Source: a virus
IMG/VR virus record: IMGVR_UViG_3300042691_036497
Coordinates: 1-31,679 of that record
Length of the DNA: 31,679 nt
Strand: one strand, 5' to 3'
A program made the position numbers and the translations under genes. Shown here in pieces: positions 1 through 31,679 of this stretch. The notes below the pieces were generated by a model. That model did not search any database, was not told the DNA's origin, and saw nothing but the letters and a program-made list of their open reading frames with translations. Numbering within the stretch: the first letter of the stretch is position 1; each line of letters begins with the position of its first letter.

Positions 1-102
1 GCACTCCGAGATTTACTTTGATACGCTTTTACCCAGTTAGACGCTCTTATGGTTTAATGCGGAAAGGGTCAGACGTCCACACGCCCACAAACGCCAAAAG
101 GG
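1..102. other. Non-coding left edge, relatively AT-rich
   Basis: No credible gene is seen. The first 60 bases are clearly richer in A/T than the genes that follow. AAAGGGTCAG occurs twice (63-72 and 97-106), the second copy overlapping the stop codon of the gpG-like gene. This may be the end of the leftward operon, a phage end with protein-binding repeats, or flanking DNA; the window stops too early to decide. Confidence 0.4.
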
Positions 103-576
103 TCAGGGACGCTCCAGATCCAACGCCCGGCGAGCAGCGGACGACGCGGCCCGTGTGGCGCGGTCGGTGGGGCGTCCGGTCTTCGTAAAGGGGAAGAAGG
201 GTCGGGCTGGGACTCGGCCGTCCGTGCTGCCGAGCTGGTGGATGGCCGCCAGGCTGTGACGACCGGCCCGGCGATCTGAGCCGACCACGACCTCCCGCGA
301 GTTCACCGAAACCACCCGCGGCGAGTGGGCCAGGGCGGCGGACGCGATCAGCGGCTTCGAGCCGTAGCCTTTCCGCTTCTTTGCTTTCAGCGTGGCAGCC
401 TTCAGCGGCGGCCAGACGGACGGGCGGAGGCTGGACTGGGTGAAGGCACGCTGGGCCAGGCTTACGATGGCCAGCCCCATGGCCTCCAGTGCTTTCCGGG
501 GATTCTTCGCCCGGCGAGCACGGGCTTTCAGATCGGGAGTGAGGATGTCCCGGACTTTGGAAACGGTGACCTTCAT
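103..576 (-). CDS. Mu gpG / P2 gpS-like virion morphogenesis protein
   Basis: 157 aa. It resembles the phage virion morphogenesis family (Mu gpG, P2 gpS), which acts in head completion or tail joining. Family-typical landmarks are visible in order: a W-x-P-L-K segment (residues about 55-60) followed by a Lys-rich stretch, a segment rich in small residues with VVVGSD (about 96-101), AAIHQLG (about 110-116), and VPARPFFPF near residue 125. The last two correspond to the conserved 'iHq.G ... iPaRpF' signature. It overlaps the upstream 62-aa gene by 4 nt (ATGA), so translation is probably coupled. It directly follows the MuF-like gene, the same F-G order as in Mu, but on the opposite strand to the other structural genes. 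Confidence 0.82.
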   Translation of the reverse strand: MKVTVSKVRDILTPDLKARARRAKNPRKALEAMGLAIVSLAQRAFTQSSLRPSVWPPLKAATLKAKKRKGYGSKPLIASAALAHSPRVVSVNSREVVVGSDRRAGRHSLAAIHQLGSTDGRVPARPFFPFTKTGRPTDRATRAASSAARRALDLERP

Positions 577-761
577 GTCGCATCGTAAACCTCCAAAGGG
601 ATGCGGGCCAGCTCGGAGCCATCCTCCCGGCGGGCGATGACCTGGTCTCCCTCGATCTCGGGGAGATCACCGATGGCCAGGGCGATGTCCTCGGCCAGGT
701 CAAAAGGGTGGCCGAGCTTCTGGATGCGACGGGCAAGGCGGGTGAAATCAAGCTGGGTCAT
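573..761 (-). CDS. Small conserved-context phage protein, unknown function
   Basis: 62 aa, acidic, no membrane segment. I do not recognise a family. The N-terminal half looks helical (LARRIQKLGHPFDLAEDIAL) and the C-terminal half looks like beta strands with the VIARREDGSELARIPLE pattern. Its start overlaps the end of the MuF-like gene by 14 nt, and its stop overlaps the gpG-like start by 4 nt (ATGA). The tight packing between F-like and G-like genes suggests a head-assembly role, but only by context. Confidence 0.7.
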   Translation of the reverse strand: MTQLDFTRLARRIQKLGHPFDLAEDIALAIGDLPEIEGDQVIARREDGSELARIPLEVYDAT

Positions 762-2289
762 ACCATTGGAGACGTTGAAAAATGGACTTCATGCTCTCAC
801 GGATCGGGGCGAAGTCCTCGCTCGTCCACTGGGACGAGGGGGGATAGCCGGGGTAATTGTCGCGCCGCTTCTGGATGCTCTCCACCAGGCGAGGATTCCC
901 ACTCTCCTCCGCGATGAATTGAGCATAAGCCCGCGCCCACAGCTCCACGGGCTCGTTCAGGTAACGCATGTACTTCCGGGTGAAGTCCTTGTAATGCTCC
1001 GGCCGGCGGAGATCCGCCACGGCGGCGGACTTGTTCACGGCCTCCCAGAAGGCCTCCACCTCCGGCCAGTCCTGCCGGTGGAGCAAACCTTGCCCAGGCA
1101 GGGCCTCAAAGTCGATTTTGTGGCCGATCTCATGCACGATTTGTTGCGCCCAGAGGGCCTTCTTCCCCCATTTGATCTCGCTGGACCGGGGGGAGAAGTA
1201 GCCGCTGGAGCCCTCGCCCTGCCGGAGCAGGCTTTGGCGGAGCGGGCCGTCCCCATGGACCGCCTCGATGGCGTCCAGCATGTCTTCGAGCTGGGCATTC
1301 GCGGACTTCGTGTTCCGGGGGGCCGGGGAAACCTTGGACGCCACCCCATCGGCGCGGCGGGGCTTGCCTCCGAGCTGCGTGACGACCTTCGCCACCGTCG
1401 AGACCGCCTTGGCGGCCTTTTTCGCCTTCTCACCATTCAGCCATCCCCAGGCCGTCCGACCATCCGGCAGGCTGGCCCCCTGCATCGCCGTTTTAAACTC
1501 CCCCCACGTCTGCGGATCATACCGCGTTTCGAGCTGGTCCAGAGGCAAGGCCAGGCTGTCCGGGTCAAAGACGTAGCCCGTGGGCTTCCCGCGCATGCGG
1601 TCCGAGCGAATGTCGAATTGCTGGGCCGGGCCACGGTCGAGACGACCATCCTCCGCCAGGCGGAGGGCGGAGCCTTCCAGCACCCGCTGGGCCTCCGGCG
1701 GCTTGCGGGCGTCCTCGGCCTTCAGCTCGTCCACCTCCTCCGGCAGGAGCGGCACCTTCCGGCAACGGCACCCCCATTGCCAGGGCGGGCTGTGATCGTG
1801 CCAGAATTTGCTTCCCGCCGGGGCCACCACCTCATTCAGGGCGGCATGGGCCGGGCGGACCTTCTCGTCCCCGCTGCTCAAATACTGCCAAAAGGGGAAA
1901 ACGTCCTCCTGCCGACGCATGACGGCGTGCTGGGTGACCTGGTAGGCCTGAAAGCCATGCGTGCGGAGGAGCAGCTCCGCCCGTGCCTCGCGGCTTTTTT
2001 GAGCATCCCCGGTGGCATCGTCGCCGATCCACGGCCCCAGCTTCTCGACGAGCTGCTTCTTGGCCTTCTCCCATTCGAGACCCTGGGGCAGCTCGGCCAG
2101 GATGTCCCGGATCTCGCCCACCACGGCGGCGTCTTCGACACCGGTGACCACGATGGCGCGGGCTCGCAGCTCCGGGAGCAGGGCATCGAAGACCTCCCGC
2201 GAGACCGCAGGCTTGTTTTTCAGCCACGCGGCGGCCTCTTTGTGAGGCATCGGCTCCAAAAGGAAGGCATCGGGGAGGGCGTCAGGCAT
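748..2289 (-). CDS. MuF-like minor head protein with C-terminal HExxH metallopeptidase-like domain
   Basis: 513 aa from the ATG at 2289, chosen because the frame upstream only translates the preceding gene's tail out of frame. Residues about 95-182 are a MuF / SPP1 gp7-like head morphogenesis domain: DVFPFWQYLSSGDEKVRPAH, then LNEVVAP, FWHDHSPPWQWGCRCR. Such proteins attach to the portal and in Mu relatives can be packaged. After a spacer (about 185-330), the C-terminal part holds VHEIGHKIDF (H386, E387, H390), a zincin motif, and a downstream ELWARAYA (E449) that could supply the third zinc ligand. The pattern resembles zincin-like 'large polyvalent protein' domains (LPD1 type) known in phage and conjugative proteins; that assignment is inference. 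A packaged or injected peptidase, or a virion-processing enzyme, are both possible. Confidence 0.85.
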   Translation of the reverse strand: MPDALPDAFLLEPMPHKEAAAWLKNKPAVSREVFDALLPELRARAIVVTGVEDAAVVGEIRDILAELPQGLEWEKAKKQLVEKLGPWIGDDATGDAQKSREARAELLLRTHGFQAYQVTQHAVMRRQEDVFPFWQYLSSGDEKVRPAHAALNEVVAPAGSKFWHDHSPPWQWGCRCRKVPLLPEEVDELKAEDARKPPEAQRVLEGSALRLAEDGRLDRGPAQQFDIRSDRMRGKPTGYVFDPDSLALPLDQLETRYDPQTWGEFKTAMQGASLPDGRTAWGWLNGEKAKKAAKAVSTVAKVVTQLGGKPRRADGVASKVSPAPRNTKSANAQLEDMLDAIEAVHGDGPLRQSLLRQGEGSSGYFSPRSSEIKWGKKALWAQQIVHEIGHKIDFEALPGQGLLHRQDWPEVEAFWEAVNKSAAVADLRRPEHYKDFTRKYMRYLNEPVELWARAYAQFIAEESGNPRLVESIQKRRDNYPGYPPSSQWTSEDFAPIRESMKSIFQRLQWYDPA

Positions 2290-2305
2290 GGGCAGGCCCC
2301 TCCTA

Positions 2306-2869
2306 TCAGCCGAAAAGATCAAGCTGGCGCTCCTCTGCGTCCCTTGCGGGCTTTTTCGACCACTTCTTCCGGCGGCTGCCCTCCTCCTCGTCGTCCTCAT
2401 CCAGCGAAAACCGATCCGGCCGCGTCTCCTCCGTCTCGCGGTTCGCGAGGTAGTAGGTTTCGAGCCGTTCCTGGGTCCACCACGACGGCTCCCCCTCCAC
2501 GATCCGCGTGGCGTGGAAATGCTCAATGATGGACGGCAGGGACACCCACAGGCCGCGAGGCGTCACCAGACTCGTCTCCAGGAAACCCGCCCGGGCCAGC
2601 CGCGAAAGCTGCCGCTGCGTGCATGGGAGGCCCAGATCCCGGCACAGATCCCGCGTCACCTTCACGAAAGCATTCCACTCCTGGGGGATGAGGGCAAAAC
2701 GCCCGTCCGGCTGCCTCGCCAGCTTGCAGACCACATACCGGCCCAGGCCGCGAGCCTCAAACGCCGGCACCTCCACCACCCGCCCCGGAAGGAACTCCAC
2801 CGCCACGACCTTCCCCTTCTCCGCTCGGAGCGTCGGGGGGCCTTTCGGGCTGGTCGTGGGTCGGTTCAT
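2306..2869 (-). CDS. Unknown phage protein with HTH-like segment
   Basis: 187 aa. I do not recognise a named family. Residues about 70-115 look like a winged or MerR/excisionase-type helix-turn-helix: a helical TRDLCRDLGL, then CTQRQLSRLARAGFLETSL, then GLWVSLPSIIEHF. The C-terminal 50 residues are charged and probably disordered (acidic run DEDDEEEG followed by basic RRKKWSKK). It lies 16 nt upstream of the MuF-like gene and 11 nt downstream of the next gene in the same operon. A DNA-binding or regulatory role is plausible; a structural role cannot be excluded. Confidence 0.7.
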   Translation of the reverse strand: MNRPTTSPKGPPTLRAEKGKVVAVEFLPGRVVEVPAFEARGLGRYVVCKLARQPDGRFALIPQEWNAFVKVTRDLCRDLGLPCTQRQLSRLARAGFLETSLVTPRGLWVSLPSIIEHFHATRIVEGEPSWWTQERLETYYLANRETEETRPDRFSLDEDDEEEGSRRKKWSKKPARDAEERQLDLFG

Positions 2870-2880
2870 GGGGTAAAAAA

Positions 2881-3303
2881 TCAGGAATGGCGTCCAAACT
2901 GCTCCCGCCAGCGGGCGGCGGCGTCCGCCGGATCGAGCGGGGCGGCCTCCTCGGCGGGAGGCTCTGACCTCTGACCTCCGCCTTCTGACCGGCGGGGCTT
3001 GAAGGGGCTTTTCGCGGCCTCCTCGACCGCCAGATTGAGATCCTCCTCAAAGCGGTCCGGCTGCTCGATCAGGTTGCTGAACTTCAGCGCCCCTTCATTC
3101 CGCTCCCCTTTGCCGATCTTCCGCCGGAGGTAGCCGATCACGCGGGCCAGCTCCGTCTCCGTCCAGGCAAAGTCCGACCACTTCAGCCACTCATACCAGC
3201 TCCGCTCCCGCACGATGTTCAGGGCGATCTTATACCCCGTCCGGGCCTCATAGGCCGCATGCAGGGCTTTGACGAGCTGGGGAAGGTTTGGAGGCATCGG
3301 CAT
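2881..3303 (-). CDS. Unknown phage early protein
   Basis: 140 aa. No named family is recognised. The central part, with IGYLRRKIGKGERNEGALKF followed by SNLI and FEEDL (about 56-90), reads like a small helical DNA-metabolism accessory protein seen in phage early regions, but I cannot assign a function. The C-terminal tail (SEGGGQRSEPPAEEA) is partly encoded by a short TCTGACC-type heptamer run at about 2964-2990, so a repeat array appears to have been absorbed into the coding frame. The ATG at 3303 is used; a second ATG two codons later is also possible. The upstream linker is a 9-nt repeat array. Confidence 0.65.
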   Translation of the reverse strand: MPMPPNLPQLVKALHAAYEARTGYKIALNIVRERSWYEWLKWSDFAWTETELARVIGYLRRKIGKGERNEGALKFSNLIEQPDRFEEDLNLAVEEAAKSPFKPRRSEGGGQRSEPPAEEAAPLDPADAAARWREQFGRHS

Positions 3304-3314
3304 AAGTCAAAAAG

Positions 3315-3341
3315 GTCAGTCAGGTCACTCAGGTCAGACGG
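3315..3341. repeat. 9-nt tandem repeat array (GTCANNNNG)
   Basis: Three consecutive 9-mers: GTCAGTCAG, GTCACTCAG, GTCAGACGG. On the minus strand the array contains TGA in more than one frame and supplies the stop codons of both overlapping methyltransferase frames (3329-3331 and 3334-3336). It fills the junction to the next gene. The same GTCANNNNG unit recurs near 4548, 5851, 7480, 13272, 28043 and 30887. Confidence 0.8.
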
Positions 3342-4516
3342 CGGAAAAGATGGGCAAAAGCTGCCGCAGCCTGGAGAGCCACCACGCCGTTGCCTCCGCA
3401 CCGAAGCTGGTCGGGGCGGGCTGCGTCCAGTGCCACGGCCACCCCATCAGCCAGCACACAAAGCCCGGATTCAATCGCCGGGGCAAGGTGAGGGGCTCCG
3501 GCGAGGATAGGGGCCCAGGCTCCGAAATCGTCGGGACCAGGGGCAAAGATTCCGCCACGTCCGAAAGGTTCGCGCCTCGGCGTGAGGCCTCCGAGCGGTA
3601 AAAGGTCGTGCCCAGTATTTCCATGCCGCGGCCCGCTTGCGTGTCGGAGGTCCGAGGCGTCGGCCACTGCGCCGCCTGCGCTGGCAGGGGCTTCCCGCCC
3701 GCTCCAAAGGCCATGTTCGGCCCGCCCTTCTCGCCATCGCTCGCCCTCGGCGTGCCCCACTGCGCCGCCTCCGCGCTCAAATGCTTCCCATGCTGGCCGG
3801 CTGCGGCGGTCGGGGTCGTCTTCACCGTGCGGTTCGTGCTCTCGCTGGCCGTGGGGCTCGGCCACTGCCGCGCCAGCCCGTTCAGCGTCGGACGCTCCGC
3901 GCCCTTCGCTCCCCGGTCCCGCTGATAGGAGCCTTGTGCTTCGTTCGCCCGGCAGGTGGACCAGGATGAAGACACGTTCCCGCCGATGGCTTGCGCCCAC
4001 GTCGCTCGCACGGACGAAGAGCGGGTCTTCGATCTCGTAACCCAGAGCCGCCAGCGAGTCGCCAAATCGACGGAACGCCCCGCTCGTGACCCATTGAGGG
4101 ACATTTTCGAGGCAGACCAGGGCGGGCGCACACTCGGAGACGATGCGCAGCGCATGGGGGAGAGGTCCATCCCCCTTCCCATAGCTTCGCTCGTCTCGCA
4201 GGCCTCGCCGCTTCCCGGCGGCGGAGTAGGGCTGGCAGGGCAGCCCGGCGGCAAAGAGGTCACAGTGACCCCACAGAGGGCGGGCGTCCAGATCTCGGAA
4301 GTCGCCACAGAAAACAGGCGCTGGCTCCAGGCTCTGCTCTTCCATCCGGGCCAGGAGCACGGCTGCCGCGTAGGCTTCCCTTTCAGCGAAACCCAAAACC
4401 CGCGGCCAGCGCCCGGTGACGTGCTCAAAAGCGAGCTTGACGGCGAGGGCGAGCATGCCAGTCCCGGAGCAGAGGGAGAGCAGGCCAGGGCGGAGAGTTG
4501 AGGAGGAAGCAGCCAC
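3329..4516 (-). CDS. DNA (cytosine-5) methyltransferase
   Basis: 395 aa from GTG at 4516 (a TTG at 4540 inside a heptamer array gives 403 aa; the only nearby ATG, at 4518, is in another frame). Numbering from the TTG, C5-methyltransferase motifs are in order: motif I SLCSGTGML (22-30), catalytic PCQ loop GLPCQPYSAAGKRRG (99-113, nucleophile C102), ENV (145-147), RRERVFI (186-192) and the C-terminal GGNGVVALQAA (382-392). It transfers a methyl group to cytosine, presumably to protect phage DNA from restriction or mark it. The long stretch between motifs VIII and X is the likely target-recognition region; its sequence (AVADASDLRHASG and similar) is typical of phage enzymes. The same DNA also encodes, in the +1 frame, a different methylase-type C-terminus (see the overlapping entry). 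It follows the wHTH gene by about 50 nt of repeat linker. Confidence 0.88.
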   Translation of the reverse strand: MAASSSTLRPGLLSLCSGTGMLALAVKLAFEHVTGRWPRVLGFAEREAYAAAVLLARMEEQSLEPAPVFCGDFRDLDARPLWGHCDLFAAGLPCQPYSAAGKRRGLRDERSYGKGDGPLPHALRIVSECAPALVCLENVPQWVTSGAFRRFGDSLAALGYEIEDPLFVRASDVGASHRRERVFILVHLPGERSTRLLSAGPGSEGRGASDAERAGAAVAEPHGQREHEPHGEDDPDRRSRPAWEAFERGGGAVGHAEGERWREGRAEHGLWSGREAPASAGGAVADASDLRHASGPRHGNTGHDLLPLGGLTPRREPFGRGGIFAPGPDDFGAWAPILAGAPHLAPAIESGLCVLADGVAVALDAARPDQLRCGGNGVVALQAAAAFAHLFRRLT

Positions 4517-4518
4517 AT
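3334..4518 (-). other. Overlapping +1 frame with a second methylase-type C-terminal half
   Basis: This frame is open for 394 codons. Its N-terminal half is just a shifted reading of the methyltransferase. From about 3900 downward it becomes protein-like: RQWPSPTASESTNR, AAQWGTPRASDGEKGG, AAQWPTPRTSD, then LNPGFVCWLMGWPWHW near the end. Repeated 'W.TP..SD' segments followed by 'LNP.FV.WLMG.P.GW' are the usual C-terminal landmarks of another group of phage cytosine methylases. It stops within 5 nt of the main frame. It could be a relic of an old frameshift, an alternative product made by +1 frameshifting, or a switchable second specificity domain. The start is not defined. Confidence 0.45.
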
Positions 4519-4526
4519 CAGAAAAA

Positions 4527-4556
4527 GTTTCAGGTTTCAAGTTTCAGGTCAGTCAG
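4527..4556. repeat. Heptamer array GTTTCAR plus one GTCAGTCAG unit
   Basis: Units GTTTCAG (4527), GTTTCAA (4534), GTTTCAG (4541), then the 9-mer GTCAGTCAG (4548-4556). It occupies the linker between the wHTH gene and the methyltransferase, and on the minus strand contains the possible TTG start of the methyltransferase. Related heptamers occur at 8580, 9762 and 20111. Confidence 0.8.
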
Positions 4557-4566
4557 GTTAATGCAG

Positions 4567-4890
4567 TCACCCCAGACTCAGCTCCTCCTGCGTCTCCGTC
4601 CCAAAGGCTGCCTCCTGCCGCCGCGCATGCTCCTGGCGGGCCTCGGCACCGCTCAGGGCCTCGTAGGTGCCCTCGTGGCCCTCGCGGTCCAGGCAGCGCA
4701 CGAAGCCGAGCTGGAAAAGCTCAGTCAGGCGAGGGCGCACACTCAGCACCTCCCAGCCCATCGCGTCCGCCAGTTGGCGCGTGGTCGAGGCCCCATAGCG
4801 GCGGAGGGCATCAAGGACGGTGAGACGGTTGCCGGTGACCTTGGCTTGGAGATCCTGGAAGGTGGCGTTTCGATGGTCGATGGGTTGCAT
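4567..4890 (-). CDS. Winged-helix DNA-binding protein
   Basis: 107 aa. Residues about 20-70 form a clear winged helix-turn-helix pattern: TGNRLTVLDALRRYG, then STTRQLADAMG, then a recognition helix around VRPRLTELFQLGFV and a wing ending GTYEALS. This resembles MarR/ArsR-type small regulators common in phages. The 30-residue tail is Glu/Gln/Arg-rich. It is expected to act as a transcription regulator; operator and target are not visible. It is flanked on both sides by repeat linkers, with the TTTTCAG array immediately upstream of its ATG. Confidence 0.75.
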   Translation of the reverse strand: MQPIDHRNATFQDLQAKVTGNRLTVLDALRRYGASTTRQLADAMGWEVLSVRPRLTELFQLGFVRCLDREGHEGTYEALSGAEARQEHARRQEAAFGTETQEELSLG

Positions 4891-4895
4891 GACAA

Positions 4896-4930
4896 TTTTC
4901 AGTTTTCAGTTTCCAATTCTCAGTTTTCAG
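4896..4930. repeat. Heptamer array TTTTCAG (5 units)
   Basis: Five contiguous 7-mers: TTTTCAG, TTTTCAG, TTTCCAA, TTCTCAG, TTTTCAG. Read on the minus strand it lies just upstream of the wHTH ATG at 4890, and its fourth unit contains the TGA stop (4920-4922) of the upstream Cys-rich gene. Four units in the same order (TTTTCAG, TTTCCAA, TTCTCAG, TTTTCAG) recur at 6975-7002, so the array itself, not only the unit, is shared between two junctions. Confidence 0.88.
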
Positions 4931-5162
4931 TCCCGCCAAAGGTGTTCTCCGGCATCGGAACCTCCGCCCCTAGGTGGGCGGGCCGCTCCAGCAGGTTCAG
5001 GGTTTGAAAGGTCCCCGCGCCGCTCTGGAGCTGGTAAAGCGCCCCACAGCATTCCGTGCGGAATTGAAGGGCATGGCCCGTCGTCACAAAGTCCGGCCAC
5101 CACTGGCCGCACACGCACTGCACCCCACGGAGGATGCCGCGATGACAAAGGAACTCGCTCAT
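4920..5162 (-). CDS. Small Cys-rich protein, possible zinc binding
   Basis: 80 aa from the ATG at 5162. Five cysteines lie in the first half, in the pattern C-H near residue 6, CVCG near residue 17, and CC near residue 38; a zinc-binding fold is plausible but no family is recognised. The start overlaps the stop of the upstream 44-aa gene as TGATG, a typical coupling arrangement. The stop codon falls inside the TTTTCAG heptamer array. Confidence 0.65.
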   Translation of the reverse strand: MSEFLCHRGILRGVQCVCGQWWPDFVTTGHALQFRTECCGALYQLQSGAGTFQTLNLLERPAHLGAEVPMPENTFGGTEN

Positions 5163-5296
5163 CACTTCGCGTCTCCTTTCTCTTTCGGCGACTCCACGGG
5201 AGCGGCAGGTTTCATAAAGGGCACCGGAGCCGCCTTGGCCCGGCGGGCCAGCGAGCGGAGGCGCTTGATTTGAGCAAGTCGAGTGGGTGAAATCAT
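5162..5296 (-). CDS. Very small basic protein, translationally coupled
   Basis: 44 aa, starting MISPTRLAQIKRLRSLARRA. It is strongly basic in the first half with an amphipathic Arg/Leu helix, then Pro-rich and Lys-rich. Its ATG overlaps the stop of the preceding 224-aa gene (ATGA at 5293-5296) and its TGA overlaps the next ATG (TGATG at 5160-5164), so it is tightly packed at both ends. That packing is the main argument that it is real. Function unknown; a small nucleic-acid-binding peptide is possible. Confidence 0.6.
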   Translation of the reverse strand: MISPTRLAQIKRLRSLARRAKAAPVPFMKPAAPVESPKEKGDAK

Positions 5297-5967
5297 AGTC
5301 TCAAAGTCTCCTGGTCTGATTGTCTAGCCTTCGCCTTCTCCTGCCTCGCCGCCCGCTTCCGCTTGAAGCGGTTCGCGGCCTTCCCCCGTCCGGCGGCGGC
5401 GTTCGCGTTGTTGCGGAGGGTGAAAACCACGCTCCAGACCTGCTTCGCGTTCAGGTCCCGGAGGTGCGTGCCTTTGTAAAAGCGGCTGGCGATGGTCTGC
5501 GCCGCCTGCCAGCCCTGCCGCGTCTGCGACAGGTGCGTGCGCAGCGCATGGCGGGCGATCTCCAGGGCGGCCACTTCCGCCTTCTTCCGTGCCGCGGCAG
5601 CGGCGGCATGCTTCCGTTGGAGATCAAGGAAGTGGGCCTTGATAAGCTGGTAATGCCTCACACAGGCCTCCGAGATCGTGGGGCCGCCCGTGGCCTTCCG
5701 TGTCTCCGCCTGGCGCCAGGTCTCGAAGCAGGTGCCTTCCTCCAGGTCTCCCGCCTCGATCATCAGCCTCAGCGCCGCCTTCGCCACCTTCACGAGCTGC
5801 CACTTCGCCTCATTGTCCAGCGGGCGGGAGAGCCCCCGCTCGCTCGCCGGGTCAATCCGGTCAGCCTTGTCAATCCGGTCCGCCTCCGCCGCCGCCGCCA
5901 AGGGCGTGGCGTAGCTCGTCACCTGGGCGGTGGCGGCAGCGTGGGCGTCTGGATCGAAGGGGAGCAT
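5293..5967 (-). CDS. Unknown phage early protein with helical basic C-terminus
   Basis: 224 aa, Ala/Arg/Lys-rich and largely helical. No catalytic motif is seen. The N-terminal region contains RIDKADRID, encoded by in-frame GTCANNNNG 9-mers (5851-5886). The middle (about 110-150) is a long Ala/Lys/Arg helix, possibly coiled coil. The segment LNAKQVWSVVFTLRNNA (about 175-191) precedes a basic tail ending KARQSDQETLRL. Its place among early genes, between Gam-side genes and small coupled proteins, is where some Mu relatives carry gp16/GemA, but GemA landmarks are not visible. The ATG follows a pyrimidine-rich GTCTCCCC-type linker on its own strand. Confidence 0.68.
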   Translation of the reverse strand: MLPFDPDAHAAATAQVTSYATPLAAAAEADRIDKADRIDPASERGLSRPLDNEAKWQLVKVAKAALRLMIEAGDLEEGTCFETWRQAETRKATGGPTISEACVRHYQLIKAHFLDLQRKHAAAAAARKKAEVAALEIARHALRTHLSQTRQGWQAAQTIASRFYKGTHLRDLNAKQVWSVVFTLRNNANAAAGRGKAANRFKRKRAARQEKAKARQSDQETLRL

Positions 5968-6006
5968 GGCGGGGGAAGAAGAGGGGGAGACAATGAGACC
6001 GGGGGA

Positions 6007-6297
6007 CTAGGAGAGGCGGAGGCCGCCGCACAGGCCCAGCGTGGTCAGGGCATCGCGGGTCCGTTTTTCGTGGGCGAAGACGCCCGCCTCGAAGATCTGG
6101 TGGCGGATCTGGGCGGCGCTGTCCTGCCGGTGAAGCGTGAAGCCGTGCTCGTTTTTGAGGCAGGCCTCCGTGCTGAAATGCGCCTCGCAGCTCGCGGCAT
6201 CGTAGCTCGCCAGCTCATAGCCCAGGCTGCACAGGGTATTCAGCACTTCGAGGCTCCAGCCATCTTCGCGGAGGAGATGTACATCGGTGTCCTTCAT
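6007..6297 (-). CDS. Unknown small phage protein
   Basis: 96 aa from the ATG at 6297 (MKDTDVHLLREDGWSLEVLN). Mixed alpha/beta composition, four Cys and four His spread without a clear CxxC pair. No family recognised. The same frame stays open further upstream to about 6438, but that stretch is low-quality and partly repeat-encoded, so the ATG at 6297 is preferred. It lies downstream of Gam in the early block. Confidence 0.6.
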   Translation of the reverse strand: MKDTDVHLLREDGWSLEVLNTLCSLGYELASYDAASCEAHFSTEACLKNEHGFTLHRQDSAAQIRHQIFEAGVFAHEKRTRDALTTLGLCGGLRLS

Positions 6298-6394
6298 GCG
6301 TGGCGGGCTGGGTAAAGGGTGGGACGTGCTGCCGCTCCAGCCTGGAGTAGCCGTTGGATGCGGCGGGCACGACGGCGGACCAGTTGGAGGACAT
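6215..6394 (-). CDS. Possible small ORF between Gam and the 96-aa gene
   Basis: 59 aa from the ATG at 6394 (MSSNWSAVVPAASNGYSRLE), overlapping the next gene by 83 nt in another frame. The first 25 residues read like protein, and without it there would be a gap of about 150 nt. The overlapping second half is doubtful. It may be a real small gene, or a remnant of a longer N-terminus of the 96-aa gene lost by frameshift. Weak call. Confidence 0.25.
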   Translation of the reverse strand: MSSNWSAVVPAASNGYSRLERQHVPPFTQPATHEGHRCTSPPRRWLEPRSAEYPVQPGL

Positions 6395-6420
6395 CCTTTG
6401 CGGGAAATCTCTCCCACTGA

Positions 6421-6448
6421 GCACTGGGCACTGAGCACTGAGCACTTG
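6421..6448. repeat. Heptamer array GCACTGA (4 units)
   Basis: Units GCACTGG, GCACTGA, GCACTGA, GCACTTG, preceded by a partial CACTGA at 6415. It lies just downstream of the Gam stop on the minus strand, in the linker to the next gene. This unit is unrelated in sequence to the other arrays but has the same 7-nt period. Confidence 0.8.
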
Positions 6449-6454
6449 GGATCT

Positions 6455-6964
6455 TCATGCCTTTGGGCTCCCTTCCATGTCGAGTTCGATGAAGAAGTCC
6501 TCGCTGGTCGTCATCTTCACGCCAGCGGCCACCAGAAAGACTTCGTGATCCTTCCAGTGCTTCTTCATGGCCTCCTTGTCCGGGGCCTCTTTGGTGCGGA
6601 TGAAAAGCTCCTGGAGCTTCTTCGAGGCCTCCTTGAGCTTGGCGAGAACGCCCTTGGCACCGCCGGCCTTCTTGGTGAACTCGATGGCTCCGCCGTTGCT
6701 GCGGTAGCCCAGGACATGGCCTTCGAGCGTGAAGCTCTTGGTCTTGCCTTTGAGCAGGTCCTTCCGGCGGGCATCCAGCCAGTCCCGGATCTGCTCCGCC
6801 AGCTCTTTCTCCTTGGCGGCATGCTTCGTGATCTCCGGCTCATGCCGGTCCTTCACCTTTGCCAGCTCGGCATTCAGCTCGGCGGTCAGGGATTGCTGGA
6901 GCGTCCGCTCCCGGCGCATGCAGGCCAGGGCGGCGGTAACTTGGTCGAGGGATTCGAGTTTCAT
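6455..6964 (-). CDS. gam: Gam-like host-nuclease inhibitor
   Basis: 169 aa. It matches the Mu Gam family, which binds DNA ends and shields linear phage DNA from host exonucleases. Visible landmarks: a long N-terminal coiled-coil (about 1-55, including LNAELAKVKDRHEPEITKHA), the transition IRDWLDARRKDLLKGKTKSF (about 58-77) followed by the GHVLGYR strand, and a C-terminal 'AAGVKMTTSEDFFIEL' ending typical of the family. Length is close to Mu Gam. It sits between the MarR-like gene and small early genes, downstream of the MuB-like ATPase, as expected for a Mu early operon. Confidence 0.88.
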   Translation of the reverse strand: MKLESLDQVTAALACMRRERTLQQSLTAELNAELAKVKDRHEPEITKHAAKEKELAEQIRDWLDARRKDLLKGKTKSFTLEGHVLGYRSNGGAIEFTKKAGGAKGVLAKLKEASKKLQELFIRTKEAPDKEAMKKHWKDHEVFLVAAGVKMTTSEDFFIELDMEGSPKA

Positions 6965-6974
6965 GGGTATTCAA

Positions 6975-7002
6975 TTTTCAGTTTCCAATTCTCAGTTTTC
7001 AG
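6975..7002. repeat. Heptamer array TTTTCAG (4 units)
   Basis: Units TTTTCAG, TTTCCAA, TTCTCAG, TTTTCAG, the same order as in the array at 4903-4930. It fills the MarR-like/Gam junction and carries the TGA stop of the MarR-like gene (6999-7001). Two junctions sharing the same multi-unit array suggests copying of whole arrays rather than independent slippage. Confidence 0.88.
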
Positions 7003-7475
7003 TTCCGCCCCCGCAGGAGCACACTCGACGCCCCCGCCAGCCCCGTCAGCGCCACCAGCGACGCCAGGACCTTCGTCCCCGGCTCCGTGATGGTGACATG
7101 CACCCGCCGCAGATCCGGCCCTTGGCGGTCACAGGCCACCAAGCCCAGCGACTCCATCCGCCGCGTGATGAGCGAGCAGTTCGGTTGCGTCACTTTCAGC
7201 GCATCGGCCACGCGGGCCATGGTCAGCGTGCCATGCCGTGCCAGGACGATGAGCAGCAGCGCGGACCGCTTGGAGAGTTTCAGCCGGCATAACGTTTCCA
7301 GGCAGCCCTGGACGGCGTGGAAGGTCTCGCTGGCCGTGTCGAGGCCCGCCGTCGTGGCCGTGGCCGCCAGCGCCAGGTGCGGGTAGTCCGAGAGCTTCGG
7401 AGCCGCCTCCGAGGAGGAGGCCTTGGCGCGGAGGCTGCGAAGCAGCGGAGAGGTAGGAGAAGGGATGAAAGGCAT
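6999..7475 (-). CDS. MarR-type winged-helix regulator
   Basis: 158 aa. The core (about 65-140) reads as a MarR-like fold: LSKRSALLLIVLARHGTLTM, then ARVADALKVTQPNCSLITRR with recognition helix, then MESLGLVAC, and a wing DLRRVHVTITEPGTKVL. A helix of about 20 residues precedes it. The C-terminus is hydrophobic (LASLVALTGLAGASSVLL), possibly a dimerisation helix. It probably regulates phage early transcription; the operator is not identified. It lies between the MuB-like ATPase and Gam, with 9-nt repeats upstream of the ATG and heptamers at its stop. Confidence 0.75.
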   Translation of the reverse strand: MPFIPSPTSPLLRSLRAKASSSEAAPKLSDYPHLALAATATTAGLDTASETFHAVQGCLETLCRLKLSKRSALLLIVLARHGTLTMARVADALKVTQPNCSLITRRMESLGLVACDRQGPDLRRVHVTITEPGTKVLASLVALTGLAGASSVLLRGRN

Positions 7476-7479
7476 AAAA

Positions 7480-7515
7480 GTCAGTCAGGTCAGGGGTGTC
7501 AGTCAGGTCAAAAAA
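7480..7515. repeat. 9-nt tandem repeat array (GTCAGTCAG)
   Basis: Four units: GTCAGTCAG, GTCAGGGGT, GTCAGTCAG, GTCAAAAAA. It fills the 46-nt junction between the ATPase stop and the MarR-like start. The unit is the same as at 3315 and 4548. Confidence 0.8.
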
Positions 7516-7521
7516 CAGTCC

Positions 7522-8559
7522 TCACGCCGCCAGCCGCAGCGTCTTCGCCCGCGCCCTCAGCTCCAGCTTGGCCTGGTGCGTGAGGCTTTCCGCCGTGGGG
7601 GCTTCCTTGGCCTTCGTGGCGGCCTTGGCGGTGCGGATGATGGTCTCCCGGACGAAGGCCAGGTTGCCGTGGTTGAGCGCCATCTCCGCCAGTTGGCGGG
7701 CCGTGGTGCCCAGGTCCTTGGCAGGCAGGTCCAGCGCCGGGAGGCGACGCTTCAGCAGCAAGGCCACGTCCTCGGCATTCAGCGTGCCCAGCTCGATCCG
7801 AGCCAGCAAACGGTTCCCGGTGAGCTGGGAGAGGTCGTCCCAGTTGTCCCGCTCCAGATCGCGGAAGAGGCGGGGATGACAAAGCATGATGATCTTTACC
7901 GGGCTCTCATTGAGCAGGGTCTTCACCACGCGGAGGCAGCGGACCCCGAAATCATGGACCTCATCCAGGATGAAGATGATGGGCCGCTCATTGAGGACCG
8001 TGGTCAGCAGGTCCAGGCGGGCGGCCTGGCTCCGGCCCGTGGCCTCGCGGCCCAGCGCCCGGAGCATGGCTGTCAGCATCGCGTTCGGGCGATCTCCCCA
8101 CCCGGCGCTGGCCTCGATGGTGAAGACCTGGGGCATGGCCGCCATGGCGTTGTAGGATTTAGCCACGATTTGGCCAGCCGAGGTTTTGCCCGAACCGGTG
8201 AAGCCCTCCACGATGATGAGCTTTGCCTTCGTGCGGCTCAGCTTCAGGCGCACCATTTGCGCCCGAACGGCCTTGGTCGTCGAAAGGTCGTCATAGAGCG
8301 GGTCCTCATCGCTGGCCGCCGCTTCGAGGCCGTCGAGGGCTCCGCGATAGGCCGCATGCAGGGCGGCCAGATCTCCGAGGCTGGCAAAGTCGCCACTTCG
8401 GATGCGGTCAAAGGTCCGGTCTGATTTGAGGGCCGGGATCTGGCGGAGCAGCTCCGCCTTTGTCCAGCCCTCCGCCTCCGCGTGTTCCGCGAGAAGGTGG
8501 GCCGCTTCCTGAAGCTCACGCTCCAGGGCTTCGTTGTTGGTCGTGGGTGTCGTTTGCAT
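7522..8559 (-). CDS. MuB-like AAA+ ATPase (transposition target activator)
   Basis: 345 aa. Residues about 30-60 contain a small helix-turn-helix-like region (GWTKAELLRQIPALKSDRTF), as in the MuB N-terminus. Walker A is EGFTGSGKT (118-126) and Walker B is IIFILDE (194-200) followed by VHD. The likely role is ATP-dependent DNA binding, target capture and activation of the transposase; in Mu, MuB also gives target immunity. Length is near that of MuB (312 aa) and of the Tn7 TnsC-type group. It lies downstream of the transposase in the same operon, separated by three small genes instead of being adjacent. Confidence 0.88.
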   Translation of the reverse strand: MQTTPTTNNEALERELQEAAHLLAEHAEAEGWTKAELLRQIPALKSDRTFDRIRSGDFASLGDLAALHAAYRGALDGLEAAASDEDPLYDDLSTTKAVRAQMVRLKLSRTKAKLIIVEGFTGSGKTSAGQIVAKSYNAMAAMPQVFTIEASAGWGDRPNAMLTAMLRALGREATGRSQAARLDLLTTVLNERPIIFILDEVHDFGVRCLRVVKTLLNESPVKIIMLCHPRLFRDLERDNWDDLSQLTGNRLLARIELGTLNAEDVALLLKRRLPALDLPAKDLGTTARQLAEMALNHGNLAFVRETIIRTAKAATKAKEAPTAESLTHQAKLELRARAKTLRLAA

Positions 8560-8595
8560 GGGTCGGTTGCGGGGAAAAGGTTTCAGGTTTCAGGT

Positions 8596-8862
8596 TCAGA
8601 GGGGCGGCATGCAGGCCTCAATGCTGGCCAGCTCGGCTTCGATCTCGGCCAGCGTCTTCCGCCCCTCTGCATCGGCAGCCAAGGTTTCAGCCAGGCGGGC
8701 ACTCAGGGTGCGGTGGCCCATTTGGACCTCCGCCAGATGGACAAGCAGGCGGGTCCGCTTATCCCCCAACTCCTGGAGGCGTTTGAAATCGTTTTCCTCG
8801 ATCACGCGAGGCGTGACGGCTTTCGGTGCAATGGCGGAACGGGTGTTATTTGGTCGTTTCAT
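8596..8862 (-). CDS. Small coiled-coil protein
   Basis: 88 aa. A basic N-terminus (MKRPNNTRSAIAPKAVTPRV) is followed by a nearly continuous charged helix (about 22-85) with heptad-like spacing, ending IEAELASIEACMPPL. No family recognised. It lies between transposase and ATPase and could be a transposition accessory protein, but nothing in the sequence proves this. GTTTCAG heptamers (8580-8593) separate it from the ATPase start. Confidence 0.65.
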   Translation of the reverse strand: MKRPNNTRSAIAPKAVTPRVIEENDFKRLQELGDKRTRLLVHLAEVQMGHRTLSARLAETLAADAEGRKTLAEIEAELASIEACMPPL

Positions 8863-8894
8863 GGGTCGGTTTGTCGGTTTGTTTGTCGTTTTGG

Positions 8895-8913
8895 AGTCCC
8901 GGCTTCAGCCGGT
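8895..8913. repeat. REP-like hairpin, copy 1
   Basis: AGTCCCGGCTTCAGCCGGT contains the perfect inverted repeat CCGGCT-TC-AGCCGG. The identical 19 nt occur at 26250-26268, and a variant with compensatory stem changes (CGGGCT-TC-AGCCCG) occurs at 11867-11880. It lies in the junction between two small early genes and looks like a mobile palindromic repeat (REP type). Confidence 0.75.
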
Positions 8914-8922
8914 TCGGGAAAG

Positions 8923-9126
8923 TCAGGCGGCCAGGCGGGAGCGGTCCCATTCCTGGACCTCGTAGCCATTGGCCGCGGCGGCCTCCCTCACCCGCTCCTG
9001 GAAGGGGCGGCGGTCGTCGGGATCGTCCTCCACGCGGAGCAGCTCCACGCCCGTCTCCAGGTCACACAGGGAGGCCGAGAGCTCGTCGAGCTCGGTGAGG
9101 TCAAAGATGGCAAGGACGGGGCGCAT
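8923..9126 (-). CDS. Small acidic protein, unknown
   Basis: 67 aa from the ATG at 9126 (MRPVLAIFDLTELDELSASL). The frame continues upstream, but there it only translates a pyrimidine-rich octamer linker, so the ATG directly after that linker is preferred. Beta-alpha-beta-like pattern with an acidic centre (LLRVEDDPDDRRPFQERV). No family recognised. It lies between the Cys-rich protein and the coiled-coil protein. Confidence 0.6.
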   Translation of the reverse strand: MRPVLAIFDLTELDELSASLCDLETGVELLRVEDDPDDRRPFQERVREAAAANGYEVQEWDRSRLAA

Positions 9127-9169
9127 GGCGGGGAGGGGGAGACTTGGAGACAGGGAGAGGGGGAGAGGC

Positions 9170-9628
9170 TCAGGCACAGGCCGGGCAGGTGTCCCCGGCG
9201 GCTTGCTTCACGAGGTAGGTGGCCAGCGGATGCCCACCGCAGACCACACAGGTGCCGCGCCCCAGCTCCTCCAGGAGCCCCGGCAGTTCGGCGGCAGGCA
9301 GGAGGCCCAGAAGAAAGTCCAGCTCGTCCTGGGCGGCGGCGAAGAAGGCGGCGCGGAAGGTGCCCACCGTTTCGGCGGGGGCGGTCACATAGTTCTTCCA
9401 GGCCTCATAGGCCGCCTCGTAGGGCGTCCCCCGGCATCGGAAGTCCCGGCCATCGGCATAGACCGGGCAGCCCTCGCAGCAGATCGAAAGCTGGGCTTCG
9501 TTGAAAAACAGGCCACACAAAGCGCAATCCCAGGTAGAGGGGCGCTCCCCAGCTCGTTGCGTGCCCGTCGCCAGGCGGTGCCAGTGGCGGCAGCTTTCTT
9601 TGAGGGCTTCGAGAGTTTCGGTCTTCAT
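9170..9628 (-). CDS. Cys-rich, double zinc-finger-like protein
   Basis: 152 aa. Two Cys clusters are visible: an N-terminal one with CALCG, CCEGC and CRG (residues about 35-66) and a C-terminal one with CVVCGGH (about 127-133) and CPAC (148-151). The two clusters probably each bind zinc and flank a helical middle. Similar small zinc proteins are common in phage early regions, but I cannot assign a function. It is immediately downstream of the transposase, so a nucleic-acid or transpososome role is possible. Confidence 0.68.
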   Translation of the reverse strand: MKTETLEALKESCRHWHRLATGTQRAGERPSTWDCALCGLFFNEAQLSICCEGCPVYADGRDFRCRGTPYEAAYEAWKNYVTAPAETVGTFRAAFFAAAQDELDFLLGLLPAAELPGLLEELGRGTCVVCGGHPLATYLVKQAAGDTCPACA

Positions 9629-9655
9629 AAGGTCGGTTCAGTTCAGGTTCAAAAA

Positions 9656-11620
9656 TCACAAAGCCATCGCCGCGGCCTCCTCCGCCTCGTCGAACTCCTC
9701 GACGAAGACGGCAGGCACCGCCCGGCGGGCAGGCATCGAAAGGGGCTCCGGCTCCGGGCTTGAAACTTGAAACCTGGAACCTGAAACTTGCCCGGAGGGC
9801 ATGACTCGGCCTTCCGAGGGCATCACGCTCCGCTCCGGCGGCGGCTCCGCCGTGTGGATCTCGGGGCGCGGGGCATTCGCCGCCGCAAAGGCATTGCCAA
9901 AACCATCCTGCGCATGGGAGCGGCGACGACCGTCAAAGGCCGTCCCCGCGATGATGGCGCGGAACTCCTGGCGGACCTGCGCAGCGGCGCGGGCCTGCCC
10001 TGGCGCATAGCCACGGGCGGAAAGGTCTTCTTGCGGCGCATCGGCCATGTGATCGGCCACGCCCATTCGTTGGAGGAAGCCCCAGCCATCGCGATTGCGG
10101 GCACTGCGGTCCCGGTTGAAGATCGTGCATCCGGCCCAGGCCTCGCTAGGGTCAAAGGCCACCATGACCTGGTGCCCATCCACGAACTGCGCCCCGGCCA
10201 TGCGACTGGCTCCATGCAGGCGGAAGCGGAACGAAACCGGGTAGTGGTTCACCTTCACCTCGACACAACCCTTGCGGATCGTGGCGGGCACCTTCACCGG
10301 CAGGAAGCGCCAGCGTTCATTCTGCGGGCAGGGGCGTTTGACATGCTGCGCCCACAGCTCCGCCGGGGAGAAGGTCTTGTTGCCAAACGTCTGCCGCTTC
10401 TTCGGGCGCTCGTCGAACAGCCGCATGGCGTTCAGGACGTGGTCCGCGCTTTGCTCGATGGTCCAAAACTTCGCCAGGGCCGCCGCGTCCCGATCACTGC
10501 GGAGCATGGCTCGCGTGGCGGCCTCAAACTCGCCGCGCTCGCGGCCGATGCTCATTGTGCGACCGTCCCCACCGTGGTCCATGAGGCTCTGGAGCAGGTT
10601 GAAGGCTCCCTCGATTTCCTTGCCACGGCTGGAGAACTTGACCGCAATTTTGACCACGGCATCCAGCCCGCCAAAGCGGACGGCATTCCCCTCGTCATCG
10701 AACTCGCCGGGGATGGGTGAACCAAAGATGAAGTTGTTGTCCCACCGACCGCGTTCAATGCGCCAGATGAGCGGCAGGCCATGCTCGTCCACGAGAGCGG
10801 CAAAATGCTTCGCGATGTCCTCGGCGCGGTAGCTGTCCCGGTCCCGGCCAATGTGGCTGGCTCCCAGGAAATGCAGGGAGAAGGCATCCGTCGTGAAAAG
10901 CGCCTGACGTCCCAGCAATTCCTTCTCCGAGGCCGCATCGTAGAACCGGAACGGATCATTGAGGCTCATGTCATCGCTACACCAGATGGCACCCGCGAAC
11001 CACGGCAGGCGCTGGCCGTCCTCGTCGATGATGAAGGCTCCCTTGCGCTCCGTGCCGCCGCGATTTTGCAGCGCCTTCGGACCCCGGAAGGCAGCCTCTT
11101 CGTCCTCGGACACCCGGCAGGCACGTTGGATGCTCTGCGGCCAGGTCACCGGCTTCCGGGCCTCGACGAATTTCCGCCAGTAGGCCTTCAGGGCGGCAGC
11201 CTTCGCGGCATCCAGCTTCGCGTTGCCCTCGACGGAACGGCGGGCCTTCACCGCCGTTTCGTCCAGGACATCACAAGCCAGGCTTGCCCGCAGCGCCGCG
11301 AAGTAGGGCTCCTCATTGCCATCCAGCGCCTCGGCAATCGCTGCCTCGACCGCCAGCGGGATCGAGCCCTTCACCAGCCGCCAGAAGCGGAGGCGGCGCG
11401 TCTCCGCCTCGCTCAGGTCAAAGAGCACCTTCCGGCCCCGTTTGGGGGCCTGGCTCAGATCCGGCAGGAAACCGCTCTTCGACTCCTCCACCTGGCGCTG
11501 CCAGCGGTAAAAGGTCGGAAACGGAATGCCCACCTCCGCACAGGCCCGGCGCGTCGGCATCTCCGCCGAAAGCGCCGCCACCTGGGCGAGGAGCATGGAA
11601 CGATCTGCAAGGGTGAACAT
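9656..11620 (-). CDS. MuA-like DDE transposase
   Basis: 654 aa, similar in length to MuA (663 aa). It catalyses phage integration and replicative transposition. An N-terminal helix-turn-helix is visible (TRRACAEVGIPFPTFYRWQR, about 23-42). The rve-type catalytic core starts at IWCSDDMSLND (first Asp 216/217), followed by a strand FTTDAFSLHFLG, then GLPLIWRIERGRWDNN (281-296), then RGKEIEGAFNLLQ (332-344, Glu 335/337). The expected Asp of the 'DxG' motif after strand 4 is Glu289 here, giving D-E-E; D294 lies nearby. A beta-barrel-like domain follows (about 440-510). The C-terminus is low-complexity and contains GQVSGSRFQVSS, encoded by a heptamer array at 9762-9789. No Shine-Dalgarno precedes the ATG. 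Confidence 0.9.
   Translation of the reverse strand: MFTLADRSMLLAQVAALSAEMPTRRACAEVGIPFPTFYRWQRQVEESKSGFLPDLSQAPKRGRKVLFDLSEAETRRLRFWRLVKGSIPLAVEAAIAEALDGNEEPYFAALRASLACDVLDETAVKARRSVEGNAKLDAAKAAALKAYWRKFVEARKPVTWPQSIQRACRVSEDEEAAFRGPKALQNRGGTERKGAFIIDEDGQRLPWFAGAIWCSDDMSLNDPFRFYDAASEKELLGRQALFTTDAFSLHFLGASHIGRDRDSYRAEDIAKHFAALVDEHGLPLIWRIERGRWDNNFIFGSPIPGEFDDEGNAVRFGGLDAVVKIAVKFSSRGKEIEGAFNLLQSLMDHGGDGRTMSIGRERGEFEAATRAMLRSDRDAAALAKFWTIEQSADHVLNAMRLFDERPKKRQTFGNKTFSPAELWAQHVKRPCPQNERWRFLPVKVPATIRKGCVEVKVNHYPVSFRFRLHGASRMAGAQFVDGHQVMVAFDPSEAWAGCTIFNRDRSARNRDGWGFLQRMGVADHMADAPQEDLSARGYAPGQARAAAQVRQEFRAIIAGTAFDGRRRSHAQDGFGNAFAAANAPRPEIHTAEPPPERSVMPSEGRVMPSGQVSGSRFQVSSPEPEPLSMPARRAVPAVFVEEFDEAEEAAAMAL
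9762..9789. repeat. Heptamer array GAAACYT inside the transposase C-terminus
   Basis: Units GAAACTT, GAAACCT, GGAACCT, GAAACTT; 28 nt read in frame as part of the transposase tail. The unit is the complement of the GTTTCAR heptamer found at intergenic junctions (4527, 8580, 20111). Confidence 0.8.
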
Positions 11621-11680
11621 AACGAAAGGTGAGAAGTGGAAGAGGGGAGCGCGGGCACTCCTGCCCGCCGTGTTCCGGGG

Positions 11681-11848
11681 TCAGCCCGGCAGATGCAGCC
11701 GCTGGCGCTTCGTGAGCCGGAAGGCATTCCGTGGGCGGCCCTTGAGCCGCTGAACGACGCCGCAGACAAAGCAGGCCGCCGCCGCCGAAATGGGCAGGTA
11801 AACACAAGCCAGGGCGAGGTAGTAGAGGGGAGAGTGGGGAGCATTCAT
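11681..11848 (-). CDS. Small single-pass membrane protein
   Basis: 55 aa from the ATG at 11848 to TGA at 11681-11683. One hydrophobic segment (about 9-31: YYLALACVYLPISAAAACFV and onward) is followed by a strongly basic tail (QRLKGRPRNAFRLTKRQRLH), predicting an N-out, C-in inner-membrane protein with two or three Cys in the membrane segment. It lies in the 278-nt gap upstream of the transposase. Function unknown; phage early membrane proteins often mediate superinfection exclusion, but that is only a guess. Confidence 0.6.
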   Translation of the reverse strand: MNAPHSPLYYLALACVYLPISAAAACFVCGVVQRLKGRPRNAFRLTKRQRLHLPG

Positions 11849-11860
11849 GGTTCGTTGTTC

Positions 11861-11881
11861 GTAGTTCGGGCTTCAGCCCGT
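11861..11881. repeat. REP-like hairpin, variant copy
   Basis: GTAGTTCGGGCTTCAGCCCG, with inverted repeat CGGGCT-TC-AGCCCG. Compared with copies at 8895 and 26250 the stem carries compensatory changes while the TC loop and flanking GTAGT/AGT are kept, suggesting that the folded form matters. Confidence 0.65.
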
Positions 11882-11898
11882 CCGGTTCGGGTTAAGGG

Positions 11899-12234
11899 TC
11901 AGGCCTTCGCGGCCTCGGTGAACACGCTGGCGTTGCGCAGCGCCGCCACGAGGCAGCGGTGGAGGAGCTGGCCTTTGTCCGTGATCTCCACGGTCCAGCC
12001 CGGCTTGGCGTCACGGTCCGCCCGTGGCGTGCTCCGGCGCACCGTGACGAGCCCGGCCTTCACCAGCGCATCCACACAGCCAGGCACCACGCCTTTGTTC
12101 AGGATGCCGTGGCTTGATCCACCCGCGCCATTCAGCAGCGTGGCGATCCGCGCACTCTGCCGGCGGCCCGTGTCCATGGCGGCCACATCACACAGCACCA
12201 GGAGAGAAGAGTCATTGAGGTCAGTCGGGTCCAT
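11899..12234 (-). CDS. Winged-helix regulator-like protein
   Basis: 111 aa from the ATG at 12234; a GTG at 12270 would add 12 residues encoded by repeats and would overlap the ParB-like stop. The pattern is wHTH-like: SSLLVLCDVAAM, SARIATLLNGAGG, a helix VVPGCVDALVKAGLVTV and a wing with WTVEITDKGQLLHR. It is probably a DNA-binding protein of MarR/PadR-like shape; no closer family is recognised. It lies between the ParB-like gene and the small membrane protein. GTCANNNNG 9-mers lie upstream of its ATG. Confidence 0.65.
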   Translation of the reverse strand: MDPTDLNDSSLLVLCDVAAMDTGRRQSARIATLLNGAGGSSHGILNKGVVPGCVDALVKAGLVTVRRSTPRADRDAKPGWTVEITDKGQLLHRCLVAALRNASVFTEAAKA

Positions 12235-12260
12235 AAGGTCAGAAGTCAGAGGTGAGAGGT

Positions 12261-13298
12261 TCAGCTCCACGTGGCCGGTTCATCCGCCGCCGCCAGCGCC
12301 TCGGCCAAAGCCAGGCGAAACTCCGGCGTCATGTCCGCCTTCACGCGGGCGGTCAGCAGGCGCTGGGCCTTGAGCCGCTCCTCGGCGTCCCAGCTCGTGA
12401 AGGCCTTAGAAAGGCGGACGAGCTGGCTCAGGGGAGCGTCGAGGTGGTGGAAGCCCGTCTGGGCCTTCGGCTTGCCACCCGTGGCGTCACCCCCGGCGAT
12501 GCCCGCCAGGATGCCGCCCAGGCCCGCCCCGCCCCAGATGAGGTGTTCATACTTCTCCCGCTTCGCGGCGGCCTCGATGGCCTCCGGGCTGCTCGCCGCA
12601 TGGCCGGGGGCATAAAAGGCCCGGTAAAGGGCCACCGCTTGATCCACCGTGTCAGCCGAAACGCCCAAGCGACGCCCCAAAGTCGATGCGTTCAAAACTC
12701 CGATTGAATCGGAGTTTTTGGAAGGGCGTCCTTCACCTGCCTCGCAAACCTGCGGATGCTGGCACACGCCCAGCCACGCCCGCTGCCCCTTGGTCCAGTG
12801 ACGACGACCGATCACGCTGGCCTCAATGATCTGCATGGCCTCGGCTTCCGAGACCTCAATGAGCGGCACCTTCTGACCTCTGACTTCTGACTTCTGACCT
12901 CTGGCCTCTGCATTGTCATCCACCCACTCCAGCCGGTGCCTGCCATCCACCGCCACCCAGCGGCGGCCTTGGCGGAAGGCCTTGATCGGCTCCACAATAC
13001 CCAGATCATCCAGGCTGCTCCGCAGGGCATCGTGCTCCGCCATCATCTCCACGCCCTGCGCCTTGATCTCCGGCTTCGGGCTCGTGATGAACTTCGCCGC
13101 CACGTCCACCATCATCGGAACGATGGCGAGACGTGGATCAATGGTAATCAGCTCACGGCGCACCAGATGCACCGTCATCGTGCCCTTGCTCGCCCGATGC
13201 TGGGAGGCCTCGTGAACCTGAAAGGGATCGTTAAGGTGCATGTCGTCCGTGCGCCAGATGGCGTCCTTCCGGTCAGTGAGGTCAGTCCGGTCACTCAT
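12261..13298 (-). CDS. ParB-like nuclease-fold DNA-binding protein
   Basis: 345 aa. The central part is ParB/Srx-like: ALRSSLDDLGIVEPIKAF (about 90-107), RRWVAVDGRHRLEWV (about 111-125), and VPLIEVSEAEAMQIIEASV (about 144-162), with a downstream HTH around ASTLGRRLGVSADTVDQAVAL. The role is probably site-specific DNA binding, in regulation, partition or transposition. The N-terminus is odd: MSDRTDLTDRKD is encoded by GTCANNNNG repeats, and AIWRTDDMHLNDPF (13-26) closely matches the transposase active-site segment AIWCSDDMSLNDPF. Two further repeats are embedded in frame: a TTCTGAC array (EARGQKSEVRGQK) and a 23-nt palindrome (KNSDSIGVLN). Its ATG overlaps the upstream stop (ATGA). Confidence 0.78.
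   Translation of the reverse strand: MSDRTDLTDRKDAIWRTDDMHLNDPFQVHEASQHRASKGTMTVHLVRRELITIDPRLAIVPMMVDVAAKFITSPKPEIKAQGVEMMAEHDALRSSLDDLGIVEPIKAFRQGRRWVAVDGRHRLEWVDDNAEARGQKSEVRGQKVPLIEVSEAEAMQIIEASVIGRRHWTKGQRAWLGVCQHPQVCEAGEGRPSKNSDSIGVLNASTLGRRLGVSADTVDQAVALYRAFYAPGHAASSPEAIEAAAKREKYEHLIWGGAGLGGILAGIAGGDATGGKPKAQTGFHHLDAPLSQLVRLSKAFTSWDAEERLKAQRLLTARVKADMTPEFRLALAEALAAADEPATWS
12694..12718. repeat. 23-nt palindrome, copy 1 (inside ParB-like gene)
   Basis: Left arm AAACTCCGATT, single G centre, right arm AATCGGAGTTT, a perfect inverted repeat at 12695-12717 that extends by one A/T pair on each side. It lies within the ParB-like coding region, where it reads in frame. The same sequence occurs at 14096-14118 and, with two changes, at 14638-14660. 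Candidate protein-binding site (parS-like) or mobile palindrome. Confidence 0.8.
12871..12911. repeat. Heptamer array YTCTGAC inside the ParB-like gene
   Basis: Units TTCTGAC, CTCTGAC, TTCTGAC, TTCTGAC, CTCTGGC, and a partial sixth. On the minus strand it reads in frame as Gly-Gln-Lys-Ser-Glu-Val-Arg-type residues, inserted between the RRWVAVDGRHRLEWV and VPLIEVSEAEAM segments of the ParB fold. The same unit family occurs at 19295 and 23889. Confidence 0.8.
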
Positions 13299-13501
13299 GC
13301 GGTCACCTCCTGCGCGTTCAGCTTTGTCTGGAGGTGGCGAATGCGGGCAGTGGCTTCGACGATCACATCACGCCCCGCCTCCACTTGGGATGAGACGAAA
13401 CTGAGCAGGTAGCCCAGCTTGAAAGCGGGCTCGTCAATGCGAGAGTCTTGAGCCTCCAAGTCGAGGAGGAGGGTGAGCAAGGCCTTGGTGTCGATGGGCA
13501 T
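13295..13501 (-). CDS. Small helical protein, unknown
   Basis: 68 aa. Mostly helical (LLTLLLDLEAQ; RDVIVEATARIRHLQTKLNA), acidic N-terminal half and basic C-terminal half. Its stop overlaps the ParB-like ATG by 4 nt (ATGA), so the two are probably co-translated and may interact. No family recognised. Confidence 0.62.
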   Translation of the reverse strand: MPIDTKALLTLLLDLEAQDSRIDEPAFKLGYLLSFVSSQVEAGRDVIVEATARIRHLQTKLNAQEVTA

Positions 13502-13528
13502 GAGGTCGATGGTCGGTTGAGGTTGAAA

Positions 13529-13714
13529 TCAGGCGGCCAAAGCTGCCGTGGCGAGATCCGCCCGAATGAGGCGGCGGACGTATTTGCTGAAGTCGAGGTC
13601 CTCGGACTTCACGCGGCTCTGCGCATGGTCCCAGAGCGTGCTCTCGATGCGGACGGCCTTCACGAGGCAGCCTTTGGCGCGGTGTTTATGGGGTTTGGTT
13701 TTGGCGCGGTTCAT
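13529..13714 (-). CDS. Ribbon-helix-helix protein, left partner of divergent pair
   Basis: 61 aa from the ATG at 13714. A basic N-terminal arm is followed by an RHH pattern: beta strand VKAVRIES (about 20-27), helix LWDHAQSRVKSED, turn and second helix LDFSKYVRRLIRADLA (about 42-57). It is related to the divergently transcribed RHH protein at 13857: the second helix shares 10 of 16 positions (L.FS.YV..LIRAD). It is the first gene of the leftward early block and faces an AT-rich spacer with repeated operator-like sites. A role as repressor or Cro/Ner-like switch protein is inferred. Confidence 0.72.
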   Translation of the reverse strand: MNRAKTKPHKHRAKGCLVKAVRIESTLWDHAQSRVKSEDLDFSKYVRRLIRADLATAALAA

Positions 13715-13734
13715 TGGGGTGGGGTGTCGTATTC

Positions 13735-13847
13735 TGTTATACAGCATATAATCGGTTTATACACCCGCAAGCCCAAAGTGTATAAATTTTGGCGACACCT
13801 TCACGCACTCATCTTTCCGCTTGCGCCTGTGCTAATGGTTTATACAC
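13735..13847. promoter_or_regulatory. AT-rich divergent control region with three TTTATACAC sites
   Basis: The spacer between the two RHH genes is markedly AT-rich in a GC-rich window. TTTATACAC occurs at 13756-13764 (plus), 13778-13786 (as its complement GTGTATAAA) and 13839-13847 (plus); a degenerate GTTATACAG lies at 13735-13743. The first two are inverted with 13 nt between them; the first and third are preceded by GG. A TATAAT at 13747-13752 could be a -10 element for the rightward gene. The third site ends 9 nt before the rightward ATG, well placed to block expression. Likely operator/promoter region of the lysogeny switch. Confidence 0.7.
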
Positions 13848-13856
13848 TGCTTGCCC

Positions 13857-14108
13857 ATGGCAAAGCGCCGCCCAGCAGCCCTCTCAATCCGGCCCGAAGA
13901 ATACGAAGCCGCCAAGGCCCGTGCCGATGGCCTGGGTCTGAACTTCTCCGCGTATGTGAACAGCCTCATTCGGGCGGACATGAGACTCCGCGCTCCCATC
14001 ACGCTCCAGGAGACGCCCGCCCCTTCCACGCTGCCACCCATCCCGCCGCGCCAAGCCGTTACCTACGACAAGCCCAAGCGCCGCTCTTCTTCCAAAAACT
14101 CCGATTGA
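13857..14108 (+). CDS. Ribbon-helix-helix protein, right partner of divergent pair
   Basis: 83 aa from the ATG at 13857. RHH pattern near the N-terminus: strand RPAALSIRPE (about 4-13), helix YEAAKARADGLG, second helix LNFSAYVNSLIRADM (about 28-42), then a Pro-rich, basic tail ending RRSSSKNSD. The second helix is closely related to that of the divergent protein at 13529. Its TGA stop lies at the centre of a 23-nt palindrome (14096-14118). It is the first gene of the rightward block. A DNA-binding switch protein is inferred; no antitoxin partner gene is adjacent. Confidence 0.72.
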   Translation: MAKRRPAALSIRPEEYEAAKARADGLGLNFSAYVNSLIRADMRLRAPITLQETPAPSTLPPIPPRQAVTYDKPKRRSSSKNSD

Positions 14109-14118
14109 ATCGGAGTTT
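14096..14118. repeat. 23-nt palindrome, copy 2
   Basis: Identical to copy 1 (arms AAACTCCGATT / AATCGGAGTTT, centre G). It contains the stop codon of the rightward RHH gene in its centre and encodes the KNSD end of that protein. If transcribed it could fold into a 10-bp stem with a 3-nt loop, so termination is an alternative to protein binding. Confidence 0.8.
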
Positions 14119-14133
14119 CCGGCCTTCGACGCC

Positions 14134-14526
14134 ATGAGATCGCTCCTCCACCTCCTCCGCGCCGCCATCACGTCCTTCGTGCAAGGCTTCGTTTGGATCA
14201 TCGCGGCAGGCCTGGGCTTTCTCTGCCTCGTCGGCTTTTTCATCGAGCAAGGGCGCATCAAACGGGAGGCCGACGAAGCGGCCAAGGCCGCCGCCATCCA
14301 AGCCAAGGAGAATCCGCCACCCACCGAAGAGGACCAGGTCCGCGCCTTTGCTCTTTGGGGCCTGACGCTGGCGGAAGTGGAGCGGCAGCACGGCAAGGCC
14401 CTGACGAAGCACAGTTCCACCGGCTGGGCCTTCTGGCCCCGCTTCAAGGCCCACTTCATCAACGGCCGCGTCGATGAATACGGCCCCTGGACGCCTGTCA
14501 CCGCGCCGAAGCAGGAAGCTCATTGA
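14134..14526 (+). CDS. Membrane-anchored protein, unknown
   Basis: 130 aa. One strong membrane segment (about 17-37: QGFVWIIAAGLGFLCLVGFF) follows a short basic N-terminus. A charged linker rich in Ala/Lys/Glu follows, then a soluble C-terminal domain with ALWGLTLAEVERQHGKALT and WAFWPRFKAHFINGRVDEYG. No family recognised. It lies right after the rightward RHH gene and before the late genes, a typical place for lysogenic-conversion or superinfection-exclusion proteins, but this is context only. A hairpin immediately follows its stop. Confidence 0.65.
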   Translation: MRSLLHLLRAAITSFVQGFVWIIAAGLGFLCLVGFFIEQGRIKREADEAAKAAAIQAKENPPPTEEDQVRAFALWGLTLAEVERQHGKALTKHSSTGWAFWPRFKAHFINGRVDEYGPWTPVTAPKQEAH

Positions 14527-14528
14527 CC

Positions 14529-14545
14529 GAGCCTCAGCGAGGCTC
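14529..14545 (+). terminator. Hairpin just after the membrane protein gene
   Basis: GAGCCTC-AGC-GAGGCTC is a perfect 7-bp stem with a 3-nt loop beginning 3 nt after the TGA at 14526. No T-tract follows, so an intrinsic terminator is not certain; it may be an mRNA 3'-end stabiliser. Confidence 0.4.
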
Positions 14546-14574
14546 AACGCCCCGCCCGCCCGTCACTCCGGCCC

Positions 14575-14604
14575 GCCCGCATCGCTACGCGAAGCGTTGC
14601 GGGC
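14575..14604. repeat. Second REP-like hairpin family, copy 1
   Basis: GCCCGCATCGCTACGCG followed by AAGCGTTGCGGGC forms a stem of 7 bp, one mismatch, 4 bp, and a 6-nt loop. Nearly the same sequence in reverse orientation lies at 18201-18232. Both are in gene junctions. Confidence 0.65.
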
Positions 14605-14637
14605 AGGTCAATCCCGTCAACCTTGTCACCCCCCCGA

Positions 14638-14660
14638 AAACACCGATTGAATCGGCGTTT
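14638..14660. repeat. 23-nt palindrome, copy 3 (variant)
   Basis: Arms AAACACCGATT / AATCGGCGTTT around a G centre: same as copies 1 and 2 except one base in each arm, leaving one A/C mismatch in the stem. It lies in the 191-nt spacer upstream of the protease gene, next to the CTAGCGT element. Confidence 0.75.
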
Positions 14661-14667
14661 CTCCCCC

Positions 14668-14697
14668 AAGCACCCTAGCGTCACGACACGCTAGAAA
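14668..14697 (+). promoter_or_regulatory. Candidate late control element, copy 1
   Basis: A 21-nt sequence with core CCCTAGCGTCACGACA (14673-14688) lies 30 nt before the protease ATG. The same 21 nt with one difference occurs at 14668-14688 and 28140-28160, both 30 nt before the first gene of a late block. At this copy the element continues to form an inverted repeat CTAGCGT-CACGAC-ACGCTAG (14675-14694). Binding site of a late activator or part of a late promoter is inferred. Confidence 0.55.
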
Positions 14698-14717
14698 ACC
14701 GGCGCACCATCGCGGGC

Positions 14718-15872
14718 ATGCCACAACCGGCCCCCCGCAAGCTGCCCACTTCCCTCTCCCTCCTCTGCCTCAGCGCCGGGGCGGTGGATCGTGCCAGTGG
14801 CGAGCTCCCGGAGCGGCTCCTCATTCTCCCCTGGGGCCAGCATGATCTGGGCAAGCGCGGCACCGCGCTTTGTAATGACTTCACCGTCGCTCTCTTTGCG
14901 GACGCGATGAAGGCCCTGAAGCTCAATGGCCCCGTGGCCCTCGACTTCAACCACAACAGCCTCCCTGGCCATGCCGCCTACCTGGCCGAAAAGGAACCCC
15001 GCCGGAAGGCCGCCTGGGGCACGCCCCTCGTCGTCCCTGGCGAGGGCATCTATTTGACCGCCCTCACCTGGACCCCCGAAGGCCGGGACGCCTTCCTCGG
15101 CGGCCACTTCCAGGACATTAGCCCCGTCATCTTCCGGGACAAGGCAAACCACGTCATCGCCATCCATTCGGCGGCTCTCTGCGATCACGGCGAGGTCGAT
15201 GGCCTCACCATCGAGGCCGCCACCGCCCCGCCCGAACTCCAGTCCGCCTTCGCCGCCCTCTCCAGTCTCCCCGTCTCCCCGTCTCAAAGTCTCCCAGTCT
15301 CAAAGTCTCCCAGTCTCCCTGTCTCCCCGTCTCCCACCACCCCACCCATGAAACCCGAAATCCTCGCGGCCCTGGCCGCTCTCCTCAAAGGCATGGACAT
15401 CGAACTGGCCGCCGAGCCGGACGATACCATGCTCGCCGATGCCCTCACCGCTGCCGCTGGCAAGCTGGACGACATGAAGGCCAAGCTCACCGCCGCCGCC
15501 GCCCCTCCTGAAAAGAAGGAAGAGGTCAAGCCGGATGCCCTCTCCGCCCAGATCACTGATCTGCAAACTCAGCTCGCCACGATCCGCGCCGAGAAAGACC
15601 AGGCTCGCCGCGATGCCCTCATGGCCGAGGCCATCCGCGATGGCAAGATCATCCCCCTCAGCTCCGACCTCTGGAACAAGGCCCCCGTCGATGTCTGTGA
15701 AGGCCTCGTCAAAGCCGCCAAGGCCGGCGAGGTGCCCCTCAAGAGCAAGATGCCCGAAGGCGAGCAAACCGAGGCCAAGCCCCTCGCCCTCTCCGCCGAG
15801 GTGATGAGCAACATGGGCCTCACTGCCGAAGACCTCGCCAAATACGGCCCCAAGGACGCCTCCGCCGCCTGA
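14718..15872 (+). CDS. Mu gpI-like prohead protease with fused scaffold
   Basis: 384 aa. Residues 1-180 resemble the Mu gpI protease: VALDFNHNSLPG (about 74-85), a segment GTPLVVPGEGIYLTALTWTP (about 99-118), then FQDISPVIF, and ending with AIHSAALCDHGEVDGLTIEA. This enzyme cleaves scaffold and head proteins during capsid maturation. Residues about 183-211 are a Ser/Pro linker encoded by nine GTCTCCNN octamers (15265-15336); because 3 x 8 nt is 8 codons it reads as an 8-residue period (SLPVSPSQ, SLPVSKSP, SLPVSPSP). The remainder is a helical, charged scaffold domain with its own internal ATG, as in Mu I/Z. No Shine-Dalgarno precedes the ATG. Confidence 0.85.
   Translation: MPQPAPRKLPTSLSLLCLSAGAVDRASGELPERLLILPWGQHDLGKRGTALCNDFTVALFADAMKALKLNGPVALDFNHNSLPGHAAYLAEKEPRRKAAWGTPLVVPGEGIYLTALTWTPEGRDAFLGGHFQDISPVIFRDKANHVIAIHSAALCDHGEVDGLTIEAATAPPELQSAFAALSSLPVSPSQSLPVSKSPSLPVSPSPTTPPMKPEILAALAALLKGMDIELAAEPDDTMLADALTAAAGKLDDMKAKLTAAAAPPEKKEEVKPDALSAQITDLQTQLATIRAEKDQARRDALMAEAIRDGKIIPLSSDLWNKAPVDVCEGLVKAAKAGEVPLKSKMPEGEQTEAKPLALSAEVMSNMGLTAEDLAKYGPKDASAA
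15265..15336. repeat. Octamer array GTCTCCNN, 9 units, inside protease/scaffold gene
   Basis: Nine contiguous 8-mers (last two bases CC, AA, CA, AA, CA, CT, CC, CA and so on). It reads in frame through the protease-scaffold linker and ends 11 nt before the internal scaffold ATG at 15348, the same position relative to a start codon as in the intergenic copies. Confidence 0.9.
15348..15872 (+). CDS. Nested scaffold protein (Mu Z-like) from internal start
   Basis: 174 aa starting MKPEILAALAALLKGMDIEL, same frame and stop as the protease. Composition is helical and charged with a coiled-coil-like middle (LSAQITDLQTQLATIRAEKD) and a short C-terminal capsid-binding-like helix. In Mu the scaffold Z is made from an internal start in gene I. 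Here the internal ATG is preceded by an octamer array just like separate genes in this window, which supports independent translation. Confidence 0.65.
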   Translation: MKPEILAALAALLKGMDIELAAEPDDTMLADALTAAAGKLDDMKAKLTAAAAPPEKKEEVKPDALSAQITDLQTQLATIRAEKDQARRDALMAEAIRDGKIIPLSSDLWNKAPVDVCEGLVKAAKAGEVPLKSKMPEGEQTEAKPLALSAEVMSNMGLTAEDLAKYGPKDASAA

Positions 15873-15963
15873 TTCCGCTCTCGTCACCCTCAAGCCAGCC
15901 CATCCCCCGCCAAATCGCCCGCAAAGGGCCGCAAACCATCACCCTCCACCCCTCCACCACCCC

Positions 15964-16620
15964 ATGAAACACCCGCTTAGCAAACTCCTTGCCGTCGCCA
16001 CCCTGGTCTTCGGCCTCACCGCCCTCCTGCATGTGGTCTCCACGCCCTCGCAGGCCGCCACCACCACCTCCATCAAGATCACGAAGCGCGATGGCACGAC
16101 CACGTCCTTCCCCGTGGCCGCCAGCACGAAGACCCTAATCGGGGCCTTCGCCGCCCTCGATGGCTCGAACAACCTGGTCAACGCCACGGATGCCAGCGCC
16201 CGCCGCGTCATCGGCCTCCACGCCGATGAGACGGACAACAGTTCCGGATCCGCAGGGGATCTCTCCAGCCCGGTGGTCAAAGGCTGCTTCCTCGTGAAGA
16301 ACTCCGGCTCCAACGCGGTCACCGATGCCCACATCGGCCGCGCCTGCTACATCGAGGACAATGAAACCGTCGCCAGCGATGACGGCACGAACGTCGTTGT
16401 GGCCGGCATCGTCGAGGATGTCACCTCGGACGGCGTCTGGGTCTGGGTGGGCCTGCCCTACTCCAACGGCGTGGCTCCCGTGACCGTCTCCCTCACCTCC
16501 ACGAACGGCACCATGGCCGCCGCGGCCGATGACGCCGCCACCAAGGCCGAAGGTGAAAAGATCGGGGACGATGTCCGCGCCATCCACGCCGCCCTCGTCC
16601 TCCACGGCCTGCTGAAGTGA
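15964..16620 (+). CDS. Capsid decoration-like protein with N-terminal signal peptide
   Basis: 218 aa. The body (about 40-170) has the pattern of phage head decoration/cement proteins: FAALDGSNNLVNATDASARR, IGLHADETDNSSGSAGD, GRACYIEDNETVAS and DGVWVWVG. The N-terminus is a textbook Sec signal: MKHPLSKLL, hydrophobic VATLVFGLTALLHVV, then PSQA before ATTTS (cleavage about residue 31). That is unexpected for a cytoplasmically assembled head protein. The C-terminal 40 residues are helical. It lies between the scaffold and major capsid genes. Confidence 0.7.
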   Translation: MKHPLSKLLAVATLVFGLTALLHVVSTPSQAATTTSIKITKRDGTTTSFPVAASTKTLIGAFAALDGSNNLVNATDASARRVIGLHADETDNSSGSAGDLSSPVVKGCFLVKNSGSNAVTDAHIGRACYIEDNETVASDDGTNVVVAGIVEDVTSDGVWVWVGLPYSNGVAPVTVSLTSTNGTMAAAADDAATKAEGEKIGDDVRAIHAALVLHGLLK

Positions 16621-16673
16621 TCGCCACCGCTCCACCCCTCCTCCACTCCACCCATCCCTGACCCCACTCCTCC

Positions 16674-17582
16674 ATGAAAAACGTCGTCACCAACGCCCTG
16701 CTTCGCGACATCGACAAGGGCCTCCAAACCGCCTTCAACAAAGGCCTCACCACCGCGCCGGACCTCATCTCCACCCTCAGCCTCATGCGCGTGAACTCCT
16801 CCGCCAGTGAGGAGCTTTACGGCTGGCTCAAGGACCTGCCGGAACTCGCCAAAAACCCGGACGAGATCAAGTGGCATGCCGTCGAGCTCGAAGGCCACGC
16901 CATCAAGAACGACGAGTTCAAGGTGGGCATCACCGTCCCCCGCAAGGCCATCGAGGACGATCAATACGGCATGTTTGCCAACATCGCCCAGAAGCTCGGG
17001 GCCAATGGCCAGGGCGCTCCCACCTATGAGCTGCTCACCCTCCTGCCGCTGCTCTTCACCACCGCGAAGGCCTACACCGGCAAGAGCTTCTTCGCCACCG
17101 ACCACAAGATCGGCGGCGTGGAGTTCAGCAACAAGATGCTCAAAAAGCTCTCTGCGGCCAACTTCGAGACCGGCTATGCCGCCCTCCGTGGCATGAAGAA
17201 AGGCACCGGACAGCCTCTCTTCACCCTCATGGACCCCTCCAAGGTCTTCCTCCTCGTCGGGGAAAACTACGAATCCACGGCGGACAGCATCGTGAAGCTG
17301 GACACCCTCTCCACCGGGGGCCGCAACCCGAACTACAACAAGGCCAAGGTCGTCGTGATCCCTGGCCTCGGCGATGCCTGGATGATCTTCGATTGCTCCG
17401 ACATGGTCACCCCGATCATCTTCCAGGATCGCATCCCGCTGGAACTCACGACCGCCATGAACCTCACGGACGAGAACGTCCTGAACAGCGACGAGTTCAA
17501 GTGGAAAGCCCGCCGCCGCTTCGCCCTCGGCACCGGCGAGCCCCGCCGCGCCTACGGCTCCACGGGTGCCAACGCCGCCTAA
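16674..17582 (+). CDS. Mu gpT-like major capsid protein
   Basis: 302 aa, close to the Mu gpT length (305 aa). It forms the head shell. Family-typical features: an N-terminal helix with FNKGLTTAPD, SASEELYGWLKDLPEL (about 43-58), VELEGHAIKNDEFKVGITV followed by PRKAIEDDQYGMF (about 65-100), FFATDHKIGG (about 140-149), and a C-terminal KWKARRRFALGTG. It is encoded after scaffold and decoration genes and followed by a strong intrinsic terminator, which fits the need for high expression. Confidence 0.9.
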   Translation: MKNVVTNALLRDIDKGLQTAFNKGLTTAPDLISTLSLMRVNSSASEELYGWLKDLPELAKNPDEIKWHAVELEGHAIKNDEFKVGITVPRKAIEDDQYGMFANIAQKLGANGQGAPTYELLTLLPLLFTTAKAYTGKSFFATDHKIGGVEFSNKMLKKLSAANFETGYAALRGMKKGTGQPLFTLMDPSKVFLLVGENYESTADSIVKLDTLSTGGRNPNYNKAKVVVIPGLGDAWMIFDCSDMVTPIIFQDRIPLELTTAMNLTDENVLNSDEFKWKARRRFALGTGEPRRAYGSTGANAA

Positions 17583-17602
17583 GCCCTCCCGCCTCTGACT
17601 CC

Positions 17603-17637
17603 ACCGGGGGCGTGGCCCTCCGCGCCCCCGGTTTTTT
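17603..17637 (+). terminator. Intrinsic terminator after the major capsid gene
   Basis: ACCGGGGGCG (17603-17612), loop of 10 nt, CGCCCCCGGT (17623-17632), then six T (17632-17637). A 10-bp GC-rich stem with T-tract 21 nt after the capsid stop. It would lower expression of downstream tail genes relative to capsid. Confidence 0.88.
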
Positions 17638-17646
17638 CTTCTCCCT

Positions 17647-17686
17647 GTCTCCAAGTCTCCCCGTCTCCTGGTCTCCCAGCCTCCCC
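17647..17686. repeat. Octamer array GTCTCCNN, 5 units
   Basis: GTCTCCAA, GTCTCCCC, GTCTCCTG, GTCTCCCA, GCCTCCCC, ending 8 nt before the ATG at 17695. It lies just after the terminator. A three-unit version at 18246-18272 abuts the next gene start at 18273. Confidence 0.88.
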
Positions 17687-17694
17687 TTTCCGCC

Positions 17695-18183
17695 ATGAAA
17701 CACCTCTTCCGCCTCCTGGCCCTCGCTGCCATCGCCGTCCTCGCGGCCTCTCACGTCCGCGCCGCCGATCTCTCCATCACCGGCACCGCCGTCATCCCCT
17801 CCGCCTCCGCTGTCATCGTCCAGTCCACCGCAGGCGAGGCCATCACCCGCGGCCAGCTCGTTTACAAGAAGGCCAGCGACCGCAAAATCTACAAAGCCGA
17901 TTGCGATTCCGCCACCGCTGAGGTCCGCGATGTCGTCGGCATCGCCGTCACGGATAGCTCCGCTGGCGGCCCCATCGCCTACGTCACCGAGGACCCCGAT
18001 CTCGCCATCGCTGCCTCCGGGCTCACGAACGGCACCATCTACCTCCTGTCCGCCACCGCCGGCGGTCTTGCCCCGGCGGCGGATGCCACCACCGGCTGGC
18101 GCGTCACCGTCGTCGCCGTCGCCAAGTCCGCCACCACCATCGCCTTCCGCGCCGCCACCCTCCGCAGCGCCACGGCACTCTGA
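17695..18183 (+). CDS. Phage capsid/decoration-like protein with signal peptide
   Basis: 162 aa. The body resembles phage head proteins of the DUF2190-like kind: VIVQSTAGEAITRGQLVYKK, DVVGIAVTDSSAGGPIAYVT, GTIYLLSATAGGLAP and GWRVTVVAVAKSATTIAF. The first 24 residues are a Sec-type signal: MKHLFRLL, hydrophobic ALAAIAVLAAS, then VRA before ADLSITG. This is the second head gene in a row with such a leader. It follows the capsid terminator. Confidence 0.7.
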   Translation: MKHLFRLLALAAIAVLAASHVRAADLSITGTAVIPSASAVIVQSTAGEAITRGQLVYKKASDRKIYKADCDSATAEVRDVVGIAVTDSSAGGPIAYVTEDPDLAIAASGLTNGTIYLLSATAGGLAPAADATTGWRVTVVAVAKSATTIAFRAATLRSATAL

Positions 18184-18200
18184 TAGGCTCCCCGTCCCCG

Positions 18201-18232
18201 CCCGCCACGCTTCGCGTAGCGATGCGGGCGGG
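18201..18232. repeat. Second REP-like hairpin family, copy 2
   Basis: CCCGCCACGCTTCGCGTAGC then GATGCGGGCGGG; inverse orientation of the element at 14575-14604. It lies between two genes, 18 nt after a stop, and may act as an mRNA 3' hairpin. Confidence 0.6.
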
Positions 18233-18272
18233 TCCTCCTCTCCCTGTCTCATTGTCTCAAAGTCTCCCCGTC

Positions 18273-18659
18273 ATGGACCCCCTGCCCCCCATCCCCACCT
18301 CCCCCGTGCCACCGCCCTCCCCTGGCCCGGTCCGCACCGTGATCCAGCCGGTCACGAAAGTCACCAGCCCCACCGCCCCGGCGGCTGCCCCGGCGGGCGT
18401 CGTCACCGCCTTCGATGCCCCGCCCGCCGCCATCGCCGCCGCCCGTGGCAAGGCCGCCCAGGTTCGGAACTCCCTGTCCCAGGCCGTCCGTGCCACGGAT
18501 GCCGCCGTGAAGGCCATCCTCAGCCTCGATGACCTGGTCTCCGATCCCAAGGCCGCCCAGGCCCTCAGCCTCGAAGGCCTGGACCCGGACACCCTCAAAC
18601 GCTTCACCAAGGCCGCCCAGCCCCTCCTGGCCTACCTCCAAGCTCCCGCCACGCCATGA
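18273..18659 (+). CDS. Unknown virion-region protein, Pro-rich N-terminus
   Basis: 128 aa from the ATG at 18273, directly after an octamer linker; an upstream ATG at 18222 lies inside the REP-like hairpin and is not preferred. The first 60 residues are Pro/Ala-rich and disordered; the rest is helical (AARGKAAQVRNSLSQAVRAT, LSLDDLVSDPKAAQALSLEG, LKRFTKAAQPLLAYL). No family recognised. It lies between head and head-tail joining genes. Confidence 0.6.
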   Translation: MDPLPPIPTSPVPPPSPGPVRTVIQPVTKVTSPTAPAAAPAGVVTAFDAPPAAIAAARGKAAQVRNSLSQAVRATDAAVKAILSLDDLVSDPKAAQALSLEGLDPDTLKRFTKAAQPLLAYLQAPATP

Positions 18660-18669
18660 CGGACCCGGA

Positions 18670-18709
18670 GCGGTGGCAGGTGTTCCCTGGTCGGTTGACC
18701 TGCCGCCGC
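18670..18709 (+). terminator. Strong hairpin in intergenic spacer
   Basis: GCGGTGGCAGGT (18670-18681) and ACCTGCCGCCGC (18698-18709) pair over 12 positions with one G-U. The loop is 16 nt. No clear T-tract; a pyrimidine tract follows. A related sequence (TTCCC-GGTCG, then CCGCCGCTCTCT) lies at 29313-29344, so it may be a repeat family member rather than a terminator. Confidence 0.45.
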
Positions 18710-18764
18710 TCTCTCCCTCCCGCCGTCCTTCCTCATTCCTCATTCTGGTTTCGTCATTCCCACC

Positions 18765-19184
18765 ATGCCCCTCTTCGTCCAGTCCGATCTCGAAGCCCTC
18801 ATCCCGCCCGAATGGCTGGTCGAGGCCCTCGATGACGACGCGAATGGCACCGTGGACGCCTTCACCGCCGCCCAGACCTGGGCGGAGGACCGCATCAAGG
18901 CCAAGCTCGGCCCCCGTTACGGCCTCCCCCTGCCCACCGGCACCGTCATTGACGCCGTCCTGAAGGACATCGCCGTCATGCTCGGTGTGAAAGCCTGCTA
19001 CGCCCGCCGCCCCTCCACCAAGATCGGCGAGGACCTCGCCAAGGACATCGCCCGCGCCCAGGACGCCCTCGATGCCCTCGCCAGCGGCACCCACCCCCTC
19101 TCCCCCGGCCTGGAGCCCGTCAAAGCTCCTGCCGTCATCCTCTCCGAGCCCGCCCGCTCCTACCACGACGGCCTGAACGCATGA
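18765..19184 (+). CDS. Mu gp36-like (DUF1320) head-tail joining protein
   Basis: 139 aa. It matches the DUF1320 / Mu gp36 pattern: FVQSDLEALIPPEWLVEAL at the start, then a WAEDRIKAKLGPRYGLPLP segment (about 40-58), IDAVLKDIAVMLGVKACYAR (about 62-81) and a C-terminal helix LAKDIARAQDALDALASG. These proteins form part of the connector between portal and tail. Its stop overlaps the next ATG (ATGA at 19181-19184). Confidence 0.82.
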   Translation: MPLFVQSDLEALIPPEWLVEALDDDANGTVDAFTAAQTWAEDRIKAKLGPRYGLPLPTGTVIDAVLKDIAVMLGVKACYARRPSTKIGEDLAKDIARAQDALDALASGTHPLSPGLEPVKAPAVILSEPARSYHDGLNA

Positions 19185-20077
19185 AAACGCTCCTTTTCCT
19201 CCTCGCTTCGCTCGTCGCACAGCCGCAGAGCCTCAGAGCTTCAGAGCCTCAAAGCCTCAGAGCTTCAGATCCGCAGAGCCGCAGAGTCTCTGTCCTCTGC
19301 CCCCTGACATCTGACCTCTGCCCTCTGACCTCTGCTCTCTGCCCTCTGACCTCTGCCATGGACTCCGCCACCATTCTCCAGGCCGTGGAGGACTACCTCC
19401 AGCCCCTCCTCGCCGCTGAAAAAGGCCTCCTCACCGTGGCCGAGACCGAGGAGGACGCCATCGAACTCCTCGCCAATGGCCCCGAGAAATGGCGCGTCAT
19501 CCTCACCATGGACGGAGACGAATCCGCCGAGGAAAACAACCCCGCCGGTCTCGTCAAAGGCACCCTCGTCGCCTGGGTGCAAGCTCCCAAAGGCATGGAG
19601 GCCAAGCCAGGCAAAGGCATCCACCGCAGCGGCACCAACGGCAGCCCCAGCTTCATGACCCGCCTCCACTGGGTCATTCGCAAGCTCCGCCTCATGCAGC
19701 TCGTCCACGTCGAGGTGGCCTGCCAGGGCCTCGAATACAAAGGCTGGAACTGGCTCAAATTTGAAGACACCGCCGCCTTCCGCACCGCCCGCGCCCGCTT
19801 CGAGGTCCTCTTCGCCCACGACGATCCCGCCACCGATCCCGATGGCACCGACCCCATCGTCCTCCCCTCCGCCTTCCGCATCACCGGGGCCGCTGCCGAG
19901 TTCTACACCATCAGCCTCAGCGGCACCGCCCACGGCCGCGTCCCCCGCTTCGAGCCTGGCCCCGATGACCCCACCGGCACCGCCACCGGCTACGCCCTCA
20001 CCTCCGCCCAGGCCGAGTTCTACACCGTCGCCTTCGACGGCCAGCCCCACGGCCGCATCCCCCGCTTCGAGGCCTAA
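19181..20077 (+). CDS. Mu gp37-like tail completion protein with repeat-encoded leader
   Basis: 298 aa from the ATG overlapping the gp36-like stop; a shorter form would start at 19358 (239 aa, MDSATILQAVEDYLQPLLAA). The core (about 60-210) fits a gp37/minor tail type protein by position and length. The first 14 residues (MKTLLFLLASLVAQ) look like a signal peptide; residues 15-58 are encoded by an octamer array then a heptamer array. In the heptamer array the in-frame units (1st, 4th, 7th) all read TGC, never TGA, although most other units are TGA, which hints that the long frame is kept open. The C-terminus carries a duplicated segment: AEFYTISLSGTAHGRVPRFE and AEFYTVAFDGQPHGRIPRFE. Confidence 0.62.
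   Translation: MKTLLFLLASLVAQPQSLRASEPQSLRASDPQSRRVSVLCPLTSDLCPLTSALCPLTSAMDSATILQAVEDYLQPLLAAEKGLLTVAETEEDAIELLANGPEKWRVILTMDGDESAEENNPAGLVKGTLVAWVQAPKGMEAKPGKGIHRSGTNGSPSFMTRLHWVIRKLRLMQLVHVEVACQGLEYKGWNWLKFEDTAAFRTARARFEVLFAHDDPATDPDGTDPIVLPSAFRITGAAAEFYTISLSGTAHGRVPRFEPGPDDPTGTATGYALTSAQAEFYTVAFDGQPHGRIPRFEA
19218..19357. repeat. Octamer array AGAGCCTC followed by heptamer array CCTCTGM
   Basis: About eight 8-mers (AGAGCCTC, AGAGCTTC, AAAGCCTC, AGATCCGC and similar, roughly 19218-19286), then about nine 7-mers (CCTCTGC/CCTCTGA type, 19295-19357). The second array ends exactly at the alternative ATG (19358). Two unrelated unit families of different period are joined in one linker. Confidence 0.85.
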
Positions 20078-20132
20078 CTCGTCTTCCTCCTACTCCTCCT
20101 CCCCGGCTCTGGTTTCAAGTTTCAAGTCTGCC

Positions 20133-22493
20133 ATGCGCTCCCTCCTTCTCACCCTCGCCCTCTGCCCGGCCCTCCTCGCCCAGTCCGCCGGGGACTTCCT
20201 CTTCCAAAAAAAGAGCAGCACCGGACCCCTCGCCGCCGATTGGGTCACCCCCGGCGCACCGCCCGCCCTCTTCGGCACCACCACCGGCGGGGATGCCGTC
20301 TCTTTCGTCCTCGGCGGTGGCCTGGCGCTCTCTGGTTCCACCCTCTCCGCCACCGGCGGAGCCTGGGGCAGCATCACCGGCACCCTCTCCAGCCAGACGG
20401 ACCTCCAAACCGCCCTCGACGCCAAGCTCTCCACCGCCACTGCGGCCTCCAGCTACCAGCCCCTGGACGCCGATCTGACCAGTATTGCAGCCCTTACCAC
20501 CACCACCTTCGGGCGCTCCCTCCTCACCCAGGCGGATGCCACCGCCGCCCGTAGCACCCTCGGCCTCGGCTCCCTGGCCACCCAGTCCGGCACCCTCACG
20601 GATTACCTCACCACGGCAAGCGCGGCCAGCACCTACGCCCCGCTCGCCAGCCCCACTTTTACCGGCAGCATCACCGCTAATGGCACGGGCGGAGCAATCA
20701 CCACGATCAACGCCACAGGCATCAGCGTTCTGCGTGCCGGCAGCACCGCAGGCAATGAGCTCGCCTTCCCGGCGCGCAATGGCTCGCTCCGCACTTACCA
20801 CCTGCCAGACATCAACAGTGCCAACGTAACTTTGCTCGATACCGCCACGGCCGCCAGCACCTACCTGACGCCAGCCGCCGCCGGAGCCGCTTATCAGCCG
20901 CTCTCTGCCACGCTCACCACCCTCAGCTCCGCCACGAATGCCGGCCTGGCCTTGATGGATGATGCCACCGCCACAGCACAGCGCACCACGCTGAAAGCCG
21001 CCGGCGAGGCCGATGTCTATGATGCGCGCATCATCGCGCAAGTGGCCTATCCGCTCGATGCCATCCCCGGTGCGCTCGCCGGCTGGGGATTGGTCCCGCT
21101 CAAAGCATCCGCCGTGGGAGGCAACGCTTTCGACATGCGCCGCACCACGGACAGCGCGACGAGCACCTTCACTTTCAACGCCGGCCGTTCCACTCCAAAA
21201 GCCAGCGTCGATTCATGGAAAGGAGCTGAGACCGCTTACAATGCCCGTCGTGGCGTCTTCACACAGATCTACGATCAAGTAGGCACCGCTCATCTCACGC
21301 AGGCCACCACCACTGCGCAGCCATCTTGGCTTGAGCTGCCAGATGGCACCATCGTCGCCGCGATGAATGGCGACAACCTCGCCCGCAATGCGTTCTTCAG
21401 CATCCCCGATGCGAGCTGGTCGAGTCGCAACCTCACCGTCTATCACGTCATCCGCTCGGCAGAGCGAACTTGGAGTGGCAGCAGCTCAGAGTTGGCGATT
21501 AACCATGCAGTGTTTGGCTGGAACAACTCCGCCGGAGGTTATACCGGAACGTCTGCCGCCCAAAGTGGCAATCGGCCAGTCGCTCGCATGTGGTATGGTG
21601 GCAGCTTCACCGACATCAATCCTCGCTTCGCGAATGTTGCGACACAAGTCATCGCTGTGCGTTACGGAGCCACCGCCACCACTTACACGCATCACGACGG
21701 CACTCGCAGCACGCTTCCTGTGCAGCCTTCGGGCACGCTTAGCAGTGGGGCCATTGGACGGTTAGGTGGTTTTTCCCTTCATTGCTTGCAAACACAGTGG
21801 ATTGCCACGCTCGTCTATCCTGAGCACGATGACGACCAACTCGCCGCCACTCTTGCTGCCCTGCGCCAACGATTCAGCATGGGCCGATGGACAGCCAACA
21901 TCGTTTACGACGGCGACAGCATCACAGCCGGGCACGATGAAAGCGAAGGCTTTTTTGATGTCCGATACAAGTCCTGGCCTCAAGAGTGCCACACCGGCCT
22001 TGCAGCCAGAAGGACAACGAAGGGCGTCAATCTTGCCATCAGCTCGCAAACTCTCGATACCCTCAACACTGCCGCACCTGACAAAGTGGATACCGCGCTC
22101 GATGCGTCCCATGCCTACAACACCATCATCCTCTTTGCCGGCACGAACGACATCAATGCCGGTGCCACCGCAGTCACAGCCATCAGCCGCCTCGATACCT
22201 ACGTCGCCGCCCGGCGCACGGCCGGCTGGAACCGCATCATCCTTTGCACCGCCATCCCTCGCGAGAATTTCGACAGCGCCAAAAATGCCGCGCTCTCCAC
22301 CTACAACGACTACATCCGCGCCAACACGCTCGCCGTGGATGCCGTGGTCGATCTCGCCGCATTGAGCTGGTCATTCAGCACCCACTACCAAGGCACCACA
22401 CCCAATCGCATCCATCCGAATGCCGCCGGTCGCACCCTCATCGCCAACGCCGTCCGCACCGCCATCGAAGCCGGTAGCTTCCTCCCGCAGTGA
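20133..22493 (+). CDS. Tail fibre with C-terminal SGNH/GDSL hydrolase domain
   Basis: 786 aa from the ATG at 20133. N-terminal leader MRSLLLTLALCPALLAQSAG looks like a signal peptide. Residues about 20-300 are Ala/Thr/Ser/Gly-rich fibre repeats (AASTYAPLASPTFTGSIT; AAYQPLSATLTTLSSATN). The middle (about 310-580) looks beta-rich, perhaps a receptor-binding or lectin-like domain. The end is an SGNH hydrolase: block I YDGDSITAG (about 592), block III FAGTNDI (about 670), block V IHPNAAGR (about 760). Such domains deacetylate or de-esterify surface glycans. Base composition from about 21.0 to 22.45 kb is less C-rich at third positions than neighbours, suggesting an exchanged host-range module. 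Its position between gp37-like and tube genes, not near the tail-tip genes, is unusual. Confidence 0.85.
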   Translation: MRSLLLTLALCPALLAQSAGDFLFQKKSSTGPLAADWVTPGAPPALFGTTTGGDAVSFVLGGGLALSGSTLSATGGAWGSITGTLSSQTDLQTALDAKLSTATAASSYQPLDADLTSIAALTTTTFGRSLLTQADATAARSTLGLGSLATQSGTLTDYLTTASAASTYAPLASPTFTGSITANGTGGAITTINATGISVLRAGSTAGNELAFPARNGSLRTYHLPDINSANVTLLDTATAASTYLTPAAAGAAYQPLSATLTTLSSATNAGLALMDDATATAQRTTLKAAGEADVYDARIIAQVAYPLDAIPGALAGWGLVPLKASAVGGNAFDMRRTTDSATSTFTFNAGRSTPKASVDSWKGAETAYNARRGVFTQIYDQVGTAHLTQATTTAQPSWLELPDGTIVAAMNGDNLARNAFFSIPDASWSSRNLTVYHVIRSAERTWSGSSSELAINHAVFGWNNSAGGYTGTSAAQSGNRPVARMWYGGSFTDINPRFANVATQVIAVRYGATATTYTHHDGTRSTLPVQPSGTLSSGAIGRLGGFSLHCLQTQWIATLVYPEHDDDQLAATLAALRQRFSMGRWTANIVYDGDSITAGHDESEGFFDVRYKSWPQECHTGLAARRTTKGVNLAISSQTLDTLNTAAPDKVDTALDASHAYNTIILFAGTNDINAGATAVTAISRLDTYVAARRTAGWNRIILCTAIPRENFDSAKNAALSTYNDYIRANTLAVDAVVDLAALSWSFSTHYQGTTPNRIHPNAAGRTLIANAVRTAIEAGSFLPQ

Positions 22494-22498
22494 TCCCC

Positions 22499-22533
22499 AA
22501 ATCAAAAATCCCAAATCATAAATCGTAAATCCC
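22499..22533. repeat. Heptamer array AAATCNN, 5 units
   Basis: AAATCAA, AAATCCC, AAATCAT, AAATCGT, AAATCCC, ending exactly at the ATG at 22534. It fills nearly the whole junction after the tail fibre stop. AT-rich, unlike any other array here. Confidence 0.92.
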
Positions 22534-22917
22534 ATGTCCTCCCCCATCAAAAACATCGGCGGTGCCTCCATCTCCTTCGGCACCTGTGAACTCGGCACCA
22601 CCTTCGGCCAGGTGGAGTCCGCCAGCCTGAAACGCGTGGTCGAAGAAATGGGCATCCCGGATTGCTTCGGCGGCTTCCAAGCCTACCTGCTCATGAACCC
22701 CGGCTATGAGTTCGAGCTCACCGCCATCTTCCCCAGCACCGCCGCCCTGCCCGTCGAGGGAGACCCCATCACCTTCCCCGGCGCAGGAGTCATCGGGAAC
22801 ATCATCACCTGGTCCCTCGCCTGGGAGCAGAAAGGCCAGCGCAAGCTCCAGATCTCAGCCAAGCACTGGGACAGCATCGGCTCCAATCCCGCCGTCACGA
22901 CGCTGAACCCGGCCTAA
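22534..22917 (+). CDS. Small tail tube-like protein
   Basis: 127 aa. Beta-rich composition with NIGGASISFGTCELGTTFG, TAIFPSTAALPVEGDPITF and a last strand set around ITWSLAWEQKGQRKLQISA. It is shaped like a small phage tail tube or tube-associated protein; the assignment rests mainly on position, directly before the frameshifted chaperone gene and the tape measure. A long hairpin follows the stop, consistent with higher expression than downstream genes. Confidence 0.55.
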   Translation: MSSPIKNIGGASISFGTCELGTTFGQVESASLKRVVEEMGIPDCFGGFQAYLLMNPGYEFELTAIFPSTAALPVEGDPITFPGAGVIGNIITWSLAWEQKGQRKLQISAKHWDSIGSNPAVTTLNPA

Positions 22918-22920
22918 AAT

Positions 22921-22993
22921 CCTCCTCCTACTCCTCCTCTTACTCCTCCTCCCGCGATCCGGGAGGAAGAGAAAGAGGAAGAGGAGGAGAAAG
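22921..22993 (+). terminator. Long near-perfect hairpin after the tube-like gene
   Basis: Left arm 22921-22954 (CTCCTCCTACTCCTCCTCTT and onward to CCTCCCG) pairs with right arm 22960-22993 (CGGGAGGAAGAGAAAGAGGA and onward) over 34 positions with about five mismatches and a CGATC loop. The innermost 8 bp are perfect. It could reduce read-through to the chaperone and tape measure genes. It appears to derive from a CTCCTCCT-type repeat array copied in inverted form. Confidence 0.65.
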
Positions 22994-23012
22994 ATTCCAA
23001 ACCACCGCCCCC

Positions 23013-23834
23013 ATGCAACCGACCCCTCCCAACCTCCCTCCCATCACCGAGCGGGAGATTAGCTTCCACGAGGCCCTCGCCGGCATCGACGCCCGCGAGA
23101 AAGCCCAGGTCTCCGGCGGCCCCCGCCACGCCCTCCGCGCCCTCGTCCACGCGGCGGAAACGTTCAACGTTGAACGTTCAACGTTGAACGTTCAAAGTTC
23201 AACGTTGAAGGGCCTCCCCCTTCGCTCGGACGACCTCCTCGTCACCCTCTGCCTCGGCCTCCATGCCGAGGCCTTCGGCACCGATCCCCGCGCCGAATGG
23301 GCACACGAAAGCACCGCCACCCGCATGCGGGCCATCGCCGCCCTGGCCTTCCTCTTCACCACCCCCGGCCGCGCCTACACCCTCCTCGATGCCGCCACCG
23401 ATCCCGCCGCCTCCGAGGAGCAGCGCCAGGCCGCCCGCCGCGCCTATCGAAATGAGGTCACCGCCTTCGCCGCCGACTTCGGCCCGGGCGAGATCGAAAC
23501 CCTCACCCGCCATCTCCTCAAGCTGGCGGGCTTCCACCCCCAGGCGGATGCTGAGGAGGCCGCCTCCCCCGCCGCGGGGGAGCCTCTCCCTCCTTCGCCC
23601 CCGGCGCGGAGCTGGTGGCGGGGCCTGGTCCAGCGTGTGGCTGGGTCTTGGCTTATGTCGAGACGCTGGCATCGGAATACCAGCTCCCCCTCGCCAGCAT
23701 CTTCCGCCTGCCCTTCGCCGCCGGTCTCGCCCTCCTCGAAGCCCGCGCCTGCCGCCTCCACCCCGGCCACGGCCTCAGCTACATCGACCGCGCCATCGTT
23801 TCCGCCCGCAACGCCACCCGCCGCCGCCTCCTGA
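23013..23834 (+). CDS. Tail assembly chaperone, frame-0 product
   Basis: 273 aa in the starting frame (MQPTPPNLPPITEREISFHE). The first 190 residues look like real protein: LLVTLCLGLHAEAFG, RMRAIAALAFLFTTPGRAYT, ETLTRHLLKLAGF. After about residue 190 this frame becomes Ser/Pro-rich and non-protein-like, while the -1 frame becomes protein-like. It lies between a tube-like gene and the tape measure, the usual place of the lambda G/GT or Mu gp41-type chaperones that use -1 frameshifting. A GTTSAAC heptamer array (23162-23210) is read in frame as FNVERSTLNVQSSTLKG. If no frameshift occurs in vivo, the long frame-0 tail is simply translated. Confidence 0.65.
   Translation: MQPTPPNLPPITEREISFHEALAGIDAREKAQVSGGPRHALRALVHAAETFNVERSTLNVQSSTLKGLPLRSDDLLVTLCLGLHAEAFGTDPRAEWAHESTATRMRAIAALAFLFTTPGRAYTLLDAATDPAASEEQRQAARRAYRNEVTAFAADFGPGEIETLTRHLLKLAGFHPQADAEEAASPAAGEPLPPSPPARSWWRGLVQRVAGSWLMSRRWHRNTSSPSPASSACPSPPVSPSSKPAPAASTPATASATSTAPSFPPATPPAAAS
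23162..23210. repeat. Heptamer array GTTSAAC, 7 units, in coding sequence
   Basis: GTTCAAC, GTTGAAC alternating, with GTTCAAA and GTTGAAG variants. Units are near-complementary to each other, so the array can fold on itself. It lies inside the chaperone gene and keeps the frame on both sides. Confidence 0.92.
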
Positions 23835-23890
23835 CCACCCACCGCCTCGTGACCGCAGAGCCTCAGCGCCGCAGAGGTCAGAGCCTCTGA
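23555..23890 (+). other. -1 frame extension of the tail chaperone
   Basis: The -1 frame is open from 23555 (after a TGA at 23552) to 23890. From about 23615 it reads WVLAYVETLASEYQLPLASI, FRLPFAAGLALLEARACRL, LSYIDRAIVSARNATRRR, clearly protein-like. The window for the shift is 23555 to about 23620; a run of five G at 23576-23580 (codons GCG GGG GAG) is the best slippage candidate, though not a classic X-XXY-YYZ heptamer. Product would be about 290 aa. An authentic frameshift mutation or sequencing error would look the same. It stops in the first unit region of the next heptamer array. Confidence 0.6.
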
Positions 23891-23937
23891 CCTCTGACTT
23901 CTGACCTCTGACTTCTGACTTCTGACCTCTGACCTCC
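23889..23937. repeat. Heptamer array GACYTCT, 7 units
   Basis: GACCTCT, GACTTCT, GACCTCT, GACTTCT, GACTTCT, GACCTCT, GACCTCC, ending exactly at the tape measure ATG (23938). TGA occurs once per 7 nt, so the array closes all three frames; it supplies the stop of the -1 chaperone frame at 23888-23890. Confidence 0.92.
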
Positions 23938-25518
23938 ATGGCCAACGACCTCCGCTACTCCCTCGGCCTCGACGGCTCCAAATTCGACGGAGCTGTCTCG
24001 AAGTCCCTGGCGGGCATCCAGGGCCTCGGCGGAGCCCTTGCCGCGCTTGGCGCCACGGGGGCCTTTCTCTCGCTTCTCAAGGAGGGATTCGAGTTCAATA
24101 AAATGATGGGGGATGCGGAGAGCGGCATCGCCAACGTCCTCGCCAAATACAAAGGCCTCAATGCGGAAGCGGCCAAAGGGGAAGCAGCCAAGGCCATGGA
24201 CCAAATCCGGGAGCTGGAACCTAAAGCTGCCGGCACGATGGAAGACCTTGTCCAGGGATTCACCGCCACACTGGCGGCCTCTCAAGCCGCGGGGCTCTCG
24301 GTGGAGCAAAACATCGACCTCGTCGGGAAATTCGCCAATGCGCTCGCCAACACAGGCACCCCGGCAGACCAACTCGCCCAGGAAATGCGGTCGATTATCA
24401 CCGCGAACATTGGCGCGGATTCCTCACTGGCCCGCACGCTCAATTTGACCAATGAGATGGTAACGACCGCCCGTGATGCCGGAGAGCTTTACCCCTTCCT
24501 TGTGGGCATCATCGGCCAGCTCGGCGAGGCGGGAGACACCGCCACCGTTGCCTTCACCAGCCTGCTAAGCGCCATCAAGGCCGCCGCTGGGGCTCTGGCC
24601 AAAGGCCTTTTCGATCAAGCCGTCGAAGGCTCCAAAAACCTGACCGAGGCCATCAAGGAAAACCAGTCCTCGTTTGAGGCCATGGGCCAGTCCCTCGCTA
24701 CGATCACCACCGGAGCTCTCACCCTGTTTGCAGGCGTCAAAAGTGTCATGGAAGGGCTTGGTGCCACCGCCGCTGTCATTGACGATGTTTTCCGCAATGG
24801 GACCTCCTGGAGTGATGCCTGGGCCAATGCCCAAAAGGTCCTCCAAGCCGAAATCGACAAGACCGCCGAAAAAGCAGGTAACGCCAACAAGCAACTTCCC
24901 GGACCCAATGGTCCCGAGGCGGCCCCCACCGGCAAAAGCGGCTCCGGCGGCGGGGGCAAGACCGCCCAGCAAATGCAGCAGGCACGCGAGCTGCTCCTCA
25001 TGGAGGTGGCCGCTGCCGATGCCGCCGCCCGAGGGCAGGACAAAAAAGCCGCCGCCCTCCGCCGTGAGCTGGACATCCGCCGGGACATGCAGCGCATCAT
25101 CGAGCAGACCGGAGCCTCCGAAGAGCAGGCCCGCAAGCTGGCCGAGCGCCTCAACCCCGAAGTCTCCACCCGCGCCGATGGCCGCCGGAAGATCAAGGGC
25201 GTCCAATCCTCCCAGTTCATGGGCAGCGCCGGGGGCGGTGGTCTCGACCAGTTCCACAAAATGCAGGAAAAGCGGGAGGTCACCACCGCCGAAATGGAAG
25301 CCACCCGCAAAGCCCGCGGCGGCGGCCGTGGCCTGCCCGTGGGCCAAAGCACCGGCTTTGTCCCTGCCTTCCCCGCCTTCCCCCAGCCCCAAAAACAAGC
25401 CGCCGCCGTCCTCTCCCAGCCCGCCACCGCCACCGCCAAAGACAGCGCCGCCGGCGGCAATGCCCTCACCTTCCTCAAATCCATCGACGAGTCCCTCAAG
25501 TCCCTCAAAGCCGCCTAG
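23938..25518 (+). CDS. Tail tape measure protein
   Basis: 526 aa. N-terminus LGLDGSKFDGAVSKSLAGIQ is typical of tape measures. A hydrophobic helix GLGGALAALGATGAFLSLLK (about 30-49) and a second around ITTGALTLFAGVKSVMEGLG (about 257-276) are visible; the rest is Ala/Glu/Lys-rich helix. A Gly-rich break (KSGSGGGGK) is near residue 337, followed by helical then Pro-rich C-terminal parts. By the usual 1.5 A per residue this would set a short tail of about 80 nm (estimate). The TAG stop is formed with the first octamer of the following array. Confidence 0.82.
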   Translation: MANDLRYSLGLDGSKFDGAVSKSLAGIQGLGGALAALGATGAFLSLLKEGFEFNKMMGDAESGIANVLAKYKGLNAEAAKGEAAKAMDQIRELEPKAAGTMEDLVQGFTATLAASQAAGLSVEQNIDLVGKFANALANTGTPADQLAQEMRSIITANIGADSSLARTLNLTNEMVTTARDAGELYPFLVGIIGQLGEAGDTATVAFTSLLSAIKAAAGALAKGLFDQAVEGSKNLTEAIKENQSSFEAMGQSLATITTGALTLFAGVKSVMEGLGATAAVIDDVFRNGTSWSDAWANAQKVLQAEIDKTAEKAGNANKQLPGPNGPEAAPTGKSGSGGGGKTAQQMQQARELLLMEVAAADAAARGQDKKAAALRRELDIRRDMQRIIEQTGASEEQARKLAERLNPEVSTRADGRRKIKGVQSSQFMGSAGGGGLDQFHKMQEKREVTTAEMEATRKARGGGRGLPVGQSTGFVPAFPAFPQPQKQAAAVLSQPATATAKDSAAGGNALTFLKSIDESLKSLKAA

Positions 25519-25604
25519 TCTCCCCGTCTCCCCGTCTCCCCGTCTCCTAGTCTCCCCGTCTCCTAGTCTCCCCGTCTCCCCGTCTCCCCGTCTCCAAGTC
25601 CCCC
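25518..25604. repeat. Octamer array GTCTCCNN, 10 units
   Basis: Ten contiguous 8-mers (endings CC, CC, CC, TA, CC, TA, CC, CC, CC, AA) then GTCCCCC, abutting the ATG at 25605. The longest array in the window. Two CCTAGTC units contain in-array TAG codons. Confidence 0.95.
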
Positions 25605-26243
25605 ATGCCCACTCCCACCACCATCCTCGGCACTTACCCCGACGCCACGCCGATCCGCATCGGCTGCCCCGTCGTGGACGAGCCCGCCATGGGCTGGGAC
25701 ACCCTCCGGGAAACGCTCTGGATGCCCTCCCGCACCGCCCTGGCCCGTGGGGCCGTGCGCAGCTACGACGGCGGCACCTTCTACGTTCAGGACCTGAAGG
25801 TCGTCGAATACCGCGCCGGATTCCCTGTCATGGAGGTCGTCTCCATGGGCTGGGCCAATGAGACCAAGGCCGCCAAGTGGGACGCCACCGCCAACGTGGC
25901 GGAAGATTTGAGCCTGCTCAACCCGGAATATGTCTTCCTCGGCTCCCAGATCACCGTCTGGCGCTGGTCCTTCCCCCGCGTGATCAAGCAATACATCTCG
26001 AACGCGGTGCCCAGCATCCCCGCCCACATCGGCGTCCCCAGCGTCCCGGATTACCTCTTCGGCCTTCCCGGCCAGCAATGGGCCATTGGTGCCCTCGGCA
26101 CCGGCTGGGTAGCCTCCGGCTGGGTGGGAGAAAGCCGCGTCCCCTCCCTCCTTCCCGGCACCGAGGTCTGCCTCGTCACCGATTCCTGGATCTATGACCC
26201 CGGCTACCTTGACCGCAACGAATCCACCACCGTCGAGCTCTAG
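25605..26243 (+). CDS. Tail-tip region protein, unknown
   Basis: 212 aa. Beta-rich, Trp-rich: ALARGAVRSYDGGTFYVQDL, NPEYVFLGSQITVWRWSFP, LFGLPGQQWAIGALGTGW. No family recognised. It lies directly after the tape measure, where distal tail or hub proteins are encoded. No signal peptide or membrane segment. Confidence 0.6.
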   Translation: MPTPTTILGTYPDATPIRIGCPVVDEPAMGWDTLRETLWMPSRTALARGAVRSYDGGTFYVQDLKVVEYRAGFPVMEVVSMGWANETKAAKWDATANVAEDLSLLNPEYVFLGSQITVWRWSFPRVIKQYISNAVPSIPAHIGVPSVPDYLFGLPGQQWAIGALGTGWVASGWVGESRVPSLLPGTEVCLVTDSWIYDPGYLDRNESTTVEL

Positions 26244-26249
26244 TTTTGT

Positions 26250-26268
26250 AGTCCCGGCTTCAGCCGGT
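26250..26268. repeat. REP-like hairpin, copy 2
   Basis: Identical 19 nt to the copy at 8895-8913 (AGTCCCGGCTTCAGCCGGT), here just after a stop codon and 12 nt before the next ATG. Confidence 0.75.
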
Positions 26269-26279
26269 CCCCCGCCCCC

Positions 26280-26846
26280 ATGAAACCCCCGGACATCCTC
26301 GGAGCCCCCGCCGATTCCGCCGCCCTCAAAAACCCGGACGGCTGGCTCGTGAAATACAAGGGCCTCAAAGCCTGGCTGGCGCGGATCATGTGGTTCATCC
26401 CCCTGCCAGGCTCCGGCATCTCCGTCGTCATGACGGCGGACGGCCCCCGCTGGAACGCCACCGGGGCCTCCTCCCTCGGCGTCTGGACGATTGATGCCGC
26501 CACCCGCCGCATGGTCCCCGGCACCATCGGCGGCATCGTGCCCACCTACGGCGGCGTGGCCCTCAATGCCACCACCCCGCCCACCTTCCCCGGCGGCACC
26601 TACTCCGTTTACGCCAAGCTCACCTTCACCACCAGCTTCGACGCTTACGGCTACCTCACCGCCTGGCCGCTCTCCAGCGTCGAGATCGTCACCTCCACCT
26701 TCTCCGAGACCGCCAGCGTGAAGCGCGTCCTCCTCACCACCGTGACCGCCGGCGTCCCCGGTGCCCCCGCCGTCAATGGCTCCCTCAATGTCTCACTCTG
26801 CGATGCCGGCGCGAACCTGACCACCCTCACCGTCACGTCCTTCTAG
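26280..26846 (+). CDS. Tail-region protein, unknown
   Basis: 188 aa. Beta-rich with many Thr/Val and Gly (GTYSVYAKLTFTTSFDAYGY, VNGSLNVSLCDAGANLTTLT). A helix KYKGLKAWLARIMWFIPLPG is near residues 25-44. Likely a structural tail component by position. No family recognised. Confidence 0.58.
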   Translation: MKPPDILGAPADSAALKNPDGWLVKYKGLKAWLARIMWFIPLPGSGISVVMTADGPRWNATGASSLGVWTIDAATRRMVPGTIGGIVPTYGGVALNATTPPTFPGGTYSVYAKLTFTTSFDAYGYLTAWPLSSVEIVTSTFSETASVKRVLLTTVTAGVPGAPAVNGSLNVSLCDAGANLTTLTVTSF

Positions 26847-26905
26847 CCGCCTCGTCACTCTGGGTCCGTCATTCTGGTTTCCTCATTCTGGTTTCGTCAT
26901 TCCTC

Positions 26906-27715
26906 ATGGGCACCCGCCGCGTCACCTCCTACGCCGTCCCTGGCGGCCCACCCCAGCGGGCGGCCTACTGCTACGCCCCCGCCTGCTGCACGGGAGCCCA
27001 GGCCCGCCCACGCCTCCGCTACCGCGTCACCACCACCAGCGGAGCCGCCCAAAACTGCGGCCTCAACATCCAGAGCCTTGATCCCTCCGCCGCCCCCGGC
27101 CGATTCATGGAGATCGAAGGCACCTGGACCCGCACCTGGAAGACCTTTCCCGCCCCCGGCTCCACCGTGGGCTCATGCGCCATGACCTTCACCCGCACCC
27201 GCAGCGGGGACCGCACCAAGCGCCTCTCCGAGCTCTGCGGCGGCAGCAATGATGAAACCTCCGATTGCGAAGAGCCCGGAGCCTGCTCCGGTCCCGGCTG
27301 CTACTACGAGGACACCCCCGTCGTTTACACTGGCAACGACCCCGTCACCGAGTCCGAAGTCCAGGCCGCTGCCGAGAGTTTCGCCACCGATGTCGTCGGC
27401 TCCTGGAGCGCCTGGGCTTTCCAGTGGGGAAACGCCATCAATTCCGCCGGTTCACACCTCGTCTCCTACACCAGCGGCCTTGTCTCCGCCTCCTTCACCC
27501 GCAGGACCATAGAAATCGAAGTGCGTGGCTTTGCCCGTCCGCATACCCTCACCTGGCTGGATACCATCACCACCACCGCCACCGGGGCCACCACCACCGA
27601 GGAGCGCACCCTGCAGATCACCGGCCCCGGCGTTTACCAGATCGTCATGGACCCCGCCCCCGGCACCTCCCGCTCCATGGGCACCATCCAGGTCACCGTC
27701 CCCGCGAACGACTAG
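26906..27715 (+). CDS. Cys-rich tail-region protein
   Basis: 269 aa with nine Cys, all in the first half: YCYAPACC, NCG, SCA, LCGG, DCEE, ACSGPGC. The second half is beta-rich with Thr runs (WLDTITTTATGATTTEERTL). It looks like an extracellular or virion protein held by disulfides. The next gene, 5 nt downstream, encodes a thiol-oxidase-like protein, which suggests partnership. Preceded by a 14-nt-period CATTCTGGTTT repeat. Confidence 0.62.
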   Translation: MGTRRVTSYAVPGGPPQRAAYCYAPACCTGAQARPRLRYRVTTTSGAAQNCGLNIQSLDPSAAPGRFMEIEGTWTRTWKTFPAPGSTVGSCAMTFTRTRSGDRTKRLSELCGGSNDETSDCEEPGACSGPGCYYEDTPVVYTGNDPVTESEVQAAAESFATDVVGSWSAWAFQWGNAINSAGSHLVSYTSGLVSASFTRRTIEIEVRGFARPHTLTWLDTITTTATGATTTEERTLQITGPGVYQIVMDPAPGTSRSMGTIQVTVPAND

Positions 27716-27720
27716 CCGCC

Positions 27721-28026
27721 ATGCACCCCCTCACCGGCCGCCTTCTCTGGCTCCAGCTCCATACTTTCGCCCACGCCCTCCCGGAGGGAGACTTCACCCC
27801 GGACACCCAGGCCGCCGTCCGCGCCTTCCTCCACGCCTGGGAAGCCAGCATTGACCAGGCCAGCGCCGGCCAATGCCCCTGCTCCTCCCACTGGGCCGCC
27901 CTCCGCGATGCCCGCCCCCCCGTCCTCACCAGCCGCCGCGCCTTCTACTGGTGGACATGCGCCATTCACGACGACGTGAACGCCCGCCTCGGCCGCCCCC
28001 TCGCCTTCCCCGACCTCCGTCAATAG
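27721..28026 (+). CDS. Small Erv1/Alr-like thiol oxidase relative
   Basis: 101 aa. It follows the Erv1/Alr pattern: GRLLWLQLHTFAHALPE (6-22, compare 'GR.tW..LHt.A..yPe'), a helix, QCPCSSHW (51-58), RPPVLTSRRAFYWWTCAIHD (65-84), then HDDVNARLGRP (83-93, compare 'HN.VN..LGKP'). Erv proteins are FAD sulfhydryl oxidases that make disulfides. The active CxxC is here CPC: only Cys54 keeps its spacing to His57, while the expected first Cys position is Gln51. So it may be altered in activity or use C52-C54. It lies directly after the Cys-rich tail protein, suggesting disulfide formation in a virion component. Family assignment is by eye. Confidence 0.6.
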   Translation: MHPLTGRLLWLQLHTFAHALPEGDFTPDTQAAVRAFLHAWEASIDQASAGQCPCSSHWAALRDARPPVLTSRRAFYWWTCAIHDDVNARLGRPLAFPDLRQ

Positions 28027-28037
28027 TCCCCACCCGC

Positions 28038-28148
28038 CTCCGTCAATCCGGTTAGCCAGGTCATCAAGGCCACCCGTAAGCGCCCTCACCTTCCCCGGTC
28101 TCCGTCAATCCGGTCAGCCAGGTCATCAAGGTCACCCGTAAGCGCCCT
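28038..28148. repeat. Direct duplication of a 49-nt segment
   Basis: 28038-28086 and 28100-28148 are the same apart from two T/C changes. Each contains GTCANNNNG 9-mers (GTCAATCCG, GTYAGCCAG, GTCATCAAG) followed by CACCCGTAAGCGCCCT. The second copy runs directly into the candidate late control element. Confidence 0.88.
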
Positions 28149-28160
28149 AGCGTCACGACA
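28140..28160 (+). promoter_or_regulatory. Candidate late control element, copy 2
   Basis: Core CCCTAGCGTCACGACA at 28145-28160, 30 nt before the ATG at 28191; 20 of 21 positions match the element at 14668-14688, which also ends about 30 nt before a start codon. The inverted repeat seen at copy 1 is not complete here, so the 21-nt core is what is shared. Confidence 0.55.
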
Positions 28161-28190
28161 TCCGCCGAAACACCGCCACCCTCTGGCGCG

Positions 28191-28553
28191 ATGCTTCCCG
28201 GACCTCTGCTCTCCCTCTCCGAAACCGACCAGCCCACCCTCGTCTGGTGGATCATCCTCGGCCTCATCGCCCTCGGCCCCGCCCTGCATTCCTGGATCAA
28301 GGTCATTGAGTTCTTCAAAGGCAAGAAATTCGATCCCGCCGCCTTCGTGACCCATGCCCAGCTCGCCGCCGTGAAGAGCGAGCGAGACGCCCAGATCGCC
28401 TCCACCATCGCCGAGATCCGCCAGGACTTCGACAAGCTCGAAAAGTTCCTCACCGACATCGCCCGCGACCTCCCCGCGATCCACCGAGCCCTCGGCCGCC
28501 TCGAAGGCCACGACGAAGCCGATCTCCGCTCCCCCGGCCGCAAGCCCCGGTAA
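28191..28553 (+). CDS. Membrane protein with coiled coil, possible lysis/spanin-type
   Basis: 120 aa. One membrane segment (about 18-36: VWWIILGLIALGPALHSW) then a long charged helix (AQLAAVKSERDAQIASTIAE, DKLEKFLTDIARDL) and a basic tail. The layout (N-terminal anchor plus coiled coil) resembles inner-membrane spanins or Mu-type accessory lysis proteins. It begins the block that ends with holin-like, endolysin and terminase genes. No closer family is recognised. Confidence 0.58.
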   Translation: MLPGPLLSLSETDQPTLVWWIILGLIALGPALHSWIKVIEFFKGKKFDPAAFVTHAQLAAVKSERDAQIASTIAEIRQDFDKLEKFLTDIARDLPAIHRALGRLEGHDEADLRSPGRKPR

Positions 28554-28561
28554 GCCTCCCC

Positions 28562-28617
28562 GTCTCCCCGTCTCCCCGTCTCCCCGTCTCCCAGTCTCCC
28601 CCTCTCCCAGTCTCTCC
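28562..28617. repeat. Octamer array GTCTCCNN, 7 units
   Basis: Three GTCTCCCC, then GTCTCCCA, GTCTCCCC, CTCTCCCA, GTCTCTCC, ending 3 nt before the ATG at 28621. Confidence 0.92.
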
Positions 28618-28620
28618 GCC

Positions 28621-28878
28621 ATGTTCCCCGAAGACCACCGCTACGAAGTCCGCCGCTTCCTCTACTCCCGGCCCACCGTGGCCTCCGATGCCTCCACCAT
28701 CCGCCACGGCCTCGCCCGCTGGGGCGTCCAGCTCACCGAGCACGAAATCGCCGGAGCCGCCATGTTCCTCGCCGGGCTGAATCCGCCCCAGGTCCAGATC
28801 CACAAGGCCGCCCTCGGCTCCTCCCAGTCCTACCAGATCACCTCCGCCGGCCAGCTCGCCTACGAGCGCAACGAATAG
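28621..28878 (+). CDS. Small HTH-like protein, unknown
   Basis: 85 aa. Helical pattern YEVRRFLYSRPTVASDASTI, RHGLARWGVQLTEHEIAGAA, then a beta wing YQITSAGQLAYE. It resembles a winged helix but with no named family. In a late block it could be a small regulator or structural protein. Confidence 0.55.
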   Translation: MFPEDHRYEVRRFLYSRPTVASDASTIRHGLARWGVQLTEHEIAGAAMFLAGLNPPQVQIHKAALGSSQSYQITSAGQLAYERNE

Positions 28879-28936
28879 CTCCCCTCCATTCCTCCATTTT
28901 CAGTTCCTCCCTTCTCAGTTCCACCATTCCACCGCC

Positions 28937-29131
28937 ATGAAACCCACCACCCTTCTCGCCCTCACCACCGCCCTCCTGGCCTCCTGCTCCTCCCTCGACA
29001 AGCAGCTCGCCAAATACGACCTCACCACGGCGGATGTCATCGCCGCCACCCTCGCCACCAAAACCGATCTCCAGGCCCGCCAGTCCGCCAACCGCGCCGC
29101 CGCCAAAAACCCCGTCTCCGTCCAGCCCTGA
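28937..29131 (+). CDS. Small lipoprotein, possible outer-membrane spanin
   Basis: 64 aa. Signal peptide MKPTTLLALTTALLASCSSL with a lipobox-like LLASC (Cys17). After the Cys the mature part is short, polar and helical (LDKQLAKYDLTTADVIAATL). Small phage lipoproteins of this size next to membrane proteins and endolysin are often outer-membrane spanins (Rz1-like), which fits the position, but no partner fit is proven. Confidence 0.6.
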   Translation: MKPTTLLALTTALLASCSSLDKQLAKYDLTTADVIAATLATKTDLQARQSANRAAAKNPVSVQP

Positions 29132-29406
29132 CGCCCCTTTGTGGCGCGGTCGAGGGATGCCTGAAGCCGCAAGGCCCAGGCGGGTTTCGTAGTGGTTCCC
29201 CGAATGCCATCCCTTCACCGCCCCGCAGCCCGCCAGATCCGTGATTCGTCCCACGATCTGGCAGCGGCGGGAGGCCTGAAGCCGCAAGGCCCAGGGTCCG
29301 GGTTTTCCTGCTTTCCCCGGTCGCTCACCTCCCGCCGCTCTCTTTCTCCCTGTCTCCAAGTCTCCCCGTCTCCAAGTCTCCCCGTCTCAAAGTCCCCTCT
29401 TCTCCC
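29132..29406. other. 275-nt structured intergenic region
   Basis: No gene is seen. It contains an exact 22-nt direct repeat (29159-29180 and 29274-29295, core CTGAAGCCGCAAGGCCCAGG), an inverted repeat GCCAGATC/GATCTGGC (29232-29239 and 29255-29262), and a perfect 12-bp inverted repeat AGCGGCGGGAGG/CCTCCCGCCGCT (29263-29274 and 29328-29339) enclosing 53 nt. AGGGATG/CATCCCT also pair (29152-29158, 29208-29214). An octamer array GTCTCCNN (29352-29391) follows, ending before the ATG at 29407. A structured RNA or a compound mobile repeat are both possible. Confidence 0.6.
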
Positions 29407-29583
29407 ATGAAACCCTCCTGGCGCTCCAAATTCTTCGCCTCCGGCGGAGCCTTCATCGTCCTGGCCTCCACCGCCGCCGCCCTCCTCGATGACAACCCCG
29501 CCACGAACCCTGACTGGGTCCTCCTTGGCGGAGCCCTCGCCGGCTTCCTCGGCTTCCTCTTCGTCAAGCCCCCCGGCCAATGA
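29407..29583 (+). CDS. Small two-segment membrane protein, holin-like
   Basis: 58 aa. Two hydrophobic segments, about 10-26 (FASGGAFIVLASTAAAL) and 38-53 (VLLGGALAGFLGFLFV), separated by an acidic/polar turn. Size and placement just before the endolysin suggest a class II-like holin. No family recognised by sequence. Confidence 0.55.
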   Translation: MKPSWRSKFFASGGAFIVLASTAAALLDDNPATNPDWVLLGGALAGFLGFLFVKPPGQ

Positions 29584-29587
29584 TCCC

Positions 29588-29731
29588 ATGGACACCTCCC
29601 GCCAAATCCTCAACGAACTCGAAAAAGCCATCCTGGAAATGAAGGCGGGACTCTTCACTCGCCGCGATTTCACCCGCCGAGACCGCCGCGCCCGCCAGTC
29701 CTGGTTCCTCAAACGCCGCCGCCTCGGCTGA
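29588..29731 (+). CDS. Very small basic protein
   Basis: 47 aa, N-terminal helix (MDTSRQILNELEKAILEMKA) followed by a very basic tail (FTRRDFTRRDRRARQSWFLK). Starts 4 nt after the holin-like stop. Unknown function; may be a small lysis regulator. A TCATTCGTCATTC-type repeat separates it from the endolysin. Confidence 0.5.
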   Translation: MDTSRQILNELEKAILEMKAGLFTRRDFTRRDRRARQSWFLKRRRLG

Positions 29732-29764
29732 TTCCTCATTCGTCCTTCCTCATTCGTCATTCCC

Positions 29765-30214
29765 ATGCCCCTCCCCCTCGCCACCGCCCGCGAAATCACC
29801 GAGGCCAAGCTCAAAACCCTCCGCCCCGAGACCCAGCGCAAAGCCCGCGCCTGGCTCGCCGCCTGCGAAGCCGCCGGGCTCCTGATCTACATCTATGAGG
29901 GGCACCGCACCTGCGCCCGCCAGGCCGAGCTCTTCAAACGCGGCCCCGATACCACCCGCGCCGGTCCCGGCCAGTCCATGCACCAGTATAAGCTGGCCTT
30001 CGACTTCGTGCCCCTCGTCCCCGCCAAAGCCGCCGGCATGTTCCAAGCCGCCTGGGGACACAAGGACGAGGCCAAGCTCTACCGCGCCGCCCACGCCCTC
30101 GCCGCCAAACACGACCTCCGCCGCCTCACCTGGGAAACCCCGCACCTCGAAGACGCCAGCTTCAAAAACTGGCAAGCCGCCCGCGCCGCCTTCGGCGATC
30201 CCTGCCGCCCTTGA
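29765..30214 (+). CDS. M15-family L-Ala-D-Glu / DD-peptidase endolysin
   Basis: 149 aa. Peptidase M15 (VanY-like) pattern: IYEGHRTCARQAELFKRGPD (about 43-62), SMHQYKLAFDFV (71-82), and TWETPHLED (122-130). Zinc ligands are predicted to be H73, D80 and H127. In the usual S.H..G.A.D motif the Gly is Lys76 here. It cleaves peptidoglycan cross-peptides during lysis. It has no signal peptide, so it would need the holin. Confidence 0.83.
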   Translation: MPLPLATAREITEAKLKTLRPETQRKARAWLAACEAAGLLIYIYEGHRTCARQAELFKRGPDTTRAGPGQSMHQYKLAFDFVPLVPAKAAGMFQAAWGHKDEAKLYRAAHALAAKHDLRRLTWETPHLEDASFKNWQAARAAFGDPCRP

Positions 30215-30244
30215 CTCCTTGACCAGGCCTTGACCCCTCCCCGC

Positions 30245-30913
30245 ATGAAAGCCGTCGGAAAAATCGCCAACCTCCCCGCCCGCATCCGCGAGGCCCTCAA
30301 CCGTCGCCTCCACGACGGCCAGCCCGCCTCCGTCATCCTCCCCTGGCTCAATGCGGTCCCCGAGGTCATTCAGGTCCTCAACGAACGATTCAACGGCGAG
30401 CCCGTTTCCGACCAGAACCTCTCCAACTGGCGCACCGGCGGCTTCCTCAAGTGGCAGACCGAATCCGCCGAGATCGAGAAGACCAAAGACCTGGCCGCCT
30501 TCTCCGCCGAGCTGGCCGAGGCCGCCGGGCTCGGCATCTCCAAGGCCGCCAAAGCCCTCGCCGCCGGCCGCATCATGGCGAAGCTCCAGACCGCCGGGGA
30601 GGACATGGACCTCGAAAGCCTCCTCGGCCTCACCAAGGCCGCCAAAGACCTCCACGCCGCCGACATCGCCGAGGCCGGGCTCAACCTTGACGAACGCAAG
30701 GCCGACCAGAAGGACAAGGAGCTGGACCTCAAAGAGCGCCAGTTCCAGCTCCGCTTCGTCGCTGGCTTCGAGGAGCACGCCAAAAACGCCGAAGCCATCC
30801 GCCTCGCCACCGATCCCACCGTCCCCAAGGAAATCAAAACCGAGCAGCTCCGCCTCATGCTCTTCGGTCCGCGTCCCGCCAGCCCCGTCAATCCTGTCAC
30901 CCCGGTCAATTAG
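30245..30913 (+). CDS. Mu gp27-like (DUF3486) terminase small subunit
   Basis: 222 aa. It matches the gp27/DUF3486 pattern: KIANLPARIREALNRRLHDG at the start, an HTH around VIQVLNERFNGEPVSDQNLS then NWRTGGFLKW (about 38-78), followed by long helices with FSAELAEAAGLGISKAAKAL and a charged coiled coil. It recognises phage DNA for packaging. The C-terminus PVNPVTPVN is encoded by GTCANNNNG repeats, and the TAG stop lies within a repeat unit (GTCAATTAG). Confidence 0.84.
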   Translation: MKAVGKIANLPARIREALNRRLHDGQPASVILPWLNAVPEVIQVLNERFNGEPVSDQNLSNWRTGGFLKWQTESAEIEKTKDLAAFSAELAEAAGLGISKAAKALAAGRIMAKLQTAGEDMDLESLLGLTKAAKDLHAADIAEAGLNLDERKADQKDKELDLKERQFQLRFVAGFEEHAKNAEAIRLATDPTVPKEIKTEQLRLMLFGPRPASPVNPVTPVN

Positions 30914-30919
30914 GTCCTC
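30887..30919. repeat. 9-nt repeat array GTCANNNNG
   Basis: GTCAATCCT, GTCACCCCG, GTCAATTAG, then GTCCTC directly before the ATG at 30920. The array contains the end and stop codon of the small terminase and the whole spacer. Confidence 0.85.
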
Positions 30920-31679
30920 ATGGAGCCCCCGAAACCCATCATCCAGTTCACCCCGCCCCAGGAGGAAGTCTTCTGGAGCACCCACCGCATGCTCTGGATG
31001 CTCTGGCGTCGCCAGTTTGGGAAATCCTTCCTCTTTGGCTCCAAGGCCGTGGACCGCTGCCTCCAGATCCCGGACCACATGGTCTGCTTCGTCTCCGGCT
31101 CCATCCTCATGGGCGGGGAAATGATCGAAAAGGAGGCCCTCGTCTGGCGGAAGCTCCTCGATGCCCAGCGCGTGGCCGCCCGTGCCGCCGGGAAGAAGAT
31201 GACCACCAATGGCGAGGACGACAAAGGCCACACCCTCGACGTGGACGCCATCGCGGACCTCTTCGAGCACGCGAAGCTGGAATGCACGATCTGGCATTCA
31301 AACACCAATTACTCCCGCACCCGCGTCCTCAGCCCCAACCCCCAGACCGCTCGCGGCTTCTCCGGGGACGTGCTCGGGGATGAGGTCTGCTTCTGGCCGG
31401 ACTTCCGCGCCACGATGGACGCCGTGGAGCCCATCATCTCCCGGAATCCCGGCTGGATCATGTGGCTAGCCTCCTCCCCGCCCGCCGATGACAGCCACCC
31501 CACCTATGAGCTGCTCCTGCCTCAGCAGGACGCCTGGCCCGCCAATATCCGGGGAAACTGGTATCGCACGAACACCGAGGACGGTTCCGAAGGCTACCCC
31601 GTCCACCGCGTCGATGCCCATGACTCCCTCCTCGCCGGCGTCCCCCTCTACTCCCTGAAAACCGGCCAGCCCATCCCCG
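30920..31679 (+). CDS. Mu gp28-like terminase large subunit, cut by window end
   Basis: 253 residues visible, truncated on the right. N-terminal Walker A-like RRQFGKS (30-36) and Walker B-like VLGDEVCFW (DE about 154-155) after SPNPQTARGFSGD, the usual terminase ATPase arrangement. The nuclease domain lies beyond the window. It packages phage DNA into the head. In Mu, the portal, F and G genes would follow; here F-like and G-like genes are found on the opposite strand at the left end of the window. Confidence 0.88.
   Translation, partial: MEPPKPIIQFTPPQEEVFWSTHRMLWMLWRRQFGKSFLFGSKAVDRCLQIPDHMVCFVSGSILMGGEMIEKEALVWRKLLDAQRVAARAAGKKMTTNGEDDKGHTLDVDAIADLFEHAKLECTIWHSNTNYSRTRVLSPNPQTARGFSGDVLGDEVCFWPDFRATMDAVEPIISRNPGWIMWLASSPPADDSHPTYELLLPQQDAWPANIRGNWYRTNTEDGSEGYPVHRVDAHDSLLAGVPLYSLKTGQPIP

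Follow-up and report, generated by a model that had tools for sequence, protein, structure and literature searches.

Short tandem arrays of many words at the gene junctions of a Mu-like phage, and their possible role as unstructured leaders

The window analyzed here, the whole 31,679 nt of record IMGVR_UViG_3300042691_036497, is a Mu-like phage in which short head-to-tail repeats of many unrelated words lie between genes. How do such arrays spread, and why do so many of them lie just upstream of start codons? The analysis follows up an original prediction made from the same DNA.

Arrays and their placement in the window

Tandem Repeats Finder (TRF) returned 77 rows scoring 30 or more, mostly of periods 7, 8, 9 and their multiples. 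Our own scan of the window, at a score of 12 or more, found 11 arrays of period 7, 8 of period 8 and 2 of period 9, and none of periods 10, 11 or 13; it supersedes an earlier scan with a harsher mismatch penalty (5 period-7 and 4 period-8 arrays). The expected numbers for periods 7, 8 and 9 are 0.10, 0.08 and 0.02 in dinucleotide shuffles and 0.14, 0.06 and 0.10 in 120-nt block shuffles. Thus, the arrays are far above chance, as had been proposed, and the suggestion that shuffled sequence might hold as many is not borne out. Period 9 is represented by two arrays and is also a multiple of the codon length, so its excess is weak.

All of the unit families named originally are present. A 7/8/9-type TRF row overlaps the 50 nt upstream of 22 of the 38 curated starts, compared with a fraction of 0.111 for random positions (P about 4e-12), in agreement with the figure of over twenty junctions. 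On the minus strand, a GACCTGACT-type array (3306..3336; period 9, score 13; TRF row 3313-3337) lies between the stop of the methyltransferase gene and ATG 3303, and a CYTGAAA array with a TRF row (4527..4549) lies upstream of the methyltransferase start, GTG 4516. An AACTGAA (TTTTCAG) array (4893..4931) ends 2 nt from ATG 4890 and has 29 nt in common with the AACTGAA array at 6967..7005, which precedes the Gam ATG at 6964 and whose first unit holds the TGA of the upstream gene. Downstream of the Gam stop is a CACTGAG array (6415..6446, no strand assigned), a word also found in genome G222. Further minus-strand arrays precede ATG 7475 (CTGACTGACC, 7480..7510, a TRF row), the MuB ATG at 8559 (CCTGAAA, 8578..8596), ATG 8862 (ACAAACCG, 8865..8882, a TRF row) and ATG 9126 (TCTCCCTGTCTCCAAG, 9133..9168, with the unit order of 17640-17685 and 29345-29405), and a CTCTGAC-type array (12236..12260) ends at ATG 12234.

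On the plus strand, a weak CCACTCC-type array (16624..16657) lies before the major capsid protein gene, followed by arrays before ATG 17695 (GTCTCCNN, 17640..17686), ATG 18765 (ATTCSTC, 18726..18762, with 25 nt in common with 26853-26905) and ATG 20133 (GTTTCAA, 20112..20127). An AAATCNN array (22496..22534) fills the gap from the upstream stop to ATG 22534, and a CYTCTGA array (23884..23936) ends 1 nt from ATG 23938. Between them, before ATG 23013, is an inverted polypyrimidine/polypurine pair (22918..22996, no strand assigned) with 37-nt arms that are 84% complementary. GTCTCCNN recurs at 25518..25604, from the upstream stop (TAG 25516-25518) to ATG 25605, and at 29345..29405. The remaining arrays precede ATG 26906 (CGTCATTCTGGTTT, 26853..26902), ATG 28621 (GTCTCCCC, 28556..28618, with a G-quadruplex motif match on the minus strand) and the endolysin ATG at 29765 (ATTCSTC, 29731..29763; a related word is found in G186 and G222). 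Five ATGs, at 22534, 23938, 25605, 28621 and 30920, had been singled out as places where arrays end. All are plausible starts, and each of the first four has an array ending no more than a few nt away, but only a loose GTCANNNNG series with no TRF row comes before 30920.

Arrays had also been said to occupy almost every junction. Most junctions do carry them, but in the curated gene map some arrays lie inside open frames, at 2962-2990, 5851-5885, 9759-9790, 12870-12910, 15262-15336, 19216-19357 and 23159-23209, and the frames stay open through them. The TCTGACY array at 12870..12910 (minus strand) is in frame in a ParB-like gene, and 34 nt of it recur unchanged within the array at 23884. The GTCTCCNN array at 15262..15336 (plus strand), with 37 nt in common with genome G186, is in frame in a protease/scaffold gene and lies shortly before ATG 15348, where the scaffold is presumed to start internally. 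In the 5' part of ORF 19181-20077 (plus strand), a period-8 AGCCTCAG array (19216..19287) adjoins a period-7 CTCTGMC array (19288..19357) that ends at ATG 19358 and has stops only in the other two frames. The GTTSAAC array at 23159..23209 (plus strand) is quasi-palindromic and in frame in ORF 23013-23834.

Within gaps, arrays are not significantly more frequent at the start end than at the stop end (start:stop 3:0, 7:4 and 2:1), which counts against the leader reading developed below, and the idea of a start-end preference was dropped. These counts rest on automatic gene calls, which misplace several window genes and make some co-directional gaps look convergent or divergent; the other window counts use the curated map.

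Copying, relatives and shared words

Four syntenic relatives (G002, G086, G198 and G227, two of them partial) share the window's gene order. Protein identity to the window is about 25-81%, a strong divergence, and the stretches of these relatives hold no period-7 or period-8 array at a score of 12 or more. Several gaps are longer in the window: 173 nt versus 23, 2 and 2; 34 versus 4; 67 versus 18. Only junctions with apparently adjacent neighbors are quoted, as genes missed between anchors inflate some gaps of the relatives. MuA searches found no relative in the genome collection and no match in the annotated phage collection.

Sequence is shared between arrays well beyond the unit. Among 20-mers, 133 of 740 in arrays are repeated more than 200 bp away in the window, compared with 24 of 29,859 outside. 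Several arrays have composite stretches of 25-34 nt in common, which argues that arrays were copied about and not only born in place. The whole-array copying originally noticed between 4903-4930 and 6975-7002 holds up: with 29 identical nt, this array was copied. When unit order was shuffled, the sharing exceeded expectation at P < 0.05 for five of eight array pairs; the other three (P 0.070, 0.36 and 0.415) count against copying in general, and no donor-recipient copy event was seen. Templated synthesis was considered from the limitation of unit variation to certain columns and is not relied on, since variant amplification by slippage and frame constraints could account for it; the genome patterns themselves had N at the varying columns. 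For the copied TTTTCAG array, an exact 30-mer search found nothing in the viral contig collection, and a search of 60 genomes or records did not find its 23-mer core, so this array gives no clue to the host.

Array words also occur in chromosomes of Verrucomicrobia-type genomes, of the order of a Verrucomicrobiales MAG. The phage alone is therefore not the source of the words. In a 1.41-Mb chromosome sample, from genomes chosen for arrays or a related prophage but in stretches not chosen for arrays, matches were found for 45 of 737 18-mers inside window arrays and 50 of 30,008 outside. Period-7 density per 100 kb (score 14) is 28.4 in the window, 4.5 in G112, 3.3 in G222, 1.0 in G186 and 0.5 in G086, the host of an array-free relative. 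A pattern search hit 16 of 386 genomes versus 7 of 386 with reversed patterns, so the controls are not empty. TCTGAC 27-mers common to G109, G112 and G059 were rejected as copied arrays, as in G112 and G109 they lie within open frames of equal length; part of the chromosomal word counts may thus reflect a conserved gene. The 57 chromosomal arrays of G112 include 9 in convergent gaps without any start and some in stop-proximal gaps; 18 have a complementary partner within 120 nt, versus about 0.6 expected, and slippage-like blocks of identical variant units occur.

Nor is the window alone among phages, as had been supposed. The unrelated phage G003 carries several of the same families, and the Mu-like phages L228, L230 and L236-L239 carry junction arrays of other words.

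Start sites and predicted folding

The arrays had been described as sitting where a Shine-Dalgarno (SD) site would normally be. This is misleading, and the idea that arrays replace SD sites was dropped: array-free relatives mostly have no SD-like site either (0 of 17 starts in G002, 3 of 20 in G086, 1 of 11 in G198). In the window, 2 of 38 rows have one, three of the 38 coordinates (F, g18246 and g29413) not being start codons. Over positions -40 to +20, predicted folding averages -2.4 kcal/mol at array starts versus -10.2 kcal/mol, with the same three coordinates among the 38.

The orientation of the arrays is informative. With corrected start coordinates, and g29413 left out, folding is predicted to become stronger at 18 of 21 starts when the array is reversed, and at 21 of 21 when the 30-nt leader is reversed. 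No such preference is found for in-gene arrays (4 of 7) or random coding positions (48 of 88), and the effect recurs in other Mu-like phages (10 of 11). It is also seen with ordinary leaders, both those of the window (15 of 17) and those of relatives (15 of 17, 15 of 20 and 9 of 11), so the arrays may merely pass a filter and add no function. For chromosomal arrays of G112 near called starts there is no orientation effect (9 of 17, P 0.18), which counts against the leader reading. What seems new here is that start-proximal arrays are oriented such that the start is predicted to be unfolded, as it is behind ordinary leaders.

Known repeats and competing explanations

The STRR heptanucleotide repeats of cyanobacteria, with which the arrays were originally compared, are reportedly described in papers on Calothrix and other cyanobacteria. 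The comparison is apt: both are short tandem 7-mers, with several families per genome and a largely intergenic location. The window has 7-nt head-to-tail units above chance and several dispersed word families, mostly intergenic with in-gene exceptions. It differs in being a phage, in having arrays at most junctions and in an orientation tied to predicted start-site folding. Units are also not of length 7 only, and the 8 period-8 arrays make this a variant of STRR and not a member in the strict sense. REP/REPIN elements are likewise dispersed short intergenic repeats, but their units are palindromic, unlike head-to-tail 7/8-mers; a complementary partner was found for 1 of 17 window arrays, itself a quasi-palindrome. 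Nor are there unique spacers between repeats, as in a CRISPR array.

The TAACTGA direct repeats of Beggiatoaceae (PMC4679880) are 7-nt tandem units a few nt upstream of starts with few SD sites; they are patchy across phyla, and some relatives have shorter repeat-free gaps. The window matches in having arrays several nt from the start at 22 of 38 starts and SD-like sites in 2 of 38 rows (with the three coordinates noted above). There, one word occurs in a chromosome, whereas here many words occur in a phage and in-gene arrays are common. Xanthomonas GGGAATC and Nostoc GGGGA(C/T)T heptamers are intergenic, with some inverted pairs in Xanthomonas, and have G-quadruplex potential, as do some GTCTCCCC arrays here; PMC4692102, which also cites the Calothrix case, reports none on plasmids and generally no tie to mobile elements, whereas the window's arrays are mostly unpaired and in a mobile genome. 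Both accounts, as far as the available text goes, describe heptamers close to start codons for single words in chromosomes, with no settled origin or role.

We favor, with a probability of roughly 0.6, the reading that these are STRR-type arrays, spread by copying and slippage and retained in gaps in which they function, or are at least tolerated, as leaders that do not fold. This reading has three steps. First, the arrays are specific to this lineage: they are absent from the syntenic relatives, and several array-bearing gaps are longer. Second, arrays or words would be copied from place to place, as several pairs show and as we infer in general, perhaps through ectopic template switching or conversion in replication; copies would then lengthen, shorten and vary by slippage. 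Third, starts in the phage and its relatives mostly have no SD site and have leaders predicted to be unfolded. Start-adjacent arrays have the orientation predicted to leave the start open, a preference not seen in genes, and so would persist in gaps, where they are tolerated as leaders that do not fold and probably function as such. Since many unrelated words fill equivalent positions, the arrays would not be a sequence-specific signal.

A possible, though less probable, account is that slippage-prone repeats simply pile up where they are harmless, mainly the gaps of a compact phage, in which case orientation would reflect purifying selection acting on the start and the arrays themselves would bring no advantage. 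The open frames of in-gene arrays, the chromosomal arrays in convergent and stop-proximal gaps, the blocks of identical variant units in G112 and the folding rule obeyed by ordinary leaders all fit this account. At array starts, however, still weaker folding is predicted, and the shared vocabulary and copied composite stretches need more than in-place slippage.

We consider it unlikely that every array is a binding site, close to the start codon, for a post-transcriptional regulator, an idea put forward for the Beggiatoaceae repeats. Adjacency to ATG and the small number of SD sites agree with that report (PMC4679880), but in this one phage at least eight unrelated words stand at equivalent positions, and arrays are also found within genes and, in a chromosome, in convergent gaps. 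Transfer by a dedicated mobile element or enzyme is equally doubtful. Dispersed copies in both orientations and the paired arrays of G112 would suit it, but complementary partners are rare in the window, no reverse transcriptase or extra transposase is among the PHROG or Pfam hits of the scanned part of its ORFs, and inspection, which was not systematic, saw no target-site duplication. That the array of each junction arose by slippage on its own, without copying, is also unlikely: the slippage signatures of G112 and the three pairs within unit-order expectation agree with it, but a small set of words returns at junction after junction, composite stretches and chromosomal words are shared, and related phages have other vocabularies.

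An assembly artefact is very improbable: the window comes from a single record of a viral collection, repeats are difficult to assemble and, as the original prediction would have it for an artefact, array-free relatives exist, but those relatives diverge and have several shorter gaps in a conserved gene order, in-gene arrays stay in frame, and other, independent contigs also carry arrays at junctions.

Because this compact phage has many words and both array-free syntenic relatives and array-bearing cousins, the same junctions can be compared with and without arrays. Two questions thereby become testable: how arrays spread, and whether a specific sequence or staying unfolded is what matters. 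The answers bear on gene starts without an SD site in GC-rich bacteria. More tentatively, short tandem arrays might be spreading DNA that has no enzyme of its own, passes between bacterial chromosomes and phages by being copied and, in phages without SD sites, acts as interchangeable, orientation-selected ribosome-loading leaders. If so, the words of each phage would be those of its host, and phages could be the reason why the same words turn up patchily in distant phyla.

Junction arrays in the window

A scan calibrated against shuffled sequence (50 dinucleotide and 50 block shuffles) found 11 period-7 and 8 period-8 arrays in the window, versus about 0.1 of each expected. Two arrays have period 9, none has period 10, 11 or 13, and those of periods 14 and 16 appear as multiples of 7 and 8. 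Tandem Repeats Finder rows of the 7/8/9 type overlap the 50 nt upstream of 22 of the 38 curated starts, versus 11.1% of random positions. Many arrays span the whole gap from the stop codon of the previous gene to the next start, and some include that stop codon. Within genes, arrays occupy weakly conserved stretches, e.g., a loop in the ParB-like protein and the linker that precedes the presumed internal start of the scaffold. Separately, a period-6/12 polypyrimidine/polypurine inverted pair (22918–22996) fills the junction before ATG 23013, and the minus strand of the GTCTCCCC arrays at 28556–28618 and near 15335 fits a G-quadruplex motif.

The phage, its relatives and other phages

PHROG hits identify this virus of 31,679 bases as a Mu-like phage. 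The hits are to a Mu F-like minor head protein (748 to about 2289), a DNA methyltransferase (frame 3329–4540, minus strand), Gam (6455–6964), a MuB-type protein (7522–8559), a MuA-type transposase (9656–11620), a head maturation protease/scaffold (14718–15872), the major head protein (16674–17582), a neck protein, a head-tail adaptor, an endolysin and terminase subunits. In the 3329–4540 segment, two long frames overlap on the minus strand; for the methyltransferase frame, the start is GTG 4516 or TTG 4540, which falls within or shortly after an array. The tail-fibre-like protein (20133–22493) has a C-terminal GDSL lipase/acylhydrolase domain (Pfam PF00657). The N-terminus of the ParB-like protein (AIWRTDDMHLNDPF..., 13298–13170, minus strand) resembles a stretch of the relatives’ MuA proteins (45% over 31 residues) and, by eye, the phage’s own MuA.

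Gene order is shared with the viral record IMGVR_UViG_3300013094_005466 (G002), the prophage of genome G086 and two contigs of genome G198, and agrees less closely with contig G227:C64. G086, G198 and G227 belong to the same order as G001, a Verrucomicrobiales bacterium; therefore, the host is probably of that kind. No period-7 or period-8 array with a score of 12 or more was found in G002, in 51 kb around the G086 prophage, in 23 kb of G198 or in 20 kb of G227. Where neighbors look adjacent, the window gap is longer before g19358 (173 nt versus 23, 2 and 2 in relatives), Gam (34 versus 4) and g28621 (67 versus 18). Other window gaps were counted as not longer: between g15964 and the major capsid gene (53 versus 46), between the latter and g17695 (112 versus 95 and 96) and between the tail gene and g22534 (40 versus 56).

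Terminase or capsid similarity yielded a set of 79 viral loci (1.16 Mb, with G002 and some overlaps or duplicates among them); eight of these carry 13 period-7 arrays, and none has a period-8 array. Loci L228, L230 and L236–L239 have their own array words at gene junctions (AACYCTG; AGCTTTC and ATTCTTA; TTCGACC and AAATCCT), and some of these arrays occupy junctions that also hold an array in the window. G003, a largely unrelated phage, has the GTCTCCNN and CYTGAAA words in common with the window. The open-access papers searched include descriptions of chromosomal heptamer repeats, but no phage with junction arrays was recognized among them; subscription journals lie largely outside that set, so novelty is unproven. 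None of the open-access papers searched joins “Verrucomicrobia” with “heptanucleotide”.

Copying, slippage and words in common with chromosomes

The best five pairs of window arrays have composite stretches in common of 34, 30, 29, 29 and 25 nt. When unit order was shuffled within each array of eight pairs, the match was rare in five (P = 0.005, 0.010, 0.013, 0.019 and 0.045), two of which include one same array, and not rare in three (P = 0.070, 0.36 and 0.415). Runs of identical variants in arrays of genome G112 (GGAGGGC to TGAGATG to CGAGATG) show slippage. A complementary partner lies within 120 nt of 18 of 57 G112 arrays, versus about 0.6 expected, and of 1 of 17 window arrays. The G112 chromosomal heptamer arrays are often inverted pairs (G112:C1 16061–16125, 35945–36016 and 174986–175061; G112:C3 15767–15850; loci L185–L224), with degenerate units matching across the arms, e.g., at 22/22 bases. 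This arm-to-arm matching suggests hairpin-templated copying. Xanthomonas, too, reportedly has inverted heptamer pairs (PMC4692102).

Of 386 genomes from the order, 16 carry GTCTCC in four units at 8-nt spacing (reversed-pattern control, 7/386). Among 60 chosen genomes or records (those 16, 43 others and phage G003), TCTGACN in four units occurs in 6 (control, 1), counts that may partly reflect one conserved gene, and CNTGAAA in 10 (control, 3). Chromosome samples, whose stretches were chosen without regard to arrays, have an excess of period-7 arrays. G112 shares the words ACCTCTG and AAATCAT with the phage, and G222 shares ACTGAGC. AATGACG arrays in the G222 and G186 samples are close to the phage’s ATTCSTC. 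A 1.41-Mb chromosome sample matches 45 of 737 array 18-mers versus 50 of 30,008 non-array 18-mers. The array at 15262 recurs over 37 nt in G186, at a locus fetched for a neighboring GTCTCC array. G086, host of an array-free relative, has only two period-7 arrays in 400 kb sampled. A GTCTCC-family 30-mer, GTCTCCCCGTCTCCAAGTCTCCCCGTCTCC, is found in two cyanobacteria, Oscillatoriaceae M33_DOE_052 and Crocosphaera watsonii, and in a Verrucomicrobiales MAG (L029, L030, L031 and L032).

Predicted folding of leaders

Shine–Dalgarno-like sites are scarce with or without arrays (2/38 window rows; 0/17, 3/20 and 1/11 in relatives). Predicted folding from −40 to +20 averages −2.4 kcal/mol at array starts versus −10.2 at other starts, a comparison in which three of the 38 coordinates are not start codons, and −15.8 for random 60-mers. 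Reversing the array strengthens predicted folding at 18 of 21 starts (average −15.0 to −28.1), and swapping it for random phage DNA does so at all 21 (−26.9). Shuffling its letters has little effect (−17.1), and therefore composition carries most of the effect.

Reversal strengthens predicted folding at 10/11 in other Mu-like phages, 9/17 for G112 chromosomal arrays near called starts and 4/7 for in-gene window arrays. Reversal of a 30-nt leader does so at 21/21 array starts, 15/17 other window starts and 15/17, 15/20 and 9/11 starts of relatives, versus only 48/88 random coding positions. Any gain in expression from the arrays is putative. From these reversal counts, the leaders of this phage group appear to be kept unfolded by selection, and the start arrays follow the same rule.

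Follow-up and report, generated by a model that had tools for sequence, protein, structure and literature searches.

The methyltransferase gene on the minus strand of the 31.7-kb IMG/VR virus record studied here (the window, i.e., the whole stretch of 31,679 nucleotides that was analyzed) very probably encodes a two-polypeptide cytosine-5 (C5) DNA methyltransferase, the subunits of which are read from two frames of the same DNA. Frame A would give alpha, a SAM-binding and catalytic domain with motifs I-VIII and X in which a disordered linker replaces the usual target-recognition domain. Frame B, located at +1 to A, would give beta, which is proposed to start at its own ATG 2 nt upstream of the alpha GTG, to end 5 nt before alpha, and to supply an array of recognition modules together with motif IX. 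Complex formation, activity, and specificity of alpha and beta are predicted from the sequence: alpha would bind beta, and the two together would methylate phage DNA at module-dependent sites, probably for the evasion of host restriction.

Frame A has its stop ending at 3329 on the minus strand. A mechanical TTG start gives an open frame of 4540-3329, and the conserved start, taken from a comparison of 99 genes, is the GTG at 4516, which makes alpha a catalytic subunit of 395 aa (3329..4516, minus strand). Frame B is open on the same strand from the ATG at 4518 to a stop at 3334 (3334..4518), giving a proposed target-recognition subunit of 394 aa, and the stop positions of the two frames lie 5 nt apart. 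An earlier note on this DNA had described two such frames, and they were present as described; its landmarks were likewise located as claimed, 'QWPTPRTSD' and LNPGFVCWLMGWP in frame B and 'GGNGVVALQAA' in frame A. It had restricted the second frame to the C-terminal half of the gene, which was not correct, since B is an ATG-initiated frame over the whole gene. Its statement that A contained all C5 motifs held for I-VIII and X, but A lacks the target-recognition region and has no canonical motif IX.

The N-terminal half of alpha was recognized as a C5 methyltransferase by Pfam (PF00145, E 2.8e-22, residues 21-197), the match covering profile positions 4-163 of 324. PCQ and ENV are present in the catalytic core and motif X at the C terminus, as expected of a member of this family. 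The match of alpha to M.HaeIII and M.HhaI involved the core only and reached residue 174; likeness to known C5 enzymes stops near residue 174-197 and resumes only at motif X. The predicted structure contained a confident C5 catalytic domain (residues 5-200, 3917..4504; pLDDT mostly >85; PCQ cysteine codon at 4237-4235; G-PCQ and NV columns invariant) as well as motif X (GGNGVVALQAAAAFAHLF, 3344..3397; pLDDT about 90-95), which was also seen at the C termini of phrog_29583 and phrog_1008. Residues 207-316 (3569..3898), which lie over the modules of beta, were predicted to be disordered (pLDDT 33-45), being stop-free but weakly constrained. A recognition domain and motif IX were absent from the alpha chain; the modules and LNPxFVxWLMG sit in beta instead.

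Beta of the window carries three tandem modules starting with W.TP and a motif-IX-like segment, i.e., module 1 (WPSPTASESTNRTVKTTPTAAAGQHGKHLSAEAAQ, 3760..3864), module 2 (WGTPRASDGEKGGPNMAFGAGGKPLPAQAAQ, 3667..3759), module 3 with a linker (WPTPRTSDTQAGRG..., 3475..3666), and LNPGFVCWLMGWPWHWT (3424..3474), all on the minus strand. The columns of the last segment are nearly invariant, and its assignment to motif IX is based on resemblance and on Streptomyces loci and actinophages, where it precedes motif X within a single frame. In the module survey (808 modules in 212 genes), beta comprised 1-7 modules with a median of 36 residues followed by LNPxFVxWLMGxP, and recurrent module types were found in different slots; the clustering was single-linkage and its largest cluster lumps several types. 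For module 2 (WGTPRASDGEKGGPNMAFGAGGKPLP), the mean identity to 46 other copies was 86% in B vs. 43% in A, with the differences falling at the wobble position of B. Each W.TP module is a putative target-recognition unit. Searches of beta against Pfam, NCBIfam, PADLOC, PDB sequences, and PDB folds gave no match; no confident fold was predicted for it (pLDDT 63), nor was a structural match obtained.

When the two C-terminal halves were searched separately, as the earlier note had suggested, the A-half matched phrog_29583 (E 1e-15) and the B-half matched phrog_27243 (E 2e-13), phrog_1008 (E 2.4e-10), and phrog_31772. The PHROG profiles were used for the A-half after tblastn of it against phages had given no match. 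Many homologues were found for the +1 half, the lack of which would have spoken against the proposal. These separate homologues of each half, together with the very strong family-wide tests given below, bear out the view that the second frame is more than a product of chance.

The connection of the modules with the methyltransferase is seen in a series of actinophages. A single frame of Akhila encodes the catalytic domain, the modules, and motifs IX and X. In Ovechkin, the catalytic domain of which is nearly the same as that of Akhila, and in Upyo and Chubster, the modules, IX, and X form a separate gene in the +1 frame. In Darolandstone, MidnightRain, and Streptomyces genomes, A holds the catalytic domain, IX, and X, and the modules are alone in +1, while in the window and SEN5, X is in A and the IX-like segment is in B. 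Because they are joined in this series, the modules belong to the C5 methyltransferase, either in cis or in trans.

Relatives were obtained by scanning with B (37 viral loci), with the corresponding frame of Salmonella phage SEN5 (80 loci), and with an alignment of full-length B (80 viral and 80 GTDB genome loci). B was exactly +1 to the catalytic frame in 119/120 and 155/157 classifiable loci, i.e., in 274 of the 277 fetched relatives. With the offset kept to this extent, a chance frameshift in this contig is ruled out, and the simple past frameshift that the earlier note had offered as one explanation is excluded. In two of the off-pattern loci (L268 and L089), indels in or near G-rich stretches inside the overlap displace the frames, which could be caused by either sequencing error or slippage; the third is L259. 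Some contigs were fetched twice, and 212 genes (99 window-type and 113 other) were left after near-duplicates had been removed. In the genome collection, full-length B was matched best by a locus in a Verrucomicrobia MAG (L205).

The same two-frame arrangement is present in hundreds of phages and prophages, where the second protein is usually unannotated. Annotators of related phages variously picked A, B, or both; for example, Xanthomonas phage PhiXhv-28 has two overlapping CDS in GenBank, both named DNA methyltransferase. The GenBank gene of Alfacinha3, Ssp-JY39, and Tunturi_1 (L041, L042, and L044) is frame B, so that the catalytic frame is missing from these records, and in a prophage of E. 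coli Ec1117 (L285) the SEN5-type gene is marked by RefSeq as two incomplete pseudogene pieces.

Sequence comparisons indicate, mainly at the family level, that both frames are selected as protein and are probably translated, because the wobble position switches along the gene, stops are avoided in both frames, and the B start is conserved. For the SEN5-type genes, 38 independent close pairs were compared, and the differences at positions 1/2/3 of the A codons numbered 525/383/1188 for the catalytic half, 1124/532/580 for the overlap, where A position 1 is the wobble of B, and 51/46/93 after the stop of B. Along the SEN5-type gene, the switch lay ~30 nt beyond the motif VIII region, and the constraint was mixed at either edge of the overlap. 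The same switch was obtained in 66 window-type pairs, in which each locus was used at most twice and which are therefore not fully independent, together with a B-type pattern over the first ~13 codons. Ordinary third-position variation in A, the other finding that the earlier note had named as contrary to its proposal, was not seen in the overlap.

Stop avoidance was evaluated in both directions. An A stop arises wherever the wobble of B is T before AA, AG, or GA; A-frame stop sites in the overlap numbered 22/2270 vs. 576/2229 for control codons. Compared with expectations from shuffling of the synonymous codons of B, A was open across the overlap in 86/99 window-type genes (2.7 expected) and 110/113 other genes (8.1 expected), in total 196/212 vs. 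10.8, with 13/99 window-type genes carrying an A stop within the tested stretch. The third frame had about the expected number of stops in the overlap in the shuffle test. Conversely, 98/99 window-type genes had B open from its start over the whole catalytic half vs. 11.3 expected, with 1 stop vs. 203.8. The two-frame pattern also holds near 50-53% GC (L110, L112, and L118). The true dual coding proposed in the earlier note is supported by these results, B being better conserved in the overlap and A being kept stop-free there.

The window gene has no close relative, and direct support at the level of the window comes from module 2 and the start. Taken alone, its B frame is open over the full length more than expected from synonymous shuffling of A (p = 0.0066), and the openness of A in the overlap is not unusual (p = 0.12). 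Whole-gene comparisons with L138 and L205, which are about half identical to the window gene in A, showed no B-wobble pattern in the overlap, presumably because of differing modules and saturated sites.

In the 99 non-redundant window-type genes, B starts with the motif M(T)W[LI]YxP, usually 2 nt (ATGTGGCT) or 5 nt (ATGACATGGCT) before the GTG or ATG of A. These loci were retrieved by the C-terminal motif and not by openness of the N-terminal half, although the confirming tblastn used the whole of B. The ATG/GTG pairing of the window is shared by 51/99 of the genes, and most others have ATG/GTG/TTG plus an ATG 5 nt on. In the window, the overlapping start codons form ATGTG (4514..4518, minus strand), from which beta begins as MWLLPP (motif MW(L)..P) at ATG 4518 and alpha at GTG 4516. 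The ATG that the earlier note had assigned to the second frame is therefore rightly placed there, beside the alpha GTG, and is a conserved B start in the subfamily of the window. No Shine-Dalgarno-like sequence was evident upstream of 4518. Beta is shorter in the SEN5-type genes than in the window-type genes and no universal start was found there, the candidates at -68 and -38 not occurring in all of them. Around the A-frame GYA codons of SEN5-type loci L045-L124, the B-frame codon 38 nt before the motif VIII anchor is either ATG or ACG, in many cases preceded by an AAGGA-like sequence, and another 30 nt upstream there is a recurrent xTG codon.

Programmed ribosomal frameshifting could also join the two frames. 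Translation would start in A, shift by +1 near residue 200 into B, and perhaps return for motif X, giving a fused enzyme beside unshifted A. The constant +1 offset, the existence of a fused single-frame form in Akhila, and the SEN5-type genes without a universal beta start agree with such a process. However, the window-type B begins at a conserved start of its own, from which it is open and under selection, which a shift would not require, and the second frame of these genes is accordingly not one entered by a shift only. Moreover, the avoidance of A stops through the overlap is unneeded in a shift-and-return model, and L122 has a B-frame stop just upstream of an ATG in the SEN5-type region. 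Frameshifting is therefore quite improbable. Separate starts are preferred because of the conserved start of B itself, the selection on B from that start, the open state of A, and the renewed selection on A after the end of B. The +1 shift suggested in the earlier note, by which the target-recognition part would be swapped, is unneeded with separate starts.

The absence of any Pfam or PDB relative or biochemical record found for beta would also fit a separate protein of other function, such as a regulator or an anti-restriction or DNA-binding protein, that merely shares the methyltransferase DNA. This is again very unlikely, as Akhila has the modules within a C5 methyltransferase encoded in one frame, Upyo, Chubster, and Ovechkin have them next to IX and X, and it is exactly the recognition region that alpha is without. 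On the other hand, B could be what is left of an ancient frameshift, or it could result from high GC content and the conservation of A, considering that high GC (median 0.65 in the window-type genes) lengthens open frames. This explanation is hardly tenable for the window and is already refuted at the family level, since the substitutions in the overlap fall at the wobble of B, ~204 B stops were predicted by the shuffles and 1 was observed, the third frame is full of stops, and the pattern also appears at moderate GC content.

The evidence is about evenly balanced on the wider proposal that a catalytic subunit and an exchangeable array of recognition modules, encoded by the same 1.2 kb in two complete frames that start together, constitute a widespread phage class. 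Co-starting frames would make catalysis and specificity inseparable by recombination and would leave the modules freely exchangeable, because alpha would need only an open linker there. If alpha and beta are indeed the two subunits of one enzyme, many phage and prophage records of a 'DNA cytosine methyltransferase' are without the recognition subunit, because it is encoded in the other frame. The arrangement would also explain the site choice of these orphan enzymes and provide a natural modular set of recognition units. To our knowledge, few conserved same-strand gene overlaps in prokaryotic viruses would be as long as this one.

Proteins similar to MuA (9656-11620), MuB (7522-8559), and Gam (6455-6964) are encoded in a row in the window, which identifies the virus as a Mu-like transposable phage, and its host is probably a member of Verrucomicrobia. 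Many tandem repeats of short units (7 or 8 nt; CTCTGAC, GTCTCCCC, and others) were observed at 3313-3337, 4896-4931, 6415-6446, 12870-12910, 15262-15336, 19221-19357, 23884-23936, 25517-25604, 28556-28618, and 29345-29405, several of them between genes. The spacers flanking the methyltransferase gene on both sides contain related CTGACCTGA copies (6 matches vs. 2.2 expected).

The near-complete two-frame coding over 1.2 kb with paired starts, the shuffled module arrays, and their spread through hundreds of phages and prophages are new; no paper describing this overlap was found in a literature search limited to open-licence papers. Among known systems, M.EcoHK31I has a small chain that is also encoded in an overlapping frame. 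In this enzyme (recognition sequence YGGCCR), the large chain has motifs I-VIII and X and the small chain has motif IX, both being required (PMC3404938). Compared by description, the motifs of alpha and beta are split over two chains in the same way, the IX-like segment being separated from I-VIII and X, and the proposed enzyme would work like M.EcoHK31I. However, the predicted recognition domain of M.EcoHK31I is in the large chain (PMC3404938), whereas in the window the recognition modules are in beta. Unlike M.EcoHK31I, moreover, the window beta extends over the whole of the alpha gene from a paired start, and a restriction enzyme gene was not identified next to it. When plasmid genes resembling M.EcoHK31I were searched for, those retrieved were of the SEN5 type, and no restriction gene was listed under the match.

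M.AquI and artificially split C5 enzymes are divided in the variable region, and their chains reassemble (PMC3404938). This type of split is closest to the relatives in Upyo, Chubster, and Ovechkin; its chains come from consecutive gene segments with motif X in the second chain, whereas X of the window is in alpha. The multispecific phage C5 methyltransferases SPR, phi3T, and H2 have tandem target-recognition domains (PMC8936443). Their likeness to the window, again by description, lies in phage-encoded tandem units, but they are one polypeptide in one frame, and here the tandem units are the 1-7 W.TP modules per gene with their putative recognition role. Genes of this kind are usually explained as shielding mobile DNA from restriction (PMC8936443). 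In the ShiLan domain, an out-of-frame HNH insertion in a phage methylase gives a second protein in another frame (PMC11855218); that domain is a homing endonuclease insertion, whereas no match of this kind was obtained for beta, which extends over the whole gene. Finally, phrog_29583 is listed as a family unrelated to phrog_1008 and phrog_27243, whereas here they are two frames of one DNA stretch.

Follow-up and report, generated by a model that had tools for sequence, protein, structure and literature searches.

Textbook phage switches use helix-turn-helix (HTH) repressors, and the transposable phage Mu is under master repressor control through c and Ner. What, then, could serve as the switch in a transposable phage in which no such gene is found at the expected place? 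The stretch of DNA analysed here, referred to as the window, is a linear IMG/VR record of 31,679 nucleotides (IMGVR_UViG_3300042691_036497) from a virus known from sequence alone. A Mu-like gene set was found in it (transposase, MuB, Gam, MuF, gpG-type and Mu-I genes), and the virus is by its sequence a Mu-like transposable phage; PF07352, PF04233 and PF05069 were matched (the Gam, MuF and gpG-type genes), as was PF10123 (Mu-I), with the protease starting at 14718 and running rightward. The ParB-like early protein is itself without a family match in Pfam or PHROGs, and its relative in one related phage, G004, gives a ParB_N match under the cut-off (E 0.0018). The leftward early genes begin at about 13.7 kb, and the Rz-like gene, the protease and others go rightward. 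At this early/late divide lie two small ribbon-helix-helix (RHH) genes, here called rhhM and rhhP, with 142 nt between them; the spacer has a GC content of 47%, as against 65.5% for the whole record.

The two RHH proteins and the spacer between them

Coordinates of the features discussed are collected in Table 1.

Table 1. Features of the window and of the loci compared with it; positions without a locus handle are those of the window.
Feature	Position	Strand or direction	Remarks
rhhM	13529..13714	-	short RHH protein, 61 aa, basic N-terminal extension; first leftward early gene
rhhP	13857..14108	+	RHH protein, 83 aa, C-terminal tail
Weak candidate operator W0, GTTATACAG	13736..13744	+	2 mismatches; core TTATACA kept
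Candidate operator W1, TTTATACAC	13756..13764	+	- strand gives TATAAA, possible rhhM -10
Candidate operator W2, TTTATACAC	13778..13786	-	+ strand gives TATAAA, possible rhhP -10
Candidate operator W3, TTTATACAC	13839..13847	+	9 nt ahead of the rhhP start codon
Possible rhhM promoter	13756..13784	-	9/12: -35 TATACA 13784-13779 (W2), 17 nt, -10 TATAAA 13761-13756 (W1)
Possible rhhP promoter	13758..13786	+	9/12: -35 TATACA (W1), 17 nt, -10 TATAAA (W2)
Putative alternative rightward promoter	13724..13752	+	9/12: GTGTCG, 17 nt, TATAAT
ParB-like early protein	12261..13298	-	relatives in G003, G004
Transposase	9656..11620	-	downstream on leftward side; phrog_310, E 1.3e-11
MuB-type transposition protein	7522..8559	-	phrog_296, E 6.3e-20
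MarR-like gene	6999-7475		far downstream of the switch locus
Gam	6455-6964	leftward	
Winged-helix-like gene	4567-4890	leftward	far downstream of the switch locus
Weakly Rz-like gene	14134-14526	rightward	phrog_1026, E 0.0068
G001 pair	L004 798-1028, 1125-1319	-, +	integrases present
G002 pair	L012 5569-5814, 5989-6231	-, +	spacer holds TTTATACGT and TTTATACAC
G005 pair	L028 3702-3995, 4078-4272	-, +	second passes RHH_1
G003 HTH_3+S24 gene	L005 6494-7510		Mu-I side
G003 small HTH-like gene	L005 7447-7674		transposase side; no Pfam pass; HTH_3 E 0.037
G004 HTH_3+S24 gene	L006 7993-8937		Mu-I side
G004 small HTH-like gene	L006 7732-7929		transposase side; HTH_23 over Pfam cut-off

The original prediction took the two proteins to be related from the likeness of their second helices (LDFSKYVRRLIRADLA and LNFSAYVNSLIRADMR), and on checking, 10 of the 16 residues are identical; the two profiles are also homologous to one another (hhalign probability 97.4%, E 1e-11). 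Models of moderate confidence (mean pLDDT 71 and 74) contain the two RHH helices in both proteins, at residues 25-38 and 42-60 of rhhM and 13-26 and 30-44 of rhhP, with the N-terminal strand unformed in these monomer models. Foldseek returned no significant match for either model. In a further structural comparison RHH proteins headed both lists (best Z 5.3 for rhhM and 6.0 for rhhP), with CopASO as a neighbour of rhhM (Z 5.3, rmsd 2.4, 47 aligned) and TacA2 (Z 6.0, rmsd 3.4, 51 aligned) and Arc (Z 5.7, rmsd 2.4, 43 aligned) as neighbours of rhhP, rows that differ by less than 1 being ties. No Pfam family was found over the cut-off in rhhM or rhhP; below it, rhhP has matches to NikA-like (E 0.016) and CcdA (E 0.13) families. 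An alternative upstream ATG at 13747 would lengthen rhhM to 72 aa, and this form has a weak PHROGs match to 'Arc-like repressor' (E 0.0086); the alignments used only the form starting at 13714, whose MNRAKTK start resembles the homologue start MKTRAKTK.

It was also claimed that the AT-rich spacer contains three exact TTTATACAC sites, one degenerate site and a TATAAT. The three exact sites (W1, W2 and W3) are there, and no further site with at most one mismatch was found on either strand of the 31.7-kb window, where 0.26 would be expected by chance and none of 100 shuffles reached three. Four copies of the core 7-mer TTATACA lie in the spacer (at 13737, 13757, 13779 and 13840), and the rest of the window has none. 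The degenerate site, W0, is likewise present, but is weak by itself, sites with up to two mismatches being common: 18 in the window, six of them in the spacer (overlapping reverse readings included) and 12 outside. W2 is inverted relative to W1, and the start spacings of W0-W1 (20 nt) and W1-W2 (22 nt) each amount to about two helical turns. Of 2000 dinucleotide shuffles of the spacer, one produced a 9-mer in triplicate. As a control, 40 of 3154 same-length segments of the record hold an exclusive 7-mer at least three times, and 46 of 3154 an exclusive 9-mer. The triple repeat by itself is thus unusual, not unique, and because of the latter count the spacer repeats need comparative evidence.

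TATAAT stands at 13747-13752, as claimed, and would be the -10 hexamer of the alternative rightward promoter, of which G002 holds a similar match (GTGGCC-17-TATAAT). Both strands of the W1/W2 pair read TATACA-17-TATAAA, with 9 of 12 consensus letters, so the operators themselves may double as promoter hexamers. Two possible divergent promoters overlap here, with W1 and W2 falling on their -10 and -35 hexamers, so that a dimer bound to these sites would obstruct RNA polymerase directly. Promoter matches of 9/12 quality number three in 13700-13870, against a shuffle mean of 0.47, with 9 of 500 shuffles reaching three; a stricter scan, in which T is obligatory at the last -10 position, found none, and the G001 and G005 spacers hold no promoter-like match at 9/12.

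The pair in other phages and cI/Cro-type genes in relatives

The pair was sought in other phages, and three more records were found to carry it, two with transposases (G002 and G005) and one with integrases (G001), making four examples with the window. Loci L004 (G001) and L012 (G002) were found by RHH search, and L028 (G005) by way of the G002 transposase. At all three loci both genes are present, divergent and separated by a spacer with repeated words, rather than a single RHH gene without operator repeats. Both rhhM and rhhP have homologues in L004 and L012, and each has a like-built counterpart in L028. One of the six other pair proteins passes RHH_1 (L028 4078-4272, 20.8 bits vs 20.5), and a six-row RHH alignment gave nothing below E 0.27 against PDB sequences. 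An RHH profile built from the window, G001 and G002 pairs gives matches in these three records and none in G003, G004 or G005. The RHH domains of G005 are more divergent, and because the profile misses them the G005 pair rests on layout, on RHH_1 in one protein and on the tail motif. Two types of protein recur: the rhhM proteins begin with a basic extension and end soon past helix 2, and the rhhP proteins have a C-terminal V-x-Y-x-K-x-K tail. Of 774 ATG ORFs with 50 aa or more (in G001, G002 and the window in full, in 20 kb each of G003 and G004 and in 11.7 kb of G005), four have this motif within the last 25 residues, exactly the four rhhP proteins; the motif was derived from these four themselves, and its informative part is the absence from the 770 others.

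G002 is a transposable phage, its transposase and MuB matching phrog_310 and phrog_296. No match to the window transposase was obtained in it, and among 18 window proteins (the RHH proteins excluded) compared with G002 at E <= 1e-3, weak matches were obtained for 5293-5967 and the MuF-like protein only. The transposases of G005 and G002 are 66% identical, and in both phages the pair also sits between the transposase side and oppositely running genes. G001 has no Mu-I match. The C-terminal half of the G001 rhhM is repeated at L004 1401-1544, in the same direction and about 225 nt downstream; with DNA nearly identical by eye, this appears to be a recent partial duplication, and it was excluded from the alignments.

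All three copies of TTTATAC in the window, and both copies in G002 (a 34.5-kb record), fall within the spacer, and none of 2000 shuffles of the G002 spacer reached two copies. G005 (30.4 kb) has GTTTAAC twice, both within the spacer, and G001 (42.2 kb) an inverted ATTCAAGAA pair in the spacer only. Segments of the same length with exclusive repeats as good number 160 of 4208 in G001 (9-mers), 90 of 3429 in G002 (7-mers) and 93 of 1166 in G005 (7-mers, within its 11.7-kb locus); none of the three spacers has an exclusive repeat at the other word length (7 for G001, 9 for G002 and for G005). The repeats of these three phages are each modest alone; TTTATAC, common to the window and G002, is the strong case. 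By eye, GCAAGC/GCTTGC adjoins 3 of the 5 TTTATAC sites.

At the position aligned with Arc N11, which is taken here to be a DNA contact residue, the two paralogues of the window have Ala, as do the two of G002, and those of G001 have Ser; the repeated words are, in that order, TTTATAC, TTTATAC and ATTCAAGAA. This pattern, in a comparison of three pairs, is weakly suggestive of both paralogues of one phage reading one code, but Mnt and Arc also share Asn at the aligned position in spite of the separate operators given for them in the P22 record. The title of a reference cited in PMC3325190 states that a short N-terminal region sets Arc/Mnt specificity.

Wider searches returned no matches: none for rhhP, rhhM, the L012 rhhP, the L004 rhhM or the window transposase in 50,697 phage records; none for rhhP or rhhM in 72,556 plasmid records; none for rhhP in a first single-sequence search of viral_contigs; and none for the transposase or a two-row rhhM alignment in genome_contigs, and thus neither a host flank nor a prophage copy in those searches.

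Two other relatives are G003 and G004 (transposases 64% and 46% identical to that of the window), which have ParB-like, transposase, MuB, Gam and Mu-I genes in common with it. At the switch place of both, a gene with two HTH_3 stretches and S24 on the Mu-I side faces a small HTH-like gene, and it follows from this gene order that rhhP occupies the cI position and rhhM the Cro-like position. These switches also lie, divergent, between the early genes (ParB-like, transposase, MuB) and the Mu-I side; they differ in having an HTH protein with a self-cleaving S24 peptidase where the window has RHH proteins without peptidase. HTH_3 or S24 passes the cut-off in two of the six records, G003 and G004, exactly those without an RHH pair, and HTH_3 matches under the cut-off in G002 and G005 fall in frames of 771 and 767 codons. 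The statement that no cI-, Ner- or Cro-like HTH gene is present at this place was borne out as far as the searches went, no HTH_3 or S24 match being found in the window at E <= 0.1. The MarR-like gene (orthologue in G003) and the winged-helix gene (orthologues in G003 and G004) were considered as stand-ins for cI and rejected, as their orthologues coexist with cI in these relatives. Five relatives were found through Mu-I (L006-L010), of which L006 only was used for the switch comparison and L008, L009 and L010 were compared by tblastn only; in L007 a match to the gpG-type gene of the window sits upstream of the protease, so its switch is located elsewhere.

A probable RHH switch and its alternatives

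The recurrence of the pair and the cI/Cro-type genes at the same place in G003 and G004 both support the candidate lysogeny switch of the original prediction. The locus is probably a lysis-lysogeny switch in which two paralogous RHH regulators replace cI/Cro or c/Ner. Transcribed toward the late side, rhhP probably silences the prophage, and its assignment as the maintenance repressor, based on the cI position and on its Mnt-like length and tail, is likely, if somewhat less firm than the switch itself; rhhM, which heads the leftward early set (ParB-like, transposase, MuB), would probably be a Cro/Arc-like partner. In the prophage, rhhP would hold W1-W3, and perhaps W0, silence the leftward early promoter and adjust its own expression, and after infection or induction the early-side rhhM would shut rhhP and temper its own operon. 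The TTTATACAC sites would be read by at least one of the two proteins and perhaps by both, such that rhhM and rhhP may compete for common operators. As rhhP is without S24, induction should bypass RecA-driven self-cleavage, and the conserved rhhP tail may be what a protease or an antirepressor acts on. A repressor outside the sequences compared is possible, as the six records are all linear and their completeness is not stated.

The design had been called unusual for a Mu-type switch, and for such a switch it is, but it is not unheard of: mnt/arc of P22 immI is the classical divergent RHH pair. Its layout is like that of the window: Mnt and Arc, 39% identical, are RHH paralogues transcribed divergently, their operators lie in the 90-nt spacer, and one protein is the longer, extended at its C terminus (Mnt, 83 codons, as against 83 aa in rhhP), and the other the shorter (Arc, 53; rhhM, 61). 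The roles assigned above correspond as well, in that Mnt acts in lysogeny and Arc heads a lytic-side operon; Mnt represses arc and ant, and Arc represses mnt and moderates ant, according to the passages available of PMC7549136 and PMC11016777. There are differences, however. The P22 immI is a second region, controlling ant beside c2/cro, whereas the window pair is in the primary-switch position with no cI found; rhhM is followed by 13295-13501 (no family in Pfam or PHROGs) and then by the ParB-like gene. The P22 record gives Arc and Mnt one operator each, whereas the window repeats one word, and since the Arc and Mnt operators are separate, shared sites need not follow from a divergent layout. 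Kinship was dropped as a claim, hhalign of the shallow profiles against Mnt and Arc giving probabilities of 0.9% and 0.4% (E 0.059 and 0.15). The best reading is that the switch would work like P22 mnt/arc and stand in the place of cI/Cro, with kinship to mnt/arc not claimed. In comparison with cI/Cro itself, divergent regulators at the early/late boundary are present and no HTH repressor was found in the window. Divergent RHH genes with repeated words between them, as putative operators, are found in the window, L004, L012 and L028.

Other phages and viruses offer partial likenesses. In the sections available of PMC9608457, SSV1 F55 is described as a 55-residue RHH repressor that maintains lysogeny by binding an 11-nt site that is present several times in early promoters; it differs in belonging to an archaeal virus, in being a single RHH protein with sites over several promoters, and in that these sections describe no divergent RHH partner. 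Pf filamentous prophages have Arc/Mnt-domain proteins that are possible lysis-lysogeny regulators (PMC7549136), and the proposed repressors of phiKZ and phiEL have been likened to the RHH protein AlgZ (review, PMC3564109); as far as the excerpts of these sources extend, no transposable phage is described there with a divergent RHH pair for its main switch. The hankyphage is a transposable phage with a cI-like master repressor, RepC (PMC12135933, in part); RepC is a cI-like HTH protein encoded at one genome end, whereas the window RHH genes lie near the middle of the record. Among the literature matches listed, in the extracts covered and with subscription papers mostly outside the scope, no divergent RHH pair appears as a primary phage switch.

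A more far-reaching proposal is that the locus is a portable primary immunity module new to bacteriophages, with RHH paralogues, one operator code and mixed dimers, which swaps with cI/Cro; as a whole this is unlikely. Here rhhM would beat rhhP by taking the promoter-embedded sites and poisoning its dimers, and the module would swap with cI/Cro cassettes between transposable and integrase phages, re-code its operator while diverging (TTTATAC, GTTTAAC, ATTCAAGAA) and be induced through the V-x-Y-x-K-x-K tail, without RecA. It is rated lower because in P22 the aligned contact residue is common to Arc and Mnt, and still each of them has its own operator.

The P22 comparison also raises the possibility of a secondary immunity region like immI, in which the pair tunes an accessory operon and a conventional repressor elsewhere keeps lysogeny. 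The geometry of P22 mnt/arc is identical (two RHH genes, 83 and 53 codons long, that diverge from an intervening operator region), mnt/arc is accessory to c2/cro (PMC11016777, in part), and the window record may be incomplete. Yet the same searches that find no HTH_3 or S24 in the window, even at E 0.1, detect both in the cI-bearing relatives, the transposition gene set begins with the pair, which occupies the cI/Cro position, and the two other HTH-type genes of the window have orthologues in cI-bearing relatives, which makes this explanation rather improbable.

RHH proteins often autoregulate, and each RHH gene could be a local autoregulator unrelated to lysogeny, acting for example in early/late timing in a phage with no stable lysogeny. 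The genome_contigs searches, with neither host flank nor prophage copy, agree with this; the cI-type S24 gene at that place in G003 and G004, however, speaks for a temperate group, and transposase and MuB are present, leaving this rival improbable. That the proteins are RHH antitoxins or partition proteins (ParG/CopG/NikA-like) and no switch is involved, as the weak rhhP matches to NikA-like and CcdA, the RHH antitoxins among the structural neighbours and the ParB-like gene second after rhhM might suggest, was lowered to highly improbable, since Pfam and PHROGs gave no toxin match for the adjoining genes 13295-13501 and 14134-14526, cI-bearing, RHH-less relatives have the ParB-like gene too, and divergent RHH genes with repeated sites are not known as a usual toxin-antitoxin layout.

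If the locus is indeed a switch of two RHH regulators, an arrangement like P22 mnt/arc can be the main immunity of a phage, in the form of a very small two-protein toggle of about 600 bp. It could explain lysogeny control in temperate phages without recognisable cI- or c-like genes, and would provide a search rule, namely two small RHH genes that diverge from a spacer with repeats confined to it, the longer gene encoding a V-x-Y-x-K-x-K tail.

Palindromes and other repeats

A palindrome, AAACTCCGATTSAATCGGAGTTT, occurs in the window at 12694-12718, 14096-14118 and 14638-14660, the third copy being imperfect. Altered yet symmetric forms are present in G003 (L022 9604-9630 and 11117-11139) and G004 (L023 14371-14395 and 15541-15565), giving counts of 3, 2 and 2 in the DNA examined of the window, G003 and G004. 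One copy lies within the ParB-like gene in all three phages. The other copy in G003 and in G004 is within the cI gene, and the other copies in the window are at the rhhP stop codon and ahead of the Mu-I gene. The hairpin at 14096-14118 was considered as a plain rhhP terminator and rejected, the same palindrome also occurring inside coding sequence. By their appearance the palindromes could be sites, of the parS or KorB type, at which the ParB-like early protein acts, and this protein and its apparent sites could possibly constitute a second control layer at the switch.

Three other repeats were observed in the window. The same 29-base stretch, TTTTCAGTTTCCAATTCTCAGTTTTCAGT, occurs at 4903-4931 and 6975-7003, directly upstream of the leftward winged-helix gene and of Gam, and is possibly a promoter or operator common to middle genes. 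A 7-base tandem unit, CTGACCT/CTGACTT, is found at 2964-2975, 12238-12256, 12873-12905, 19304-19357 and 23887-23933, with 18 matches to a 12-base probe at up to one mismatch where 0.25 are expected. Finally, a nested palindromic repeat, AACGTTCAACGTTGAACGTT, is located on the rightward side at 23159-23209.
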